64,000 bases of DNA from Candidatus Wallbacteria bacterium (GTDB taxonomy: Bacteria > Muiribacteriota > UBA6191 > JACPRK01), in contig JACQZN010000057.1 in the NCBI GenBank assembly GCA_016213845.1, positions 1 to 64,000 of the forward strand. The letters run 5' to 3'. The notes beneath the pieces are model-generated. The model was not told the origin of the DNA and ran no database searches. It was given only the letters and a program-made list of their open reading frames with translations. Below, one piece after another: positions 1-64,000 of this stretch (within the stretch, counting starts at the first letter, position 1; each line of letters begins with the position of its first letter). The translations under genes were made by a program, and so were the position numbers.

Positions 1-559
1 GACGCACGCCTGCAGGGACGCCCGATGGGTCCAGCGCCAGAACGATCTGCCCAGGCGGCTGCGCGCGATCGAACACGAGCTCTCCGGGCCGCTCCGAGGA
101 GGCAACCATCGTGTCGACCGCAGCGCGCACGCGCGAGGCGGCTTCGCCGTCCGCCAGCAGCTCGAGTCCCTTGTAGGTCTCTGGCGGGAGCCGGCCACCC
201 TCGATCGGCACCACGTAGGCCAGCCTCTCGTTCATGAGCGTCAGCCAGAGCATCCGTTCGCGGATCACCGCGGTGATTCGCCCCGTGTCCCGGCCGCGAA
301 CCAGCAGCCGCCCCTCCAACTTCAGTCCGCGGCCGGGCTGCAGCCCGAACTGGGCGTCCCTGAGCGCAATCCCGGGCGCGACGCCCTCTGCCTGCTCCCC
401 CTCCACTAAGGTCGAAAAGCCGCCGCCGTAGCGGGCGATCAGCGCATCGAACCCGTCCGACGCGCCGCACGGCAGGGCTCCGGCCAGCCAGAACACGGCC
501 AGTCCCAGGGCCTCCAGGACCCTCGATCTCCTCAGGACACAACGCAGGGCCACTTTCAT
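1..559 (-). CDS. Exported protein of unknown function, 3' end beyond window
   Basis: The reading frame opens at an ATG at 559 and continues without a stop to the left edge, so at least 186 residues are present and the C-terminus is missing. The N-terminus has basic residues, then a hydrophobic stretch (about residues 16-28, ending LAGALPCGAS) that reads as a signal peptide. The rest is rich in beta-type residues and has no motif I recognise. The ATG overlaps the stop of the HEAT/TPR gene by 4 bp (ATGA), so it is the last visible gene of the operon that includes pseudopilin cassette A. The coupling suggests a periplasmic or surface role linked to that cassette. The function is unknown. Confidence 0.7.
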   Translation of the reverse strand, partial: MKVALRCVLRRSRVLEALGLAVFWLAGALPCGASDGFDALIARYGGGFSTLVEGEQAEGVAPGIALRDAQFGLQPGRGLKLEGRLLVRGRDTGRITAVIRERMLWLTLMNERLAYVVPIEGGRLPPETYKGLELLADGEAASRVRAAVDTMVASSERPGELVFDRAQPPGQIVLALDPSGVPAGVR

Positions 560-3061
560 TTCTTGCGCTCCAGCGACTTCAACACGCCGCTCGCCTTGTC
601 CGCCCAGGGGCTCCCCGCAGGCTCCCGCTCCAGCACGCTCGTCGCCAGCGCCCGGGCCAGGTCGCGCCGCCCCGTCTGAATGCACGCCACCGCCAGCTCG
701 ATGGTGACGCGCAGATCTCCGGGTGCCACCACGTGTGCCATGAAAAGCTGCCGGGCCCGTGTCGAGCTTCGCAGCCAGCGCCGCCGCCAGCTCCTGGACC
801 ACCCCAAGCTGCGCCTGGAACGCCTGCAGATACGCCCGCACGGATGCAGGCTGATCCCAGCGCCGGGCAAACACCTGCCCCAGCTCCAGGTACGGAGTCA
901 CCATCGGCCCGGGCGCGCTCTCCAGCAGGCTCCTCGCCAGTGCCCAGCCCTCCGGGGCCTCGGCCCCCATCAGTTCATGGAGCTTCAGATAGACGCCCTC
1001 GGCCGTCCCGTCGAGTCCCGACTCGGGTGAACGCGCGGCCTCCCGCAGCGCCATCGCGTCGCTCGCCGCCGCCCGCAACAGCTCCTCGATCCTCACGTCC
1101 CACCCGGCCGCCGGCGTAGGAAGCGAGGGCTCCTGGGCGGGTGCCGCGGCAAGCTGCGCGCCCGAGTCCGGCCTCACCGCGATGGGCTGCGGACCGCTGA
1201 CCAGCCCCGCAGCCGCGAACACTCCCGAGGTCGTGTCGGGGGTCTGAGGCCGTCGTTCGGTCCTGGCGCAGATGGCCTGCAGCAGGTCGGGGTGGCGCTC
1301 CAGCGCGGCGACGTCCAGCGTGCGTGCTATCGACTCCAGCGCTCTCAACCCGGCCCGCTGCTGATCGGAGCGCCGCGCGCCCGAAAGCAGCTTCTCGACC
1401 ACGCGAAGCTTGTCGAGCTGGCCGAACTTCCAGAGCGCCACCGCAGCCCCGGCTTGCACCCACGGGTCCGCCGACGCCAGGAGCGGCTCTACCAGCGAGG
1501 CCACCTCGAAAGCACTGAAAGCATCCACTCGCTCCATCGCCCTGCATGCCAGGGAGGGCCGCCCCGCGTTCAGACACTGTTTCAACTCGCTCTGCCCGCG
1601 CCGCCCAACCATCGCGAGCAGCGCGCGCTCCCGGGTCTCCTGGTCCGGCGCGTCGGCCGCCAGCCGCTCCAGCTGCGCCGTCCAGGCGGGTTCCGGCAGG
1701 TTCGCCACGAGGTCGACGCACCAGGGCGCCAGGTGGGGCGCCGGGTGGGCCGGCAGCGGCTGCAGGGCATCCGGAGGACACCCGGGCGCCAGCTTCGTCA
1801 GCGCCGCCATCAGAGCTGCCTGGACCGACGGCACGTCCTCCTGGCAGAACCGCTCCACCAGCTTGCGGCAGAGCCCTGCGTCCAGCATCCGCGTCGCCGC
1901 CGCGGCGCCCGCGCGCCTGACGCCCGGCAGAGCCGCGCCCAGCATCTCTTCGATCGCGCTCACCGCCTGCGCACCCCGGCTCGGCGCCGAGGCCGCCAGC
2001 GCGGCGGCCCGAGCCAGCGGCGAGAAGTGATCGTAAAAGCGTTTGAGGATGAACTCACTCCTGGTGGCGTCCGGAACGAGGATCGCAACAGCCTCGATGG
2101 CCGCTGCCAGGAGCTCTTCGCCTACCGGCTCGTCGAGCAGGGATTGCACCCCAGCCAGCGGCGGCTCCCCTGGCTGCGCAACCAGCGCCCGCAACGCTTC
2201 GGCCCGGACCCTGAAGTCGCCCTTTCCGAAGGCCATCTGCTCCAGGCGGCGCGCGATTCTCGGGTCCCTCTTGCCGGCCAGCCCGCGCAGAGCGGCCAGC
2301 GCCACCCTCGGCGAACCGTCCCCCGTCAGGGAGACCAGCAGGTCGACCGGCCTGGCGCCCGCCTGCCGCGAGAGCGCGGCCGCCGCCGCGAACCGGACCG
2401 TCGCGCTCGCGTCCACGGCAGCACTCTGCAGCCCGGACATCGCATCGGCGCCCCGCAGCCCGGCGCTCAATGCCAGCGCTCGCGGGCGCAGCGCCGCCGA
2501 TTTTCCGGCCGCGACCTCGGCGACCAGCCGGGCAGCCCCGGGGTCTCCCCCGCGCGCCAGCACCTCCAGCACATCTCCCGTGGCCGAGCCTTCCCGCAGC
2601 AATCGCGTCGCTTCCGCCACGGCATCCGGGTGGCCGAGCGCCGCAAGCACGCGCCACAGCTCCTCGCCGGCCGGACTCGACGCGGCCACGGCACGCGCCT
2701 GGGTCAACAGCTCCTGAACGCACGGCCGCAAGAGCTCGACGGCTGCCTCCCGGATCTCGTCGGCAGTGAGGGCCAGCATGTCGGCGGGCCGCCACCCGTG
2801 GTCGGAGCTGGTCTCCAGCAGCGTTCCCGACCGCTCCATTGCGGCCGTCTCCCGGACGCGCCGGCGGATGCGTCGCGCCAGGGACTGCGTCCAGCCGTCG
2901 CGGTCTCGCTCGAAGCGGTCCAGCACCCGCGAAACCTCGTCGGCCGCAGCCACGTCGAGCCGCTCTTCCAGCCATCGAAGCGCCTGCCTCCGGGCCAGCG
3001 GTTGCTCGTGCGCGGCCCAGGCCTCGACACAGGTGATCAGAGGGCTGCTCATCGAAGCCAT
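556..3061 (-). CDS. HEAT-repeat/TPR protein, interrupted by an apparent single-base frameshift
   Basis: From the ATG at 3061 a single frame encodes about 772 residues of alpha-helical, Ala/Leu/Arg-rich repeats typical of HEAT scaffolds. Near 743-746 (four A on the plus strand, TTTT in the gene) the coherent protein continues one base out of phase. It ends at 556 with a TPR-like helical pair (MAHVVAPGDLRVTIELAVAC and onward). Dropping one T gives about 834 residues. Without the shift, the frame becomes Arg/Gly/His-rich nonsense and runs through into the next gene. The start lies 4 bases after the stop of the GspJ-like gene, so it belongs to the cassette A operon. Such proteins usually act as protein-binding scaffolds. 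No signal peptide is seen, so it is probably cytoplasmic. Confidence 0.75.
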
Positions 3062-3065
3062 CCTG

Positions 3066-3704
3066 TCACGGCACCGAAACTGGGTTCCAGTACGGATCGA
3101 GCTGCCGGCGCGAGTAGGGCTGCAGCGCCGCGCTGGTCACCAGCTCCCGCGTCAGCTCGCCCACGCGAGCGCCCAGCTCGATCCGCACGAGCAGCGGCGC
3201 GTAGGCCGCGTGCATCCGGGTCGAGTAGTCGAGCATCGGAGCCTCCAGCCGGCAGGTGTAGAGCGTGAACCGCGCCGACGTCAGCGCCACCGAAACCACC
3301 TGCTCGGTGGTGCCTGTACCGGGCGGAGAGCCGCCGCCCGGCAGAGGTCCCAGCCGCCGCAGCAACCTGGGCGGGTTGGAGGCCGCATCAAAGCTCCAGC
3401 GGCACTCCGCCAAGCCCGGCCTGCCAGCTCCGCCGCCCGCCAGCGCCCGAGGAAACGTCATCCCCAGCCCGCCGGCGCCGATCTCGATGGCCCGGCCGGA
3501 CTCCGCGTCGATGTAGGCCGCCCTCAGGTCGGCGCGCACCCGCGACACCACCAGCTCCAGCTCCTGCGCCATCGATGCCTCGGCATCGCCTCGGGCCACA
3601 CCCGTCGAGCTCAACCGCAGGACGTCGAACACCCCGGCGAGGACGATCGAGAGGATCGCCATGACGATCATCAGCTCGATCAGCGTGAAGGCTCGCCGTC
3701 TCAC
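3066..3704 (-). CDS. GspJ/PilW-like minor pseudopilin (cassette A)
   Basis: This 212-residue protein starts with GTG at 3704, overlapping the upstream stop (GTGA). It begins VRRRAFTLIELMIVMAILS, a prepilin leader of four or five residues, the F-T-L-I-E motif with Glu at +5, and a hydrophobic N-terminal helix. The residue before the cleavage site is Ala rather than the usual Gly. The C-terminal domain is beta-rich and contains Cys residues. By family, such proteins are processed by a prepilin peptidase and join the tip complex of a type II secretion pseudopilus or type IV pilus. It lies directly after the GspI-like gene, the usual order in secretion operons. GspJ versus PilW cannot be decided from sequence alone. 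Confidence 0.85.
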   Translation of the reverse strand: MRRRAFTLIELMIVMAILSIVLAGVFDVLRLSSTGVARGDAEASMAQELELVVSRVRADLRAAYIDAESGRAIEIGAGGLGMTFPRALAGGGAGRPGLAECRWSFDAASNPPRLLRRLGPLPGGGSPPGTGTTEQVVSVALTSARFTLYTCRLEAPMLDYSTRMHAAYAPLLVRIELGARVGELTRELVTSAALQPYSRRQLDPYWNPVSVP

Positions 3705-4228
3705 GGGCCTATCATCCTCCAGAGTCGTACCGATCGCACCGCGTCCGGGCCGCGGCTCGGCTCCAACCACGCCACTGTCACGGTGAGCTTCAACATCGGA
3801 ACCTGCGGCTCCGGTGACGCGTCGGTCACCTCGAGCCTGCGAAAGAAGCGACCCATGTCGGCCGGGTAGCGGTACGTGTCCTGCGCGAACGCCGGCGCCA
3901 GCACCGACGCGCCTTCGACCAGGTAGGCCTGCTTGAGCGTCTCCACCGGCATCTCCTCGACCACGATCGGCCCCCGCAGGCCGTCGGTCGGCAGCGTCGC
4001 GCCCCATTCGAGCGCCTCGATTGCCAGGTTCCGCGCCACCATCTCGTTCCAGCTGGCGGCGATTCCCTGGCGGCTGGAGACCAGCAATCCGATGGCCGGC
4101 ACCGCCATGACGACCACGATCGCCCCGACCAGCACCGCCTCGACCAGGCTCAGTCCGCGCGCGGCACGCCCTCCCCGCCTCGGGCCCACTTGCCCGTTTC
4201 TCGCCTTTCGATTCTCGATCCTCTTCAA
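3701..4228 (-). CDS. GspI/PilV-like minor pseudopilin (cassette A)
   Basis: The 175-residue product has a basic leader followed by ARG then LSLVEAVLVGAIVVV: Gly at -1, Glu at +5 and a hydrophobic helix, the class III prepilin pattern. The TTG at 4228 overlaps the stop of the PilX-like gene (TTGA), and I take it as the start. The leader is unusually long, about 25 residues. Part of it (IENRKARN) is translated from four heptanucleotide repeats at 4196-4223, so the N-terminus may have been extended by repeat DNA. It sits between PilX-like and GspJ-like genes, with overlaps on both sides. A role as a minor pseudopilin in the tip complex is likely. Confidence 0.82.
   Translation of the reverse strand: MKRIENRKARNGQVGPRRGGRAARGLSLVEAVLVGAIVVVMAVPAIGLLVSSRQGIAASWNEMVARNLAIEALEWGATLPTDGLRGPIVVEEMPVETLKQAYLVEGASVLAPAFAQDTYRYPADMGRFFRRLEVTDASPEPQVPMLKLTVTVAWLEPSRGPDAVRSVRLWRMIGP
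4196..4223. repeat. Four heptanucleotide units inside a pseudopilin leader
   Basis: Plus strand units gtttctc, gcctttc, gattctc and gatcctc follow each other exactly every 7 bases. The gattctc unit is the complement of the gagaatc unit in the arrays at 12956 and 24994. Here the array is translated as part of the leader of the GspI-like gene. Confidence 0.6.
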
Positions 4229-5535
4229 GGCGCCTCCGAAACGGTCGCAACCGGGTACTGCGCCATCGAGAAGCCATACGCCGCCGGCTCGGAGTCGCCT
4301 GAGCCCGGGACGATGGCCCTGTCACCCGGATTCGAGGGAGCCCGGTAGCTGCCTGCCGCGCGCCCGTTGAAGCAGAGCGGATCGTACACCAGCACGGCCT
4401 GGAAGATGCTGCTGGGTATCGCGGAGGCGATGCACCCGTGCACCTGCATCTTGACGGTCCCACCCGTCGGCTCCACGAGCGCGCGCTCCCCCATTGCCAC
4501 CAGAGACGCCTCCACGGGCCTATCGTCGGCGCGGATGACGCGGTTCTTGCCCAGTGCCTGCAGCACCAGGAGCTCGTCGGTCCCCTCGGGGACCTCGCGG
4601 ACGACGCCGCCTAGGCGCACGTCTCCCGCGAAGGCGAGCTTGCCGTGCGCCCGGAAGCGGCTCCACTCGGGAAGCTCGAGCCCCTCGCCGCACATCACGA
4701 TCGCTTCCGGGAGCGCCAGCAGCGTCGGGTCGGCCTCGACGGGGTAGAGAAACCGAAGGGCCGCCGCCGCGGTCGGCAAGACGTAGCTGGCGGCGGCCAC
4801 GGGCAGGTCGAAGGCGCTCGCCTGCACTAGCGGCTGGAAGGAGTCGGCCATGGCGGGCTCGTCCATCAGGACGAAGCTGGTCACCTTGGCCTCGAGCGGA
4901 TCCTCGGGACCTTCGTCGATGTTCACGTGCGAGAGCACGTCGCCCAGCTGGCGGGCCTCCATCCCACCCAGGCCCCCGATGAAGTACTTCACGCGGTCGC
5001 TCGGCACGGGCGGCCGCAGGTTGGAGAGCCGGCAGTCGAAGTACTGGACGATCAGCCGCTCGGCCAGGTCCACCTTGGCTCGGGCTTGGAACCGCACCTG
5101 CCCCAGGTAGGCGCGGTCGTAAGGCCAGTCGAGCGAGATCTCGTCGGCGCCGCGGCGCACCTTGCGGCGGGTGTCGACGATCCGCACGGCCACCGGCTCC
5201 ACGGTCTGGGTGGGCCATGCCGGCCCGGCGGCGGCCTCGGCCTTCGCGCCTTCCGCCACGATCGGCAGCGAGCCAGCGGTCGGGTCGGCCGTGCGAACGA
5301 AGTCGAAGGCCGGTGTGCCCCTCTGGTTCACGGTTCCGAGGAACCTGAGCCGGGCCTCCTCGATCGCGGAGAGCGCCAGCACCTCGGCTTGCTGCCCGAA
5401 CCGGCTGCGCCGCGAGAGTGTGCGGAGCGTTTCACTCCTCTGGTACAGGATGAGCACGAGCCCCAAGGCGCTGATGATCACGAACAGCGCGATGAGCATC
5501 GCGCTGCCGCGGCCGTCGAATCGTCTGGAGCGCAT
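4225..5535 (-). CDS. PilX/GspK-like large membrane-anchored protein (cassette A)
   Basis: This protein of about 436 residues begins MRSRRFDGRGSAMLIALFVI, a short basic leader, then one membrane helix and a helical stretch rich in Arg and Glu. That is the usual N-terminus of PilX and GspK proteins. I chose the ATG at 5535; the frame stays open upstream, but the extra 54 residues look non-coding. The long C-terminal domain is beta-rich and has no catalytic motif I recognise. It overlaps the GspI-like gene by 4 bp, so the two are co-transcribed. GspK-type proteins cap the pseudopilus tip. Sequence similarity to the other large cassette proteins is limited mainly to the head region. Confidence 0.7.
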   Translation of the reverse strand: MRSRRFDGRGSAMLIALFVIISALGLVLILYQRSETLRTLSRRSRFGQQAEVLALSAIEEARLRFLGTVNQRGTPAFDFVRTADPTAGSLPIVAEGAKAEAAAGPAWPTQTVEPVAVRIVDTRRKVRRGADEISLDWPYDRAYLGQVRFQARAKVDLAERLIVQYFDCRLSNLRPPVPSDRVKYFIGGLGGMEARQLGDVLSHVNIDEGPEDPLEAKVTSFVLMDEPAMADSFQPLVQASAFDLPVAAASYVLPTAAAALRFLYPVEADPTLLALPEAIVMCGEGLELPEWSRFRAHGKLAFAGDVRLGGVVREVPEGTDELLVLQALGKNRVIRADDRPVEASLVAMGERALVEPTGGTVKMQVHGCIASAIPSSIFQAVLVYDPLCFNGRAAGSYRAPSNPGDRAIVPGSGDSEPAAYGFSMAQYPVATVSEAP

Positions 5536-5629
5536 CGGTGTTCGGCGGACCCGGAGTGACCGTGACAGGCTCAGCCGCTCGCCTGGTAGCTGGACATCGG
5601 GCGCGTGGCCGTTGTGGCCCGTGAGCGCG

Positions 5630-6958
5630 TCAGAACCAGCCGCTGACCGTGTCCCAGGCGTCGCCCAGTGCGTCACCGATGGCGCTGGCCGCGTCACCGA
5701 TTGCGCCGGCGATGCCGCTGATGACGGCGCCCACGCCCGTCAGGACCCAGCCGACGCCCTTCGTGATGGCCCCGAGCACCGTCGCGCCCGCGCCGGCGAC
5801 CTTGTTGAAGAAGCCGCCCTCATTCCACTTCTTGGCGCCCCAACCCATCATGCTGTCGCCCGCGCTCTGGAGAGCGTTGCCCGCGAGCGTCGGGATCGCC
5901 CCGACCACGCCGCCGATCACCTTCGTGAACCCGCCGCCAACCATCGTGAAGAAACCGCCGATTCGCTCCCCGACCGTGCGACCGCCGCCGGTCAAGTCCT
6001 CCCAGCCGCGCGTCACGTCGCGCAGCCCGCTGGTCAGAACCTCCACCGACGTGCGGCCGTTGAGCCCATACAGGGCGGTGTTGATGCGTTCCCAGGCGCC
6101 CGGCGGGTCCTTCGAGACGGACATGTAATAGTTGTTGAAGCCCGCTATCTCGCCAAGCGCCGGCTTGTCCCAGCACTTGGCGACCTCGGCTTCGGAAAGC
6201 CACTTGGAGCCGCCCCAGTAGGTATCCTCGAACTGCCACTCGCGCTCGCCCTTGTCGTTGATGCGGTAGCCCTTCACGGACGCCCAGTGGAGCTTCTCGA
6301 GGTCGCCGCCGCCGCCGACGTTCACCAGCATCATGATGCGCTCGTCGCGATCCACCGCCCGGGCGATGTCGTCGAGCGAACCGTTGTTTCGATCGGTGAC
6401 GCTGTGGCCGGCTCGCTGAAGGTAGCGCTTGATGTCGTGGGGACTGGTGCCGAACTTGATGGGCACGATCTCGTCGAAGATCTCCTTCAGGTTGACGTCG
6501 TGCCCGAAGCTCTGGAGGATGGTCGCAACGGCGTAGGCACCGCACGGGTTGCCCGCGTCCCCGAGCTTGTCTCGACCGGCGACGGTGGTGATCCCGTCCA
6601 CGAACACGCCCTTGGACGGATCGGGCTTATCGGCTCCGGAGGTGCTCCCCGAGCCCGAAGATGTACCGGTCCCTCCGCCGCCCAGCTCCGTCGGCACCAG
6701 CTTCTCCAGGCGGGCGATCTCGTCCCGGAGCTCCTTGGCGCGGTCTGTGTCGAAGCCGTTCTTGGTGACCTCTTCGCGGTACTCGGCGCGCAACTTTTGA
6801 AGTTGTGCCGCTACCTCCGCGGCCCCCTTACCAGCGCCCTCCGGGGGCGCCGCGGGAACGGCTAGCGGGGCCAGGGCGAGAACCAGGAGCAGCCAGAGGC
6901 CGGTCCGGACACGCCTGGAGAACAACCCTTGGAGTTGCCGTGCGGCGCCGTTGAACAT
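5630..6958 (-). CDS. Exported C39-like cysteine peptidase with glycine-rich amphipathic tail
   Basis: The 442-residue product starts at an ATG with GGAGG 5 bases upstream. A signal peptide or anchor (residues 19-37) is followed by a charged coiled-coil (45-90) and a Gly/Ser linker. The core carries GNPCGAYAVATILQSFG (Cys139), LHWASVKGY (His224) and FEDTYWG (Asp245), the Cys, His and Asp pattern of papain-like C39 peptidases. From about residue 300 to the end, Gly, Ala and Val dominate in short amphipathic helices, as in membrane-active peptides or glycine zippers. It is upstream of cassette A in the same direction, 94 bases from the PilX-like gene. It may process or accompany cassette A products. 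The peptidase assignment is by motif only. Confidence 0.65.
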   Translation of the reverse strand: MFNGAARQLQGLFSRRVRTGLWLLLVLALAPLAVPAAPPEGAGKGAAEVAAQLQKLRAEYREEVTKNGFDTDRAKELRDEIARLEKLVPTELGGGGTGTSSGSGSTSGADKPDPSKGVFVDGITTVAGRDKLGDAGNPCGAYAVATILQSFGHDVNLKEIFDEIVPIKFGTSPHDIKRYLQRAGHSVTDRNNGSLDDIARAVDRDERIMMLVNVGGGGDLEKLHWASVKGYRINDKGEREWQFEDTYWGGSKWLSEAEVAKCWDKPALGEIAGFNNYYMSVSKDPPGAWERINTALYGLNGRTSVEVLTSGLRDVTRGWEDLTGGGRTVGERIGGFFTMVGGGFTKVIGGVVGAIPTLAGNALQSAGDSMMGWGAKKWNEGGFFNKVAGAGATVLGAITKGVGWVLTGVGAVISGIAGAIGDAASAIGDALGDAWDTVSGWF

Positions 6959-6972
6959 CGCGACCTCCCTCG

Positions 6973-6990
6973 GTCATACTCCAGTATGAC
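6973..6990. promoter_or_regulatory. 18-bp palindrome in divergent promoter region
   Basis: The sequence gtcatact, cc, agtatgac is perfectly symmetric apart from the CC centre. It fills the middle of the 61-base gap between the divergent C39-like gene and the plus-strand membrane-protein gene. Each arm contains a -10-like hexamer (catact or tatgac), so it could be a shared operator or a pair of overlapping divergent -10 boxes. Confidence 0.5.
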
Positions 6991-7019
6991 TCCGATTGGA
7001 GCTTTCGGCAAATCCCCTG

Positions 7020-8156
7020 ATGCCCCAGCCTTTCGACGCCGCCGGCCCCGCTCTTCGCAAGCTCTGCGAGGGTCTTGCCGTTCCCCACGCGTGGCGACGG
7101 GGGCGAGCGCTGACGGACCTGACGCCCTTTCAGGCCGTGCCGGAAGCTCGCTCGGCCCTCTCGATGCTGTCCGAAGGCGAGCCCGACCCCAGCCTGCGGG
7201 CACTGGCCCAGTCCGCGCTGGCCGAGCCCGCTCGAGGGTTGCCTGCCGAGCCCGGGCGGCTTGTCGCACGGCTGCTCGTGAGCGCCGAGCCTCTCTACCG
7301 CGAAGCCGCCCTCGCGGCCCTCTGTGACACGCCGGAGCTGGCCGCCAGCGCCGTGCATGAGGCGTCCGAGCTGCTTCGCGAGACGGCTCCGGACCAGGTC
7401 CACCGCCATCTGGGCACGCTCCTCTGGGAGCTAACGACGCCAGGGTCCGCAGTTCCGGCGACGCTGGCGACCGCGCTGGCCGCCAGCCTCGAGAAGTCCC
7501 GGCTCGAAAGGTCGGCCGAGTTCACGCCTCCCGCGCTGCGCTCCCAGCCCATTCGCACCGCCAGGCGACCCAGCGCCACCGAGCTCAAGTCGGCGACTCA
7601 GCCGGCCGCCAAGGCGGGCCCTTCCCCGCTTGCGACGGCCGCGGCCTGGGTCAGGACGCCGGCTTTCGCGGGCGTGGCTGCGGTGACCGCACTCCTCACA
7701 CTGGGTTTGGCGACTGCGCCCGAAACGCCCCCGGCGGCGACCCCTGCGCCAGCTGTGGCGGCTGCCCGGCCCGGCGATAAATTGTTCCGCGCAATGGAAC
7801 GTCGGCCGGTGCAGTTGTCGGGAGTCGTAGTCAAGGTCCTGCCGGGCCGCCGGGAACTGAAGCTCCAGGACGATGCATCCCGCTCCATCATGGAAGTGCG
7901 GCTCAAGACCGAGCTGCAGGCGGCCGTGGTCGACGGCACTCGCGTGCGCGTCGACGGAACGCTGGAGGGGCTGGGCGCCTTTGGTGACGCCGTCGTCGGG
8001 GCCGACACCGTGGCCGTCGACACGAAGCCCGCCGGATGGGGCTGGGATGCGAAGGCGCCGGGAAAGGGTCAGGCCGCGCCCGGCACCACCGAACGACCCG
8101 AGCCCGCGAGACGCTCCGGCATCGCCGAGGGCATCCGGACAAGGCCCTTGAGATGA
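7020..8156 (+). CDS. Single-pass membrane protein with periplasmic OB-fold-like domain
   Basis: From the ATG at 7020 this encodes 378 residues; a TTG at 6996 in the same frame would add eight. The first 150 residues are helical and HEAT-like, with runs such as YREAALAALCDTPELAASAV. A proline-rich linker leads to one membrane helix, FAGVAAVTALLTLGLATA. Beyond it is a small beta-rich domain with VQLSGVVVKVLPGRRELKLQ and a TRVRVDGTLEGLG turn, which looks like an OB fold. The topology is therefore a cytoplasmic repeat domain joined to an external beta domain. The stop overlaps the next ATG by 4 bp. The family is not recognised, but the layout resembles an anti-sigma-like or envelope sensor protein. 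Confidence 0.65.
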   Translation: MPQPFDAAGPALRKLCEGLAVPHAWRRGRALTDLTPFQAVPEARSALSMLSEGEPDPSLRALAQSALAEPARGLPAEPGRLVARLLVSAEPLYREAALAALCDTPELAASAVHEASELLRETAPDQVHRHLGTLLWELTTPGSAVPATLATALAASLEKSRLERSAEFTPPALRSQPIRTARRPSATELKSATQPAAKAGPSPLATAAAWVRTPAFAGVAAVTALLTLGLATAPETPPAATPAPAVAAARPGDKLFRAMERRPVQLSGVVVKVLPGRRELKLQDDASRSIMEVRLKTELQAAVVDGTRVRVDGTLEGLGAFGDAVVGADTVAVDTKPAGWGWDAKAPGKGQAAPGTTERPEPARRSGIAEGIRTRPLR

Positions 8157-9208
8157 CGTCGGTACCCGCAATCGAGGCCGCACGGGAACCGGCCAGCGCC
8201 GGCCCGATGGACCGCTCGGCGCGCGCCTTCCTGACGCTCGACCTCACCCAGGAGGTCGCCGCGGGAGAGCTCGCCCGGCCGCAACAATTCGTGGGCGCGC
8301 TGCGAACGCTCCTGGGCGACGAAGAAGCTCTCCCCCTGCTCGAGCGCCTTGCCAAGGAGGCGTCCGAACCCGACGTGCGGCTGCGGGCGCTGGAGGAGCT
8401 TGCGTCTGTCGAAGCTGGCCGGGAAGCAGACTCGATGGGCCAGACCTGGGTCTCCGAGGTCCTGAGCTGGCCGGACGCCGCGGATTCGAGCGCAGCCGCC
8501 CTGCTCGATGCAGGGCCGGACACGCATCGCGCCGCCGTTTCGTGCTGGGCCCGTGCCAGGAACCGCACTGGCCTCGAGGGGCCGCTGCGCGCACGACTGG
8601 CGGCCGAGGGTCAGCCGGGCTGGTTGAGGCGAAGCTTCCTGCGGACGCTGGCCGTCGTCGGAAACGAGCACACGCTTTCGGCCCTGCCGGCGATGCTGCG
8701 CTCCGAGGAGCTCCTCACCGCCAGGACCGCGATCGGCGCGGTCGTCGCCATCGGTTCGCCAATGGGAGTGGGCTTGCTCGGGAAGCTCCTTCAGGAGCGC
8801 CGCGGAGCCATCCAAGCCGACCTGGTTCGCGCCCTGCTCATCCTCGACCCGGAGCGCGGATCGGCCCCGCTCGCGTCGCTGGCCGCCGACCCCGAGCCCG
8901 CAAACCGCGCCGCCGCGCTGCACCTGGTCCGGACGTTCTCCCCGGCCACCGGTTCGCAGATCCTGCTGTCACGTCTGGAGCGGGAAGAGGAACCCACTCT
9001 TCTCGAGCCGTTGGCCCTGGCACTCTACGAGCGCCCTACCCAGGAGGTCGCAGCGGGCGTCGCCCACGCTGCCCGCCAGGGTGAATCGCCGCGCGCCCGC
9101 ACGTGCCGCGCGCTCCTGGCCCGCTTCGTGGAAGACGGAAAGCTCGACTCCGCAGCCGCCGAGCGCGCCCACGAAGGCTACTCACCCGGCGCCAACCCCG
9201 GGCAATAG
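8153..9208 (+). CDS. HEAT-repeat protein
   Basis: The ATG at 8153 overlaps the upstream stop (ATGA), giving 351 residues. The protein is almost entirely short helix pairs of HEAT type. Examples are LPLLERLAKEASEPDVRLRA, TARTAIGAVVAIGSPMGVGL and GSAPLASLAADPEPANRAAA. There is no signal peptide or membrane segment, so it should be cytoplasmic. It is co-transcribed with the single-pass membrane protein, whose cytoplasmic part also looks HEAT-like; the two may interact. The HEAT proteins at 556-3061 and 29195-31045 flank the pseudopilin cassettes in the same neighbourhood. Its binding partner is unknown. The start is well supported by the overlap. Confidence 0.75.
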   Translation: MTSVPAIEAAREPASAGPMDRSARAFLTLDLTQEVAAGELARPQQFVGALRTLLGDEEALPLLERLAKEASEPDVRLRALEELASVEAGREADSMGQTWVSEVLSWPDAADSSAAALLDAGPDTHRAAVSCWARARNRTGLEGPLRARLAAEGQPGWLRRSFLRTLAVVGNEHTLSALPAMLRSEELLTARTAIGAVVAIGSPMGVGLLGKLLQERRGAIQADLVRALLILDPERGSAPLASLAADPEPANRAAALHLVRTFSPATGSQILLSRLEREEEPTLLEPLALALYERPTQEVAAGVAHAARQGESPRARTCRALLARFVEDGKLDSAAAERAHEGYSPGANPGQ

Positions 9209-9220
9209 ACACAGCGAAAG

Positions 9221-9247
9221 CCCGTGGCGTCTACCTGTGCCGGGTTT
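9221..9247 (+). repeat. Conserved 3' element, copy 1
   Basis: A 27-base element beginning cccgtggcgtctacctg lies 12 bases after the HEAT gene stop. It matches 26 of 27 bases of the element at 13070-13096 on the other strand. It can fold as CCC/GGG plus GGC/GCC around a loop and ends in TTT, so it may act as a terminator. The rest of the 256-base gap (9209-9464) has a C-rich stretch (9320-9370) and no gene. Confidence 0.6.
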
Positions 9248-9464
9248 CCACCCGGCCCTCACTCACTCTTGGATCGCTGAGACCCCGCACAGATACTGGA
9301 TGTACTTCATTTCTCTCAGGGGCCTCGCCCCCGAACCCCCACCAGGGGGACCTGTCACCCTGGACCCCCATCTGATGCGGGTTCTCCTGTTGGCGGCGCT
9401 TGCCAGAGAGTTCCGGACTCAAAAGGTCTTTCGAGAGATCCATGGATGCCTGAGCACCCGTCCC

Positions 9465-10109
9465 CTACTCCCCTGTGTACACCTGCTGAGAGAAGACCTT
9501 TTCGACTTCCTCGAGCTGCGCGGCAACGACAGCGCGTGTGCCGGCAGACAGGCCAGGATCGGGCGGCATGGGCTGCTCCAGGGAGGGGAGGGCAGCCTTC
9601 ATCTCCTCGAGCTGGCGCGTCAGCTCGGCGCGGAGATCGCCCTTCACGTCCTTGTTCGCGAGCTGCTTCTCCAGGTCTTTGACGCTGGCCGCAAGGGCCT
9701 GCAGCTGCTGCTTGCGGGAGCGCTCGGCCATCGCCTCGCCGAAGGCGGCGCTCACGGTCGAGTGCAGCTCGAAGAACCGGGCGAACGGCATCCCGACCGC
9801 CTTCTCGAACTCCGCCTGCATACCCGCAGCGGCCGCTACCCCGGCCAGCGGATCGCCGCCCGCCGCCTCCATGGCGCGGCCCTTCTTGCCCATGAAGGCC
9901 GTCATCTTCGGGTAGGCCCCGAGGTAGGCCTTCAGGTCGGCGGTCTTCACCTCGAGCGCAGCCGGCCCCTCCTGGCCCGCGCCCGCGGCGCCCGGCTCGG
10001 CGGTCGCAGGCGGCTCCGAGCCGCCGACTTCCTGAGCATGTGCCCCGCCGTGTCCGATCAGCTCGATCCCTACCGCGAGGACCAGGGCGTACCCGAACGC
10101 TCTTTGCAT
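9465..10109 (-). CDS. Secreted helical protein of unknown function
   Basis: The ATG at 10109 has a GGAG motif just upstream and opens with a signal peptide, MQRAFGYALVLAVGIELIGH, with likely cleavage after AHA. The mature part of about 190 residues starts with a Pro/Ala/Glu-rich linker. It then forms long charged helices, for example QALAASVKDLEKQLANKDVK, a probable coiled-coil. There are no cysteines or catalytic motifs. It lies 40 bases after the stop of the M16 peptidase gene and in the same direction, so it is probably co-transcribed and could be a partner or chaperone of that peptidase in the periplasm. The family is not recognised. Confidence 0.7.
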   Translation of the reverse strand: MQRAFGYALVLAVGIELIGHGGAHAQEVGGSEPPATAEPGAAGAGQEGPAALEVKTADLKAYLGAYPKMTAFMGKKGRAMEAAGGDPLAGVAAAAGMQAEFEKAVGMPFARFFELHSTVSAAFGEAMAERSRKQQLQALAASVKDLEKQLANKDVKGDLRAELTRQLEEMKAALPSLEQPMPPDPGLSAGTRAVVAAQLEEVEKVFSQQVYTGE

Positions 10110-10149
10110 CGTGCTCTCCTTCTCGGGACCGGTTGCCCGGGCGATCCGT

Positions 10150-12915
10150 TCACTTTTGCGGCTTGGGCTCACTCGCCCCGGCAGCGGTCGCCGGCGTCGC
10201 GGCGGGCGCCGGACCGACCACCACGATCGTGGCGGCATCGGGGTCGAGATAGGTCCTGGCCACTCGATTCACGTCGTCCACAGTGACACCCTCGATCAGG
10301 GACGGATACTTCTCCATGTAGTCGAAGCCGAGCTTGTATCGCTCGACATCGATGAGGAAGTCGGCCAGCTGCGCAGGCGTCTCCACGTTGAAGACGAAGT
10401 TGCCCGTCAGGTACGCCTTGGCATTGGCGAGCTCGTCGGCGGTGCAGCCCTTCTCGCGCAGCAGTCGAATCTCCTGTTGCAAGCCTTCGACCGCCGTCAC
10501 GCGATTCTCGGGCGAGGTTCCGATGTAGGCCATGAAGGTCCCGGGCTCCTCGCCGGCGGAGTCGCTGATGTTGGCGTACACGGTGTACGCCAGGCCCTTC
10601 TCGTCGCGCAGCTTCTTGGAGATGCGGTCGGTGAACCCGGGCCCCGTGCCGAGCACGTAGTCCATGACCAAGAGGGCATACCAGTCCGGATTGGATCTGG
10701 GAACCCCCAGGTGCCCCAGGCAGATATTGAGCTGCTCCTTGTCCATCTGCACGAACTTTTCGAGCTTCTGCTTCTGCCTCTCCATCGGCGGCATCGCCGG
10801 CAGCCGTACGGGCTTCGACTCCCACTTCCCGAAGTGCTGGGCCAGCTTCGGTACGAGCGACGCCGAATCGAAATCCCCCACGACCGCCAGCACGGCGTTG
10901 CCGGGCCTGTAGTAGGAGGCGTGAAACGCCTTGAGGTCCTTGGAGGTAATCGACTGAACGGAGCTTTCGTATCCCTTTCTCGGGGCGTGCAGCGGGTGCG
11001 CGCCGTACACCAGCTCCCGGAAGGCGTTTCCCGCGACGCGATTCGGCTCGTCCTGCTCGGCCCGGATCTCGCTCAGGATGCGCGCCTTCTCGCGCTCCAC
11101 CCGGTCCTCGGCAAAGGCCGGCTGCGTCAGACAGTCGCTGGCCAGGTCCAGCGCCAGGTCCAGGTCCTTCGCCAGCGCCAGCACATGGACTCCCGACGAA
11201 TCCGTGTCGAGCTTGCCTCCGACATTCTCGATCGCCTCGGCGATCTGCTCGGCCGTGCGGCCCGCCGTCCCCTCGTCGAGCATCCGGCCCGTGAACTCCG
11301 CCAGCCCCTCCTTGCCCTTCGGGGCGTAGCGTGCGTCGGCGCGAACCCAGGCCTGCAGCGCGACGATCGGCAGCGAGTGGTTCTCCAGCATCAGCACCGT
11401 CAACCCGTTATCGAGCGCCTGCCGCTTGACGTCGAGCTTCTTCGATTTCCCGGACGTCTTCGCACCCACCGCCACTCTCAGCCCGGCCGGCGGCGCAGGG
11501 GCTGGCCCCCGGAAGGCCTTGCGCCCCTTGGAGTCGGAGGCTTCTTTGACTCCACCGCCCCCACCGGCCGTCACCTTGGGCAGGGACATCCCGACCGTCT
11601 TGCCGGACGCGACGAAGACCTTCGCTGCCGTCGTCTTCAGCTCCGTCGCCGTCACGGACCGCACGAGATCCAGATAGCCGTCCAGGAACCGCGTGTCGGC
11701 CAGAGTGTCGAAGTAGCCGATCTTCGTCGCCAGGCCCGACGCCGTGTCCTGCTCGAAAACGAACTCCGCCGAAGCTATGTTGCGCGCCCGCTCGAGCTCG
11801 GAGGGGGCAACCTCGACGCTCGCCAGCTTGCGGATCTCCTCTTCGACGGCTTGCTCGGCCTTCTGGATGTCCGCGCCCGCCAGGAGCTCCACCTGAACCT
11901 GGAAGAGCCCGGGGTCCCGTCGCGCGTCGTTGCTGGTCTCAACGGAGGTGGCCAGTTTGAGGTCCTCCACGAGCCGCCTGTACAGCCGGGAGCTCTTGCC
12001 GCTGGAGAGCACGTGGCCCGCAACGTCGAGCACGACGGCTTCCCTGGTGTGGAACCGCGTCGAGCGGTACGCGATCATCAAGCGCGGCACCTCCCCCAGG
12101 TCCCGGATCGTGACCCGCTTCTCGCCGGCCTGAGGCGGCTCTTCGAGGTACGGCGGCGGCGTCTTCTGACCTCGCGGGATGCGGCCGAAGAGCTGCTTCA
12201 CGCGCGCCAACGTCCGATCGGGCTCGACATCTCCGACGATCACCACAGTCGCGTTCACAGGGCTGTAGTGGCGCTTGTAGAAAGCGAAGATGTGATCGCG
12301 AGGGACCGTCTCCAGCGCCTGCTGATAGCCGATGATGGGGTGGTGGTAGGGATGCACCACGTAGGCCAGCCCCGTCACTTCGTCGGCGAGCATCCCCCAC
12401 GGGCTGTCCTTGGCGCGCTTGAGCTCCTCGATGACGACCTTTCGCTCAGACTCCACTTCCTTCGAAAGAAACAGGCACTTCCTCATCCGGTTGGCTTCGA
12501 TCTCCAGCGCCTGCTCCCACCGATCGGAGGCGAAGTTGAAAAAGTAGGCCGTGAAGTCCTCGGTGGTGAACGCGTTGTTCGCCCCGCCGTTCTTCATCGT
12601 GATCAGGTCGATCTCGCCCTTCTTGTAGCGATCCGTCCCCTTGAACAGCATGTGCTCCAGATAATGCGCCAGCCCTTCGTCCCCCGACGCCTCGTGAGAG
12701 CTGCCCACTCGGTACCAGACCATCGCGCTCACGACCGGGACCTCGTGGCGCTCCTTGATCAACACGCGGAGCCCGTTTGAGAGCGTCGCCTCCCGGATGC
12801 CCAGGCTGCTAGAAGCGGCCGCCGGGCCGGCGGTGGTCGGTGGGGCAGCGCTGATAGACGAAACCATGGCAAGCAGATTCATCGGGACCAAGAGGGCTAG
12901 AAACGGGCGGCGCAT
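10150..12915 (-). CDS. Two-domain M16 zinc peptidase, exported
   Basis: The 921-residue protein starts at the ATG at 12915 with a signal peptide (MRRPFLALLVPMNLLAMVSS). The first M16 domain has the inverted zinc motif HYLEH (residues 84-88), with Glu163/Glu164 about 76 residues later as third ligand. The second domain, after a Gly/Lys-rich linker near residue 470, has GLAEFTGRMLDEGT where the motif should be, so it is catalytically dead. This active plus inactive arrangement is typical of bacterial M16 enzymes, where the second half helps enclose the peptide substrate. It is probably periplasmic and degrades peptides or exported fragments. It is followed by the secreted helical protein. The extra upstream frame encodes repeat-derived sequence and was not used. 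Confidence 0.92.
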   Translation of the reverse strand: MRRPFLALLVPMNLLAMVSSISAAPPTTAGPAAASSSLGIREATLSNGLRVLIKERHEVPVVSAMVWYRVGSSHEASGDEGLAHYLEHMLFKGTDRYKKGEIDLITMKNGGANNAFTTEDFTAYFFNFASDRWEQALEIEANRMRKCLFLSKEVESERKVVIEELKRAKDSPWGMLADEVTGLAYVVHPYHHPIIGYQQALETVPRDHIFAFYKRHYSPVNATVVIVGDVEPDRTLARVKQLFGRIPRGQKTPPPYLEEPPQAGEKRVTIRDLGEVPRLMIAYRSTRFHTREAVVLDVAGHVLSSGKSSRLYRRLVEDLKLATSVETSNDARRDPGLFQVQVELLAGADIQKAEQAVEEEIRKLASVEVAPSELERARNIASAEFVFEQDTASGLATKIGYFDTLADTRFLDGYLDLVRSVTATELKTTAAKVFVASGKTVGMSLPKVTAGGGGGVKEASDSKGRKAFRGPAPAPPAGLRVAVGAKTSGKSKKLDVKRQALDNGLTVLMLENHSLPIVALQAWVRADARYAPKGKEGLAEFTGRMLDEGTAGRTAEQIAEAIENVGGKLDTDSSGVHVLALAKDLDLALDLASDCLTQPAFAEDRVEREKARILSEIRAEQDEPNRVAGNAFRELVYGAHPLHAPRKGYESSVQSITSKDLKAFHASYYRPGNAVLAVVGDFDSASLVPKLAQHFGKWESKPVRLPAMPPMERQKQKLEKFVQMDKEQLNICLGHLGVPRSNPDWYALLVMDYVLGTGPGFTDRISKKLRDEKGLAYTVYANISDSAGEEPGTFMAYIGTSPENRVTAVEGLQQEIRLLREKGCTADELANAKAYLTGNFVFNVETPAQLADFLIDVERYKLGFDYMEKYPSLIEGVTVDDVNRVARTYLDPDAATIVVVGPAPAATPATAAGASEPKPQK

Positions 12916-12955
12916 CGGCACACTCCAGTGTCGTGAGCGGAGGATACTCCAGGGG

Positions 12956-12990
12956 GAATCGAGAATCGAGAAGCGAGAAGCGAGAATCGA
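12956..12990. repeat. Heptanucleotide array (GAATCGA-type, 5 units)
   Basis: The units gaatcga, gaatcga, gaagcga, gaagcga and gaatcga lie in exact 7-base register about 40 bases upstream of the M16 start. The unit is a rotation of that in the 24994-25028 array. Confidence 0.8.
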
Positions 12991-13041
12991 GGACACAGAA
13001 GTCGCGCTGTGATGAGCCCATCCCCTGCCTCCCCCGCCCAT

Positions 13042-13060
13042 ACTGAGCCTGTCGAAGGAC
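13042..13060. repeat. REP-like palindrome fragment
   Basis: actgagcctgtcgaaggac belongs to the widespread intergenic TGAGCYTGTCGAAGG family. Further members are at 25145-25173 and 25204-25230. It lies between the M16 gene and cassette B. Confidence 0.6.
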
Positions 13061-13069
13061 CCGCCGCGA

Positions 13070-13096
13070 AAACCCGGTACAGGTAGACGCCACGGG
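13070..13096 (-). repeat. Conserved 3' element, copy 2
   Basis: On the minus strand this reads cccgtggcgtctacctgta and on to cgggttt, one base different from copy 1 at 9221-9247. It begins 24 bases after the stop of the cassette B GspJ-like gene and is in the sense direction. A weak hairpin followed by TTTT suggests termination. Confidence 0.6.
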
Positions 13097-13120
13097 ATTT
13101 CCCTGGGCCTTTCCGGGGGG

Positions 13121-13951
13121 TCAGAAACGCGTGTCTTCGTCCTGGGAGCTGAAGTACTCCTTGTAGACGTGATCGTTGATCCGCTTGTAGGACCAGATCT
13201 TCGTCATTACTTCGATCTCGGGCTGCTTCAGACGATCCTTGTAGAGCCCCTCGTCGAAGAGCGCCTTGAAGTTGAGGACCACCATCGCGACCCGCGCCCT
13301 CTTGAGCGCAATGGTCCGCGCCGTGATTGTCGAGAACTCCTTCAGCCCCCCGTCCGCGTCGTCGTCATAGGCGAAGTAGCTCAGGTTGAACGCCTTCACC
13401 TTCGTGGCCATCACGCGTCCCTCGGCGGGCTCCCCGGGCTCGCTCCTCTCGTCGGCCAGGCTGAACTCCGCCATCCGCAATAGGTTGTCGCCTAGCGCGC
13501 CGGTGAGCGGCGTCTTGCTCACCAGCGTGCCGCGCGTGACCTTTCTCAGCACGCGCTCCGTGTTCTTATCCCACTTGTAGGAGCACCGGAAGACCGGAAG
13601 CACGTGCTCCGTCACCTTGCCGTCGGTGAAGAAGGGGTACGTGAGCAGCCCTTTCTCCACGTTCATCCCGGCGACCACGTCCGGTTTGTCGGTCTGGTAC
13701 TTCAGGATGGTGAAGTTGTCGGCCGCCACGAAGGCGAACATGTGGCAGGTGTTGACGTCGCGCACCATGTTCTCCACGAGGTTGCGCGCGCCTTGCTGGA
13801 TCTGGATGCTCTTGCTCGAGGAATCGGCCAGCTCCATCGAACGCGTCAGCATGTAGTACACGACGCCCAGCAGGACGATGGCGATGGCCGAGACCAGCAG
13901 CGTCTCGATCAGGTTCAGGCCCTTGCGGTCCCTCGTCTTTCGCGCTCTCAT
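13121..13951 (-). CDS. GspJ/PilW-like pseudopilin (cassette B)
   Basis: The ATG at 13951 overlaps the stop of the GspI-like gene (ATGA) and gives 276 residues. The leader MRARKTRDRKG is followed by LNLIETLLVSAIAIVLLGVV: Gly at -1, Glu at +5 and a hydrophobic helix. The C-terminal domain ends with TKIWSYKRINDHVYKEYFSS and an acidic tail. Almost the same ending is found in the cassette D protein, so the two are paralogues with a conserved C-terminal signature. At this length it is larger than a typical GspJ of about 200 residues. It is probably a minor pseudopilin of a cassette-specific tip complex. Confidence 0.82.
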   Translation of the reverse strand: MRARKTRDRKGLNLIETLLVSAIAIVLLGVVYYMLTRSMELADSSSKSIQIQQGARNLVENMVRDVNTCHMFAFVAADNFTILKYQTDKPDVVAGMNVEKGLLTYPFFTDGKVTEHVLPVFRCSYKWDKNTERVLRKVTRGTLVSKTPLTGALGDNLLRMAEFSLADERSEPGEPAEGRVMATKVKAFNLSYFAYDDDADGGLKEFSTITARTIALKRARVAMVVLNFKALFDEGLYKDRLKQPEIEVMTKIWSYKRINDHVYKEYFSSQDEDTRF

Positions 13952-14460
13952 CGGACGCGATGGTCTCCTATCAGCGTGTGGAAGCGCGAGAGCGCGGTTC
14001 GATGTCCTGCGCCCCCCTCTTCCTCGCTCTTGCCCATCTCCTGCCACCGGACCTGCAGCAGCACCGCGTAGAGCCGCGGATTGGCGGGGGCCGCCACGTC
14101 AGGGTCGACATCCGCGGCCGACGACACGCTCAGCTTCGTCTCGATACGCGCATACTCCTCCGGGTAGTTGAGCGTGGGCCCCTTCGCCTCGGGGTCGCCC
14201 GGAGCGGTGACGCGCCGCAGCACGGAGCCCGTCACGGCCTCCCAGTCGTGGCGCATCTGGATCAGCTTTGACGGCGGCAGCTGGCGCAAGGCCTCCAGCT
14301 CTTCGCGAGCCGCGTGCAGGGCCATGTACGAGATGCGGCTCCGGAAGATCGACTTGGAGCTGCCGGTGAAGAGGAAGTACATCGGCACGAGCGCGCCGGC
14401 CAGGATCAGCGTCGTGATGACGACCTCCACCAGCGAGAACGCGCCGTGCCGCCGCCTCAC
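13948..14460 (-). CDS. GspI/PilV-like pseudopilin (cassette B)
   Basis: The 170-residue protein begins MRRRHGAFSLVEVVITTLIL, a seven-residue leader, the F-S-L-V-E motif and a hydrophobic helix. Ala occupies the -1 position. The stretch ALHAAREELEALRQLPPSKL after the helix and LLQVRWQEMGKSEEEGGAGH near the end are both closely matched in the cassette D protein. It overlaps both neighbours by 4 bp. Its compact leader is probably the ancestral form, since the cassette D paralogue has a leader of about 60 residues made of repeat DNA. A role as a minor pseudopilin in a type II secretion-like or pilus-like fibre is likely. Confidence 0.83.
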   Translation of the reverse strand: MRRRHGAFSLVEVVITTLILAGALVPMYFLFTGSSKSIFRSRISYMALHAAREELEALRQLPPSKLIQMRHDWEAVTGSVLRRVTAPGDPEAKGPTLNYPEEYARIETKLSVSSAADVDPDVAAPANPRLYAVLLQVRWQEMGKSEEEGGAGHRTALSRFHTLIGDHRVR

Positions 14461-15392
14461 TTGGAGCCCCCCATCCCGACGTCCTCGAGCTGCGTCAGCG
14501 CCTCCTGCAATGCGTCTGCCGAGATGCGTCCGGCTTCCTGCTCGCGCAGGAGCCCGGCCTTGATCTCGCTTTTCTGCCGTTCCGAGAGCTTCTTCACCGA
14601 TCCGGTCTCTGCCACCTGCTGCTGGATCTGGTCGAAGTACTGGTCGAACTCGCCGCGCTTCTTCGACAGCTCCGTCTGGCGCGACTGGATGGCCTCCGCA
14701 TCGCGCTTGTCCTCCATCATCTTCGAGGCCGCCTGGATCGACAAGATCTTCTCCTCGCCGTCGAAGAGCTGCTTCATCGTTTCACGATACTTCTCGAGCT
14801 GCCCCGAGTCGAAGTAGAGCTGCTGCAGCTTCATCCGCAGCCGCTGCATGTTGATGAGGTCGCGCGGGTCCGCGGCCGCCATCAGCTCGAGCAGCAGCTT
14901 CTCGGCGTCGTCGTAGGCCCCCTTGGACATCAGCCCGTCGACCTGGCCGCAGGTATCGTCCACGGCCCGGTCGTCCATCGAGCGCACTTCCATTTCGATG
15001 AACTCCTGGCCGTACCCCTGCGACGCGAGCCGCTTGCGCTTCAGGTCCATTTTCTCTTCCATCGTCGGCGGACCCTGGACCTTCGAAACGCGCGAGTAGA
15101 TCGAGTCGAAGTTGGCCTCGGCCACCGACCGATCTTGCGCGGAGCTCGAGGACGAGGAGGACGACGGCATGCGGCGCGTGTGGATGTCGCGCACGGTGAC
15201 CTCGGGCTTTACGGAAGAGCGCTCGATCTGGGCCGTGGCTCGGCTGTAGCTGCCAGGCCCGCCCATGTCGCTGGTGCGCTGAACGGTACCCTTCATCATC
15301 GAGCCGATGTCGAAGTAGAGCCCGAACATGAACAGGATCAGCAGCGCGAACAGGATCAGCGTGCCGAGGAAGACTTTTTCGAGGTAGCCCAT
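14457..15392 (-). CDS. Membrane-anchored MGYLEK protein with SHOCT-like C-terminus (cassette B)
   Basis: The 311-residue protein starts MGYLEKVFLGTLILFALLIL, one N-terminal membrane helix with almost no leader. A Ser-rich stretch (residues 76-83, eight serines) and a helical TPR-like middle (YDDAEKLLLELMAAADPRDL) follow. The end, KAGLLREQEAGRISADALQE and onward, resembles a SHOCT motif (L-x-x-x-x-x-G-x-I-S). The cassette D protein at 26018-26827 shares the same start, helix, TPR-like segment and ending. It lies 4 bases after the PilX-like gene and overlaps the GspI-like gene. It may be an inner-membrane assembly factor for the cassette. I know of no named family with this architecture. Confidence 0.7.
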   Translation of the reverse strand: MGYLEKVFLGTLILFALLILFMFGLYFDIGSMMKGTVQRTSDMGGPGSYSRATAQIERSSVKPEVTVRDIHTRRMPSSSSSSSSAQDRSVAEANFDSIYSRVSKVQGPPTMEEKMDLKRKRLASQGYGQEFIEMEVRSMDDRAVDDTCGQVDGLMSKGAYDDAEKLLLELMAAADPRDLINMQRLRMKLQQLYFDSGQLEKYRETMKQLFDGEEKILSIQAASKMMEDKRDAEAIQSRQTELSKKRGEFDQYFDQIQQQVAETGSVKKLSERQKSEIKAGLLREQEAGRISADALQEALTQLEDVGMGGSK

Positions 15393-15396
15393 CGGT

Positions 15397-17640
15397 CTAG
15401 AAGGGAGCGAAGCCGCCGTCCGCCGTGTCGCCGCCGCCGATCGTGCCGCCGCTGGAGACGACGAACTTGTCGGAGATGACCGCTATCTTCGGCGTCACGC
15501 AGACGGTCAGGTAGTTCTCCCGATTGTACTGCCCGCCCAGAGTTTCGTTGGTGAGGCGCGGCTTGTCGTAGAGGATCTCCAGGCTGCTGCCGTCCGGAAT
15601 CTTGTCCTTGTTCAACGCCAGACAGACCAGGCTGCCCTCGACCGCGGTCTTCGGCCCCATCGGCTTGATCCCGCCGGAGACCATGAACGTCGCCTCGTTG
15701 GCGTGGCCTGCCTCGGGCATCCCCAGCTCCAGCATGCCTTCTTCGGACGTCGGTTCCGCTTGCGACATGAAGGCGAGCGTCAGGTAGCTGTCGAGCCCGA
15801 ACTGATCGGTGGTGTCGCGCATCACGCCATTGGGAAGCGTTGCCTTGGCCGCGTTGGCGCCGCTGGTGAAGCAAGCGACGATCCCCTTGCCGCGATACTT
15901 CAGAGTCTTGTCCAGCTCCATCTTGTCCACCATCATCACGCCGTCCAGGGTCAGCGGCTTGTCATCGGTGGGCATGGCCTCCTTGAGCGAGGGGTAGATG
16001 CGGGAGGCGCAGCGGGGATACGGCTTGAAGTTCGGCGGCCAGTAGCCGTCCTCGGAGATCTTCAGAAGCTCGTCGGCGCTGATTCCAACGGGTGGAAGTG
16101 CGGTAGGAGGATTGAGCATGCTGGCCAGCGCCTGGGCACCCATCGCCTGCAAGCCTACCTTCCCGATCTCCATGGCGATCGCGCCCGCGCCCATGTTGGC
16201 GAAGGCGCCGGTGGCAGCGCCGAAGCCGAGCGTGGCGATACTGATCACGTCGATGATCGTGCTCAGCAGGCCGCCCGAGCCCTGGCGCTTCTTCTCGTAT
16301 CGAATCCCGAACGGGCCGTAGATGGGCTTTCCGGCGTCGACCTCGACCTTGTAGCCCTTCATCTTCACGAAGAAGAGCTTGAACTCCCAGGAGCTGAAGC
16401 GGGCCACGTTGTAGGTCCCGATCAGCCCTTCACCTTTCGGCTCGCAATAGATGACGTCGCCTTCTGCCCCAGCCCCGCCCATCAGTGGTCCGATGCCCTC
16501 GGTGTAGGCCACGGGCGCTCCTTGTGGCCGGCCCTTCTCGTCCTCCTTGCCCTTGAGGCCGCGGAAGCCGTGCCACTTGCCGGAGTTCGGGTCGCCGAAG
16601 ATGCTGAAATTAGTGGTTCCCCAGGGCACCGTGCCGATGTACCAGGCGTCTCCGTTGGCGATCGACATCCCCGGGTCGCCGCTGCTTTCGAAGCCCAGGA
16701 AGTTGAGGCTCAGCTTGAAGCTTGCGCTCTTCTTCTTGGGACGGCCCGGATCGCGGCGGTTCCAGCTGCCGTTCTCGAGCCCCTCGTGGTAGACCGGCAG
16801 GAGCGACCAGTCCCACCAGTTGCCCGTATCCAGGATGGTAGCCTTGGCCTGGTCGCCCGGCGGCTTGCTGCCCCCGATTCCTTCGGTGTTGTCGCCGATC
16901 GTCAGGAAGTAGGGCCCCCGGATGAAGATGCGGCCGACGTCGTTGGCGTAGATGTTCATCGGGCCGCCCTTGACCAGGCAGGTCTTGAGGTAATCCTCCT
17001 GGTCGGCCTTGAACACGTTGAACGCGAACGTCGCGAACTCGCGCGCCGGCGGCGACACGTCGACGACCTTCAAGTCGTGAACGACGCTGTAGTAGCGCAC
17101 GGCCTTGCCGAACCGGACAGCGGCCTGAATGCGGTAATAGCCCGTGAAGTCCCGCGGCTTCAATTGGCTACCCGGCGCCGTGACGGGCTCCGTGTCGAGG
17201 TCGGTCTTGTGGTAGTAGACCTTGTCGACGTCGTAGGTGTCCTTGGTGGCGTACTTCATCGGCCGGAATCCCATGAACACGACCTTGGCGTCGATAAGCT
17301 CGCCCTTCACCTGGGTGATCGCCGTCTTCATGTCGAGCGGCTCGTCCTTGAGCGGCTTCTCCAGCGTGCCCAGCCCGGCCGCCGTCTGCAGCACTTCCTT
17401 GCGCCAGAGTGCGGCGTTCGGATCGACGTTGTTGACCCGGTCGTAGACGATTGCCTGGATCTCGTCGACCAGCCCCAGCACGAGCTGATTGGCCACCAGC
17501 CCGTGCGTGACGACCGCAGTCTGCTGGTACTCGCTCGTGCCCGAGAACATCATCGTCATCCCCACGATGGCGAAGATGATGAGCGCCGTGATCGCGACCG
17601 GAAACATGAATCCGCCGCGCGCCGATCGGAAGAAGGTCAT
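15397..17640 (-). CDS. Large PilX-like membrane-anchored protein (cassette B)
   Basis: The 747-residue product starts at the ATG at 17640, with GAGGTGA four bases upstream. The head (FMFPVAITALIIFAIVGMTM) is a membrane helix like those of PilX proteins, followed by helical FSGTSEYQQTAVVTHGLVAN. The remainder is beta-rich, with a Gly/Ala-rich patch near residues 480-520 (FGAATGAFANMGAGAIAMEI). The motif TLKYRGKGIVACF and the preceding LTLDGVMMVDK recur in the cassette C and D proteins, and RIFIRGPYFL recurs in D. It resembles cassette D's 782-residue protein along its length. It is probably the tip or cargo component of cassette B. No enzyme motif is seen. Confidence 0.72.
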   Translation of the reverse strand: MTFFRSARGGFMFPVAITALIIFAIVGMTMMFSGTSEYQQTAVVTHGLVANQLVLGLVDEIQAIVYDRVNNVDPNAALWRKEVLQTAAGLGTLEKPLKDEPLDMKTAITQVKGELIDAKVVFMGFRPMKYATKDTYDVDKVYYHKTDLDTEPVTAPGSQLKPRDFTGYYRIQAAVRFGKAVRYYSVVHDLKVVDVSPPAREFATFAFNVFKADQEDYLKTCLVKGGPMNIYANDVGRIFIRGPYFLTIGDNTEGIGGSKPPGDQAKATILDTGNWWDWSLLPVYHEGLENGSWNRRDPGRPKKKSASFKLSLNFLGFESSGDPGMSIANGDAWYIGTVPWGTTNFSIFGDPNSGKWHGFRGLKGKEDEKGRPQGAPVAYTEGIGPLMGGAGAEGDVIYCEPKGEGLIGTYNVARFSSWEFKLFFVKMKGYKVEVDAGKPIYGPFGIRYEKKRQGSGGLLSTIIDVISIATLGFGAATGAFANMGAGAIAMEIGKVGLQAMGAQALASMLNPPTALPPVGISADELLKISEDGYWPPNFKPYPRCASRIYPSLKEAMPTDDKPLTLDGVMMVDKMELDKTLKYRGKGIVACFTSGANAAKATLPNGVMRDTTDQFGLDSYLTLAFMSQAEPTSEEGMLELGMPEAGHANEATFMVSGGIKPMGPKTAVEGSLVCLALNKDKIPDGSSLEILYDKPRLTNETLGGQYNRENYLTVCVTPKIAVISDKFVVSSGGTIGGGDTADGGFAPF

Positions 17641-17712
17641 CGACTCACCTCGCCGCCGCTCAATGGGTCCTTCGAGACTCCGTGAAACTCACTCGGTGCG
17701 ACAGTCTCCGGG

Positions 17713-18855
17713 TCAATCCGTTCCGGAGGGCTTGTCTGCCGGTTTGGGTTCGGGCTTCGGCTCGGGCTTGGGCTCGGGCTTGGGCTCGGGCTTCGGCTCG
17801 GGCTTGGGTTCGGGCTTGGCCCCGAGCGTGGCGGCCGCGTCCTTGTTACCGGCCGAGTTCTTCTCGAGCTGCTTCTCCGGCGAGGCGCCCTTCTCCGTCA
17901 GCGCCGAGCCGTCGTTGCCGCCGCTCTTCACCTTGGTCGGGTCCTCCAGCCGGTCGGCGCTCTCGTCCTTCCCCGTCTTCCCGCTGCCGGCGATGGTGCC
18001 GAAGAGGCCGGTGAAGATGCCCTTCGTTCCGCCGCCGATGTAGCCCGCGAGACTGCCGCCGGCCAGGCTGCCGATCGCGTTGGTGATCGCGCCGGCTTTC
18101 TCCCGGTCGGCCTGCAGCTGGGCGTCGATCGCTTCGGCGTTCAGGTGGTTCTCCTCGGCAATCTTGTCTGCCAGCTCCGCGTGCTCATTCGTGCGTTCAT
18201 TGAACTCCGCCACGCTGAAGGGCTGGTAGACCTGCTGGGCTGCGTTGATGGCGGTGTTGTTGCGGACATCGTCGACGTCCTCGAACTTGCGGAGGTTGGC
18301 CCCGCGCCGCGAGCGGCCGTCGAACTGCGCCAGGTTGGTGCGGGGCGCGCGCTCGGCCTCGCGCTGCTGGTTGCGAATCAGCGAGCTGGCCACGCCACCT
18401 GCCGCATCACCCAGGAAATTGCCGAAGCCCTGGATGGCCTGGCGGTCCCTTTCGGCCTGGCGAGGGTCCTCGGGCTTGCTGTCCCCGGAGGGCTTCGTAC
18501 CGTCCGGCTTCGAGCCATCCGGCTTGGAACCGTCAGGCTTGGAGCCGTCCGGTTTGGAGCCATCCGGCTTCTTGTTGCCGTCGGCGGGCGGCGTCTGCGG
18601 CTTGCCTTCGGTCCCTTCGGGGGGCTTCGTCGCAGTCTCGGGCTTCTTCTCCGTGCCGGAGGGCGGCGTCTCGGGCTTCTTCTCCGTGCTGGAGGGGGGA
18701 GTGTCCGGTTTCTTTTCCCCTCCGGTGTTCAGCGGGAGCCGCTCGTCGTCTGCCGGGGTCTTGTCGCTCGGAGGAGCGGCCAGCGCAGCACCCGGCGCGA
18801 TGCTGCACGCCAGCGGCAAAGCAAGCACCAGGGCCATCGTCAGAATGTTTTTCAC
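17713..18855 (-). CDS. Exported Lys/Pro-rich low-complexity protein with glycine-rich patch
   Basis: The GTG at 18855 has GGAGG eight bases upstream and gives 380 residues. A signal peptide (about residues 1-27, ending PGAALAA) leads to a long linker of EKKPETPPSGT-like units and then five KPDGS repeats. The middle is charged and helical, and is followed by a glycine-rich hydrophobic segment, SLAGGSLAGYIGGGTKGIFT, that could associate with membranes. The C-terminus is a KPEP repeat of about seven copies. The extension is probably a cell-wall-spanning or spacer region. It precedes the cassette B PilX-like gene by 72 bases in the same direction. The function is unknown, but the position suggests a surface partner of cassette B. 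Confidence 0.72.
   Translation of the reverse strand: MKNILTMALVLALPLACSIAPGAALAAPPSDKTPADDERLPLNTGGEKKPDTPPSSTEKKPETPPSGTEKKPETATKPPEGTEGKPQTPPADGNKKPDGSKPDGSKPDGSKPDGSKPDGTKPSGDSKPEDPRQAERDRQAIQGFGNFLGDAAGGVASSLIRNQQREAERAPRTNLAQFDGRSRRGANLRKFEDVDDVRNNTAINAAQQVYQPFSVAEFNERTNEHAELADKIAEENHLNAEAIDAQLQADREKAGAITNAIGSLAGGSLAGYIGGGTKGIFTGLFGTIAGSGKTGKDESADRLEDPTKVKSGGNDGSALTEKGASPEKQLEKNSAGNKDAAATLGAKPEPKPEPKPEPKPEPKPEPKPEPKPADKPSGTD
17743..17819. repeat. 12-bp coding tandem repeat (KPEP units)
   Basis: Roughly six copies of a 12-base unit like ggctcgggcttg (sense: aagcccgagccc) encode the C-terminal Lys-Pro-Glu-Pro repeats. The units differ at third positions only. Confidence 0.8.
18496..18570. 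repeat. 15-bp coding tandem repeat (KPDGS units)
   Basis: Five copies of a 15-base unit (minus-strand sense like aagcctgacggttcc) encode KPDGS, with synonymous differences between copies. Confidence 0.8.
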
Positions 18856-18887
18856 GAGCGGCACCTCCAGCGCAGGACCTCGCGCCC

Positions 18888-18917
18888 AGTGTAGACGCGG
18901 CTTCGGGGGACTGTCAA
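18888..18917 (-). promoter_or_regulatory. Sigma70-type promoter for cassette B operon
   Basis: On the minus strand TTGACA (18917-18912) and TACACT (18893-18888) are separated by 18 bases, 33 bases upstream of the GTG at 18855. It lies in the 76-base gap between cassette C and the Lys/Pro-rich gene, so it would drive that gene and probably cassette B. Confidence 0.6.
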
Positions 18918-18931
18918 TCCAGCGGGCCGGG

Positions 18932-19588
18932 TCATCGTGTGCTCCGGCCACCGCGGGCGGTCTCGTAGTGGCTCTCATCGAGCGCGAGCCAGTTCGGGTC
19001 CTTGGTAAACGTATGGTAGTAGCGGCTGCCCACGCTCGTCTGGAGCCAATGGGTCTTTCCACTCTTGCCGGTCACGTCGGGAACCCCCATTCGGACCTGG
19101 TAGTAAGACAGGCCGTTCAACCGGTACTTCTTGAAGCGCACCTCGGTGAAGCAATCTTCGTCCAGCACGGGCGTGGTTGCGTCGCCGTAGTAGCCCCGCA
19201 GGCGCACGCCGTCGGCGGGCTCTCCCGCCCGCGTGACCCGCACCTTCTCCGCCTTGTAGACGACCTTGAAGGCAGCGGGCCTGTTCCCGGCCGGCTCGCT
19301 CGAAAACCGCTGGAAGGTCAGGGTGTGGCCCGTGGAATCGATCTCGGAGGTGCCGCCCGTGACGCCGACGACGTCGCAGAGGCTGCGCAGGTCGCGCTTG
19401 ATGCGCTCCAGCGCCAGGTTGGCCCTCCGCACGCCTTCGAGCTCCTCGGCGCCCAGGCTCACCGAGCGGCTTCCGGAGAGCAGGAACCGGTAGAGCAGCG
19501 TCACCACGACGGAGACCAGTGCCACGACCACCACGATCTCGGCGACCGTGAAGGCCGCGCGAGCGGCCCTGCGCCGGGCAGGCCTCAC
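18932..19588 (-). CDS. GspJ/PilW-like pseudopilin (cassette C)
   Basis: The GTG at 19588 overlaps the stop of the GspI-like gene (GTGA), giving 218 residues. It begins VRPARRRAARAAFTVAEIVV, a basic leader with Ala at -1, then F-T-V-A-E with Glu at +5 and a hydrophobic helix. The C-terminal part is beta-rich with a few Tyr-rich strands (YRLNGLSYYQVRMG). It is the last gene of cassette C. Its length of about 210 residues is normal for GspJ. Little identity to the cassette B and D J-like proteins is visible outside the N-terminal helix, so this cassette resembles A more than B or D. Confidence 0.8.
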   Translation of the reverse strand: MRPARRRAARAAFTVAEIVVVVALVSVVVTLLYRFLLSGSRSVSLGAEELEGVRRANLALERIKRDLRSLCDVVGVTGGTSEIDSTGHTLTFQRFSSEPAGNRPAAFKVVYKAEKVRVTRAGEPADGVRLRGYYGDATTPVLDEDCFTEVRFKKYRLNGLSYYQVRMGVPDVTGKSGKTHWLQTSVGSRYYHTFTKDPNWLALDESHYETARGGRSTR

Positions 19589-20103
19589 GGCCTCACCCCG
19601 TGCAGCATCAGCTCCATGGCTACTCGCCGCTCCGGATTGCCTCGAACGTTGAGCTTCCATCGAACCGTCGCCACCGCATGAAGCGCCTGGACCTCGCTGC
19701 CGGGGGCCCTCACGAATGTCATGACGACCTCCCGGGCGAAAGGGATAGAAGATTCCGGATAATCCACGTCGGTGCCGGGCTCGTCGGACTTGAAGGCCAC
19801 GACCCTAGGCTCGCTCCAGGAAAGGCGCCCGCCGCTGCGATCGGCTTGCAGCGCGGCCGGCAGCTTCATCGCCCGCCCTCCGTCCTCGAGCGCCTGGCTC
19901 CAGCCGGCAAACCCCACCCCCTTGACCCACTCGAGCGCCTCGGTCGCCAGCCCGACCGCCAGCGCCTCGTTCTCGAGGTCGACCGTGCCCCGGCTGGCTT
20001 GCCCCAGCGTCGTGAAGATGGGGATCACCGCCAGACCCACCAGGAAGACCGCGAGCACGACCTCGACCAGCGAGAATCCCGCCGGGCGAGCGGTACGGAG
20101 CAT
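19585..20103 (-). CDS. GspI/PilV-like pseudopilin (cassette C)
   Basis: The ATG at 20103 gives 172 residues beginning MLRTARPAG then FSLVEVVLAVFLVGLAVIPI. The nine-residue leader with Gly at -1 and Glu at +5 is the standard prepilin site. The rest contains ALAVGLATEALEWVKGVGFA, similar in kind to the cassette A protein's NLAIEALEWGATLPTDG, so A and C are probably paralogous. The frame stays open far upstream, but that sequence is the antisense of the preceding gene and was ignored. It is separated from the 286-residue exported protein by 92 bases that contain a heptanucleotide array. Confidence 0.84.
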   Translation of the reverse strand: MLRTARPAGFSLVEVVLAVFLVGLAVIPIFTTLGQASRGTVDLENEALAVGLATEALEWVKGVGFAGWSQALEDGGRAMKLPAALQADRSGGRLSWSEPRVVAFKSDEPGTDVDYPESSIPFAREVVMTFVRAPGSEVQALHAVATVRWKLNVRGNPERRVAMELMLHGVRP

Positions 20104-20163
20104 CAGTTCACTCTGTCCTCGACGCGACGGGACTCGGCTGGACGGATGGCAGGGAGGACGCAC

Positions 20164-20191
20164 GCCTTCCACCTTCCACCTTCCGACTTCT
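20164..20191. repeat. Heptanucleotide array (CTTCC type, 4 units)
   Basis: The units gccttcc, accttcc, accttcc and gacttct lie in exact 7-base register in the gap between two cassette C genes. The same unit dominates the array at 25260-25329. Confidence 0.7.
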
Positions 20192-20195
20192 CCCA

Positions 20196-21056
20196 CTACG
20201 GCTTCCGCAACGCCGGCGGCGGCTCCATCCCCACGTAGGTAGCCCTCTCGTCGCGCGTCATGTCCACGTACACGCCCAGCTTCTTGCCACCGGCCTTCAC
20301 GTGCGCCTTGGAGATGTCGTCCTCGCGGACCTGGTCCATCTTGAACCGCAGGACCCGCCTCAGCGGCAGGCCTGTCGCTGCGTCGACCGTGCACGAGAAC
20401 TTCCCGGCCGCAGCCGTGCTCATCAGCTTCTCGGGCGTGTACTGCCGCGACAGCCGCAGGTCGCCTCGGATCTCGTGGGCGTCGCGCTCCAGGTACTTGG
20501 TCGGGCCCGCGTAGGCCAGCCGGGCCTGCAGCGCCACCGGCGGCGTGTCGGGTCCCGTGGCCAGGCGCAGCTCCTGCTCCCACGTTGCACCGCGAGACAG
20601 CTCTCCCGTGGGCAGCTGGATCGCCAGCTCGCGCAGGTCTCCAGCGACCACCTCGGGGTCGGAGGATCTCAGGAGCTGCCCGTCGGGGGAGTAAACCCTC
20701 AGCTTCATGTCGCCAGCGCCCGGGAGAGTTCCCTGGCGGGCCTGCCCGTTCACCTTGAGCGCCGACTGGACCTGTTTGGAGGCGATGCGGATCTGCCCCT
20801 CCTCGACGTCCATCACGCGCCCGACCTCGCGCGAGCCGGCCTCCAGAGTCTGGGTGAGCACCGACCGCGGCTTCACGATCGTCGTCTCGGTCGTGGAGCG
20901 GAGGACCCTCTCGAAGCAGAGCCCGGCCTGGGGGCGAAGAGACAGGGGCTCGGCCACAGCGGCGCCCGCCAGCAGCCAGAGTGCGGCCAGGGCGACTGCC
21001 AGTCGCCACAGCGGGGGCCGCGCCCGCCCGATTCCGGTAGAGCTCGAATCATCCAT
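20196..21056 (-). CDS. Exported beta-rich protein of unknown function (cassette C)
   Basis: The ATG at 21056 overlaps the end of the large PilX-like gene by 8 bp and gives 286 residues. Basic residues and then LAVALAALWLLAGAAVA form a signal peptide. The mature protein is beta-rich, with segments such as GDMKLRVYSPDGQLLRSSDP and a late FKMDQVREDDISKAHVKAGG. It has no cysteine pair or catalytic motif that I recognise. It lies between the PilX-like and GspI-like genes, the position held in cassettes B and D by the MGYLEK protein, although no sequence similarity to that protein is visible. A periplasmic or outer-membrane accessory role for cassette C is a reasonable inference. Confidence 0.7.
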   Translation of the reverse strand: MDDSSSTGIGRARPPLWRLAVALAALWLLAGAAVAEPLSLRPQAGLCFERVLRSTTETTIVKPRSVLTQTLEAGSREVGRVMDVEEGQIRIASKQVQSALKVNGQARQGTLPGAGDMKLRVYSPDGQLLRSSDPEVVAGDLRELAIQLPTGELSRGATWEQELRLATGPDTPPVALQARLAYAGPTKYLERDAHEIRGDLRLSRQYTPEKLMSTAAAGKFSCTVDAATGLPLRRVLRFKMDQVREDDISKAHVKAGGKKLGVYVDMTRDERATYVGMEPPPALRKP

Positions 21057-22980
21057 CGATGTACTCCTTGGGGCCTGAGCCGTCATCGCCCCGGCTGCTC
21101 CAGAGCATGACACGATCGCTGAACGTGGTGTGGAAAATCCAGCGCGACAGCAGTTCGTCGTATTGCAGGAAGTTTCGAGTGGCGCGCAGCTTGCTCGAGT
21201 CGATGCGGTCGATGGCCAGCCCGCCGACGAGGTCGATGGGCTGATCGTCGTAGACCTCGAGCGTACCCATCTGGTCGGGATAGAGCGAATTCAAGGCCTG
21301 CACGTGCGCCTCGACCTTCTTGCCGCCCGGCAGCGTTACGCCCGCGCCGCGCGAGACAAGGAAGAGCTGGTCGGTGGGCCGCCGCTTGGTGAGCGAGCCC
21401 TTCACGAAGATCTTGCCGAGCGCCAGCAGCACTCCCTGACCGCGGTAGGAGAGGTCTCCGTCGAGGATGAGATCGCCCAGCAGCCCAACGACGCCGTCGA
21501 TGGCCAGCACTCGCTTGCCCGCCGAATCGGCGACCAGGTGCCTTTCCATCAGCCGCGCGGCCGGGTCGCTATCCTCCGGGGTGGATTGGTACAGCCGGGC
21601 ATAGTACTTCGGTTCAGTGAAAGCCATCGCCGAGAGAACGGCCGCCGCCTGTCCATCTCGCCCCCCGAAATCGCCCAGGGCCGGGGCGTGCGCGAACGGG
21701 GCCATGGTCTGGTCACTGCCGTTCGGGTCCTTGTTGAGGAAGCTCACGGCACTGACGCCCACGGGCGCCGCCAGCGCGGGCCGGGAGGGAGGCGATGCTC
21801 CGTCGAAGGTGAAGTCGAACTCGCGGCGGAACCAGTAGGAGTAGAAGATGTTCCCCTCGATGCCCTTGCCGGGATCGTTCAAGTAGAGGTCCAGGCCGGC
21901 CGCCCGAGCGTCGCCGCCCAGGTACTCGTGGTGCATCTTGGCGTTGACGACCTTGGCCGCGACGGCGGCGGCCTGCGCTTCGCCGTATCCCATCGCGCGC
22001 ATCATGTCCCCGATGATGGCCCGGGCCTTTTCCTGCCCCATGTCGTCGTCGCTGAAGAGCTGCTTCTGCTGATCCCACTTCCCGAGCTGGTAGCGCGCCG
22101 GGTTCGTCGGTGACAGGGCGATCTTCACGCCCTGCAGGTAGCTGATCTCGTCGGCCACCAGCCGGTTGCGGCCCGGTGCCAGCAGGTTGATCGGGGCCGT
22201 TGCGGCCTGTCCTGGCCCCAGGCCGATGAAGACCGCGCCCGAGTCCTCCTTCGGAGTGGCAGGGACGCGCCGGTTCTTGACCACCAGCGCCGGGTCGTTC
22301 GGATCGGCGTTGCCGGGCTCCAGCGACCGCAAGCGGCTGGCGTCCTTGAGGAACAGCGTGTAGTCCCCCAGGGGACTCTGGCCCGTGAGGTAGATGCTCT
22401 TGAAGTCCCGCCGGACGATGACGCGGCGCGTCAGAAACCCCTTCCGGCCCAGCGGCAGCACGGCCTTCCCCTCGACCTCGACACTGCCGACCTTCTCGCG
22501 AGGCTCGGCCCCGGTGTTCTGCGCCAGCACCAGCACCCGGGCGCGCGCGCTCAGCACGGCCCCCAGCTCCTGCGCCAGCTCGCAGCCGGAGGCCGTGAGC
22601 GAGTTGGCGTTGAGCCCTTCGAGCTCCTCGAGCTTGTTGTTGTCGGCCGGCGTGGCGTCCTGGAACCGCCCGTACCAGGGCGAATCGGGCCGGTTCACCT
22701 CGCCCTGGATCGCCGTCAACGCCTCATCGGCGATCGACTCGGCCAGGAAGAGCGCCATGTCGCCCACGTAGGCCCGGCTCACCTCGAGCTTGCCCTGCAT
22801 CGTCGTGGTGTGGAACGTCAGGATCACGACCGCCAGGATCAGCGCGATGACCAGCGCCAGCACCAAGACGATGCCCGAGCGGCCGGGCGCGGCGGGCCTA
22901 GCGCCTTGCTCCCATGCTCGTCGCGCCGCTGCAGCGCCCGGCTGCTGCCACGCCCTATGCCCGAATCGCCACGCTCCCAC
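21049..22980 (-). CDS. PilX/GspK-like large membrane-anchored protein (cassette C)
   Basis: The frame gives up to 643 residues from a GTG at 22980; the start is uncertain, because the helix lies about 35 residues in. GRSGIVLVLALVIALILAVV is the membrane helix, followed by a helical region (YVGDMALFLAESIADEALTA) typical of PilX N-termini. The central part is beta-rich. Near residue 500, VLAIDGVVGLLGDL and LSYRGQGVLLALGKIFVKGS match a motif found in the cassette B and D proteins and known from PilX C-terminal domains. It starts cassette C and probably provides the tip protein. No secretion ATPase is nearby. Confidence 0.7.
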   Translation of the reverse strand: MGAWRFGHRAWQQPGAAAARRAWEQGARPAAPGRSGIVLVLALVIALILAVVILTFHTTTMQGKLEVSRAYVGDMALFLAESIADEALTAIQGEVNRPDSPWYGRFQDATPADNNKLEELEGLNANSLTASGCELAQELGAVLSARARVLVLAQNTGAEPREKVGSVEVEGKAVLPLGRKGFLTRRVIVRRDFKSIYLTGQSPLGDYTLFLKDASRLRSLEPGNADPNDPALVVKNRRVPATPKEDSGAVFIGLGPGQAATAPINLLAPGRNRLVADEISYLQGVKIALSPTNPARYQLGKWDQQKQLFSDDDMGQEKARAIIGDMMRAMGYGEAQAAAVAAKVVNAKMHHEYLGGDARAAGLDLYLNDPGKGIEGNIFYSYWFRREFDFTFDGASPPSRPALAAPVGVSAVSFLNKDPNGSDQTMAPFAHAPALGDFGGRDGQAAAVLSAMAFTEPKYYARLYQSTPEDSDPAARLMERHLVADSAGKRVLAIDGVVGLLGDLILDGDLSYRGQGVLLALGKIFVKGSLTKRRPTDQLFLVSRGAGVTLPGGKKVEAHVQALNSLYPDQMGTLEVYDDQPIDLVGGLAIDRIDSSKLRATRNFLQYDELLSRWIFHTTFSDRVMLWSSRGDDGSGPKEYIDG

Positions 22981-23026
22981 GACCCGTCCAGCTTACCCGA
23001 TTCGCCGGGTCGAGGAGCAGTCCGTC

Positions 23027-23959
23027 TCAGTCCGAGAGCGTGACCGGGCGCTCCGAAGCTCCGCTTTCGAGCCCGACCGTGGTCGCGGTGGTGGCACCGG
23101 CGGACGCCACGTCGCCGACCTCCATCCCAGGGCGCCAGCGGCCCCGGATGAGCGTCAGCCCCCGTTGCTGGCGTCCCAGGTTGTGCACGCCCTCCGTCCG
23201 CCAGTCCAGAAAGCGGTCGGTGGTCTTGTTCCAGCCGAGGTTGTAGCGAGTGAAGGTGTTCCAGTCGTACTCGCCCGTGTACGCCTCGATGGTAGTCGAC
23301 TCGGGCACGCGGTCGGCCAGCTGGTCGATGAACGGTCGAGTCATGCTGGCGGCGTTGCAGTTCTTGAACACGATCTGCGAGTTGGGTGCCCAGACGTCGG
23401 TCGGCTCGAGCCCCAGCTCCCGCATGCGCGCGTCGTAGCGCGAGAAGAACTGGTTGTTGGCGTTCAAGACCCGGTCGTTTGCGCCCGAGCCAGTCTCGAG
23501 CACCGCCACGACCGGCTGGTCGGATAGCGCCTGCGGCAACTCGGGAAAGACGCTGCGATGGCGGCCGGTGATGTGGCCCGTGAAGTAGAGGTTGGAGATC
23601 GGCCGGGTAGCCCGGTCTTGCGGGAGCATCGTGCCGACCAGATCGTCCAGGTCGTAGTCGCCGTGCAGGTAGGTGCCGCCGACCTGCTGTTGCAGATTGC
23701 GCGTGAATCGCTCCTCGCGCGAGCCGTCCGGGCTGCCGCCCAGCAGCGCCACGATGTTCTCGGTCCCCGGCGCCGCGCGTCTCACCGAGTCATCGACCCG
23801 GACAGCGGGCAGCGGCCCCGTGGGCCGGTCGTTGGCCTCCCGGCTGACGCCGAGCAGACCGTCCAGCCCCCCGGCCTGCGCCGCCAGCGGCCAGAGGAGC
23901 CACGTGGCCAGAGCCAGCTGAATCCGGAACGAACCCGATCGCTTCACTTCGAACCTCAT
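23027..23959 (-). CDS. Exported caspase/C80-like cysteine peptidase candidate
   Basis: The ATG at 23959 gives 310 residues with a signal peptide (LALATWLLWPLAAQA); a GTG at 23971 would add four. Strand-like SNLYFTGHITG places His129 at its end, and QIVFKNCNAAS places Cys201 after a second strand. That spacing and pattern match the His/Cys dyad of clan CD peptidases, such as clostridial-toxin C80 domains and caspases. GTYLHGDYDLDD and the final basic region have no obvious counterpart. It sits 46 bases upstream of the cassette C large gene in the same direction, a position mirrored by the C39-like gene at cassette A. Processing of cassette products is possible but unproved. Confidence 0.5.
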   Translation of the reverse strand: MRFEVKRSGSFRIQLALATWLLWPLAAQAGGLDGLLGVSREANDRPTGPLPAVRVDDSVRRAAPGTENIVALLGGSPDGSREERFTRNLQQQVGGTYLHGDYDLDDLVGTMLPQDRATRPISNLYFTGHITGRHRSVFPELPQALSDQPVVAVLETGSGANDRVLNANNQFFSRYDARMRELGLEPTDVWAPNSQIVFKNCNAASMTRPFIDQLADRVPESTTIEAYTGEYDWNTFTRYNLGWNKTTDRFLDWRTEGVHNLGRQQRGLTLIRGRWRPGMEVGDVASAGATTATTVGLESGASERPVTLSD

Positions 23960-24020
23960 CGCCTCCACCACCTTGGCCCTGTCGTCGGTCTTGCGGGCCG
24001 CCGCTTCCTATGCACGGGGT

Positions 24021-24056
24021 GGGCCAGTTCTCGAGAGGCCTCACCAGAACTGGCCC
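24021..24056. repeat. 11-bp inverted repeat upstream of caspase-like gene
   Basis: Perfect arms gggccagttct (24021-24031) and agaactggccc (24046-24056) flank a 14-base loop. It lies 62-97 bases upstream of the start at 23959, in a 267-base gap (23960-24226) that otherwise holds no gene. It could be an operator, an attenuator or a mobile palindrome. Confidence 0.6.
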
Positions 24057-24167
24057 GCAACCATTCCCAGGCCGCAAACAGGTGCAGAATTTCATTCCCT
24101 GACAGCGCAAACCGCCATCGCCCCGATCGTCGGAAACGCTTCACTGATTTGCCCGCCGCGGACCGCA

Positions 24168-24194
24168 AGACCCACTGCAGGCAGACGCCTCGGG
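24168..24194 (-). repeat. Conserved 3' element, divergent copy 3
   Basis: On the minus strand this reads cccgaggcgtctgcctgcag and on to ggg. About three quarters of its positions match copies 1 and 2, and it begins 33 bases after the cassette D GspJ-like stop. The similar placement after a stop codon supports a shared origin. Confidence 0.4.
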
Positions 24195-24226
24195 TCGCCC
24201 GAGCCAGCCCCGCCCCCTCCCCGCCT

Positions 24227-25102
24227 TCAGTACCGCGCGTCTTCGTCGGCGCTCGAGAAGTACTCGCGGTAGACCTGGTCGCTCAGGCGCTTGTAGGACC
24301 AGATCTTCGTCGCCAGCTCCACCGTCGGGGTGCGGCGCGTGCCGGTCGAGTAGAGACCCTCGTCGAAGACGGTCTTGAAGCGCACCAGCAGGAACGACGT
24401 CTTCTGGTACTTCGGCTCGGAAAGCTCCTCCACCGGCACGGGCTCCCCTGACGTGGTGTAGCCGCAATGCGTCACGCTGAACTGCGCCACGCTGGTTGCC
24501 ACTACCTTCTCGTAGACCTTGCTCGTGTCCTTCAGCTCCAGCTTCGTCAGGAAACCGCGGCTCGTCTCCTCGTCGGCGCTCGACAGCGTCGCTTTCTCGA
24601 CCACCCGCGTCACTTCCTTCTTCGCCTCGTCAAAGGTGTAGGTCGTGCGCAACACGGGCAGCACGTCGGCGGTCTGACCCTCCGTCTCGGCGAACGGGAA
24701 GGTCGGACGCGGGTTGAGCTTGGGCCGGTCCTTGGCGTCCGGGCTCAGGTACTTCAAGATCGCCACCGATGCCGTCGTCGATCCCGGCGGCTCCATGAAC
24801 ACGTGTGCGCTGTTCACGTCCTCGACCAGGTTCTCCAGCAGGTTCCTCGCCCCCGTCTGGAGCTCCAGCGATCGTGTCGTCTCGTCCGTGAGCGCCACGG
24901 ACCGCGTCAGCAAGCTATAAACGGCGCCCAGGATCAAGAGCGCAAGGAACGCCGTGAGCAGGGCCTCGGTGAGGGAGAAGCCGGCGCGGGAGTATCGAGA
25001 ATCGAGAATCGAGAATCGAGAATCGAGACGACGAAGCCGCCTCCCTCTCCCGGCGCCAACCCTCGCTGGCCGGGCCGCTCTTCTTCGCTTTCCATCCTCC
25101 AC
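24227..25102 (-). CDS. GspJ/PilW-like pseudopilin with repeat-derived leader (cassette D)
   Basis: The mature part begins at FSLTEALLTAFLALLILGAV, with Gly at -1 and Glu at +5. The last 26 residues (TKIWSYKRLSDQVYREYFSS plus acidic tail) closely match the cassette B paralogue. The start is unclear. The frame is open to a GTG at 25282, and an internal GTG at 25102 gives a 41-residue leader; I list the latter. The leader just before the site (RFSILDSRYSRAG) is translated from five copies of a 7-base repeat at 24994-25028, and farther upstream the frame crosses two REP-like palindromes. The paralogue has an 11-residue leader, so repeats have probably invaded this leader while keeping the frame open. 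Confidence 0.7.
   Translation of the reverse strand: MEDGKRRRAARPARVGAGRGRRLRRLDSRFSILDSRYSRAGFSLTEALLTAFLALLILGAVYSLLTRSVALTDETTRSLELQTGARNLLENLVEDVNSAHVFMEPPGSTTASVAILKYLSPDAKDRPKLNPRPTFPFAETEGQTADVLPVLRTTYTFDEAKKEVTRVVEKATLSSADEETSRGFLTKLELKDTSKVYEKVVATSVAQFSVTHCGYTTSGEPVPVEELSEPKYQKTSFLLVRFKTVFDEGLYSTGTRRTPTVELATKIWSYKRLSDQVYREYFSSADEDARY
24994..25028. repeat. Perfect heptanucleotide array (ATCGAGA, 5 units)
   Basis: Five identical atcgaga units lie head to tail inside the leader-coding part of the cassette D GspJ-like gene. Confidence 0.9.
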
Positions 25103-25144
25103 CGGGTGCACGCACGGAAGGTGAGAGGGCGCATCACACCGTGA

Positions 25145-25230
25145 CCGTTCGCCCTGAGCTTGTCGAAGGGCGGGCAGGCGAGAACCCACTCTGAGCCTGA
25201 ATTGTGGTTCGACAAGCTCACCACGAACGG
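25145..25230. repeat. Pair of REP-like palindromes in opposite orientation
   Basis: Copy 1 (25145-25173) reads ccgttcgccctgagcttgtc and on to aagggcggg. Copy 2 (25204-25230) reads gtggttcgacaagctcacca and on to cgaacgg. Each has a short stem (GCCCT/AGGGC and GTGG/CCAC). They are inverted to each other, about 30 bases apart, a common REP doublet layout. Confidence 0.75.
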
Positions 25231-25259
25231 GACAGTGACCCAAGAACCGCGCGCGCACC

Positions 25260-25329
25260 CTCTTCCACCTTCCCTCTTCCACCTTCTACCTTCTACCTTC
25301 TACCTTCTACCTTCCATCATCCAGCTTCC
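25260..25329. repeat. Heptanucleotide array (ACCTTCT type, 10 units)
   Basis: Ten units in strict 7-base register run from ctcttcc through four accttct copies to agcttcc. On the minus strand the unit reads AGAAGGT, which imitates a ribosome-binding site just upstream of the open GTG at 25282. The array ends 3 bases before the GspI-like stop. Confidence 0.85.
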
Positions 25330-25331
25330 TG

Positions 25332-26021
25332 TCACGGCGATGCCGGGACCGGCACGTTGTGCGCGGCCACGATCGTCTCGAAGCGCGACAGAGCGGCGCG
25401 CTGGCCGGCGTCGCCTTCCTTGGGCGCCTCGCCCATCTCCTGCCAGCGTACCTGCAGCACGACCTTGCGCAGCCTGGCGTCGGGCGGGTCGACCTCGCTC
25501 ACTTCCAGCTTCGTCTGGATGCGCTCGTACTCCTTGGGATAGCTGTGGGCCTCCGTGTCCAGCTTCGACGTGACACCCTCCGGCACCCGATACTTCAGCG
25601 ATCGCGCCAGCATCCGGCCGCTCACGGGCGCCCAGTCGTGCGCCAAGTCACCGCCCGCAACCTTCTCGAACGGGAGCTGGCGCAGCTCCTCCAGCTCCTC
25701 CCGGGCCACGTGCATCGCCATGTACGACAGCTTCGAATAGAACATCGTCCGCGAAGACGTCACGAACATCTGGTAGAGAGGGATGATCGCCAGCGACAGC
25801 AGCAGCACCCCCATCAACAGCTCCACCAGGAAGAAGGCGGACCGGAGGCGAGCCGCAGGCCGTCCTTCGACACGGCCGCTCCGCGGCCTGCTCAGGATGA
25901 GCGGAGGAGGCATCGCGTCTGAGGCTTGCGCCCTGAGGCCGGCGCCTGCCCAACGGAGCCTCCGCCCCCGAAGACTGCCGCCTGACCCCTGAAGCCTGAC
26001 CCCTGAAGCCTGACCCCTCAT
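25332..26021 (-). CDS. GspI/PilV-like pseudopilin with long repeat-derived leader (cassette D)
   Basis: The ATG at 26021 overlaps the stop of the MGYLEK gene (ATGA) exactly as in cassette B, giving 229 residues. The mature start is SA then FFLVELLMGVLLLSLAIIPL, with Ala at -1 and Glu at +5, at about residue 62. The downstream part (AMHVAREELEELRQLPFEKV and LQVRWQEMGEAPKEGDAGQR) closely matches the cassette B paralogue. The leader is about 61 residues instead of seven. It is translated from a 7-base repeat array (25981-26022) and a REP palindrome (25859-25905). An internal ATG at 25913 would give a shorter leader of about 25 residues. It is unknown whether such a leader is still processed. Confidence 0.75.
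   Translation of the reverse strand: MRGQASGVRLQGSGGSLRGRRLRWAGAGLRAQASDAMPPPLILSRPRSGRVEGRPAARLRSAFFLVELLMGVLLLSLAIIPLYQMFVTSSRTMFYSKLSYMAMHVAREELEELRQLPFEKVAGGDLAHDWAPVSGRMLARSLKYRVPEGVTSKLDTEAHSYPKEYERIQTKLEVSEVDPPDARLRKVVLQVRWQEMGEAPKEGDAGQRAALSRFETIVAAHNVPVPASP
25859..25905. repeat. REP-like palindrome inside pseudopilin leader
   Basis: cgtccttcgacacggccgct and on to ctcaggatgagcgg contains a perfect hairpin ggccgc, tcc, gcggcc (25874-25888) flanked by TTCGACA and GCTCAGGA motifs of the same REP family. It is translated as part of the cassette D GspI-like leader. Confidence 0.65.
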
Positions 26022-26022
26022 T
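25981..26022. repeat. Heptanucleotide array (CCTGACC/CCTGAAG, 6 units)
   Basis: Units cctgacc and cctgaag alternate and the array ends in cctcatt, all in 7-base register. It covers the start codon of the cassette D GspI-like gene at 26021. Confidence 0.85.
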
Positions 26023-26827
26023 TCAACTGCTCCAGCATCTGCTCCATCTCTTCGGCGGTGATCTTGCCTTCCTCGCGGGCCTTCAGCAGCCGCGCCTTCA
26101 TGTCGGCCCGAGCCGCGTCATCCAGTGGCGGCGGCTTGCTCGGCGAATCCTTCTCCCGGGCGGCCTCGGCCGCGGCGGCACTGTACTCCCGGCCCCCAGG
26201 CGCTCGGGCCCGGATTGCCAGCACGCGCTCGGCGACCTCGGCCAGCCGAGCGCTGGTCCGCTCGAGCTCTTCGGTCTTGCCTGCCAGATTGTACGCTTCA
26301 GCCAGCGCCAGCAGCAGATCCCGCATCACCAGAAGGTTCCTGGCGTCCAGCGACCGCAGCGCCTCCTCGAGGGCGGCCGCCGCTGTCTCGTGGTCCTTGG
26401 CTCGGTTCAAGGCCCCCACTCGCACCATCAGCTCTCCGAAGGCCGCGCGATCGTGTCCCAGCGATTCCATCTCCAGCAGCTCGCCCTCCAGTCCTTTGGC
26501 CTTGAGCCGCTCCCGCCACCAGCCGATCGTCTCCTCAGGGGTCATCTTGGGCGGGGTGAACGTGTAGAGACGGGCCAGCTCCGTGGCGCTGCCGGGCAGC
26601 CCGAACTCGCTGTTGCTGGCGCTGTGCGGCATGATCTCGATTGGCCGTGCCACGCGCTCCATCGCCGCGCGGGTGTAGGCGAACTCGCCGACCGAAAGGA
26701 GCGGGTCAGTCTGCTTGCTCGTTCCCAGGAGCATCTCGTAGAGGTCGAAGTACATCCCGAAGAAGAAGAGCACGATGGAGAGAAACATCACCATCGTTCC
26801 CAGGAACAGCTTCTCCAGGTATCCCAT
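26018..26827 (-). CDS. Membrane-anchored MGYLEK protein with SHOCT-like C-terminus (cassette D)
   Basis: This 269-residue paralogue of the cassette B protein begins MGYLEKLFLGTMVMFLSIVL, one N-terminal helix. A linker is followed by helical TPR-like segments (TAAAALEEALRSLDARNLLV and ALAEAYNLAGKTEELERTSA). The end, MKARLLKAREEGKITAEEME, is a SHOCT-like motif. It lies 10 bases after the PilX-like gene, and its stop overlaps the GspI-like start. Conservation between B and D at the start, TPR-like segment and C-terminus suggests a dedicated inner-membrane component of these cassettes. It may link the pseudopilin complex to a cytoplasmic partner, though this is inference from topology. Confidence 0.72.
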   Translation of the reverse strand: MGYLEKLFLGTMVMFLSIVLFFFGMYFDLYEMLLGTSKQTDPLLSVGEFAYTRAAMERVARPIEIMPHSASNSEFGLPGSATELARLYTFTPPKMTPEETIGWWRERLKAKGLEGELLEMESLGHDRAAFGELMVRVGALNRAKDHETAAAALEEALRSLDARNLLVMRDLLLALAEAYNLAGKTEELERTSARLAEVAERVLAIRARAPGGREYSAAAAEAAREKDSPSKPPPLDDAARADMKARLLKAREEGKITAEEMEQMLEQLK

Positions 26828-26837
26828 CTTCGGCGCC

Positions 26838-29186
26838 TCAGTGCTCCGGCCGGTCGTACCAGCCCGAGAGCCGCGGACTGACCGCTATGACGTGCCAGCT
26901 ACCGTCTCCGAACTTGGCGTCTGCCGCGTCGTCGGCCCCGGGTAGCACCGTCGTGTTGTAGTGCACGTTCAGTTTGGCCTTCGCCGGGATCTTCGACTTG
27001 TTCGGGAACCCGCAGACGTAGTTGCCGGCGATCTCGACCGCGTTCTCCTTGGGACGCGCCCCCTGCAAGCTCATGACGGACCCGTGGATCACGGACCCGG
27101 ACGCGTCGCCGACTTCCGGCACGAGGACGAATTCGATCTGGTGGTCACCCAGATGCGACTTGCCCTTCTCATCCTTCAGGTAGACGAGCGTGAGCCAGTC
27201 GTCCTTGTTCGTCTTGGGGTCCTGCCCCGCCGGCATCGCCGGGACAATCGGCAGGGACACCTTCACGCCCTTCACGTCACTGGCGATGGTGGAGCGCCCG
27301 TCGCTGACCAGCACACCTCGCCCCTTGTAGGCGAATCCGGTTTCGGTCGTCAGGTCGTCGGCCCAGACCACTCCGTCGAGCACCAGCGGCTTCTTCGTAT
27401 CCTTGGCCGGGATGACGCCCTTGAGGCTGGCGTAGCGCCTCGTCGCCAGCATCTCGAACGGCCGGTACCCTGGCGGGTAGGTGCTGGTCACGTCCGTCGG
27501 CTTCACACCCGACAGGTCGAGCGGCGGCGTCGCCCCTGCAAACGGCCGCAATCCGAGCGACTCCACCGTCCCGATCGTGATGGCCGCGCCCACGACTCCC
27601 AGCAGCCCGAAGCTGGCCACGGCAACCAGGTCGCCCACCGTCGCATCCCACCAGCTCTCGGTGTAGGACTTCTCCCAGCGGTAGCCGTAGTTGGTGCGCG
27701 TCTTGTCGGGCATCACCGTGACGTTGTACTCCTCCTTCACCAGGTACGATGTGCCTCGGTCGAACTTGATCCGGTTGTACTCGCCGATCAGCCCACCTTC
27801 GGCCTCGATGGAGTAATTGACGTCTTTTTCGGCGTCCGTGTCCGGCTCCACCCAGTACGCCTTGTCGGGGCGCTGCCACTTGAGCGACGTCCCGACCACC
27901 TCGCGCTTGTCGGTGTACTTTGCGAGATGGCCGACGAAGGGGCTGAAGCTGTCCGGCTGCGCGGCCTCGGGCTCGCCCACGAGCGAGAAAGCGCTCGAAT
28001 CAGTCTTGTCGAAGGCGCGCGACCCGGCATACCACTGCGGCTGCTGGCTCCCCACCTTGATGTACCAGCCGGCATCGTTGAAGAGCCAGACGTCCCGCAA
28101 GGCCGAGCCGACCAGGGAGTTCACCGCCTGCACAGGGCTCGGGCGCCAGTTGGAGGTTTGATCGGGCCGGCGCGGCGTAACACCGAAGTTCACCAGCATT
28201 GGACCCGCTCGCTCCATGATGCCGTCCCGGATGGAGGGAATGGCCGACCAGCCGTGCCAGTTCTGGCGCTCGGTCTGCCCTTCCTCCGGCGGGTAGCTCT
28301 CCGAAGTCGGTGGCGCCTTGCCGCCGGCCCCCGAATCGACGTCTCGTGCCTTGATCAAAAACGGCCCCCGCATGAAGACCCGCCCCGAGCCAGCCGCGTA
28401 CACCTTCAGCCCCCCGCCTTCGTTCAGGTCCTTCTGGCCGTAGTCCGGCGGCGGCCCGCCGTTCTCGGTGGCAGCGCTGTAGTAGCTGAAGAGGGCGAAC
28501 TGCCGGGCCGGCGGGCTGACGTCGACGATCTTCAGGTCGTGCGTCTGGGTCAGCTCACGCGTGATCTTGCCGTACTTGGCGCGCACCTTCACGGTGTAGT
28601 AGCCGACGAAATCCTCGGGCGTCTGGAGCCCTGCAGTGTCGAACTTCTGAAACGGGTCCCGGTAATACTCCTTCTCGGAGCCGAAAAGGCCAGCCGAGGT
28701 GTACTTCACGCGCTTGAAGCCGTAGAAGCGGACCTGCGCCAGCTGGATCTCCCCGCGGCTGGCAGCGGCCAGCGCCACGGACCGTTTCACGTGCCCGTCG
28801 GCCAGCAGGTTGATGGGGCTGTCGACGTCGCCGCTGTCGTTGAGCCCGACCTTGTTGCGAATCGCCTTGAGCAGGTCCGCCCGCGGCTTGGGCGGCGGCT
28901 GCACCGGGGAGTTGAAGAGGTCATAGAGCGCGGCCTGGGCCTCCTCCTGCGCCGCCAGCGCCAGCTGCTGGGCGCGCAGACCGTAGACAACCAGCGCCGA
29001 CTGCGAGTAGTCCGACGTCCCGGTGAACAGCACCGCGATCCCGAGGATGGCCATGACGACCATGCAGATGAGCACGATCGGCACGACCTGACCGTCGCAC
29101 CGCCCGCGGACAAGGCTCCGGCCCCGCGGGGCATACCCGGCGCCACGGAGAACGTTTCTCTCACCGGTGGCGCGCTCGGTAGCCAT
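26838..29186 (-). CDS. Large PilX-like membrane-anchored protein (cassette D)
   Basis: The ATG at 29186 follows GAGGAG with good spacing and gives 782 residues. An unusually long basic leader of about 33 residues precedes the helix VVPIVLICMVVMAILGIAVL. FTGTSDYSQSALVVYGLRAQ then matches the cassette B head. The beta-rich body shares GRVFMRGPFL, LVLDGVVWADDL and FAYKGRGVLVSDG with the B and C proteins. A Gly/Ala hydrophobic patch (FGLLGVVGAAITIGTVESLG) sits at the same relative place as in B. It begins cassette D, 8 bases after the HEAT-repeat gene, so all five genes form one operon. It is probably the cassette's tip or cargo protein. Confidence 0.72.
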   Translation of the reverse strand: MATERATGERNVLRGAGYAPRGRSLVRGRCDGQVVPIVLICMVVMAILGIAVLFTGTSDYSQSALVVYGLRAQQLALAAQEEAQAALYDLFNSPVQPPPKPRADLLKAIRNKVGLNDSGDVDSPINLLADGHVKRSVALAAASRGEIQLAQVRFYGFKRVKYTSAGLFGSEKEYYRDPFQKFDTAGLQTPEDFVGYYTVKVRAKYGKITRELTQTHDLKIVDVSPPARQFALFSYYSAATENGGPPPDYGQKDLNEGGGLKVYAAGSGRVFMRGPFLIKARDVDSGAGGKAPPTSESYPPEEGQTERQNWHGWSAIPSIRDGIMERAGPMLVNFGVTPRRPDQTSNWRPSPVQAVNSLVGSALRDVWLFNDAGWYIKVGSQQPQWYAGSRAFDKTDSSAFSLVGEPEAAQPDSFSPFVGHLAKYTDKREVVGTSLKWQRPDKAYWVEPDTDAEKDVNYSIEAEGGLIGEYNRIKFDRGTSYLVKEEYNVTVMPDKTRTNYGYRWEKSYTESWWDATVGDLVAVASFGLLGVVGAAITIGTVESLGLRPFAGATPPLDLSGVKPTDVTSTYPPGYRPFEMLATRRYASLKGVIPAKDTKKPLVLDGVVWADDLTTETGFAYKGRGVLVSDGRSTIASDVKGVKVSLPIVPAMPAGQDPKTNKDDWLTLVYLKDEKGKSHLGDHQIEFVLVPEVGDASGSVIHGSVMSLQGARPKENAVEIAGNYVCGFPNKSKIPAKAKLNVHYNTTVLPGADDAADAKFGDGSWHVIAVSPRLSGWYDRPEH

Positions 29187-29194
29187 GACTCTCC

Positions 29195-31045
29195 TCAGAA
29201 CGACTGGGCTGCCAGCTCCTGGTACCGCGGCGCCCGCCGCAGCGCGGCCACCAGCAACGGGTAGTCGGCCAGCGTGGCCCGATCGCGAGCCGCCGACGCC
29301 ATGTCGCCCAGCGCGTAGGCCCCGCTTGCCTGCTGGTCCGACATGGGCGCTTCGATCATCTTGCGGACCACCTGGATGGTGCCGAGCTCGCCAAATCGCC
29401 AGAGCGCCTTGATGGCGTTGGCCCGGACACGCGGATGGTTGTCCGAGATGGCCAGGTCGAGCAGCTTCATCACTTTCTGGTCGTTGATGGCTTCGAGCGC
29501 CTCGACGGCATTGGCGCGAATGCGCTCGTCCTTGTCGTTCAGATAATAGGAGATCGTCGGAATGTTCTCCACCAGTCGCATACGGCCCAGCGCGAGCACG
29601 ATTGTGGCCAGCAGCCGCGGGAAGCTCTCGGCGTCGATCATCATCAGGTGCAGCACGTCGTTATAGGCCACTATGCCCGACTTCCCGATTTGTTCGATGA
29701 CTTTGATGCGGACCTCGATGTCGTCGTCGTTGACGTGCTCGACGAGCTTTGCGATGGCGGCCTTGGCCTTCAGGCGGCCCATCGCGTTGACGGCATTGCG
29801 CCGCACGTCGGAATCGGCGTCCTTCATCAGATCGATCAGCGGTCCGACCGAGTCGGGGGAGTCGATCTGCCCCAGCGTGAACGCGATCGACGCCCGGTAC
29901 CACTTGTCCGTCGCCGCCAGGCACATGTCCATGACCGCCCGCGCCCGGTCGCGCGCTTTCGTCGGCCAGAGCGCCGCCACGGAGTTGGCCAGCACTCGGT
30001 TGTTTTCGTCCATCAGCAGCGGACTGACCAGCCGGATCAGGTCGTCTTCCGGCACACCGATCCGGGCGATCGCCTCGATGGCGTTGGCGCGCACACGCGG
30101 CAGCTGGTGCCTCAGGCACTCCATCAAGAACGGCAGCGTGCCCGGGTGCGCGATGCGGCCCAGCGCCTCGACGATGGAGTAGAGCTTGAACTCCGACTCC
30201 GTCGGCCGGAAGTGCCCCATCACCGCCCGCACCACCAGCTCCTTGTTCTCCTGGCTCTCCCGGACGATCTTGCTGACCGTCTTGATGACCTTCGCCTCGA
30301 GCCTGGGGTTGTCGCTTCCCAGGAGCCTCAGGAGAGGCTCGATCGTGTTGGGGTCGGATAGCTCGGAGAGAATGCGCACGGCGTTGTTGCGGAGCGCGAC
30401 GTTGTCGCTCCGCAGCATGTCGATCAGCGCCTCCAGCACCTCTGGACAGCGCAGGTTCCCCATTGCCGCGGCCGTCGCCGGGTTGATACCCGAGTGCTTG
30501 AGCTTCGCGATGTGCAAGAGGCCCTTGACGTCGTCATAGCTGGCCAGCGTCCCCTCGCTGCCCTCCACCGCCAGCGCCCGGGTCGTCTCCCGCTCGAACG
30601 CCTCCAGGAGCGGCGCCGCACAGAGCACCGTCCCCAGTCGCTCCACGGCCTCCGACACCTGGTCCAGGACTCGCTCCTCGTTGCTCTCCAGCAATCGGAA
30701 GAGGCTGGGGATCAACGGCCGAATCATGTCGGCCGCCACGCGCCACAGCAGGTCCGCGTCGCGCGGCCCGGGCTCCCCGTCGCCCGCTTCGGCGGCCGGA
30801 CCGGCGGCCCCCTTCCCCTCGCTGGCCAGCTGATCGACGTTCTCCCCCAGGTTGGTCAGCGCCCGCTTCGCCAGGAACCGCGCCGCAGGATTCGGGTCCG
30901 CCAGAAACATGTCCCTCAAGGCCGCCACGGCCGCCCGAGCCTCGGGCCCTTGAGGCTTGGTCAGCAGGTTGGCGGCCTTCAGACGGGTATTCTCGTTCGA
31001 ATCCCTCAGCTGGCGAACGATCTCGTCTATCTGTTCTGGCGTCAT
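29195..31045 (-). CDS. HEAT-repeat protein heading cassette D operon
   Basis: From the ATG at 31045 the protein has 616 residues, nearly all HEAT-type helix pairs. Many repeats follow the pattern V-R-x-N-A-x-x-A-L, for example RVRANAIEAIARIGV, IRANAVEALEAI and DVRRNAVNAMGRL. That pattern is typical of phycocyanobilin-lyase-like and PBS-type HEAT repeats. There is no signal peptide or membrane helix, so it is cytoplasmic. It is 8 bases upstream of the large cassette D gene and in the same direction, which suggests a scaffold or regulator acting with the cassette. The repeats are more regular than in the other two HEAT proteins. An upstream in-frame start (31090) is less likely. Confidence 0.82.
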   Translation of the reverse strand: MTPEQIDEIVRQLRDSNENTRLKAANLLTKPQGPEARAAVAALRDMFLADPNPAARFLAKRALTNLGENVDQLASEGKGAAGPAAEAGDGEPGPRDADLLWRVAADMIRPLIPSLFRLLESNEERVLDQVSEAVERLGTVLCAAPLLEAFERETTRALAVEGSEGTLASYDDVKGLLHIAKLKHSGINPATAAAMGNLRCPEVLEALIDMLRSDNVALRNNAVRILSELSDPNTIEPLLRLLGSDNPRLEAKVIKTVSKIVRESQENKELVVRAVMGHFRPTESEFKLYSIVEALGRIAHPGTLPFLMECLRHQLPRVRANAIEAIARIGVPEDDLIRLVSPLLMDENNRVLANSVAALWPTKARDRARAVMDMCLAATDKWYRASIAFTLGQIDSPDSVGPLIDLMKDADSDVRRNAVNAMGRLKAKAAIAKLVEHVNDDDIEVRIKVIEQIGKSGIVAYNDVLHLMMIDAESFPRLLATIVLALGRMRLVENIPTISYYLNDKDERIRANAVEALEAINDQKVMKLLDLAISDNHPRVRANAIKALWRFGELGTIQVVRKMIEAPMSDQQASGAYALGDMASAARDRATLADYPLLVAALRRAPRYQELAAQSF

Positions 31046-31111
31046 CGGTCCACGGCCGCAGTCGTCCTCGGCATGAGTATGATAAGACACGCATGCCCGG
31101 GGGGCCAGTTA

Positions 31112-31176
31112 CCCGGAAAACCGGGGACACACGACCTATTTTGAAAAAATAGGTCGTGTGTCCCCGGTTTTCCGGG
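31112..31176. repeat. Perfect 31-bp inverted repeat with 3-base loop
   Basis: Arms 31112-31142 (cccggaaaaccggggacaca and on to cctatttt) and 31146-31176 are exact complements around gaa. It lies in the 191-base gap between the divergent HEAT and mlaE genes. As RNA it would form a very stable hairpin in either direction. It is probably a MITE-like or REP-like mobile palindrome, or a two-way transcription barrier. Confidence 0.9.
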
Positions 31177-31236
31177 ACTTCGCGTTTGGGTCGCGGATTC
31201 CGACATGGGGAGTCGTCACCCCGCCGGGAACGCCAG

Positions 31237-32040
31237 ATGGAGAGCCTCCGAAAAGCCGTGGCCGACCTGGGCTCGAGCATCGTCGAGACCCTGCGCGAGC
31301 TCGGCCAGATCTCCATCCTCTGCCTGCAGGTGGCGTTCTGGATCTCGCGCGGACGGCTCCCGGTGCGCCAGGTGCTCGTCCACATGAACGAGATCGGCGT
31401 CAACTCGCTGCCGCTCATCGCCATCACCAGCCTCTTCGCGGGCATGGTCCTGGTCGTGCAAGTCGGCAAGCAGTTCCTCGACCTCAAGGCTGAGACCTTC
31501 ATCGGCGGCACCGTGGGCCTCTCGCTCACCCGGGAGCTGGCGCCGCTTCTCACCGCCCTGGCCGTCTCGGGCCGCAGCGGCAGCGCCATCGCCGCCGAGC
31601 TCGGCACGATGAAGGTCACCGAGCAGATCGACGCCCTGGTCGTGATGGCGACCAGCCCCATTGCCTACCTCGTCGTCCCTCGCGTGATCGCCTGCGCGCT
31701 CGTGATGCCCTGCCTGACGATCTTCTCGGAGACGGTCGGCATCCTGGGCGGCGCCGTCGTCGCCGTCGCGCAAGTCCGCATCTCCAGCGACACCTTCAGC
31801 AAATCGATCGTCGACTGGGTCCAGTACGACGACGTGGTCAGCGGCGTGGTCAAGGCCTTCGTCTTCGGCATCATCATCGCCATCATCAGCAGCTACAAGG
31901 GCCTCAAGACCAGCGGCGGCGCCGAGGGAGTGGGCCGCGCCACCACCGCCTCGGTCGTGCTCATCACGGGGCTGCTCCTGGTGACCAACTACTTCCTGTC
32001 GGTGCTGTTCTTCAGCTACAAGGCGTCCCTGATAAAATGA
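31237..32040 (+). CDS. mlaE: MlaE-like permease of phospholipid ABC transporter
   Basis: The 267-residue polytopic membrane protein has the hallmark MlaE segment ELGTMKVTEQIDALVVMATS, preceded by GRSGSAIAAELG. About five hydrophobic segments are visible. The ATG at 31237 was chosen because upstream sequence overlaps the inverted repeat. MlaE forms the inner-membrane dimer that moves phospholipid or related lipids together with the MlaF ATPase and the MlaD MCE protein, both encoded next. Length and motif match the family well. The only gene before it is the divergent HEAT gene. Its presence supports a two-membrane cell envelope. Confidence 0.93.
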   Translation: MESLRKAVADLGSSIVETLRELGQISILCLQVAFWISRGRLPVRQVLVHMNEIGVNSLPLIAITSLFAGMVLVVQVGKQFLDLKAETFIGGTVGLSLTRELAPLLTALAVSGRSGSAIAAELGTMKVTEQIDALVVMATSPIAYLVVPRVIACALVMPCLTIFSETVGILGGAVVAVAQVRISSDTFSKSIVDWVQYDDVVSGVVKAFVFGIIIAIISSYKGLKTSGGAEGVGRATTASVVLITGLLLVTNYFLSVLFFSYKASLIK

Positions 32041-32142
32041 TCGGCTCCGGCTTGGGGGCGACCGCCGGAAGGACGATACCTAGAGGATGAGGCGAGGTCT
32101 CGATCCACTCGAGGCGCCTCGACTGGTTTGAGGATGGTGAAG

Positions 32143-32928
32143 ATGGCCCCCGAAACGGGCCCGGAATCCGAAGAGACGGTGATTCGCCTGGAGAACGTGT
32201 CGAAGTCGTTCGGCCGCCAGGCGGTGCTGCGCGACGTCAGCTTCCACGTCCAGCGCGGAGAGACCTTTGCCGTCGTCGGCCCCTCGGGCTGCGGCAAGAG
32301 CGTCACGCTCAAGGTCATCGTCGGACTGCTGCGCCCGGATGCGGGCAAGGTCACCGTCTTCGGCCAGGACGTGACCCACGCCTCAGAGGCCGCCTTCGAC
32401 ATCCTGCGCAAGCGGATGGCGATGGTCTTCCAGAGCGGCGCCCTGTTCGACTCGATGACCGTCGGCGAAAACGTCAGCTTCCCGCTCGACCAGCACACGG
32501 CAACTCCGCTGGCCGAGAAGCGCCGCATCGTGGCCGAGAGCCTCTCGCGCGTCGGCCTCCCCGGCACCGAAGCCAAGATGCCCTCGGAGCTCTCGGGCGG
32601 CATGCGCAAGCGCGTCGCCGTCGCCCGGGCCCTGGCGCTCGCCCCCGAGCTCATCCTCTTCGACGAGCCGACCACGGGCCTCGACCCGATCACCACTACC
32701 GAGATCGGCCTGCTCATCCGGCGCCTGCGAGACGACCTGGGCCTCACCAGCGTCATGGTCAGCCACGACATCAAGAACGTGATGGAGTTCGCCAACCGCC
32801 TGGGCATCCACCACGGCGGTGAGCTGATCGCCGTCGGCACCCCCGACGAGATCCGCCAGTCCCGCCACCCCTTCGTCCGCCAGTTCCTCGAAGGTCTGGC
32901 GCATCCCCCCCAGGAGCTGGCCGCATGA
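32143..32928 (+). CDS. mlaF: MlaF-like ATPase of phospholipid ABC transporter
   Basis: The ATG at 32143 gives 261 residues; ATG 32134 and TTG 32128 are alternatives, and an AGGA lies a suitable distance upstream of 32143. The Walker A motif is GPSGCGKS, the signature is LSGGM, Walker B is LILFDEPTTGLD, and the switch His is in VSHD. The Q-loop is MVFQSGALFDSMTVGENV, which is typical of MlaF. It energises lipid movement with MlaE and MlaD at the cytoplasmic face. The gap after mlaE is about 100 bases, and the stop overlaps the mlaD start by 4 bp. Confidence 0.94.
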   Translation: MAPETGPESEETVIRLENVSKSFGRQAVLRDVSFHVQRGETFAVVGPSGCGKSVTLKVIVGLLRPDAGKVTVFGQDVTHASEAAFDILRKRMAMVFQSGALFDSMTVGENVSFPLDQHTATPLAEKRRIVAESLSRVGLPGTEAKMPSELSGGMRKRVAVARALALAPELILFDEPTTGLDPITTTEIGLLIRRLRDDLGLTSVMVSHDIKNVMEFANRLGIHHGGELIAVGTPDEIRQSRHPFVRQFLEGLAHPPQELAA

Positions 32929-34394
32929 ATCGCCAGCTCGAGTTCCGCGTGGGGCTGCTCACCATCCTTTCGGTGACGCTTTTCGTCTGGCTGCTCAGCA
33001 AGGTCGAGGACGTGCAGCCCTTCCGCAACGTCTACAACCTGCTCGTCACCTTCCATGATGTCCAGCGGCTGGTCGTCGGCGACCCCGTCCGCTTGAACGG
33101 CCTGCCCGTCGGCAAGGTCAAGTTCATGAAGCTCCACGAGGGGCGTGTCGCGGTCGTCCTCGAGGTCGAGCGCCAGTACAACATCCTGCGGAAGTCGAAG
33201 TTCACCATCGGCACCGCCGGCTTCTTCGGCGCCAACTACATCAAGATCACGCAGCCGCTCGCCGACGAATCGAAGGGCGGCGCCCAGTACCTTTCGCACG
33301 AGGAGCACGTCCGCGGCGACGAGGACCCGGGCATAGACCGGCTGCTCGACGAAGGCCACCAGATCTTCAGCAGCGCCAAGACCACCTTCGAGGCGCTCAA
33401 CAAGATCCTGGGCGACGCCGACTTCCGCGACGACGTCAAGGGAACTGCGGCGAACCTGCGCCAGGCCAGCGCCCGCGCCTCCGACACGATGAAGAACATC
33501 GACCAGAAGGTCGACGAGATCACCCGGAACCTCCGGAGCCTGACCGCCAACCTGGACGGCGCCGTCGCCGAAAACCGCCCCAACATCAAGCGCTCCATGG
33601 AGGACTTGCAGCGCCTGGTCTCCGACCTGCGCTCCACGGTCGAAGAGAACCGCGGCGACATCCAGAAGCTGGTCTCCAACGCCAACACCTTCATGGAAGA
33701 CCTGGAGGCCCGCGGCCAGACGGCCCGCAAGCTCAAGGACGCCATCTCCAACCTGGACCGGCTCGCCAAAGACTACGGCTCCACGGGCTCCATCGGCGCC
33801 GAGGTCGCGGCGTCGGCCAAGAACGCCACCGCCATCACCGCCGACCTCAAGGAAGTCACCGGCAAGGTGCGCGACTACGCCACCGATCCCGAGACCGGCA
33901 AAAAGGTCGAGCGCGTCTTCGACGACGTCCACGACCTGAACCAGCAGTCCAAGGACCTCTCGGGCCAGCTCGACAAGTTCACCTTCGACCTGCCGGCCGT
34001 CACGATGTACGACTTCGAGCGCGAGAAGCTGCGCAGCGACCTGATGGCCTCCGTCAGTTACGACGACCGCTTCTTCGCCTGGCTGGGCCAGGAGGACATG
34101 GGGCGCGCCGGCGGCATCAACATCGTCCAGTTCGGCAGCCGCTTCATGGACGACTTCATCGTCCGCAGCGGCGCGTTCCGCGACGGCACGACCAACAGGA
34201 ACGGCATCGCCATCGACGCCCAGCTGCTGGACAAGAAGGCGACGGTGACCCTGGAGGGAATGCAGCTCGGAGACCCGCAGCTGCGCGCCATCGGCCACTA
34301 CCAGATCACCGACGAGTACGACGTGACCGTGAGGCGCGAGGGCATCAATCGCGGCACCCCGGCGACGCTGGTCGGCGTTCGCGCCCGGTTCTGA
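32925..34394 (+). CDS. mlaD: MlaD-like MCE-domain substrate-binding protein
   Basis: The 489-residue protein starts with an ATG overlapping the mlaF stop. One N-terminal membrane helix (residues 8-25) is followed by an MCE domain (about 37-115) with VGDPVRLNGLPVGKVKFMKL and a TIGTAGFFGANYIKIT turn. A long helical coiled-coil (140-330) and a small beta-rich end follow. That is longer than E. coli MlaD (about 180) and closer to the tube-forming MCE proteins with extended coiled-coils, which may bridge the periplasm. It binds lipids as a hexamer in known members. No MlaB (STAS) or MlaC gene is adjacent. Confidence 0.9.
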   Translation: MNRQLEFRVGLLTILSVTLFVWLLSKVEDVQPFRNVYNLLVTFHDVQRLVVGDPVRLNGLPVGKVKFMKLHEGRVAVVLEVERQYNILRKSKFTIGTAGFFGANYIKITQPLADESKGGAQYLSHEEHVRGDEDPGIDRLLDEGHQIFSSAKTTFEALNKILGDADFRDDVKGTAANLRQASARASDTMKNIDQKVDEITRNLRSLTANLDGAVAENRPNIKRSMEDLQRLVSDLRSTVEENRGDIQKLVSNANTFMEDLEARGQTARKLKDAISNLDRLAKDYGSTGSIGAEVAASAKNATAITADLKEVTGKVRDYATDPETGKKVERVFDDVHDLNQQSKDLSGQLDKFTFDLPAVTMYDFEREKLRSDLMASVSYDDRFFAWLGQEDMGRAGGINIVQFGSRFMDDFIVRSGAFRDGTTNRNGIAIDAQLLDKKATVTLEGMQLGDPQLRAIGHYQITDEYDVTVRREGINRGTPATLVGVRARF

Positions 34395-34402
34395 ACTCGC
34401 TC

Positions 34403-37400
34403 CTAGTCCCGATCGGGCTTCGCCGGCATCAGCCGCCGGAGGAGCCGGCTGTTGGCGATATCGTCGAAGATCGAGTAGGCAACGGGCGTCATCAGTAGCG
34501 TGATGAGCAGGCAGAGCATCTGCCCTCCGATCACCACGATCGCCATCGCTCGCCGGCTGCCCGAGCCCGGGCCGGTGCCGAGCGCCATCGGAATCATCCC
34601 GGCCACCAGCGTCAGCGTGGTCATCAGGATGGGCCGCAGCCGCGTCTTGTTCGACTCCATCAGCGCCTCGTGGCGCTCCGTGCCTCGCGCGCGCAGCGTG
34701 TTGGCGTAGTCGACCTGCAGAATCGAGTTCTTCTTCACGATCCCGAAGAGCATGAAGAGCCCCAGGATGCTGTAGAGGTGCATCCGCTCCCCGGCCAGCA
34801 CGAGCGAGAGGATCCCGAACGGGATGCAAAGCGGCAGCGACAGGAGAATGGTGACCGGGTGCAGGAAGCTCTCGAACTGCGCGGCCAGGATCATGTAGAC
34901 GAAGAGCGTGCTCAACGCCATCGCCATCAGGAAACCGCCCACCATCTCACCCATGACCTTGCTGCGTCCCAGGTAGCCATAGCTGTAGCCCGGCTCGAAC
35001 TGCATCGTCCTCAGCTTCTCGTCCACCAGCGCCTGGGCGTCGCCAAGGCCGATGCCCTGAAGATTGGCGAAGATCGATACCTGCCGCTGCCGTCCATAGC
35101 GCTCGATCTCGGTCGGCCCCTTGCCTTCCTCGACCTTGGCGATGGCACCCAGCTTCACGAACCCGTCGCGCGCCTTGATCGAGAGATCCGCCACCGTCTG
35201 GGCGTCCCTGCGAAAGCGCTCCTCCAGACGCACCCGCACCTCGTACTCCTCGTTGCGCGCGGGGTCCTTGTACTTCGTCACCTGTTCCTCGTCGCCTCCC
35301 ACCAGCGTCCGCAACGTCGACGCCAGGTCCAGCAGATCTACCCCCAGAGAGGCCGCCCGGGATCGGTCCGGCTGCACGCGCAGCTCCGGCTTGCCGAAGT
35401 TGAGTGACGTGTCCAGGTCGACCACGCCAGGGATGCCTTGCAGCGTCTGCTTGATCTCCTCGGCGTACTTGCGCAACACCGCCAGGTTCGGCCCCCGGAA
35501 GGTGAGGTTCAGGTCGAGCTGCTTGAAGCCTCCGCCCGATAGCGCGGGCACGACGCTCACCGTCGGCCGCAACGCCGGGAAGTCCCTCTTGAGGAGCTCC
35601 CGGGTGCTGCGCATCAAATCGAATTGCGAAACCTGCCGCTTCGCCAGGTCGCCCATTCCAACGTAGATCTGCCCCTCATTCATTCCGGCGCCGGCCGTCT
35701 CACCGATCGTCACCAGCGTCACCTCGACATGCCCCAGCGCTTTCAGCTTCGCCTCGATCTCGCTGAGGATGCGGGAGGTCTCATGGATCGACGTCCCCTC
35801 CGGCGCCTTGACGTGGATCAGGAACTCCGACTGGTCGTCGAGCGGGATGAAGTCCTTGCCGACAAGCTTGAGCAACGGAACGGTCGACAGCACGCAGAGC
35901 GTGCCCACGATCACGACGGCCATGCGATGCCTGAGCGACCGCGCCAGCAGCCACAGATAAACGCCCTCCACCCGGCTGTGGAACCAATCCAACCGGCCGG
36001 AGCCACCGTGTCCTTTGCCCGCAGCGGAGCGCCTCAGAAAGCGGGAGCACATCATCGGAGTCAGCGTGAAACTGATCAACATGCTCACCAGGATCGCGAA
36101 GGTCATGGTGAGACCGAACGTCTTGAAAAAGCGCCCGATGATGCCCGGCATGAACGCCACCGGCACGAAGATGACCACCAGCGAAAACGTCGTCGCCATC
36201 ACGGCCAGCGCGATCTCCCGCGTTCCTTCCCGAGCGGCCGTCATCGGCCCCGAGCCCTTCTCGTCGATGTGGCGGAAGATGTTCTCCAGCACGACGATCG
36301 CGTCGTCGATGACCAGCCCGACCGCCAACGCCAGCGCCAGGAGCGACATCTGGTCGAGCGTGAAGCCCGCGTAGCGCATCAGTGAAAACGTGCTGATCAC
36401 CGACGTGGGAATGGCGACCGCGGCGATGACCGTCGAGCGAAGATTGCCCAGGAACAGGAGCACGATCAGGCTGGCCAGCACCGCCCCCAGCACCAGGTGC
36501 TCCATCACCGCGTGAAACGACGCCACGATGAACCGCGACTGATCCCGCACGGTCGAAAGCGTCACCTGGGCCGGCACGATCGACCGCAGCTCCTCGAGCC
36601 GGCGCCGAACGGCCTCCACAACCTGCACCGTGTTCGTCCCCGACTGCTTCTGCACGACGAGGGCCACGGCGTTGACCCCGTTCAAGCGCGCCATCGTCCG
36701 TAGCTCCTGCTGGGCGTCCGACACTGTCGCCAGGTCCTCGATGCGGATGAGCGTGCCGCCGACCTCGCGCACGATCACCTTGCGGAAGTCCTCGACTTGC
36801 TCCACCCGGCCCATGGTGCGCAGCACCATGTCGCGCGGCCCCATTTCGACCAGCCCGCCCGGGAGCTCCAGGTTCTGCCGCGCCAGCGCCGACTTCACGT
36901 CGGCAGGCGTCACGCCGAGCGCCCGGAGCTGATTGGCGTCGAGCGCGACGTGAACCTCCCGCTCCCGGCCGCCGATCATGTTCACTTGACCCACGCCCGC
37001 CACCGATTCGATCTGCTCCTTGACCTTCTTCTTGGCGAACTCCGTCAGCTCCTTGGGAGCCCACGGCGCCGCAACGACCACCGTGATGACCGGCGCCGCC
37101 GAGGGATCGAACTTCTCGATGATGGGCGGGTCGACGCCGTCGGGCAGCTTGGCCAGCACCCGGCCGACCCGGTCCCGCACGTCCTGCGCGCAATCCGAGG
37201 GGTCCCGGTTGAGCTTGAAGACGACCACGACCTGCGAGAGACCCTCGAAGCTCTGGCTGCGCAATTCGTCGATCCCCTCGACGGTGTTGACGGCCTCCTC
37301 GATCACCTTCGTGATCTGCGTCTCGACCTCCTCCGGACCGGACCCCGGAGAGCGGGTCGTGACGACGATGTTCGGCAGGTCGACCTTCGGGAAGAGGTCG

Positions 37401-37501
37401 ACGCCCAGGTCCTTGTAGCTGAAGGCGCCGAGCACCACCAGCGCCGAGACCAGCATCGTGGCGAAGACGGGCCGCCGGATGCAGATGTCCGAGAGACTCA
37501 T
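34403..37501 (-). CDS. RND efflux transporter, HAE1/AcrB-like
   Basis: The ATG at 37501 overlaps the MFP stop (ATGA) and yields 1032 residues, the usual length. MSLSDICIRRPVFATMLVSA is the standard N-terminus. Proton-relay residues are visible: the Asp-Asp pair in GLVIDDAIVVLENI (TM4) and Lys in LFGIVKKNSILQVDYAN (TM10). Two large periplasmic loops lie between TM1-2 and TM7-8. It exports drugs, solvents or lipophilic metabolites with the MFP encoded just upstream and an outer-membrane channel that is not in this window. The gene ends 8 bases from the convergent mlaD. Substrates cannot be inferred. Confidence 0.95.
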   Translation of the reverse strand: MSLSDICIRRPVFATMLVSALVVLGAFSYKDLGVDLFPKVDLPNIVVTTRSPGSGPEEVETQITKVIEEAVNTVEGIDELRSQSFEGLSQVVVVFKLNRDPSDCAQDVRDRVGRVLAKLPDGVDPPIIEKFDPSAAPVITVVVAAPWAPKELTEFAKKKVKEQIESVAGVGQVNMIGGREREVHVALDANQLRALGVTPADVKSALARQNLELPGGLVEMGPRDMVLRTMGRVEQVEDFRKVIVREVGGTLIRIEDLATVSDAQQELRTMARLNGVNAVALVVQKQSGTNTVQVVEAVRRRLEELRSIVPAQVTLSTVRDQSRFIVASFHAVMEHLVLGAVLASLIVLLFLGNLRSTVIAAVAIPTSVISTFSLMRYAGFTLDQMSLLALALAVGLVIDDAIVVLENIFRHIDEKGSGPMTAAREGTREIALAVMATTFSLVVIFVPVAFMPGIIGRFFKTFGLTMTFAILVSMLISFTLTPMMCSRFLRRSAAGKGHGGSGRLDWFHSRVEGVYLWLLARSLRHRMAVVIVGTLCVLSTVPLLKLVGKDFIPLDDQSEFLIHVKAPEGTSIHETSRILSEIEAKLKALGHVEVTLVTIGETAGAGMNEGQIYVGMGDLAKRQVSQFDLMRSTRELLKRDFPALRPTVSVVPALSGGGFKQLDLNLTFRGPNLAVLRKYAEEIKQTLQGIPGVVDLDTSLNFGKPELRVQPDRSRAASLGVDLLDLASTLRTLVGGDEEQVTKYKDPARNEEYEVRVRLEERFRRDAQTVADLSIKARDGFVKLGAIAKVEEGKGPTEIERYGRQRQVSIFANLQGIGLGDAQALVDEKLRTMQFEPGYSYGYLGRSKVMGEMVGGFLMAMALSTLFVYMILAAQFESFLHPVTILLSLPLCIPFGILSLVLAGERMHLYSILGLFMLFGIVKKNSILQVDYANTLRARGTERHEALMESNKTRLRPILMTTLTLVAGMIPMALGTGPGSGSRRAMAIVVIGGQMLCLLITLLMTPVAYSIFDDIANSRLLRRLMPAKPDRD

Positions 37502-38619
37502 GGGCGGTCCTGGGCCGAGCGAGCCGGCTCGGGAGGGTCCGGAATCGCAGACCGCGAGGTCGGTGGCGAGCTCGACACCGCGCGCGACCCGATGCCGGGA
37601 AGTCGGCCGGCCAGCGTCTCCGCGGCCGAACCTGCGGCCGTGGCGGCGCAATCGACCTGGGCCATCACGAACATCCCAGGCAAGAGCCGCACGCTCTGGT
37701 TGGGGACTTCCAGCTCGAGCTTGCCGGAGCGAGTCTTGGGATCGACGTAGGGGTAGAGGTTGCTCACGGTCGCCGGGAACGTGCACCCCTGAGCGGCCTG
37801 CACCGACAGGCGCGCGGCGGCCCCCAGCCTCACGTACGGCATCTCCTTCTCGGGGATGTCCAGCACGGCCTTGAGAGTCCGGATGTTCGAGTAAACGGCC
37901 AGGGCGGAGGCCTGGGGGGAGCTCGCAGCGAGCACGTAGGCGCCCTCGTCCACCAGGCGCTGGCCGATGCCCCCGTCGAACGGCGCGCGCACCCGGGTGT
38001 AGGACAGCCTGAGCTCGGCCCGCTTGAGCTCGGCGCGCGCGCGCTCGACTTCGGCCTTCTGGGCCCTCCTCTCCTCCAGCCGCGGACCGGCCGTCACCAG
38101 AGCGAGGGACTTCCTGGCGCCCACCAACCTGGCCTCGGCCACCTCGAAGTCCCGCCGGGCGTTGTCGAGCTCGGCCTGCGAGATCGCCTTCTTGCCGAAG
38201 AGGTTCGTCTGTCGATCCAGGTTCATCCGAGCCGTCTTCATCACGGCTTCGGCCCCGGTCACCTCGGCGGCCGCGCGAACTCGCTCCTCCGCGCGGCCAC
38301 CGGCCTCCATCGCCGCCAGGTGCGACTCGGCCGACTCGAGCTTGGCGCGTGCCTCCTGGACGTCGAGCTCGTACTCCACGGGGTCGATCTCGGCGAGCAC
38401 GTCGCCGGCCTTGTAGGGCCAGTTCTCGCGGAACGCGAGCTTCACGATCACGCCCGAGACGCGGCTGTAGACGCGCACGGCTTCCCTGGGCGAGAGCTCT
38501 CCGGAAAGGTGCAGCACCCGCGGCCGGCGGTCACTGTCGGACTCCTGGGCCGGGAGCCCGACAGTGGCCGCCGTCAGGGCGAGAACCATGGCCAGGACCT
38601 GGATTGCAAAACGAGTCAC
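37498..38619 (-). CDS. RND efflux membrane-fusion (periplasmic adaptor) protein
   Basis: The GTG at 38619 has AGGAG at proper spacing and gives 373 residues with a signal peptide (VLAMVLALTAATVGLPAQ). It has a split lipoyl-like hairpin (VYSRVSGVIVKLAFRENWPY and later LSYTRVRAPFDGGIGQRLVD) flanking a long helical hairpin (residues 83-200), then a beta-barrel domain. That is the MFP layout of AcrA/HlyD type. It bridges the RND pump and an outer-membrane channel. Its stop overlaps the RND start. The C-terminal 40 residues are Ser/Pro-rich and may be disordered. TetR lies 4 bases upstream. Confidence 0.9.
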   Translation of the reverse strand: MTRFAIQVLAMVLALTAATVGLPAQESDSDRRPRVLHLSGELSPREAVRVYSRVSGVIVKLAFRENWPYKAGDVLAEIDPVEYELDVQEARAKLESAESHLAAMEAGGRAEERVRAAAEVTGAEAVMKTARMNLDRQTNLFGKKAISQAELDNARRDFEVAEARLVGARKSLALVTAGPRLEERRAQKAEVERARAELKRAELRLSYTRVRAPFDGGIGQRLVDEGAYVLAASSPQASALAVYSNIRTLKAVLDIPEKEMPYVRLGAAARLSVQAAQGCTFPATVSNLYPYVDPKTRSGKLELEVPNQSVRLLPGMFVMAQVDCAATAAGSAAETLAGRLPGIGSRAVSSSPPTSRSAIPDPPEPARSAQDRP

Positions 38620-38623
38620 GGGG

Positions 38624-39226
38624 TCATCTCCTAGGAGGCGCCGGTTCGAGGGCCCTCAACAGCAGCTGGTAGTGGTACTCCGCGGCCTCCAGGAAGGCGC
38701 TTTCGTTCATCGGCTTCTGGTAGTAGACGCGCTCCTGGAGAAACAGGGTGGTCGGAACCGAGTGGAGGGCCAGCGAGGTCGCCCGGATGTCGAGGTCGGG
38801 ACGGAAGACTCCCTTGTCGACGCCGCTCTGGAGGATGCCCTGCAGCGTGTCGAGCCAGCGCCTGAAGCCGGCGGGGATGGCGGACTTCCGGGAGAGGCCG
38901 TGCTGGCGCTGGCAGACGATGATGATGTCGCGGAACCGGCAGGCGAAGTGGGCGTGCTGCCGCAAGACAGCCAGCAGCTTTTCGCGGGGGGAGTCGACCA
39001 GGCGGACGGCCTCTTCGATGTCGCGGAAGAGCTGCTCGCCCTTCTCGGAGATGATCGCCTCGATGATCTGGTCCTTCTTGCGGAAGTACCTGAAGAGCGT
39101 GGCCTCGGCGACACCGGCAGCCGCCGCGATCTCGCGGGTCCTGAGCGAAGCGAACTCGCGCTTTGCGAGCAGCTTGGCCGTGGCGGCGAGCACGGCGTCC
39201 CGGGTCGATTCGGAGAGTTTGCGCAT
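38624..39226 (-). CDS. TetR-family repressor of the RND operon
   Basis: The 200-residue protein has a TetR N-terminal helix-turn-helix: LRTREIAAAAGVAEATLFRY followed by FRKKDQIIEAIISEK. The C-terminal helical domain would bind an inducer. It is the first gene of the TetR-MFP-RND operon (4-base gap to the MFP). The promoter at 39257-39285 overlaps an inverted repeat, so it most likely represses itself and the pump until a ligand binds. The start codon ATG at 39226 has only a weak ribosome-binding site (GGAT). Family assignment is firm; the target and ligand are inferred from arrangement. Confidence 0.9.
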   Translation of the reverse strand: MRKLSESTRDAVLAATAKLLAKREFASLRTREIAAAAGVAEATLFRYFRKKDQIIEAIISEKGEQLFRDIEEAVRLVDSPREKLLAVLRQHAHFACRFRDIIIVCQRQHGLSRKSAIPAGFRRWLDTLQGILQSGVDKGVFRPDLDIRATSLALHSVPTTLFLQERVYYQKPMNESAFLEAAEYHYQLLLRALEPAPPRR

Positions 39227-39254
39227 TTGTTATCCGGATTCTTAACTTTCTTAA

Positions 39255-39285
39255 CGATAGTATCAGCTATCGATATTCAAGTCAA
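39255..39285 (-). promoter_or_regulatory. TetR-operon promoter with overlapping operator
   Basis: The minus strand carries TTGACT (39285-39280) and TACTAT (39262-39257) with a 17-base spacer. The inverted repeat cgatag, 6 bases, ctatcg (39255-39272) spans the -10 box and part of the spacer. A repressor bound there would block polymerase, consistent with autoregulation by the TetR protein encoded about 30 bases downstream. Confidence 0.75.
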
Positions 39286-39416
39286 CACCCCGCATCGGGA
39301 GAACCGCACGGGCCTTGCGGGTCGTGGCGGCGGCGGAAAGCGTGGGTATACTCAAGCTAGCGTTCGGTCGAAGGGCCTGGGCGCGTGCAGCCACGACGAC
39401 CACAGGAGGTGGTGCG

Positions 39417-40478
39417 GTGGACCCCGAGCTCGAAGGGTGCTTGCAGGACTTCCGGTCCATGGACGCTTCGGTGAGACTAGCGGCGCTGGCCCGGATGGAG
39501 GGGCTGGATGACCCGCGGGTCACGAAGGCGCTCGAGGCGTTGGCCAACGACCCGAACCTGCAGGTTGCCCAGCGCGTGCGCGAGGTACTGACGGCCCGCA
39601 CGGGCGAAGCCTTCCGCCGCGGCCCGGCCGCCCCCGAGCTGGGGAAGATGGGACTACTCGACTACTGGCGCGTCGCCGGCCGGCTCCTGGCGCGGCATCC
39701 CGGCCCGCTCATCGGGACCGCCGTGGCCACGATGGTCGTGCTGCCGATGCTGGTCGCCACGCTGCTCTTCGCCTTCCGCCAGGACGACGCCGGCTGGCTC
39801 GTCCTCGCCAGCTTCGTCATGATGGATTCCGAGAGCGAGCCGGCCGTCTCCGCGGGCGCCCGCACCCTCTATCCGCTGCTCGAGCAGCCGCTGGGGCTGC
39901 TCTTGATGGCGCTGACGGCCAGCCTGCAGGCGTGGGTCGTCAGCCGCATCTACCTGGGCGTGCCGGTGGGACTCTCCTCGGCCCTGGCGTTCGGCGCCAG
40001 CCGGCTGGCGGCGCTTTCCCACACGCTGGCAGCCTACCTGCTCATCTCGCTGGCCCCCGCCGGCCTCGCTCTGGCCATCGCCATCGGTCTTTCGCCCGAT
40101 GGCAACACGCGCGTGCCCGATGCGCTCTTCGGGGCCCTGGCCGTGGGCGGCATCCTCGCGTTTGCGTTCCTTGCCTTGCGCTACAACCTCGCCACGCTCT
40201 GCTGCGCCACGGAGGGCATCCGAGGCTGGGCGGCCTGCCGCCGGGCCGGGAAGCTCTTCGGCGGCTCCTGGCGACGCGTGCTGGTCTTCTCGCTCTCGAC
40301 GCTCCCGCTTCCCATCGCCTACTCGCTCCTGACCATCGTGGGCGACATCAACAGCAACCTGGCCCACCTGCTCTTCTTCGTGCCCTACGGCGCCCTGTGC
40401 GGCGCGGCCCAGGTGCTCCTCTACTACGATGTCGTCGCCCGGTACTCTGGCACTCCGCCGGCGGCCGGGGGCGCATGA
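39417..40478 (+). CDS. Polytopic membrane protein with short HEAT-like N-terminus
   Basis: The GTG at 39417, seven bases after AGGAGG, gives 353 residues. Residues 1-75 are helical with HEAT-like VRLAALARMEGLDDPRVTKA. Several strong membrane helices follow, for example LIGTAVATMVVLPMLVATLL and AAYLLISLAPAGLALAIAIG. The overall style resembles the multi-span membrane domains found in glycerophosphodiester phosphodiesterase fusions and related proteins of unknown role. It is divergent from the TetR gene and convergent with the YfhO-like gene, so it stands alone. I do not recognise a specific family. A role in membrane or lipid homeostasis is only a guess from topology. Confidence 0.65.
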   Translation: MDPELEGCLQDFRSMDASVRLAALARMEGLDDPRVTKALEALANDPNLQVAQRVREVLTARTGEAFRRGPAAPELGKMGLLDYWRVAGRLLARHPGPLIGTAVATMVVLPMLVATLLFAFRQDDAGWLVLASFVMMDSESEPAVSAGARTLYPLLEQPLGLLLMALTASLQAWVVSRIYLGVPVGLSSALAFGASRLAALSHTLAAYLLISLAPAGLALAIAIGLSPDGNTRVPDALFGALAVGGILAFAFLALRYNLATLCCATEGIRGWAACRRAGKLFGGSWRRVLVFSLSTLPLPIAYSLLTIVGDINSNLAHLLFFVPYGALCGAAQVLLYYDVVARYSGTPPAAGGA

Positions 40479-40506
40479 CGCTACGGGGTCCCCGCTCGGA
40501 GCCGCC

Positions 40507-43305
40507 TCACGCCACCGGAGCTCGTGCGGCGCCTCGGAACCCGATCATGGCGAACGTCGTGGCCAGGCCCAGCAGTACCAGGCACGCAGTGACCGCGAAC
40601 CACCGGCCCCACGGGGGGCAGTAGAGCACCTGGAGTTGCTTTGCACCGGGCGGACACTGGGCCACGACGCGGTCCCAGTCGTCGGAGTCGACCTGGATCG
40701 CGCGGCCGTCTGCCGCTGCGCGCATCCAGCGGCGGTTCAGGACGTTGACGACAACGGCCGCACCGCTGGTCAGAGCCGATACGTCCACGCTCACGCCCGC
40801 CGGCCCCTGAACGCAGGGAAGCGCTTGGCCGGCTCGTCCCCGCGGAAAGGCGATGGGGTCTGCGCCGCCCATCTCCCACACGGTGACGCCCGGTAGACGC
40901 GTGACCCGTCGCGCCTCGGCGCGGACCCGGCGCATCAAGGCCCGATCCCGGTCGGCCTCCGCACCCAGCACCGATTCCTCCGTCTCGTTCACCTGCCAGG
41001 CCAGGGCGGCGCGCGCGATAGGCCCCGGCCCGCGGAATCCTTCGAGGCTGGGCGGATCGACGGGAGGGAGCGCGAGCAGACGGTGCTCGACCACCCACCG
41101 GACCCCATATCGCTTCAACGCCTCCAATGAGTCCTTTTCGAACCGCGAGGCCGCCCTCACGTTTTCGGGAGACACGGCGACGATCGACTTGTACCCGGTC
41201 ATGGAGTGAGCACCGTAGACCGCGGGCAGGTTGTGAGAAAGCGCCCGGGCGTAGTCGGGGGCAGAGCCCAACCGAGGAATGAGCGGCAGGCACCGGGCAT
41301 CCGTTCCGATGGTTTCAGGGAGTAGATCAGCCATTGCGGGATAGGGACGGAAGCCATAGTCGTGATGCGGAGGCGGCACCATTGAGACGTGGTGTGCCAG
41401 GAGCATCGCCACGCAGGCGGCGATGGCCCTCTCGGCGCCGGCGGCCTTCGACCCGCGGGGCAGGAGGCGCTCCAGGGTCAAGGCACCCGAAATGACGAGA
41501 AACAGCGTGGCCAGCGGCAGGTAGCGGTACGGGTCCCGGAACTTGTTGAGCAGCGGCAGCAGACCGATCGAGAGCCAGATAAAGCCCGGTCGGCCCAGCG
41601 AGAGCAGCAGGAAGGCCGCCCCGTTGACGGCCCACGGGTTGGCGGCTGCCGTCGCGACCGCTCCTCTTCTGGCCAGCAGCAGCCCGACCAGCAGCAGGCA
41701 GGCAGCGACGCCGACCGCGAAGAACACCGTTCCCGAGTAGTAGAACTGGGTCATCTCCGGGCCGTGCTTGCCGACGAGATCGTTGGGGTGGCGGGCATAG
41801 GCGAGCGGGTACGGCAGCAGCAGAGCCGTCAATCCCCGAGCGATACCGCCGCCCAGGCCCCCGATCCTCGCGGCATCGGCCACCAGAGAGACCTCGGAGA
41901 TCATCACCGGCGCTGCCAACCCCAGGCCCAGGATGCACGGGGGAATCAGCCAGAGCATTCGACCCAGCGGCATCGCGCCCGAGAGAGCCAGGAGACCTGC
42001 CGAGCACCAGAGCGCCGAGACGGCATTGAGCCAGGGCTGGGAGTGACCCGCGTGGAAGGACAGACCGATGGCCATTCCCAGCCAGGTCGCCCATCTCCAG
42101 GACGGCCCCTGCCTGGCCAGCAGAACGGCCGCCCGCACCATCAGCGGCGTCCAGGCCGCCGAGGCCAGGAAGGCATGCCAGGACCGTCCTGAGACGAGGA
42201 AGAAACCAGAGAGCACGAAGCTGAGCGTGGCCGGGCAGGCCAGGGACGGCCTCGCGCCGACGATCCGCAGCAGACGGAAGGTCATGAGGTAGGCGGCCAG
42301 CAGGTGCGCCCAGCTGAAGACTTCCAGCGTGAGATGTTCGTTGCCCAGGACATGGGTGGCCATCCACCAGCAGAGGAGAGTCGGCGGGTAGAAGAGCGCC
42401 GGAAAGGCCATCTCGGCCAGCGGGCTGCCGAGCAGAAAGCTGGGAGTCCAGGCGGGGAACTGGCCTGCAGCCAGGCTGCGACAGCCGTAGAGCATCGCCG
42501 GCAGTGCTGCCACGAGGTTGTCGTCGCGGGTGAAGTAGCAGGCGTCGAACCACTCCAGGGCAGCCAGGGCCAGGACGAGGAACGTCAGCCCGCCCAGGAA
42601 CCAGGCGCGACCTTCCCTGTCCGGTTCACCGGACCCGACCGGCTCGCTCTCCGCCGGCCCCGGCGCAAGCGCGCGCCGGCAGATCGGCCCCAGCCGCTCC
42701 GAGCGCCAGGCTGCCGCCGAGAGCGTGGCGGCCAGCAGCAACGCCAGCGCCAGCATCGCCGGCCAGAGCGCGAGCTGGCGAAGCCGTTGGCCCATCTCGG
42801 GCCAGTTGATGAACACCCTGGCGCCGGCGGGCAGAGGCGCCCCTTCCCCGAGGGCCGACGTATCGAGCTGGAGCGCTGGATGACGCGGGACGGAATCGGA
42901 CTCGATCGCCTCCCGTCGCAGTCGACTCGCCGGGATGTTCCAGAGCCGCTCCCCGAGCTGCAACTCGACCGATGTGATGGCGTCGAGCGTCTTCGTGGGC
43001 GCCGAAATCCGCAGCGCGCGCGCCCAGGCGTTGCTGGCCACCCAGGCACCGGAGCCGCCATCGCGCTCCAGCGCGCATGCTCGGCCCCGCGGAGAGATGC
43101 GAGCGACCGTGAGCTCCCCGAGAGCGTGGCCCGCCGGGCCGACGAGCTTCAATCGGATCGGCAGCGCGGTCTGCGGGTCGAGCGCGATGGCCAGCGGGAC
43201 GAAGGCCAGCATGCATGTGACGACCGCCCCTACCAGCAGCAGGATCTGGCCGATCGGCCGGTAGCCGGTCTGCGGGTCTCCCTCTCTTGCGGCCGGCTCG
43301 GTCAC
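40507..43305 (-). CDS. YfhO-like polytopic membrane protein, possible glycosyltransferase
   Basis: The GTG at 43305 overlaps the stop of the glycosyltransferase gene (GTGA), giving 932 residues. It has more than a dozen membrane helices. The region between residues 200 and 300 contains LEWFDACYFTRDDNLVAALP, an acidic loop after the first helices, typical of GT-C type and YfhO transferases. The C-terminal domain is extracellular and beta-rich and ends in one more helix. Such proteins use polyprenyl-phosphate sugars made by enzymes like the DPM1-type transferase encoded just upstream, so the pair probably modifies a surface glycan or teichoic-like polymer. The pairing is inferred from position. 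Confidence 0.75.
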   Translation of the reverse strand: MTEPAAREGDPQTGYRPIGQILLLVGAVVTCMLAFVPLAIALDPQTALPIRLKLVGPAGHALGELTVARISPRGRACALERDGGSGAWVASNAWARALRISAPTKTLDAITSVELQLGERLWNIPASRLRREAIESDSVPRHPALQLDTSALGEGAPLPAGARVFINWPEMGQRLRQLALWPAMLALALLLAATLSAAAWRSERLGPICRRALAPGPAESEPVGSGEPDREGRAWFLGGLTFLVLALAALEWFDACYFTRDDNLVAALPAMLYGCRSLAAGQFPAWTPSFLLGSPLAEMAFPALFYPPTLLCWWMATHVLGNEHLTLEVFSWAHLLAAYLMTFRLLRIVGARPSLACPATLSFVLSGFFLVSGRSWHAFLASAAWTPLMVRAAVLLARQGPSWRWATWLGMAIGLSFHAGHSQPWLNAVSALWCSAGLLALSGAMPLGRMLWLIPPCILGLGLAAPVMISEVSLVADAARIGGLGGGIARGLTALLLPYPLAYARHPNDLVGKHGPEMTQFYYSGTVFFAVGVAACLLLVGLLLARRGAVATAAANPWAVNGAAFLLLSLGRPGFIWLSIGLLPLLNKFRDPYRYLPLATLFLVISGALTLERLLPRGSKAAGAERAIAACVAMLLAHHVSMVPPPHHDYGFRPYPAMADLLPETIGTDARCLPLIPRLGSAPDYARALSHNLPAVYGAHSMTGYKSIVAVSPENVRAASRFEKDSLEALKRYGVRWVVEHRLLALPPVDPPSLEGFRGPGPIARAALAWQVNETEESVLGAEADRDRALMRRVRAEARRVTRLPGVTVWEMGGADPIAFPRGRAGQALPCVQGPAGVSVDVSALTSGAAVVVNVLNRRWMRAAADGRAIQVDSDDWDRVVAQCPPGAKQLQVLYCPPWGRWFAVTACLVLLGLATTFAMIGFRGAARAPVA

Positions 43306-44291
43306 CGCGGAGGACCGCTGGCGGTGGCCACTCTCTCGGGAAGGACGCCGACGGTTTTCTGGACGACGTAGAGCGGCCTGCGGCGCGTCTCGTCGAGGCT
43401 GCGCCAGAGGTACTCGCCCAGCACACCGAGCGTGATGAGCTGCACGCCCCCCAGGCCCAGCGTCACGATCATCAGCGAGGGCCAGCCTCGCACGGGGATT
43501 TCGTACAGGAAGTAGGCGGCCAGCACCACGCCTGCATAGACGAAGGCCGCGGCAGCCACGAGGACCCCGAGCATCGCGCTCAATCTCAGCGGCAGAAGCG
43601 TGAAGGCGATGAACGAGTCGACGAAGTACTTGAGCTTCTTCGCCAGCGTCCACATCGAGTGCCCGTGCTCTCGCTGCTGGCGATCGTAGGTGATCACGGC
43701 GCGATCGAAGCCCAGCCACAGGATCAGGCCGACGAGTGACGTGTTCTTCTCGCGCGTCTCGGTGAGGACGTCGACGGCCTTGCGGTCGATCAGCACGAAG
43801 TCGAACCCGCCCTCGGGCATGTCGGACATCGCTAGCAAGCGGAACAGCTTGTAAAAGATCGCGGAGAAGAGGCGCTGGCTCCAGGGGTCGTCGCGGTTGG
43901 CGCGCGTGGCCAGCACGACCTCGTTTCCGCTCTCCCAGAGCGAAACCATCTTCGGAATCAACTCGGGCGGGTCCTGGAGGTCGGCGCTGATTACGACGCA
44001 ACAGTCGCCCGCGGCGTGGGAGAGTCCGGCGACGATTGCCGTGAAGGAGCCGAAGTTCCTCGACAGTTTGACGACCCGGGCGCGCGGTTCTTCACCGGCG
44101 AATTCCGCGAGCCTCTTGAAGGAACCATCCTTGCTACCGTCGTCGACGAAGACGAACTCGGCCTTCCAGGGCTGCTCGCGCGTCACCTCACGCAGCCGCT
44201 CGAAGAGCTGAGGAAGGCTCCCCTCGTTGTAGTAGACGGGGACGACGATCGAGACCAGCGCCGGCTGCGTGCCCATGTCACACCGCGTCAT
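43302..44291 (-). CDS. Family-2 glycosyltransferase, dolichyl-phosphate/GtrB-like
   Basis: The 329-residue protein starts at an ATG overlapping the GNAT stop (ATGA). It has the GT2 fold markers VSIVVPVYYNEGSLPQLFER, VFVDDGSKDGSF (DDGS) and VISADLQDPPE (DxD-like DLQDPP), and two C-terminal membrane helices. That matches undecaprenyl-phosphate glucose or mannose synthases (GtrB, DPM1-like), which load a sugar on a lipid carrier at the inner face of the membrane. It lies between the acetyltransferase and YfhO-like genes. The expected flow is lipid-linked sugar made here and then transferred outside by the YfhO-like protein. Confidence 0.9.
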   Translation of the reverse strand: MTRCDMGTQPALVSIVVPVYYNEGSLPQLFERLREVTREQPWKAEFVFVDDGSKDGSFKRLAEFAGEEPRARVVKLSRNFGSFTAIVAGLSHAAGDCCVVISADLQDPPELIPKMVSLWESGNEVVLATRANRDDPWSQRLFSAIFYKLFRLLAMSDMPEGGFDFVLIDRKAVDVLTETREKNTSLVGLILWLGFDRAVITYDRQQREHGHSMWTLAKKLKYFVDSFIAFTLLPLRLSAMLGVLVAAAAFVYAGVVLAAYFLYEIPVRGWPSLMIVTLGLGGVQLITLGVLGEYLWRSLDETRRRPLYVVQKTVGVLPERVATASGPPR

Positions 44292-44902
44292 GCGCCGCGC
44301 TTCGACCCGGAGCGCCGCAAGGGCTTCGCCGGCGGGGGAGCCTGCTCCGGGACGGCCTCGAGACGCGCGTAGTACTCGTCGCGAAGAATGCTCATGATGA
44401 GGAGATCGTGCGTCTTGCCGCCGTACCGCAGATGAGCGCGCAGCCGTCCGTCCACGCGGAACCCCGCGTTCTCGTAGGCCTTGCGTCCGCCGATGTTGAA
44501 CTCGATCACCTGGAGCCAGATCTTGTTGAGATTCAGCCGATCGAAACCGTACCGGACCAGTAGCCGGGTGGCGTCGCTTCCGTACCCTTTTCCCAGGTAC
44601 TCGACGCCTCCCAGACCGGCGTGGAGTTCGGCGTGCCCATGGAGCCAGTCGATGTTTTTGAGGCCGACACTGCCGATGTACCGCTGGGTCCTATCGGAAA
44701 GCGTGTAGACGACGAAATCCACTTCACTGCGGCCCGTCGGACGCAACCGGGTCTCCAGAAAGGCCTTCGTCTGCTCGACCGTCCGGGGAAACGTGGCGAA
44801 CGAAAGGTACTTGTTGAGCCGCTCGTCGTTGACCCACTTGTGAATCCTGGGCAGGTCTTCGGCCTTGAACTCCCTCAATCCCACCAGGCGTCCTTGGTAC
44901 AC
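44288..44902 (-). CDS. GNAT-family N-acetyltransferase
   Basis: The 204-residue protein has the GNAT acetyl-CoA region LGGVEYLGKGYGSDATRLLV followed by YGFDRLNLNKIWLQVIEFN and KAYENAGFRVDGRL. This is the pattern of the RimJ/RimL type and of sugar-amine acetyltransferases in surface polysaccharide clusters. It is the first gene of the minus-strand glycan operon (GNAT, GT2, YfhO-like), divergent from the CDP-sugar cluster. An acyl-acceptor amino sugar is plausible in this context, but protein acetylation cannot be excluded. The basic C-terminal tail (KPLRRSGSKRG) is unusual. Confidence 0.85.
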   Translation of the reverse strand: MYQGRLVGLREFKAEDLPRIHKWVNDERLNKYLSFATFPRTVEQTKAFLETRLRPTGRSEVDFVVYTLSDRTQRYIGSVGLKNIDWLHGHAELHAGLGGVEYLGKGYGSDATRLLVRYGFDRLNLNKIWLQVIEFNIGGRKAYENAGFRVDGRLRAHLRYGGKTHDLLIMSILRDEYYARLEAVPEQAPPPAKPLRRSGSKRGA

Positions 44903-44975
44903 GGTCGCTCCTCTTCGAGTGCCCAGCGTCGTCGCCGGCAGTCTAACACGCGGCTGCGAGCGGGCGCGGGCGGGT

Positions 44976-45004
44976 TTGACACACAGGAAGGCCCGTGCTA
45001 CAAA
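44976..45004 (+). promoter_or_regulatory. Sigma70-type promoter for the CDP-sugar operon
   Basis: TTGACA (44976-44981) and TACAAA (44999-45004) are separated by 17 bases, about 54 bases before the rfbF start. No other strong promoter was seen in the divergent gap. Confidence 0.7.
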
Positions 45005-45057
45005 GGGCGCGCGGCCCGGTCCCAGGGCCTTTTTCGCGTGATGAGCTCGAGGGGAAC

Positions 45058-45831
45058 ATGAAGGTTGCCATCCTGGCCGGAGGCCTGGGGACGCGACTTC
45101 GCGAGGAAACCGAGTTTCGCCCCAAGCCGATGATCGAGATCGGGGGGCGGCCCATCCTCTGGCACATCATGAAGTCGTACGCCCACCACGGGCACACGGA
45201 GTTCGTGCTCTGCCTCGGGTTCAGGGGCGACGCCATCCGCCAGTACTTCACGACCTACGAGGTCCGCAACCGCGACATCACCGTCACGCTCGGCACAGGC
45301 GAGGTCCAGGTCCACGACACGCACTCCGAGGTAGGCTGGAAGATCACGCTGGCTGAGACCGGCGAGAAGACGATGACGGGTGGCCGGCTCAGGCGCGTCG
45401 CTCGCTATCTCGGAAACACCACCTTCCTGGCGACCTATGGCGACGGCGTGGCCGACGTCGATATCGGGGCCCTTCTCGAGTTCCACCGGCAGAGCCGCAA
45501 GCTGGCGACCGTCACCGCCGTGCGCCCATCCTCTCGATTCGGAGAGCTGGCGATCGACGGCAGTGTCGCCACCGGCTTCCACGAGAAGCCGCAGGTCCAC
45601 GAAGGCTGGATCAATGGCGGGTTCTTCGTGTTCGAACCGGCCGCGCTCGACCTCATCGAGGCCGACGACGAGACGCTGGAAAACGGACTGCTGACCAAGC
45701 TCACGGCCAGGCGGGAGCTTGCGGTCTACTGCCACAACGGCTTCTGGCAGTGCATGGACACCGCCCGCGAGATGGACCTGCTCAACGACCTCTGGCGCAC
45801 CGGACGCGCCCCGTGGGCCGTCTGGCGCTAG
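45058..45831 (+). CDS. rfbF: Glucose-1-phosphate cytidylyltransferase
   Basis: The ATG at 45058 gives 257 residues. MKVAILAGGLGTRLREETEF is the nucleotidyltransferase signature, followed by RPKPMIEIGGRPILWHIMKS with the CMP-binding region. The closing GFWQCMDTAREMDLLNDLW is typical of RfbF/DdhA. It makes CDP-D-glucose from CTP and glucose-1-phosphate, the first step of CDP-deoxysugar pathways. RfbG follows after 20 bases. Length and motifs match the family. The upstream TTGACA promoter probably drives this whole cluster to 50594. Confidence 0.95.
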   Translation: MKVAILAGGLGTRLREETEFRPKPMIEIGGRPILWHIMKSYAHHGHTEFVLCLGFRGDAIRQYFTTYEVRNRDITVTLGTGEVQVHDTHSEVGWKITLAETGEKTMTGGRLRRVARYLGNTTFLATYGDGVADVDIGALLEFHRQSRKLATVTAVRPSSRFGELAIDGSVATGFHEKPQVHEGWINGGFFVFEPAALDLIEADDETLENGLLTKLTARRELAVYCHNGFWQCMDTAREMDLLNDLWRTGRAPWAVWR

Positions 45832-45851
45832 GCTGGGCCATTCCGAGCCAA

Positions 45852-46922
45852 ATGGTCAATCGAGAGTTCTGGCAGGGACGTCGGGTTTTCTTGACCGGCC
45901 ACACGGGCTTCAAGGGCGGGTGGCTTTCGGCCTGGCTGCTCGAGATGGGCGCGCACGTCTCGGGATACGCGCTGCCGCCGGAGCCCGGCCCGGGCTTCTT
46001 CTCCCTATGCGGCCTGGAGGCGAGACTCCAATCTCAGTTCGGGGACATCCTCGACGCAGGCGCGCTCACCGCCGCGCTCGAAAAGTCCCAGGCAGAGATC
46101 GTCTTCCACCTGGCCGCGCAGCCGCTGGTCCGCCGCTCCTATGCGCAGCCGGCCGCGACCTTCGCGACCAACGTCCTGGGCACCGTGAACCTGCTGGAGT
46201 CCGTCCGGTCGGCGCCGGCCGTGCGGGCCGTGGTCGTCGTCACCAGCGACAAGTGCTACGAGGACCAGGAGTGGGTCTGGGGGTACCGGGAGACCGATCC
46301 TCTCGGCGGCCACGACCCCTACAGCGCCAGCAAGGCGTGCGCGGAGCTGGTCACGGCCTCCTATCGAAGCTGCTTCTTCGAGGGCCGGGAACCGGCCGTC
46401 GGGATCGCCTCGGCGCGCGCCGGAAACGTCTTCGGCGGCGGAGACTGGGCCGAGGATCGCCTGGTTCCAGACGCCATCCGGGCCATCGCAGCCCAGGAGC
46501 GGCTGGCCGTGCGTAACCCGGGCGCCATCCGGGCCTGGCAGCACGTCCTGGATGCCGTCGGCGGCTACCTGCTCCTGGCCGAGCGGCTGCGCGTGGCGCC
46601 CGCCGACTGGAGTCGCCCCTTCAACTTCGGCCCACGCGAGGAGGACGCCGTCCCGGTAGCCCAGTTCTGCGACCTCTTCTTCGAACACTGGCAGACTTCG
46701 GGCTGGCAAGACGTCAGCCTCCGGGGCGCTCCCCGCGAGACCGTGACGCTGCGCATCGACGCCACCCGCGCGCGCCACGAACTCCGATGGCGCCAGCGGC
46801 TGTTGCTCCCGGACGCCATCCGTTACGCCGTCGACTGGTACCGCAGTGCGCTGGCGAGCCCGTCCGCTGATGCGATGTTCGAGCTCTCGCGTACTCAGAT
46901 CCGGAACTACATGGCCCTATGA
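45852..46922 (+). CDS. rfbG: CDP-glucose 4,6-dehydratase
   Basis: The ATG at 45852 gives 356 residues. The N-terminus RVFLTGHTGFKGGWLSAWLL contains the Rossmann G-x-x-G-x-x-G motif in the form TGHTGFKG, typical of RfbG. Later, VVTSDKCYED, the Tyr-x-x-x-Lys in DPYSASKACAELV, and GGGDWAEDRLVPD match the family. It converts CDP-D-glucose to CDP-4-keto-6-deoxy-D-glucose with bound NAD. The stop overlaps the C-methyltransferase start by 4 bp. No RfbH (3-dehydratase) is nearby, so the product is probably not a 3,6-dideoxyhexose. Confidence 0.95.
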   Translation: MVNREFWQGRRVFLTGHTGFKGGWLSAWLLEMGAHVSGYALPPEPGPGFFSLCGLEARLQSQFGDILDAGALTAALEKSQAEIVFHLAAQPLVRRSYAQPAATFATNVLGTVNLLESVRSAPAVRAVVVVTSDKCYEDQEWVWGYRETDPLGGHDPYSASKACAELVTASYRSCFFEGREPAVGIASARAGNVFGGGDWAEDRLVPDAIRAIAAQERLAVRNPGAIRAWQHVLDAVGGYLLLAERLRVAPADWSRPFNFGPREEDAVPVAQFCDLFFEHWQTSGWQDVSLRGAPRETVTLRIDATRARHELRWRQRLLLPDAIRYAVDWYRSALASPSADAMFELSRTQIRNYMAL

Positions 46923-48184
46923 CCCCCTCGTCCAGACCTACCGCCTGCCGCGGCTGCGGCGCCTCGATCCCCCGCCCCTTCCTGGATCTCGGCTCCACAC
47001 CGCTGGCCAACTCGCTCGTGGCCGCATCGCATCTCGACTCGAAAGAGCCGGTTTATCCATTGGCCGTCGCCTACTGCGCGGCCTGTCACCTCGTCCAGCT
47101 CACGGACACCGTGCCGCCCGAGGCGATATTCAGCGAGTACGTTTACTTCTCCTCGTTCTCGACCAGCTTCGTCGAGCACGCGCGCTCGATGGCCGAGGAG
47201 CTCGCCGGCTCGCTGACGCTCGGCGCCGGCAGCCGCGTCCTCGAGGTCGCCAGCAACGACGGCTATCTGCTGCAGTTTTTCCAGAAGAAGGGCATCCCGG
47301 TCCTGGGCGTTGAACCTGCGCGCAACATCGCGAAGGTGGCCGAGGAACGCGGCATCCCGACGCTGGTCCGCTTTTTCGGGGCCGATGCGGTGAGCGAGAT
47401 CCTCGAACGGTTCGGCCCCGTCGACCTCCTGATCGGCAACAACGTGCTCGCGCACGTGCCCGACATTCTCGGCTTCCTGGGCGCTGTGCAGGCCGTCCTG
47501 AAGCCGGGGGGAACCGCGGTCTTCGAGTTCCCGTACGTGCGCGACCTTCTGGAGAAGAGCGAGTTCGACACCATTTACCACGAGCACGTCTTCTATTTTT
47601 CGCTGGCGGCCGTGGAGGGGCTGGCGAGGCGAACCGGTCTGCAGGTGGCGGACGTTTCCCACCAGGCCGTGCACGGCGGTTCGCTGCGCGTCTCCCTGGC
47701 TCGGCAGGGAGCGCGCGCGGCCAGCGAGCGGGTGGAATCGCAGCTCGCCGACGAGCGGCGTGAAGGGCTTTGTGACGCGGCCCGTTTTGAGACTTTCAGC
47801 TCGTCCGTGACCCGGCTGCAGCAGAGTCTCCTGGCGTTTCTGCGCGAGCTCAGGTCCGCTGGTAAGCGCCTGGCGGCCTACGGCGCGCCCGCCAAGGGGA
47901 ACACGCTCCTCAACAGCTGTGGCATCGGCACCGAGCTGCTCGAGTTCACGGTCGACAAGAGCCCCCACAAGCAGGGCCTCTACCTCCCGGGCTCGCGGCT
48001 GCCGATCCTGGCCCCCGAAGAACTGGTTCGCCGGCAGCCGGACTGCGCGCTCATCCTTCCCTGGAACATCGCCGACGAGATCGTCTCCCAGCAGCAGGAG
48101 TACATCGCGCGCGGCGGCCGGTTCGCGCTGCCGATCCCGCGCGTGGCCTTTCACCCCGCATGCGATTCGTCCAGACCAAGCTGA
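46919..48184 (+). CDS. SAM-dependent sugar C-methyltransferase, TylC3-like
   Basis: The 421-residue protein overlaps rfbG. The N-terminal zinc-binding part has CRGCGAS and CAACHLVQL. The SAM domain has VLEVASNDGYLLQFFQKKGI and GVEPARNIAKVA, then LIGNNVLAHVPD; this is the Methyltransf_13-14 architecture. In known relatives it methylates C-3 of an NDP-4-keto-6-deoxysugar to give a branched sugar. Its position after RfbF and RfbG suggests a CDP-linked substrate. The end overlaps the epimerase gene by 25 bp. The exact carbon and substrate are inferred from homologous family members. Confidence 0.88.
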   Translation: MTPSSRPTACRGCGASIPRPFLDLGSTPLANSLVAASHLDSKEPVYPLAVAYCAACHLVQLTDTVPPEAIFSEYVYFSSFSTSFVEHARSMAEELAGSLTLGAGSRVLEVASNDGYLLQFFQKKGIPVLGVEPARNIAKVAEERGIPTLVRFFGADAVSEILERFGPVDLLIGNNVLAHVPDILGFLGAVQAVLKPGGTAVFEFPYVRDLLEKSEFDTIYHEHVFYFSLAAVEGLARRTGLQVADVSHQAVHGGSLRVSLARQGARAASERVESQLADERREGLCDAARFETFSSSVTRLQQSLLAFLRELRSAGKRLAAYGAPAKGNTLLNSCGIGTELLEFTVDKSPHKQGLYLPGSRLPILAPEELVRRQPDCALILPWNIADEIVSQQQEYIARGGRFALPIPRVAFHPACDSSRPS

Positions 48185-48690
48185 AGGGAGCCTACGTGGT
48201 CGAGATCGAACCGCGCGAGGACGAGCGCGGCTTCTTCGCCCGGACGTTCTGTTCCGAGGAGTTCGCGCGGCTCGGGCTCGTGACGACCTTCGCGCAGTGC
48301 AGCGTCTCCTACAACGAGCGACGCGGCATCCTGCGCGGCATGCACTACCAGGCCGACCCGAAGCCCGAGACCAAGCTCATCCGGTGCACCGCCGGCGCCG
48401 TACACGACGTGCTGGTCGACTTGCGACGTGATTCGGAGACCTACTGCCAGTGGATCGCGGTGCGGCTCGACGCTGAAAGCCGGCGCTTGCTCTACGCCCC
48501 TGCTGGGGTGGCGCACGGCTTCCAGGTCCTCGAGGACGGTTCGGAGGTCTACTACGAGATCTCGACGCCCTACGATTCGGAGCTGGCCCGGGGTGTCCGC
48601 TGGGATGATCCGGCGTTCGGAATCGAGTGGCCGATCGCCAGGCCGCAACTTTCGGCCAGGGACGCGGCCTTTGCGGACTTCGAGCGATGA
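48160..48690 (+). CDS. NDP-4-keto-6-deoxysugar 3,5-epimerase (RfbC-like)
   Basis: The 176-residue cupin-fold protein has YVVEIEPREDERGFFARTFC and the catalytic stretch ERRGILRGMHYQADPKPETK, where His is the usual base. It also has the LLYAPAGVAHGFQVLEDGSE segment and a later ISTPYDSELARGVRWDDP. In RfbC it epimerises C-3 and C-5 of dTDP-4-keto-6-deoxyglucose. Here a C-3 branch made by the preceding methyltransferase would be expected to restrict this to one carbon, probably C-5. The stop overlaps the next ATG by 4 bp. The substrate is inferred from neighbours. Confidence 0.88.
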   Translation: MRFVQTKLKGAYVVEIEPREDERGFFARTFCSEEFARLGLVTTFAQCSVSYNERRGILRGMHYQADPKPETKLIRCTAGAVHDVLVDLRRDSETYCQWIAVRLDAESRRLLYAPAGVAHGFQVLEDGSEVYYEISTPYDSELARGVRWDDPAFGIEWPIARPQLSARDAAFADFER

Positions 48691-49592
48691 AGAGAGTGCT
48701 GGTGACAGGCGCGTCTGGGTTCATCGGGCGGCATGCCTTGGAGCCGCTGCTGGCGCGCGGCTTCGAGGTGCACGCGCTCCTGCGCGCCCGCGCGGCCGCC
48801 AAGGACGAGCCCGGCGTCACCTGGCACGCTGCCGATCTCCTGGCGCCCGGCGCCGCGGTCGCGCTGCTGGGCGAGGTGCGCCCGACCCACCTCCTGCACT
48901 TCGCCTGGCACGTCGATCCGGCATCGTATCGCTCATCGCCAGAAAACATCCGTTGGGTCCAGGCCAGCCTGGGGCTGCTCTGGGCCTTCACGCGCTCGGG
49001 CGGCGGCAGGGCCGTGTTCGCCGGGACCTGCGCCGAGTACGACTGGCGTCACGGCTACTGCTCGGAGCGCCTCACGCCCCGTGAGCCCGCCACGCTCTAC
49101 GGCGTCAGCAAGAACGCGCTCCAGGAAATCGTGGCTGCCGCGGCCGGGCAGGGGCTGCTCAGCGCGGCGTGGGGCCGCATCTTCCTGCTCCACGGGCCCG
49201 GAGAGCCGCCAGGCCGGTTCGTGCCAAGCGTCATCCGCGGCCTGCTCGGCACGGGCCCCGTGCCGATGTCCCGCGGAGACCAGCTCCGAGATTTCCTGCA
49301 CGTCGCCGACGTGGCGGACGCGTTCGTGGCCCTCCTGGACAGCCCGGTCGAGGGTCCGGTGAACATCGGCTCGGGCCGGGCCGTGACGCTGGGAGAGGTT
49401 GCCGGAATGCTGGCGCGGATGATCGGCGGCGCAGAGCGACTCGAGCCGGGGGCCCTGGAATCGCCGCCGGGTGACCCGCCGGTCTTGCTGCCCGACATCA
49501 CGCGGCTGGCGCGCGAGGTCGGCTGGCGGCCCGCGAGGACGCTGGAAGCCGGCCTGGAGGCGACCGCCGAGTGGTGGCGGAGTCGCGCTTAG
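48687..49592 (+). CDS. NAD(P)-dependent epimerase/4-ketoreductase
   Basis: The ATG at 48687 gives 301 residues. RVLVTGASGFIGRHALEPLL is the Rossmann motif. The active site is the Tyr-x-x-x-Lys in TLYGVSKNALQEIV. The closing steps RDFLHVADVADAFVALLDSP and PVNIGSGRAVTLGEVAGMLA are typical of extended SDR sugar epimerases and reductases. As the last tailoring enzyme of the cluster, it would reduce the C-4 ketone to finish a branched 6-deoxyhexose linked to CDP. The downstream glycosyltransferase could then use it. Confidence 0.88.
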   Translation: MKRVLVTGASGFIGRHALEPLLARGFEVHALLRARAAAKDEPGVTWHAADLLAPGAAVALLGEVRPTHLLHFAWHVDPASYRSSPENIRWVQASLGLLWAFTRSGGGRAVFAGTCAEYDWRHGYCSERLTPREPATLYGVSKNALQEIVAAAAGQGLLSAAWGRIFLLHGPGEPPGRFVPSVIRGLLGTGPVPMSRGDQLRDFLHVADVADAFVALLDSPVEGPVNIGSGRAVTLGEVAGMLARMIGGAERLEPGALESPPGDPPVLLPDITRLAREVGWRPARTLEAGLEATAEWWRSRA

Positions 49593-49610
49593 ACGGCGTC
49601 TGGAGGCCAA

Positions 49611-50594
49611 GTGTCGAATCCCGATCGTCCTCTCGTCAGCATCCTGGTCGTCAGCTGGAACGGCCTCGACTTGCTCGAGCGCTACTTCGGCCACGTCGTG
49701 GAGCGTACCCTGGCAGACGATCCGCGCCATGAGATCATCCTGGTCGACAACGGCAGCGTCGACGAAACGATGGCCTTCGTGACAAGCCGCTTCCCCGGCG
49801 TCAAGACGCTGCGGCTGGAGCAGAACCAGGGATTCGGCGGCGGGGCCAACGCCGGCGCCCGGCTAGCAACCCACCCGATACTGGCGATCCTCAACAACGA
49901 TGCGGAGCCGACACCGGGCTTTCTGGAGCCCCTGCCTGGGCTTTTCGCCGATCCGGCGCTCTTCGCCGTCATGGCCCGTAGCCTCGTAACCACGCGAGAC
50001 ATGCAAGAGGAGGCCGCGCAGCGGCTCCGCTTCCGCAGGGGCCGGCTGGTGCCTGTCACCGATCCGGGCTTCGCGGCGCGGGCGACCACCACGCTGCCGA
50101 TCCTCTACGCCAGCGGCGGCATGATGGCCTTCCACCGCGAGCGCTTCATGGAGCTTGGCGGATTCGACGACCTCTTCCGCCCGGCCTACTGGGAGGACGT
50201 GGACCTCTCGATGCGCGCCTGGCGCCGGGGCTGGAAGGTGCTCTACGAGCCCTCGAGCGTGATGCACCACCAGCACCGGGCGACCAACTTCCGTCCCGAG
50301 CTCCGAGCCGAGTACCTGGTCATCGCCAACCGCAACTGGCACCTGTTTGCCTGGAAGCACCTGGACGGCGCCAGGCTCTGGAGCCGCTATGCAGCCTGGG
50401 AGGCCGCCTACATGTTGCACGGCCTGCTCACCGGCGACCCGCTGCGCCTCAAGGCCTTCATTCGCGCGCTGCCTCTCCTGCCCCGTGCCCTCCGCGGCCG
50501 CGCCCTGGAACGCGCCGCCGGCCCCATCCGCGGCTCCGAGATCCTCGCCCGCTTCGGCGCCCTCGAGTGGCTGGGGGACAGGAGGGAGGCTTGA
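49611..50594 (+). CDS. Family-2 glycosyltransferase (rhamnosyltransferase-like)
   Basis: The GTG at 49611 gives 327 residues with the GT2 core VSILVVSWNGLDLLERYF, IILVDNGSVDETMAF (DNGS), NNDAEPTPGF (DxD-like NDA) and YWEDVDLSMRAWRRGW (ED near the base). It lacks the membrane helices of the DPM-type enzyme at 43302. This is the style of WbbL and similar rhamnosyl- or deoxyhexosyl-transferases that add sugars to surface polysaccharide. It follows the CDP-sugar genes by 19 bases and is likely to transfer the sugar they make. It is the last gene before a convergent repeat region and rplQ. Confidence 0.88.
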   Translation: MSNPDRPLVSILVVSWNGLDLLERYFGHVVERTLADDPRHEIILVDNGSVDETMAFVTSRFPGVKTLRLEQNQGFGGGANAGARLATHPILAILNNDAEPTPGFLEPLPGLFADPALFAVMARSLVTTRDMQEEAAQRLRFRRGRLVPVTDPGFAARATTTLPILYASGGMMAFHRERFMELGGFDDLFRPAYWEDVDLSMRAWRRGWKVLYEPSSVMHHQHRATNFRPELRAEYLVIANRNWHLFAWKHLDGARLWSRYAAWEAAYMLHGLLTGDPLRLKAFIRALPLLPRALRGRALERAAGPIRGSEILARFGALEWLGDRREA

Positions 50595-50720
50595 GGCTTG
50601 AGGCTTGAGAAGTGAGAAGCCGAGGCGCTAGCGCCTCGGCTCCGGGGATTAGGCTTCAGGGATCAGGCTTCAGGGATCAGGGATCAGGCTTCAGCCCTCA
50701 AGCCTCACTCCTCAAGCCTC
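50586..50720. repeat. Heptanucleotide arrays and palindrome between convergent genes
   Basis: Five units such as gaggctt (50586-50620) are followed by the palindrome agccgaggcgc, ta, gcgcctcggct (50618-50641), then ten units of aggcttc, agggatc and aagcctc type (50651-50720), all in 7-base register. The arrays run into the stop codons of the glycosyltransferase and rplQ. The palindrome could act as a two-way terminator. Confidence 0.85.
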
Positions 50721-51069
50721 AGATCAGCTCGATCTGCGCGATCATCGCGGCGTCGCCGGTGCGGACACCGATGCGCACGATGCGGCTGTAGCCGCCCTTG
50801 CGCTCGGCGTAACGCGGAGCGACGGTCTCGAAGAGGCGCTTGACGGTCTTCTTCTGACCCAGGCGGGAGAACGCGAGCCTGCGGTTGGCCATCGTGTCGG
50901 TCCTGGCGAGCGTGATCATCCGCTCCACCAGAGGCCGCAAGGTCTTGGCCTTGGCTTCGGTCGTCTTGATCTTGTCGTGCTCCAGGAGTGAATTGAGCAG
51001 GCCCTTGAGCAGGGCACGCCGCTGGTTGCTGGTCCTGGAGAACTTTCGGCCGTGAACGTTGTGTCTCAT
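50719..51069 (-). CDS. rplQ: Ribosomal protein L17
   Basis: The 116-residue protein begins MRHNVHGRKFSRTSNQRRAL, the L17 signature. KAKTLRPLVERMITLARTDT matches the tRNA-exit region. It is the last gene of the super-operon, and its start overlaps the rpoA stop (ATGA). Length is normal for bacterial L17. It binds 23S rRNA in the large subunit. No coding feature lies downstream before the convergent glycosyltransferase, and a palindrome at 50618-50641 may terminate transcription from this side. Confidence 0.97.
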   Translation of the reverse strand: MRHNVHGRKFSRTSNQRRALLKGLLNSLLEHDKIKTTEAKAKTLRPLVERMITLARTDTMANRRLAFSRLGQKKTVKRLFETVAPRYAERKGGYSRIVRIGVRTGDAAMIAQIELI

Positions 51070-52034
51070 TTGGAAACCGTCCCCTCCTCGTCGCGCAGCG
51101 AGAGGCCGTACTGCTGGAGCTTCTCACGAATCTCATGCAGCGACTTCTTGCCGAAGTTCTTGATGGCGAGGAGCTCAGAGGCCCGCTTCTTTGCAAGCTC
51201 GCCGAGAGTGCGGATGTTCTCCTGCTCCAGGCAGTTGCGCGAGCGGACCGAAAACTCGAGGTCCTTGATGCTGATGTCGAGGTTCTTGTTGTCGTCCTTG
51301 CGGGACTCGACCACCATCCGGTACTCCTCCTCGGGGTACGGGCTGGCGGTGTCCAGGTTGAGGAACAGGTCCAGGTGCGCCTGCAGCATCTTGGCGGAGA
51401 GCTTGATCGACTCGGCCGGCAGCTGCGCGCCGTTGGTCCAGACCTCGAAGGTGAGCTTGTCGTAGTTGAGCTCCTGACCAACGCGAGTATCCTCGACCTT
51501 GTAGTTGACGCGGACGATCGGGCTGAAGTGGCAATCCATGAAGATGGTGTTGAGGGGGTACTCGCCCTTGGTGTTCTTGCGGGCGAGCCGGTAGCCCATG
51601 CCGCGCTCCACCTGCATCTCCATGTCCAGCGTGATGTCCTTGGTCAGCTCGCAGATTGCGGCGTCCGGATTGATGATTTCGACGTTGGTGTTGGGCTCCA
51701 CGTCCGCGGCGGTGACCTTTCGGGGGCCCTGGACGCGCAGCTTGAGCGTCGAGGGGCGATCGGAGAGCGATCGGACGACGATCTTCTTGAGGTTGAGGAT
51801 GATGTCGATGACGTCCTCGACGATTCCCTCGACCGCGGAGAACTCGTGCAGAACGCCCTCGATGCGAACGCTGGTGATGGCCGAGCCCGGCATGGAGCTC
51901 AGCATCAGCCGGCGCAGCGCATTGCCGAGGGTCTGGCCGTAGCCGCGCTGCAGCGGCTCGAGGACGAACTTTCCGTAGTTTTTGGAGCCCGCGTCCCGGC
52001 TCAGCTTCAGTGTCGGCTTAGTAATTTCGATCAA
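51066..52034 (-). CDS. rpoA: RNA polymerase alpha subunit
   Basis: The 322-residue protein has an N-terminal assembly domain with GYGQTLGNALRRLMLSSMPG and a C-terminal DNA-binding domain with ELLAIKNFGKKSLHEIREKL. It forms the dimer that nucleates RNA polymerase assembly and contacts regulators or UP elements. The gene is in the alpha operon with rpsM, rpsK, rpsD and rplQ. Its start is 125 bases downstream of rpsD, a gap with three strong hairpins. The overlap with rplQ implies translational coupling. Confidence 0.98.
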   Translation of the reverse strand: MIEITKPTLKLSRDAGSKNYGKFVLEPLQRGYGQTLGNALRRLMLSSMPGSAITSVRIEGVLHEFSAVEGIVEDVIDIILNLKKIVVRSLSDRPSTLKLRVQGPRKVTAADVEPNTNVEIINPDAAICELTKDITLDMEMQVERGMGYRLARKNTKGEYPLNTIFMDCHFSPIVRVNYKVEDTRVGQELNYDKLTFEVWTNGAQLPAESIKLSAKMLQAHLDLFLNLDTASPYPEEEYRMVVESRKDDNKNLDISIKDLEFSVRSRNCLEQENIRTLGELAKKRASELLAIKNFGKKSLHEIREKLQQYGLSLRDEEGTVSK

Positions 52035-52057
52035 CCGTCATCCCTCCTAGGGGCAGG

Positions 52058-52152
52058 CCCCGGCGATCTCGCCGGGGTCGAGCGCCCTCCCGCGCGGCCG
52101 GCAAGACGATGCTGCCTCGAGCGGGAGGGCCTGGGGCCGGCGCGTGCCGGCC
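52058..52152 (-). promoter_or_regulatory. Three hairpins between rpsD and rpoA
   Basis: Three inverted repeats follow each other: ccccggcga, tc, tcgccgggg (52058-52077); gccctcccgc with gcgggagggc (52084-52130, 27-base loop); and ggccggc, gcgt, gccggcc (52135-52152). They lie between the rpsD stop and the rpoA start and may form an attenuator or RNA-processing site. S4 autoregulation is a possible but unproved role. Confidence 0.6.
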
Positions 52153-52159
52153 ACGCTGA

Positions 52160-52795
52160 TTACCTGGAGTAGAACTCCACCACCATGTTCTCCTGGATGT
52201 CCGCCGGGAGCTGCTCGCGAGTGGGCAGCGCCAGGTAGGTTCCGCGAGCCTTGTCGCCGTCGACCTTGACCCAGTCGGGGATTCCCCGGCTGGAGGCGAC
52301 CTGGAAGCTCTCCTTGCAGCGGCCGATGAGCGTGCTGTTCTCGCGGATGGAGATTTCCATCCCGGGCTTGGTCTGGTAGCTGGGAACGCTGACCTTCTTG
52401 CCGTTGACGAGCACGTGGCCGTGCAGCACGAGCTGGCGGGCGGCCTTGCGGGAGTGCACGAAGCCCATCCGCATGACCATGTTGTCGAGCCGGGACTCGA
52501 GGAGCTGGAGGAGCTTGATGCCCGTCACGCCCTTGATCTTGAGAGCCCGCTCGAAGTAGCCGGCGAACTGACGCTCCAGGATGCCGTAGGTCTTGCGCAG
52601 CTTCTGCTTCTGGCGCAGCTGCGTGCCGTAGTCCGACATCTTCAAACGGGCGCTCTTGATCTTGCCGTGGATTCCCGGCCAGTAGGAGCGCTTCTCGAAG
52701 GAGCACTTGGTGGTAAAGCACCGGTCGCCCTTGAAGAACAGCTTCTGCCCTTCCGTGCGACAGATCCGGCAGACTGCGCCGAGATCACGAGCCAT
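52160..52795 (-). CDS. rpsD: Ribosomal protein S4
   Basis: The 211-residue protein keeps the zinc-binding N-terminus (CRICRTEG then CFTTKC), so it is the Cys-containing form. The S4 RNA-binding domain includes SRLDNMVMRMGFVHSRKAAR and QLVLHGHVLVNGKK. It is a primary 16S rRNA binder that starts small-subunit assembly and often represses its own operon. It lies 65 bases downstream of rpsK and 125 bases upstream of rpoA; the hairpins in the latter gap could link S4 to control. Length is normal. Confidence 0.97.
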   Translation of the reverse strand: MARDLGAVCRICRTEGQKLFFKGDRCFTTKCSFEKRSYWPGIHGKIKSARLKMSDYGTQLRQKQKLRKTYGILERQFAGYFERALKIKGVTGIKLLQLLESRLDNMVMRMGFVHSRKAARQLVLHGHVLVNGKKVSVPSYQTKPGMEISIRENSTLIGRCKESFQVASSRGIPDWVKVDGDKARGTYLALPTREQLPADIQENMVVEFYSR

Positions 52796-52860
52796 GTTCC
52801 ATTACCTCCTGCAAAGCAAATCGTTTCTTGAATGGTTGCGAGTTCGAGGGGTGAAGCGCG

Positions 52861-53256
52861 TCAAACGCGGCGACGCTTCTTGGGGCGGCAGCCGTTGTGG
52901 GGCGCCGAGGTGACGTCCTTGATGATGCCGAGCTTCACCTTCGAGCCCTGGAGGCAGCGGACCGCGCTGTCCTTGCCGGCGCCCGGGCCACGGTAGTAGA
53001 CGTCCACCTGCTGGATGCCATGCTCCATCGCCTTCTTGATCGCGTTGTCCGCGGCCAGCTGCGCCGCGTACGGGGTGTTCTTCCGCGAGCCCTTGAACCC
53101 GACGTTCCCGGCGCTCGACCAGGAGACCACGTTCCCCTTCGGGTCGGTGACCGTGACGATCGTGTTGTTGTACGTGGACTGGATGAACACCTTGCCCACG
53201 GGGATGACTTTCTTGACCTTCTTTTTCCCCTGGGGGGCGACCTTGGCTTCCGTCAT
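52861..53256 (-). CDS. rpsK: Ribosomal protein S11
   Basis: The 131-residue protein contains [40 protein letters not shown] and the C-terminal [16 protein letters not shown], all characteristic of S11. A basic extension (residues 1-20) precedes the core. It sits in the platform of the small subunit and helps shape the E-site. The gene is placed between rpsM and rpsD as in most bacteria. Confidence 0.97.
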
Positions 53257-53332
53257 GGGAGCAGTACCTCTCTTGATGCTTCAGGCCGTCACCGGCGGCC
53301 GCCCGAGTGGGGCGGCCGCTGGCGGGACGGGA

Positions 53333-53710
53333 TTACTTGGTTTCCTTCTTCTTGCGGCTGACCGTCTTCTTCTTGCCCTTGCGCGTGCGGGCGTTGGTCC
53401 GCGTGCGCTGACCCCGCACCGGCAAGCCGCGCCGGTGGCGCAGACCGCGGTAGCAGCCGATGTCCATCAGGCGCTTGATGTTGAACGACACCTCGCGCCT
53501 TAGCTCGCCTTCGATCTTGCCGATGGCGTTGACGGCCTTGATGAGCTTGTTGATGTCCGATTCGGACAGGTCCTTGACCCGGGTGTCCGGGTTGACGCCC
53601 GTCTGCTCGATGATCTGCTTCGAGCGGGCCGGACCGATTCCATAAATGTAGCGAAGCCCGATCGCGATTCGCTTCTTCGCCGGTAGATCGACACCTGCAA
53701 TACGAGCCAT
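53333..53710 (-). CDS. rpsM: Ribosomal protein S13
   Basis: The 125-residue protein begins [20 protein letters not shown] and has [15 protein letters not shown], the helix-two-turn-helix region, and [20 protein letters not shown], the family signature. The basic tail of Lys and Arg contacts the P-site tRNA region. It heads the alpha operon after rpmJ. The 40-base gap after rpmJ and 76 bases before rpsK are typical spacing. Confidence 0.97.
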
Positions 53711-53750
53711 TGTCGTCGAATTCCTTCCCTGTCAGCGCGCCTGAGGGCTC

Positions 53751-53864
53751 TCAGCCCTGCCGCTGCTTGTGCTTCGGATTCTTGCAGAACACCCGGATGA
53801 TTCCCTGACGCCGGATGATCTTGCACTTGTCACAGATCTTCTTGATGGAAGCCCTGACTTTCAT
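53751..53864 (-). CDS. rpmJ: Ribosomal protein L36
   Basis: This is a 37-residue gene. [20 protein letters not shown] is followed by the second metal-ligand region [13 protein letters not shown]. The Cys/Cys, then Cys/His pattern is the zinc-binding form of L36. It lies between map and rpsM. The infA gene that normally sits here is absent, since only 31 bases separate rpmJ from map. Confidence 0.95.
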
Positions 53865-53895
53865 TGGAACTTCTCCTTAGTCGTACTTCTCGCCC

Positions 53896-54660
53896 TTAAA
53901 GCTTCGTGAGGATCTCGGGACCGTCCTCGGTGACGGCAATCGTGTGCTCGAAATGCACCGATAGCTTGCCGTCCGCCGTCTTCACCGTCCAACCATCCTC
54001 CGCCACAAACGTTTCTTTGACGCCCAGGTTGAGCATCGGCTCTATCGCCAGCACCAGCCCGGGCACCAGCTTCATCCCGGTTCCGGGCTCTCCGTAGTTC
54101 GGCACGCTGGGCGGCTCGTGCATCTTGCGACCCACTCCGTGCCCCATGTAGTCCCGAACGATGGAGTAATTGTGCTTCTCGGCATAGCTCTGGACCGCGT
54201 GCCCGATGTCGTTGATGCGCCGGCTCGGTTTCGTCTGGAAGATCCCCTCCAGCAGCGACTGGCGTCCCACGTTGAGCATCCGATGAATCGACTTGCTCAC
54301 CCGCCCCACCGGCAGCGACACCGCCGCATCCGCCACGAAACCCTCGTGCACTATCGCGAAATCCAGTCCGATGACATCGCCTTCCTTCAACACCGTCTTG
54401 TCGCTCGGGATCCCGTGCACCACCTCGTCATTCACCGACGTACAGAGCGACGCCGGATACGGGGGCATTCCCCGGTGAGGCTGATATCCCAGAAACGGCG
54501 ACTTGACCTTGCGCTTGCGGATCGCCTCCTCGGCGATTCGGTTGAGCGCCATCGTGGTGACGCCCGGCTTCACAGCCTCCGTCAGCTCCAAGAGGATCTC
54601 GGCGACGTGACGGCCCGCAACCCGCATGATGTCGAGCTCGGCCTTGGTCTTGAGCGTCAC
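53896..54660 (-). CDS. map: Methionine aminopeptidase type I
   Basis: The GTG at 54660 overlaps the adk stop (GTGA) and gives 254 residues. The metal-binding residues are visible: Asp in VIGLDFAIVHEGFVADAAV, His in RDYMGHGVGRKMHEPP and Glu in VLAIEPMLNLG, with a second Glu in the C-terminal SVHFEHTIAVTEDG. It removes the N-terminal methionine from nascent proteins. The placement after adk in the spc operon is usual. An upstream in-frame ATG is possible but disagrees with the coupling. Confidence 0.95.
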   Translation of the reverse strand: MTLKTKAELDIMRVAGRHVAEILLELTEAVKPGVTTMALNRIAEEAIRKRKVKSPFLGYQPHRGMPPYPASLCTSVNDEVVHGIPSDKTVLKEGDVIGLDFAIVHEGFVADAAVSLPVGRVSKSIHRMLNVGRQSLLEGIFQTKPSRRINDIGHAVQSYAEKHNYSIVRDYMGHGVGRKMHEPPSVPNYGEPGTGMKLVPGLVLAIEPMLNLGVKETFVAEDGWTVKTADGKLSVHFEHTIAVTEDGPEILTKL

Positions 54661-55319
54661 GCCCCTTTCAAGCTCTCCAGGTACCGCACCACACATTCGA
54701 AAACCTCGTCGATCGTGCCGGAGCCGTCGAACTCCTGGAGCACACCCCTTTCTCTGTAGTAAGCCAACACGGGTTCGGTCTGCTCGTGATACACGCGCAG
54801 CCTCTCCCGGATGACGGTCTCGTTATCGTCCGGCCGGCTCGCGAGCGCGGCCCCGTCGTTGTCGCATACCCCCTCCGACTTGGGGGGATTGTTGCGCCGG
54901 TGGTACACCCAGTTGCACTGCGGGCAGGTCAGACGGTTGACGAGCCGATCGAGCAACTCCTCGCTGGGGACCTTCAGGTTCACCACCGCGTGCATGCGCA
55001 GCTCCTCGCGATCGAGGAGGTCGGTCAGCGACCGAGCCTGCGCCACGGTCCGGGGATACCCGTCGAGAACCACGCCGTTTCCGCTCTCGCACGCGGACTT
55101 GATGTGGCTGCCGACCATGCTCGTGACGAGGTCGTCGGGCACCAGCTTGCCGGAGTCCATGAACTCCCGCGCTTTCTGCCCGCTCGGCGTATTCGCCTTC
55201 ACCTCGGCCCTCACGACGTCTCCGCTTGCCAGGTGCTCCAGACCCAGGCGCTTGGCGATGGCCTGAGCCTGAGTCCCTTTCCCGGCGCCCGGAGGCCCCA
55301 TGATGAGCATGTTGAACAC
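54657..55319 (-). CDS. adk: Adenylate kinase
   Basis: The 220-residue protein begins MFNMLIMGPPGAGKGTQAQA with the P-loop GPPGAGKGT. The lid carries CPQC and later CDND, the Cys3/Asp zinc site found in many non-enteric bacteria. The catalytic region VVLDGYPRTVAQARSL and a later Arg-rich part fit the family. It interconverts ATP, AMP and ADP. It lies 1 base from the secY stop and overlaps map. Length is slightly larger than the 214 residues of E. coli. Confidence 0.97.
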   Translation of the reverse strand: MFNMLIMGPPGAGKGTQAQAIAKRLGLEHLASGDVVRAEVKANTPSGQKAREFMDSGKLVPDDLVTSMVGSHIKSACESGNGVVLDGYPRTVAQARSLTDLLDREELRMHAVVNLKVPSEELLDRLVNRLTCPQCNWVYHRRNNPPKSEGVCDNDGAALASRPDDNETVIRERLRVYHEQTEPVLAYYRERGVLQEFDGSGTIDEVFECVVRYLESLKGA

Positions 55320-55320
55320 G

Positions 55321-56642
<1,322 letters not shown>

Positions 56643-56643
<1 letters not shown>

Positions 56644-57095
56644 CAAGGCTGAATCACCTCGACGGCCCCGCCGGCCTCGCTGATCTTGGCCTGCGCGGAG
56701 CGACTGAATTTGTGAGCGATGATGGTCAGACCCTTGGGCGCGTCACCGTTGCCCAGGATCTTGACGAGCTTGGCGCTGTTGCGGACGAAGCCGTTGGCCT
56801 TCAGCCACTCGGGAGTGACCTTCGTGCCGGAATCGACGTCCTTCAGATCGCCCAGGTTCACCTCGGCGTACTCGACGCGGAAGAGGTTGGTGAAGCCGCG
56901 CTTGGGAATGCGCCGATAGAGCGGCATCTGGCCGCCTTCGAAGCCGATCCGCACGCCGCCGCCCTGGCGGGCGTTCTGACCCTTCTGCCCTCGGCAGCTG
57001 GTCTTGCCATGCCCGGAGCTCTTGCCGCGGCCGACCCGCTTGATCTTCTTGCGAGAGGTCCTGGGGAACTGGAAGTTGTCCAGAGAGAGTGTCAT
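56643..57095 (-). CDS. rplO: Ribosomal protein L15
   Basis: The ATG at 57095 gives 150 residues. The basic Gly-rich N-terminus RVGRGKSSGHGKTSCRGQKG and the later GFEGGQMPLYRRIPKRGF are L15 hallmarks. Its C-terminus ends in GAVEVIQP, and its stop is coupled to secY. Unlike in most bacteria, 220 bases separate it from rpmD; that insert holds a TATAAT promoter and heptanucleotide repeats. Confidence 0.96.
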
Positions 57096-57152
57096 GACCT
57101 TTACCGTCCCATTGTTCGAATGACCCCGCCAGCGGCGAGGCCGAGAGGCGGC

Positions 57153-57181
57153 ATTATAGCCGAATCTGAATCCAAAGTAAA
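57153..57181 (-). promoter_or_regulatory. Internal sigma70-type promoter upstream of rplO
   Basis: The minus strand has TTTACT (57181-57176) and a consensus TATAAT (57158-57153) with a 17-base spacer, 58 bases before the rplO start. It would drive rplO, secY and downstream genes separately from the ribosomal genes above. Confidence 0.7.
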
Positions 57182-57191
57182 CAGGAAAACG

Positions 57192-57322
57192 AGGCGTCAG
57201 GCTCCAGGCTTCAGGCCTCAAGCTCGAGGCTCTAGGCGTGAATCGAGACCGGTTGACCCAGCCACAGAGACTGGCCGGTGGCGAAGCCTACTGGCTACTG
57301 ACTACGGGCTACTGACTACTCC
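57192..57322. repeat. Heptanucleotide arrays in the ribosomal operon
   Basis: Eight units of aggctcc or aggcttc type (57192-57247) and five of ctactga or ctactgg type (57288-57322) are in 7-base register. The second array overlaps the rpmD stop codon. Between them is a 40-base spacer. Confidence 0.85.
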
Positions 57323-57507
57323 CCCTCGACTTCGCGGACCTCGAGCAGGTGGCTTGCTCGGCGAATCATGCCGAGGATCGAGGGATGAGCAGTCTTGCGG
57401 ACCGTCTGCATGCGCCGGGTGAGACCCAGCGAGCGGACGCTGTCCTTCTGGTCCTTGGTAGTGCCGATGGTGCCGCGCACCAGCTTGATTTCGAGCATCT
57501 TGGCCAT
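57316..57507 (-). CDS. rpmD: Ribosomal protein L30
   Basis: The ATG at 57507 gives 63 residues. MLEIKLVRGTIGTTKDQKDS, SLGLTRRMQTVRKTAHPSIL and the later GMIRRASHLLEV are the L30 pattern. It binds 5S/23S rRNA regions of the large subunit. The stop codon lies inside a heptanucleotide array, so the last residues (VEGE) may have been shaped by repeat insertion. The gap to rplO is unusual for this operon. Confidence 0.93.
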   Translation of the reverse strand: MAKMLEIKLVRGTIGTTKDQKDSVRSLGLTRRMQTVRKTAHPSILGMIRRASHLLEVREVEGE

Positions 57508-57535
57508 TGCGTGTATCTCCTGAGAAAGCGAACCG

Positions 57536-58081
57536 TCAAGCGGTCTGGTTGCCCTGCCAGAGCGCGGCGACGGTGATGCCGCGGATGGCAGCCACCTCAC
57601 TTGCGCGCCGGAGCTGGGAGAGGCCATTCATGGTGGCCTTCAGCACGTTGACGGGGTTGGAGCTGCCGAGCGACTTGGACAGCACGTCCTTGACACCCGA
57701 CGCCTCGATGATGGCGCGCACTGCGCCGCCGGCGATGACGCCGGTACCGGGGGAAGCGGGCTTGAGGATCACGCGCGCCGTGCCGTAGCGGCCGATGACC
57801 TGGAACGGGATGGTGCCCTTGACGATCGGAATGGCGATCATCGAGCGCTTGGCCCGGTCGATGGCCTTGCGGACTGCGTCCGGGACCAGCTTGGCCTTTC
57901 CGAGCGCGACGCCGACATTGCCCTTGCCGTCGCCTGCAACGGCCAGGACGGCGAAGCCGAAGCGCCGGCCACCCTTGACCACCTTGGCCGTGCGGTTGAT
58001 CTTCACGACCTTTTCGATGACGCCGTCTTCGCCTTCCTGGCGGCGGTCGCCACCGAAGTGTCCAGCCTGAGGTCTTGCCAT
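57536..58081 (-). CDS. rpsE: Ribosomal protein S5
   Basis: The 181-residue protein has [20 protein letters not shown], the S5 double-stranded RNA-binding core, and the C-terminal [21 protein letters not shown]5 affects decoding accuracy. The start [20 protein letters not shown] is normal, with a short basic tail. It is 28 bases upstream of rpmD and 13 bases after rplR. The residues classically tied to spectinomycin resistance (near KGGRR) look wild type. Confidence 0.97.
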
Positions 58082-58094
58082 TATCGAGACTCCT

Positions 58095-58469
58095 TTAGAA
58101 TCCGAGGCCTTCGGCGCGTGCGGCCTCGGCGAGCGCCTTCACGCGGCCCGTGTACGGGAACCCACCGCGATCGAAGACGACTTTGTCGATGTTCTTCTGC
58201 TTGGCGGCGCCGGCGAGAGCCTTGCCGACCGCCTTGGCGACGTCGATGCCCTTGGCCTTGGAGGCCTCGAGCTCCTTGCGAAGCTCGGCGGTCAGGCTCG
58301 AGACGCCGGTGATGGTCTTGCCGCTGGCGTCGTCCACGAGCTGCGCATAGATGTGCTTGCTGCTCTTGAAGACGACCAGGCGAGGCCTCTCCGGGGTGCC
58401 GTTGACCTTTCTGCGAAGCCTTGCGTGCCGCGCCGTTCGCTTGCCTACTCTATCTCTGATGTCTGCCAT
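58095..58469 (-). CDS. rplR: Ribosomal protein L18
   Basis: The 124-residue protein begins [20 protein letters not shown], followed by [20 protein letters not shown] and the family ending [20 protein letters not shown]. It binds 5S rRNA and helps assemble the central protuberance. It lies between rplF and rpsE as expected, with a 60-base gap from rplF. Confidence 0.97.
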
Positions 58470-58529
58470 TTTTCGTTTCTCCTGACGGACGGACCGGGGC
58501 GCCGCCTGGGCGCCCGGGTCCGGACAAAC

Positions 58530-59072
58530 TCAGGCGCCGACCTTCTTGCCGACCTTGGTCTTGACCTGCTCCTCGTGGTAGCGGATGCCCTTGCCCTTGT
58601 ACGGCTCGGGCGGCCTGATTCGCCGGAGCTGGGCAGCGAACTCGCCGATCGACTGCTTGTCGGCGCCGCGCAGGGTGATCGCGTCGCCCTTCTGGGTGAC
58701 CTCGACCTTGATACCCTCCGGGACGGCGACGTCGACCGGGTTGGAGAACCCGACCGACAGGACGAGCTTCTTGGCCTCGGCCTTGGCGCGGTAACCGACT
58801 CCGACCAGATCGAGCTGGCGCTCGAACTCCTTGGAGACGCCGGTGCACATGTTGTTGATGAGCGCGCGGGTCAGACCGTGGAGGGCCCGGGTGGCGGGCT
58901 TGTCGTCGGCGCGGGTGACGTGCACCTTGCCGTCCTTGACGGAGACCTCGACGCCCGGGCGCAGGCCCTGCGAGAGCGTGCCCTTGGGCCCCTTGACGGT
59001 CACGAGCCCCTTGTCGACCGTGACAGCGACCTTGTCGGGCACGCTCACGGGCAGTTTTCCTATTCTGGACAT
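58530..59072 (-). CDS. rplF: Ribosomal protein L6
   Basis: The 180-residue protein begins MSRIGKLPVSVPDKVAVTVD and has two repeated L6 domains, ending PPEPYKGKGIRYHEEQ and basic residues. The L6 signature PEPYKGKG is intact. It sits near the GTPase centre of the large subunit. It follows rpsH by 45 bases. Length is standard. Confidence 0.97.
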   Translation of the reverse strand: MSRIGKLPVSVPDKVAVTVDKGLVTVKGPKGTLSQGLRPGVEVSVKDGKVHVTRADDKPATRALHGLTRALINNMCTGVSKEFERQLDLVGVGYRAKAEAKKLVLSVGFSNPVDVAVPEGIKVEVTQKGDAITLRGADKQSIGEFAAQLRRIRPPEPYKGKGIRYHEEQVKTKVGKKVGA

Positions 59073-59117
59073 TTCAATTCTCCTCGATGGATGCTTTCAA
59101 TCGCGATGGGGCTCGCC

Positions 59118-59516
59118 TCACCAGACGTAGCAGATGACCTCGCCGCCGACGCCCTTCTTGCGAGAGAGCTTGTCGGTCATGAGGCCGTCGGGTGTGGAGA
59201 GGATCGCGATCCCGAGGCCGCCGAGGACCTTGGGAATGGCGTCGCGCTTGACGTAGACGCGAAGGCCCGGCTTGCTGATCCGCTTCATGCCGTTCAAGGC
59301 GCGGATGCGGTTGGGCGTGTATTTCAGGAAGATCTTGAGGCAAGGCTTCTCGTCCGTGCTCTCGACCTTGTAGTCCGTGATGAAGCCCTCGTCCTTGAGG
59401 ATCTCCGCGATCTTCACCTTGAGGCGAGAAGAAGGGATGTCGACGGCGGGCTTGAACATCCGGTTCGCATTGCGAATCCGGGTCATCATGTCGGAGATGG
59501 GATCGGTCATGCTCAT
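59118..59516 (-). CDS. rpsH: Ribosomal protein S8
   Basis: The 132-residue protein begins [20 protein letters not shown]. The ending [12 protein letters not shown] is the classic S8 C-terminus, and [20 protein letters not shown] is the conserved middle region. S8 is a key 16S rRNA binder and a translational repressor in E. coli. It is 45 bases upstream of rplF and 14 after rpsN. Confidence 0.97.
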
Positions 59517-59530
59517 TTCGGGTCCTCCTC

Positions 59531-59716
59531 CTACCAGCTGGACTTCACGACGCCGGGAATCATCCCGTGGGAAGCGAGGTCACGGAAACAGATGCGGCAG
59601 ATGGCGAACTTTCGCATGTAGGAGCGAGGCCGACCGCAGAGCTTGCACCGGTTATAGCTGCGGACGGGGAACTTGGGGCTCCGCGACCACTTGGTGATGA
59701 GTGCCTTCTTGGCCAC
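59531..59716 (-). CDS. rpsN: Ribosomal protein S14, zinc-binding type Z
   Basis: The GTG at 59716 gives 61 residues, the length of the short type Z form. CKLCGRP and CRICF supply the four zinc ligands, with the family [20 protein letters not shown] between and after them. It is part of the small-subunit head. It lies 2 bases from rplE and 14 from rpsH. Confidence 0.95.
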
Positions 59717-59718
59717 TG

Positions 59719-60273
59719 TCAGTTGCCTCCTTCGACCTTGCGGAAGGGCATGCCGAGCTCGGTGAGCAGCTCCCGGCATTCGATATCGTTCTTGGCGGTA
59801 GTGACGATCGAGATGTTCATGCCGCGAATACGCTCGACCTTGTCGTACTTGATCTCGGGGAAAATCAGCTGTTCGCGGACGCCGAGGTTGTAGCTGCCGC
59901 GGCCGTCGAAGGCCTTCTCGCTCACGCCGCGGAAGTCGCGGACGCGAGGCAAGGCCAGGTTGAACAGCTTGTCCAGGAAGGCCCACATTCGCGCACGCCG
60001 CAGCGTCACGAAGCAGCCCACCGCCTGGTTCTTGCGGAGCTTGAAGTTGGCAACCGACTGCTTGGCCTTCGTGATGACAGGCTTCTGGCCGGTGACCGCC
60101 TTGAGCTCCTCCAGGGTCGTCTCCATCAGCTTGGCGTTCTCGCGAGCGTCGCCGACGCCCACGTTGACGGTCACCTTGAGCACCCGGGGAACCTGCATCT
60201 GGTTCTTGTACCCGAACTTCTCGCTCAGGCGGCGTCTCACCTCGCCGTAGTACTTCTCTTCAAGTCTAAGCAT
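59719..60273 (-). CDS. rplE: Ribosomal protein L5
   Basis: The 184-residue protein has [20 protein letters not shown] and the C-terminal DVERIRG-type [20 protein letters not shown], both L5 hallmarks. VVTGQKP-like [20 protein letters not shown] is the signature. It binds 5S rRNA and contacts the P-site tRNA. The gene is 20 bases after rplX and almost abuts rpsN. Confidence 0.97.
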
Positions 60274-60293
60274 CTTTGTTCAATCTCCTGTGC

Positions 60294-60683
60294 TCAGGCG
60301 CGATCGATCTGCTCGTCGCACTTCTTGCAGACCCGCACCCGCTTCTCGCCCACCTCTTCACGGCGAGCGGCCGTGGTCTGTCCGCACCGCGGGCAGACGA
60401 GTCGCACGTTCGAGATGTGGAGAGGATTCTCCTTCTCGATGATGCCGCCCTTCTGCAGCCGCTGAGTCGGCCGCTGGTGGCGCTTGACGATGTTCACGCG
60501 CTCCACCAGAACGCGCTCGGTCTCGGGGTAGACGAGCATGACGCGACCTGTGCGCCCCTTGCTCTTGCCGGCCAGCACCTTCACGGTGTCACCCTTCTTC
60601 ACGGGCATCGTGCGGAACTTCTTGGCCTCCTCGACCTTGGCCCGCTCCAGGCGCCGTTGGCGTCGAATGTGTCCAGTAAGCAT
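60294..60683 (-). CDS. rplX: Ribosomal protein L24 with N-terminal extension
   Basis: The ATG at 60683 has GAGGAG seven bases upstream and sits 11 bases from rplN, giving 129 residues. The L24/KOW core KKGDTVKVLAGKSKGRTGRV starts near residue 29. The first 25 residues are a basic extension (HIRRQRRLERAKVEE); starting at the internal ATG at 60608 would give about 104, the usual size. I favour the longer form because of the strong ribosome-binding site. The C-terminal part has CPRCG and CKKCD, a possible zinc site. L24 initiates 50S assembly. Confidence 0.93.
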   Translation of the reverse strand: MLTGHIRRQRRLERAKVEEAKKFRTMPVKKGDTVKVLAGKSKGRTGRVMLVYPETERVLVERVNIVKRHQRPTQRLQKGGIIEKENPLHISNVRLVCPRCGQTTAARREEVGEKRVRVCKKCDEQIDRA

Positions 60684-60694
60684 TGCCTAACTCC

Positions 60695-61063
60695 TCACAG
60701 CACCTCGGCTGCCAGCGAGATGATCTTCATGTAGTTCTTGGCGCGCAGCTCGCGGGCCACAGGGCCGAAAACGCGCGTGCCGACGGGGTTCAGATCGTCC
60801 TTGATCAGGACGGCGGCGTTGTCGTCGAACCGGATCTCGGTGCCGTCCTTGCGGCGAATCCCGAAACGGCTCCGCACGATCACGGCCTTGACCTTGTCCT
60901 TCTTCTTCACGGTTCCGCCCGGCTGGGCCTCCTTCACGGAGCACTTCACAATATCACCCACCCGGGCGTATCGCCGGCCCGTTCCGCCGTAAATCGCGAA
61001 GATTCTCATCTTCTTGGCGCCGGAGTTGTCGGCCACCTTCAGGTTCGTGAACAGGGGAATCAT
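60695..61063 (-). CDS. rplN: Ribosomal protein L14
   Basis: The 122-residue protein begins [20 protein letters not shown] and has [20 protein letters not shown] and the [20 protein letters not shown] signature. It bridges the large subunit to 16S rRNA. Length is exactly that of bacterial L14. It is followed 11 bases later by rplX and preceded by rpsQ by 61 bases. Confidence 0.98.
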
Positions 61064-61124
61064 CTTAGTCTCCTCGAAGCCCGCCGGACCGCTGGTCCGC
61101 CGCGAGCTCTGCGGCGATCCGCCG

Positions 61125-61397
61125 CTACTGTGCCTTCTGGACGACCCGCAGCACGGCCCAGCGCTTGCGCCGGGAGAGCGGGCGGCTCGGAACGATTTCG
61201 ACCACGTCTCCGACGGAGCAGCTGTTCTGCTCGTCGTGGGCCAGGTACTTCTTGTGCCGCTTCATGGTCTTCTTGTAGAGCGGGTGCTTCTTGAGGCGCT
61301 CGACCTCCACCACCGCCGTCTTGTCCATGGCGGTGCTGACGACAGAGCCCGTCAGGCTCTTCTCGGCGCGCGCGCTCGTCTTGCTCTCCTCGGTCAT
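61125..61397 (-). CDS. rpsQ: Ribosomal protein S17
   Basis: The 90-residue protein has [20 protein letters not shown] and the [18 protein letters not shown] ending, with [17 protein letters not shown] typical of the family OB fold. It binds 16S rRNA early in assembly. Its start overlaps the rpmC stop by 4 bp. The short N-terminal extension of about 14 residues is acidic and basic in alternation. Confidence 0.96.
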
Positions 61398-61621
61398 TTC
61401 CTTCCTCCCGCGGTCTCACTGCCGCCGGTAGTAGCCGCCGTTCGCTGGTGCATCACGGTCAGCACCCGCGCCAGGTCGCGGCGCACCTGCCGGATCCGGT
61501 CTACCTTCTCCAGCTGACCGGTCGCCAGCTGGAACCGCAGGTTGAAGAGCTCGTCCTTGAAACCGCGGTACTTGTCCGCCAGCTCCTCGGGTGTCAGCTC
61601 CTTGAGTTCCTTTGCCTTCAA
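61394..61621 (-). CDS. rpmC: Ribosomal protein L29
   Basis: The 75-residue protein begins [20 protein letters not shown], then [20 protein letters not shown] and [15 protein letters not shown], all L29 features, followed by a short Gly/Thr-rich tail. It sits near the tunnel exit, where trigger factor and SRP bind. Overlaps of 4 bp on both sides couple it to rplP and rpsQ. Confidence 0.96.
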
Positions 61622-62046
61622 AGCAATCCACCCCCGATCGACTCTCGGCTGATGAACTTGGTCTTCACGCTCAGCTTGTGCGCGGCCAGTCTCAGCGCTT
61701 CACGGGCCACATCCTCGGGGACGCCGCCCACTTCGTACATGATGGTCCCGGCGCGCACGACGGCGACCCAGCCCTCGGGCGTACCCTTGCCGCCGCCCAT
61801 GCGGGTCTCGGCCGGCTTCTTCGTGATGGCCAGGTGCGGGAACACGCGGATCCAGACCTTGCCGCCGCGCTTCATCTGGCGCGCGATGCTGATACGCGCG
61901 GCCTCGATCTGGCGGTTGGAGATCCAGCCCTGCTCCTGGGCCTGCAGGCCGAAGTCGCCGAAGGCGATGTGGCCCGAACGATGGGCCCGTCCTCGGATCG
62001 GCATCTTGAACGGCTTGCGGTACTTGGTTCGTTTCGGCATCAACAT
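61618..62046 (-). CDS. rplP: Ribosomal protein L16
   Basis: The 142-residue protein begins [20 protein letters not shown]; the ATG two codons later would also work. [40 protein letters not shown] and [20 protein letters not shown] are signature regions. It contacts A-site tRNA. The stop overlaps the rpmC start (ATGA). It follows rpsC by 28 bases. Confidence 0.97.
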
Positions 62047-62074
62047 GATGCGGATTCTCCTTTGTGTCCCCCCG

Positions 62075-62818
62075 CTAGCGGGCGGCGGCCTGAGCCGGGA
62101 CCTTCTTGAGCTCCGGAAGCACTTCGCCCCGGAAAACCCAGGTCTTGACGCCGATCTTCCCGAAGGTCGTGTGGGCCTCCGAGAATCCGTAGTCGATGTC
62201 CGCCCTGAGCGTGTGCAGCGGCACGCGCCCTTCCTTGTTCCACTCCACGCGGCTCATTTCCGCGCCGCCCAGGCGTCCGGCCACCATGACTTTGATGCCC
62301 TTCACGCCCATCTTGCGGGCCCGTGTGATTGCCTGCTTGATCGCGCGGCGGAAGCTGATGCGCTTCTCGAGCTGGAAAGCGATGCTTTCGGAGACCAGCT
62401 TGGCGTTGGTCGCGAAATCCTTCACTTCCTTGACGTTCAAGAAGACCTGCTTGTCTTCCATCACTTCGAGCTCCCGGCGCAGCTGCTCCACGTCGGCGCC
62501 GCCCCGGCCGATGATGATGCCGGGCTTGGCCGTGAAGATCGTGATCTTCACGCTCTTGTCCGTCTTGCGCTCGATGTAGACGTTCGACACGCCCGACTCC
62601 TCGAGCCGCTTGTTGGTCTTCTGCTCGCGGCCCGGGCGCTCGCCCTTCTTGCGGGCGAGGTCCTTGGCGAACTTGCGCCGCACGAACTCATGAATCGCGT
62701 TGCGCAGCTTCACGTCGGCCAGCAGGAAGTCCGAGTAGTTCTTCTCGGCGTACCAGTTGGAGTTCCAGCCGCGGTTGATGCCGACCCGAAGGCCGATTGG
62801 ATTGACTTTCTGACCCAC
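62075..62818 (-). CDS. rpsC: Ribosomal protein S3
   Basis: The 247-residue protein begins [20 protein letters not shown] and contains the KH domain motif [37 protein letters not shown] and [20 protein letters not shown] complete the S3 pattern. The Ala-rich C-terminal tail is normal. It forms the mRNA entry channel with S4 and S5. It follows rplV by 13 bases. Confidence 0.98.
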
Positions 62819-62831
62819 GTCTCGTCCTCCT

Positions 62832-63239
62832 TCAGGACACCTCTCCCAGCACGATCGTCGCCCGGCAGGTTCGCTTCGAGATGCGATCCGCCCTGCCGCG
62901 GGCCCGAGGCATGACGCGCTTCATCGTGGGGCCCTCGTCGACCATCACGGTCTTGACGTAGAGCTGTTCGGGTTTCAATTGCTTGGTGTCCTGGGCGTTG
63001 GCGATCGCGCTCTTGAGCAGCCTGAGCGTCGTCACCGCCGCCTTTCGCCTCGTGAACTGCAGGACGTAAAGCGCCTTGGGCGCTGGCAGCCCGCGGATCA
63101 TGTCCGCGATCAGCCGGCCCTTTCTGGCGGAGTACCTCAGGAACCGGCCCGTGGCCACGGCCACGCCCGGCGCCTTTGCCGCTTCCGCCCGCTCGCGCCG
63201 GATCACGCTGTTGGGCTTCTTGGTTGTTGTCTCACTCAT
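62832..63239 (-). CDS. rplV: Ribosomal protein L22
   Basis: The 135-residue protein has an N-terminal extension of about 25 residues, then VATGRFLRYSARKGRLIADM, KSAIANAQDTKQLKPEQLYV and the extended loop MKRVMPRARGRADRISKRTC that lines the exit tunnel. These define L22. It lies between rpsS and rpsC in the S10 part of the operon. Confidence 0.96.
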   Translation of the reverse strand: MSETTTKKPNSVIRRERAEAAKAPGVAVATGRFLRYSARKGRLIADMIRGLPAPKALYVLQFTRRKAAVTTLRLLKSAIANAQDTKQLKPEQLYVKTVMVDEGPTMKRVMPRARGRADRISKRTCRATIVLGEVS

Positions 63240-63254
63240 CTGGCGTTACCTCGA

Positions 63255-63560
63255 TCACTTCAGAGCGACGGTCCGCTCGCCCTTGGCGCTGCCCGAGTGG
63301 CCTCGGAACGTGCGCGTGGGAGCGAACTCCCCGAGCTTGTGGCCGACCATGTTCTCGGTGACGAACACGGGAACGTGCTTGCGGCCGTTGTGCACGGCGA
63401 TCGTGTGCCCGACCATGGCCGGGTAGATCGTCGACGCCCTCGACCAGGTCTTCAGGACGACTTTCTTCTTGTCGCGGTTGAGCTCCTCGACCCGCTTCAA
63501 AAGCTTCGGTTCGACAAAGGGAGCCTTGCGCGCCTTCACGGTATTCTCGTTGGCTTCCAT
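63255..63560 (-). CDS. rpsS: Ribosomal protein S19
   Basis: The ATG at 63560 gives 101 residues. [40 protein letters not shown] and [14 protein letters not shown] are S19 hallmarks. It is in the head of the small subunit and contacts L5. The first 12 residues are a slightly longer, basic N-terminus than in E. coli. rplB precedes it by 5 bases. Confidence 0.96.
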
Positions 63561-63565
63561 CGGGA

Positions 63566-64000
63566 TTACTTCTCCCTCCTGCGGACGATCAGGCGATTCG
63601 AGTACTTCTTGCGGTGGCGAGTGCGATAGCCCTTGGCCGGCTGACCCCACGGAGACTGCGGGTGGTTACCGCCCTTGGAACGGCCTTCGCCGCCGCCATG
63701 CGGATGGTCGCACGGGTTCCGGACCATACCGCGGGTCAATCCGCGGATGCCCATCCAGCGCGTGCGCCCGGCCTTGCCCCAGTTCTCGAGGTTGTGGTCC
63801 AGGTTGCCGACCTGGCCGATGGTCGCCTTGCACTTCGATGAGACCTTGCGGAGCTCCCCGCTCGGCATCCTCAGGAGAGCCATTTCGCCCTCCTTGGCCA
63901 TCAGCCGTACGGCGCTGCCGGCGCTGCGAGCCATCTGTCCGCCCTTGCCGGGCCGGATCTCAACGTTGTGCACCATCGTGCCGTCGGGAATCAGCGACAG
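63566..64000 (-). CDS. rplB: Ribosomal protein L2, 5' end beyond window
   Basis: The last 144 residues of L2 are present, starting at the right edge in frame ([20 protein letters not shown]). [20 protein letters not shown], and [18 protein letters not shown] then [17 protein letters not shown] near the end, include the peptidyl-transferase His in the HPHGGGEG motif. L2 binds 23S rRNA and is needed for peptide-bond formation and subunit joining. The N-terminal domain lies outside the window. Confidence 0.97.

Follow-up and report, generated by a model that had tools for sequence, protein, structure and literature searches.

In Myxococcus xanthus, the Kil system comprises four paralogous minor-pilin trios, Tip1 to Tip4 (KilL/KilM/KilN, homologues of TadE/F/G), that serve one Tad pilus (PMC12075869). 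The same species carries minor-pilin/PilY1 clusters 1 to 3, several cassettes served by one T4aP machine and including a PilX without Glu5 (PMC7541494). In Thermus thermophilus, ComZ/PilA2 (PDB 6QVI/6QVF) combine a GspK-like pilin that has a large inserted module with a GspI-like partner, and a position at the filament tip has been argued for (PMC6561018). Interchangeable pilus tips were not demonstrated until recently, when four were described in a predatory bacterium. We describe here minor-pilin cassettes from an uncultured groundwater lineage that, if our reading is correct, applies this principle with other pilins and on a much larger scale.

The DNA analyzed is a stretch of 64,000 nucleotides (the window) from a groundwater MAG of Candidatus Wallbacteria. 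Gene models agree with an initial annotation of the sequence in placing four cassettes, A to D, on the minus strand throughout. Each contains a GspK-like gene (X), a PilV/GspI-like gene (V), and a PilW/GspJ-like gene (W), and B and D alone also contain a gene for a membrane-anchored TPR protein (M). Cassette A consists of W (3066..3704), V (3701..4228), and a small X (4225..5535). Cassette B consists of W (13121..13951), V (13948..14460), M (14457..15392), and a large modular X of 747 aa (15397..17640). Cassette C contains W (18932..~19588), V (19585..~20103), and an X of 643 aa (21049..22980), with a gene for a secreted protein without a family match between V and X (20196..~21086; signal-peptide-like N terminus). 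Cassette D consists of W (24227..24997, with an uncertain start near 25000 in an open reading frame that extends to 25282), V (25332..26021), M (26018..26827), and a large modular X of 782 aa (26838..29186). A gene for a HEAT-repeat protein (29195..31090, minus strand; HEAT_2, E=4e-57) lies directly upstream of D_X. The 4-bp stop/start overlaps reported earlier are present at X/V (TTGA) and V/W (GTGA) of A, M/V (GTGA) and V/W (ATGA) of B, V/W (GTGA) of C, and M/V (ATGA) of D, but the X/M junctions of both B and D are short gaps. No RNA families or tRNAs were found in the window.

All eight V and W proteins in the window have a class III leader whose prepilin motif places Glu at mature position 5 (Glu5). 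The motifs in cassettes A to D are AFTLIE, GLNLIE, AFTVAE, and GFSLTE for W and GLSLVE, AFSLVE, GFSLVE, and AFFLVE for V, respectively. The Glu is invariant in phylum-wide alignments (E12 in V and E11 in W). Family profile matches point the same way as the initial description of these proteins as minor-pilin-like, although almost all matches of V, W, and X lie below curated cut-offs. Of 16 V family members, 12 match PilV (4e-7), and V also matches GspI (1e-5); of 18 W family members, 9 match the GFxxxE prepilin motif, and W also matches GspJ (5e-4). Within the window, A_W exceeds the curated N_methyl cut-off (E=1e-9), and most other matches fall below theirs. By hhalign, C_V aligns with the V profile over 136 columns (E=2e-10; gspI match, 0.003) and C_W with the W profile (E=7e-7). 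The AlphaFold model of D_W (pLDDT 78) has a 54-residue helix followed by an antiparallel sheet; its best PDB match is the type IV-like pilin TTHA1219, with a high match probability and a weak E value of 8e-3. Searches of PDB sequences with the W and V profiles returned matches to pilins, mostly N-terminal.

Glu5 is absent from all four X proteins. The presence of Glu5 in V and W and its absence from X is the pattern that separates GspI/J from GspK and PilV/W from PilX (PMC7541494). GspK is the sole family match of X (2e-3, in 2 of 24 members), and X is predicted to be a pilin with GspK-like features. Its length is 436 to 782 aa in the window and reaches 1,078 aa in relatives. The phylum X profile aligns with A_X across about 185 N-terminal columns (hhalign, E=1.3e-7) and with C_X at a C-terminal "LDG..Y.G.G" segment (E=3e-7). 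Conservation is highest in the first ~300 residues and in the segments 571-630 and 691-750, and lowest at ~300-570 and 631-690; X of the B/D type ranges from 737 to 1,078 aa. The AlphaFold model of D_X shows a helix at 34-92, a sheet, a long insert, and a C-terminal strand at 765-781. A search of PDB sequences with the X profile gave no relevant match. The top three PDB matches of the D_X model are all ComZ (6QVI), with E of 7e-3, a low match probability, and low TM-scores. These matches, and the parallel between X with its GspI-like partner and ComZ with PilA2 (PMC6561018), are what one would expect if the cassettes encoded DNA-binding competence tips for DNA uptake, like Thermus ComZ. That the cassettes have this role is nevertheless very unlikely, as the ComZ match is weak, DNA uptake does not call for dozens of copies, and the X paralogues differ strongly (24-30% identity). 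The X module, unlike that of ComZ, is not known to form a solenoid or to bind DNA.

Cassettes B and D are full-length paralogs, as first proposed, with E values of 1e-63 for X (790 columns), 4e-28 for M, 3e-44 for V, and 1e-43 for W. The proposed second type, formed by A and C, holds only loosely and may be read from weak phmmer similarities (W, 4e-10; V, 1e-6; X, 2e-4), A_V being at least as near to D_V (8e-9) as to C_V. Strong purifying selection acts on nearly all cassette genes. Comparison with a near relative gives dN/dS values of 0.00-0.22, including 0 for A_W and 0.13 for the secreted protein within cassette C; the low values mark selected genes and exclude chance open reading frames. 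D_V is the exception (0.51), and its gene model probably takes in noncoding 5′ sequence.

No match to an ATPase, platform, secretin, or prepilin peptidase was found on the whole 126-kb contig that carries the cassettes, which extends the initial observation made on the window. Elsewhere in the genome are 6 two-domain non-Tad platform proteins, 3 Tad pairs, 7 secretins, and 1 prepilin peptidase, counts that may be low since the MAG is 84% complete. N_methyl matches number 116 (about 80 above the cut-off, with some false matches expected) in 72 clusters, so that the four cassettes first noted are joined by dozens of similar clusters. Because cassettes outnumber machines, the sharing of machines suggested by the initial annotation is the simplest reading. 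On balance, each cassette probably encodes an alternative tip (priming) complex, and the type IV filament machine that these complexes share would lie elsewhere in the genome. X would assemble with V and W into a heterotrimer of pilins, the N-terminal helices bundling to cap or prime the filament and V and W linking X to it. X would join a pilin-like N-terminal part to a large variable module exposed at the tip, and this module would determine specificity, the bound partner being a polymer, DNA, a protein, another cell, or a surface. M, of the B/D type, has a single N-terminal transmembrane helix and a TPR-like region, with TPR models matched in several family members; it probably aids the assembly of X, V, and W or their loading onto the machine. 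One machine would be common to several cassettes.

A different proposal is that the prepilin leader serves membrane insertion only and that the proteins function in the envelope and are never built into a filament. The absence of machine genes nearby, the membrane protein M, and the HEAT-repeat protein that often adjoins X would all accord with it. We regard it as highly improbable, since, if the proteins did not assemble, it would be difficult to account for three co-encoded pilins in a GspI/J/K pattern whose V and W members have an invariant Glu. The HEAT-repeat protein has no evident signal peptide and is the only repeated neighbor of X, its gene also adjoining X in two further genomes (G030, locus L044, and G031, locus L074) and at contig C81 (L018).

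The cassettes could instead be T2SS pseudopilus tips, each X/V/W trio being the receptor for an adjoining exported cargo and the machine being a T2SS locus. X resembles GspK, exported proteins are encoded beside A, inside C, and between cassettes, and T2SS-like loci on contigs C5 and C70 of the genome include I/J/K genes of their own. Motif and weak profile matches would give the cassettes the three roles of the GspI-GspJ-GspK tip. They differ from it in lying outside any gsp operon, in the size of X, and in the many copies per genome. Neither gspD, gspE, gspF, nor gspG was found on the cassette contig or recognized among the scanned neighbors in relatives. The B/D-type cassette was not found to retain an exported neighbor in relatives, including those of family f7, whose cassettes lie near dapF, MEMO-AMMECR1, mnmA, or pnp with no common exported partner recognized. 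The cassettes are thus unlikely to be T2SS tips, and the partner protein initially assigned to each cassette was rejected as a component; what varies is the X pilin.

The alternative-tip reading brings the cassettes close to the Kil tips, likewise several paralogous three-pilin cassettes in which one large member bears a variable module (a distal one in Kil). Kil tips are interchangeable on one shared filament, as the Wallbacteria tips would be. The Kil tips are of the TadE/F/G type and are confined to Myxococcota, in contrast to the PilV/PilW (GspI/GspJ)-type V and W, the GspK-like X, and the added M described here. Pfam and NCBIfam scans gave no TadE-, TadF-, or TadG-type match, and membership in Tad/Kil was rejected. 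The Myxococcus clusters consist of FimU, PilV, PilW, and PilX with a separate PilY1, while X here is large, and no PilY1-type match was found among the scanned cassette and neighboring proteins. Verru_Chthon (TIGR02596, TIGR02599, TIGR02600) is a named multigene set of a large protein and prepilin-type proteins. W matches its proteins C and D below threshold, the best match in the window to protein C (TIGR02599) being A_W, which scores 24 bits (E 2e-5) where the cut-off is 256. Protein A (TIGR02600) is absent from the source genome, and in the phylum it has weak N-terminal matches below the cut-off only in G026 and G027. Membership was rejected on the missing protein A and the distant match to protein C. 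The initial annotation knew of no named system with this layout; Verru_Chthon is a named pilin cassette, and the principle of one machine with several tips is not new, being already known in Myxococcus. What is new are the X and M families, neither of which has a curated family of its own, the scale, and the retention across the phylum.

The B/D type (X, V, W, and M) is kept in most of the phylum, apart from any machine, and was absent from all 150 genomes examined outside the phylum; conservation in related genomes had been named as a check at the outset. Full-length X is present in most genomes of 4 of the 8 families, and D_X has full-length homologs in much of the phylum. A broader proposal, which is possible but which we put forward tentatively, is that a GspK/ComZ-like tip cassette of X, V, and W with M has been retained in the phylum, that it has multiplied in Wallbacteria, where its paralogs are old and separately maintained within dozens of pilin cassettes, that a few machines present tens of tips, and that M is a new tip-loading factor. 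If true, this would offer a route to asking how one filament machine chooses among many tips. In the X tree, read without the G030 row (an opposite-strand open reading frame; L044 carries the true X on its plus strand), the source genome's copies in cassette D and on contigs C1 and C104 each pair with a separate ortholog in another family, indicating that these paralogs are old and have been kept apart.

The four minus-strand pilin cassettes placed by the initial annotation at 3066-5535 (A), 13121-17640 (B), 18932-22980 (C) and 24227-29186 (D) of the window (positions 1-64,000 of the 126-kb contig C31; MAG of 6.23 Mb, 84% complete) were recovered by gene prediction from codon-position composition. 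The gene order is X-V-W in A and C and X-M-V-W in B and D, where X is a GspK-like pilin, V is PilV/GspI-like, W is PilW/GspJ-like and M is a membrane-anchored TPR protein; in C, a further gene, for a secreted protein, separates X from V. Six junctions have 4-bp stop/start overlaps, and B and D (type 1) are indeed full-length paralogs. The grouping of A and C as a second type held in part, as the two resemble each other weakly but A_V is equally close to D_V and C_V. The same M protein occurs at 98% identity on JACPRK010000128.1, a contig of a Candidatus Wallbacteria groundwater MAG. Genome G029 retains the cassettes in unchanged order. Of the 14 cassette genes, 13 have dN/dS values of 0.00 to 0.22 against G029; D_V has 0.51, probably because its gene model includes noncoding 5′ sequence. 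The 5′ part of the D_W open reading frame (24998-25282) encodes repeat-like sequence (VRGELVEPQ, SRFSILDSRYS) resembling a stretch in the N terminus of the M16 peptidase open reading frame at 10150-13041 (77% over 13 amino acids); the interval from D_V to D_W therefore probably contains intergenic repeats.

The cassette proteins follow a GspI/GspJ/GspK pattern in phylum-wide alignments, in which almost all family matches lie below the curated cutoffs: PilV is matched by V in 12 of 16 members (4e-7 at best), GspI likewise by V (1e-5), GspJ by W (5e-4) and Verru_Chthon C, below the cutoff, also by W, whereas X matches GspK alone (2 of 24 members, 2e-3). Several M members match TPR models. Glu5 lies in a prepilin-type motif in all eight V and W proteins and is absent from all four X proteins; a GFxxxE prepilin motif is found in 9 of 18 W family members. 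In the AlphaFold model of D_W (pLDDT, 78), a helix of 54 residues leads into an antiparallel sheet; the top PDB match of this model is a Thermus type IV-like pilin (E, 8e-3; probability, 0.95). The D_X model (pLDDT, 68.5) combines a helix of 59 residues and a sheet with a long insert and a C-terminal strand. The best three PDB matches for D_X are ComZ chains, a weak match (E, 7e-3; probability, 0.12; low TM score) that may serve as a lead. ComZ belongs to the GspK-like pilins, carries a large inserted module and binds a GspI-like partner; a pilus-tip location has been argued for it (PMC6561018). Type-1 X proteins vary from 737 to 1,078 amino acids, with high conservation in the first ~300 residues, 571-630 and 691-750 and lower conservation at ~300-570 and 631-690, which is what a variable insert in a modular pilin would predict.

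The type-1 X profile matched 34 of 40 phylum genomes at an E value of ≤1e-5, some matches being weak and N-terminal only. Among the eight families of the phylum (f1 to f8), a larger X profile gave full-length or split full-length matches in f1 to f3 and most f7 genomes, and partial or weak matches only in f4, f5, f6, f8 and one f7 genome (G009); across 150 genomes outside the phylum, it gave nothing beyond a weak N-terminal match in two. Gene orders are X-M-V-W, V-W-M-X or V-W-X in Wallbacteria, X-V-W-M in f7, and X-V-W-M-X-M in f3 (L077, L078 and L079), a conserved tandem with two X and two M genes and TPR proteins close by. At the f7 loci examined, dapF, MEMO-AMMECR1, mnmA or pnp lies near the cassette, and machine genes and a common exported partner were not recognized. 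A HEAT-repeat gene adjoins X at D, at its counterpart in G030, at C235 of G031, and at C81. In the X tree, each of the own-genome copies at D, C1 and C104 groups with a different orthologue from G031, and f3 shows a separate X1/X2 duplication; the X paralogues are thus old and maintained separately. On C104 (L019), a small X-V-W set (4733-8476) stands back to back with a type-1 X-M-V-W set (10036-15171), paralleling the two types in the window.

Pilin clusters outnumber machines in this genome. The prepilin N-terminal model N_methyl gave 116 matches at an E value of ≤1 and 88 at ≤0.01, about 80 exceeding the curated cutoff, counts that contain false positives (e.g., one within a 5,981-amino-acid frame); the 116 matches group into 72 same-strand clusters, 40 with at least two matches. 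For machines, this 84%-complete MAG encodes six two-domain platform proteins and three Tad-like platform pairs, together with seven secretins and a single prepilin peptidase. Some pilin clusters fall within machine loci of T2SS- or T4P-like type (C5, C70 and C133), whereas the window cassettes lie outside such loci. N_methyl matches number 30 to 137 per genome (median, 60) in 37 phylum genomes, versus a median of 7 in 150 genomes outside it, nine of which have at least 30 (a value of 41 in this tally means at least 41). Large pilin repertoires are therefore a trait of the phylum, yet not unique to it. About twelve full-length GspE/PilB-like ATPases are present in the genome versus six non-Tad platforms. 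Two long open frames (1,543 and 1,786 amino acids), at C28:6309-10217 and C94:30894-34973, contain three consecutive T2SSE (PF00437) matches each. At C33 (L033, 7411-17570), three pilin-like genes that closely resemble one another (GFTIIELLIVVIVIGILAAA type) lie amid large multi-TM proteins.

The best-supported mechanism is that of alternative tip complexes on a shared filament machine, in which the products of each cassette would assemble into one such complex, positioned at the tip. In this reading, the surplus of pilin clusters relative to machines, the GspI/J/K arrangement and the variability of X are observations, whereas location at the tip, assembly into a complex and use of a common machine are inferences. 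The principle is already known from Myxococcus, in which one Tad pilus has four Kil Tip trios (PMC12075869) and one T4aP machine is served by three minor-pilin/PilY1 clusters (PMC7541494); modular tip pilins are widespread (PMC8179133). Kil Tips use TadE/F/G pilins, whereas the window cassettes encode PilV/PilW/GspK-like ones. New here are this other pilin type, two protein families (X and M) that no curated family represents, the retention of the cassette across much of the phylum, and the scale.

Other genes near the cassettes include a two-domain M16 peptidase between A and B (10150-13041), with YfmH- and YfmF-like halves in a single protein. Directly upstream of A, an exported protein (5630-6958) has a C39-like peptidase region (E, 3e-4, slightly below the cutoff) and a Gly/Ala-rich, hydrophobic C terminus. 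Three plus-strand genes at 31156-34394 resemble, by sequence reading only, an MlaE/MlaF/MCE-type lipid transport set.
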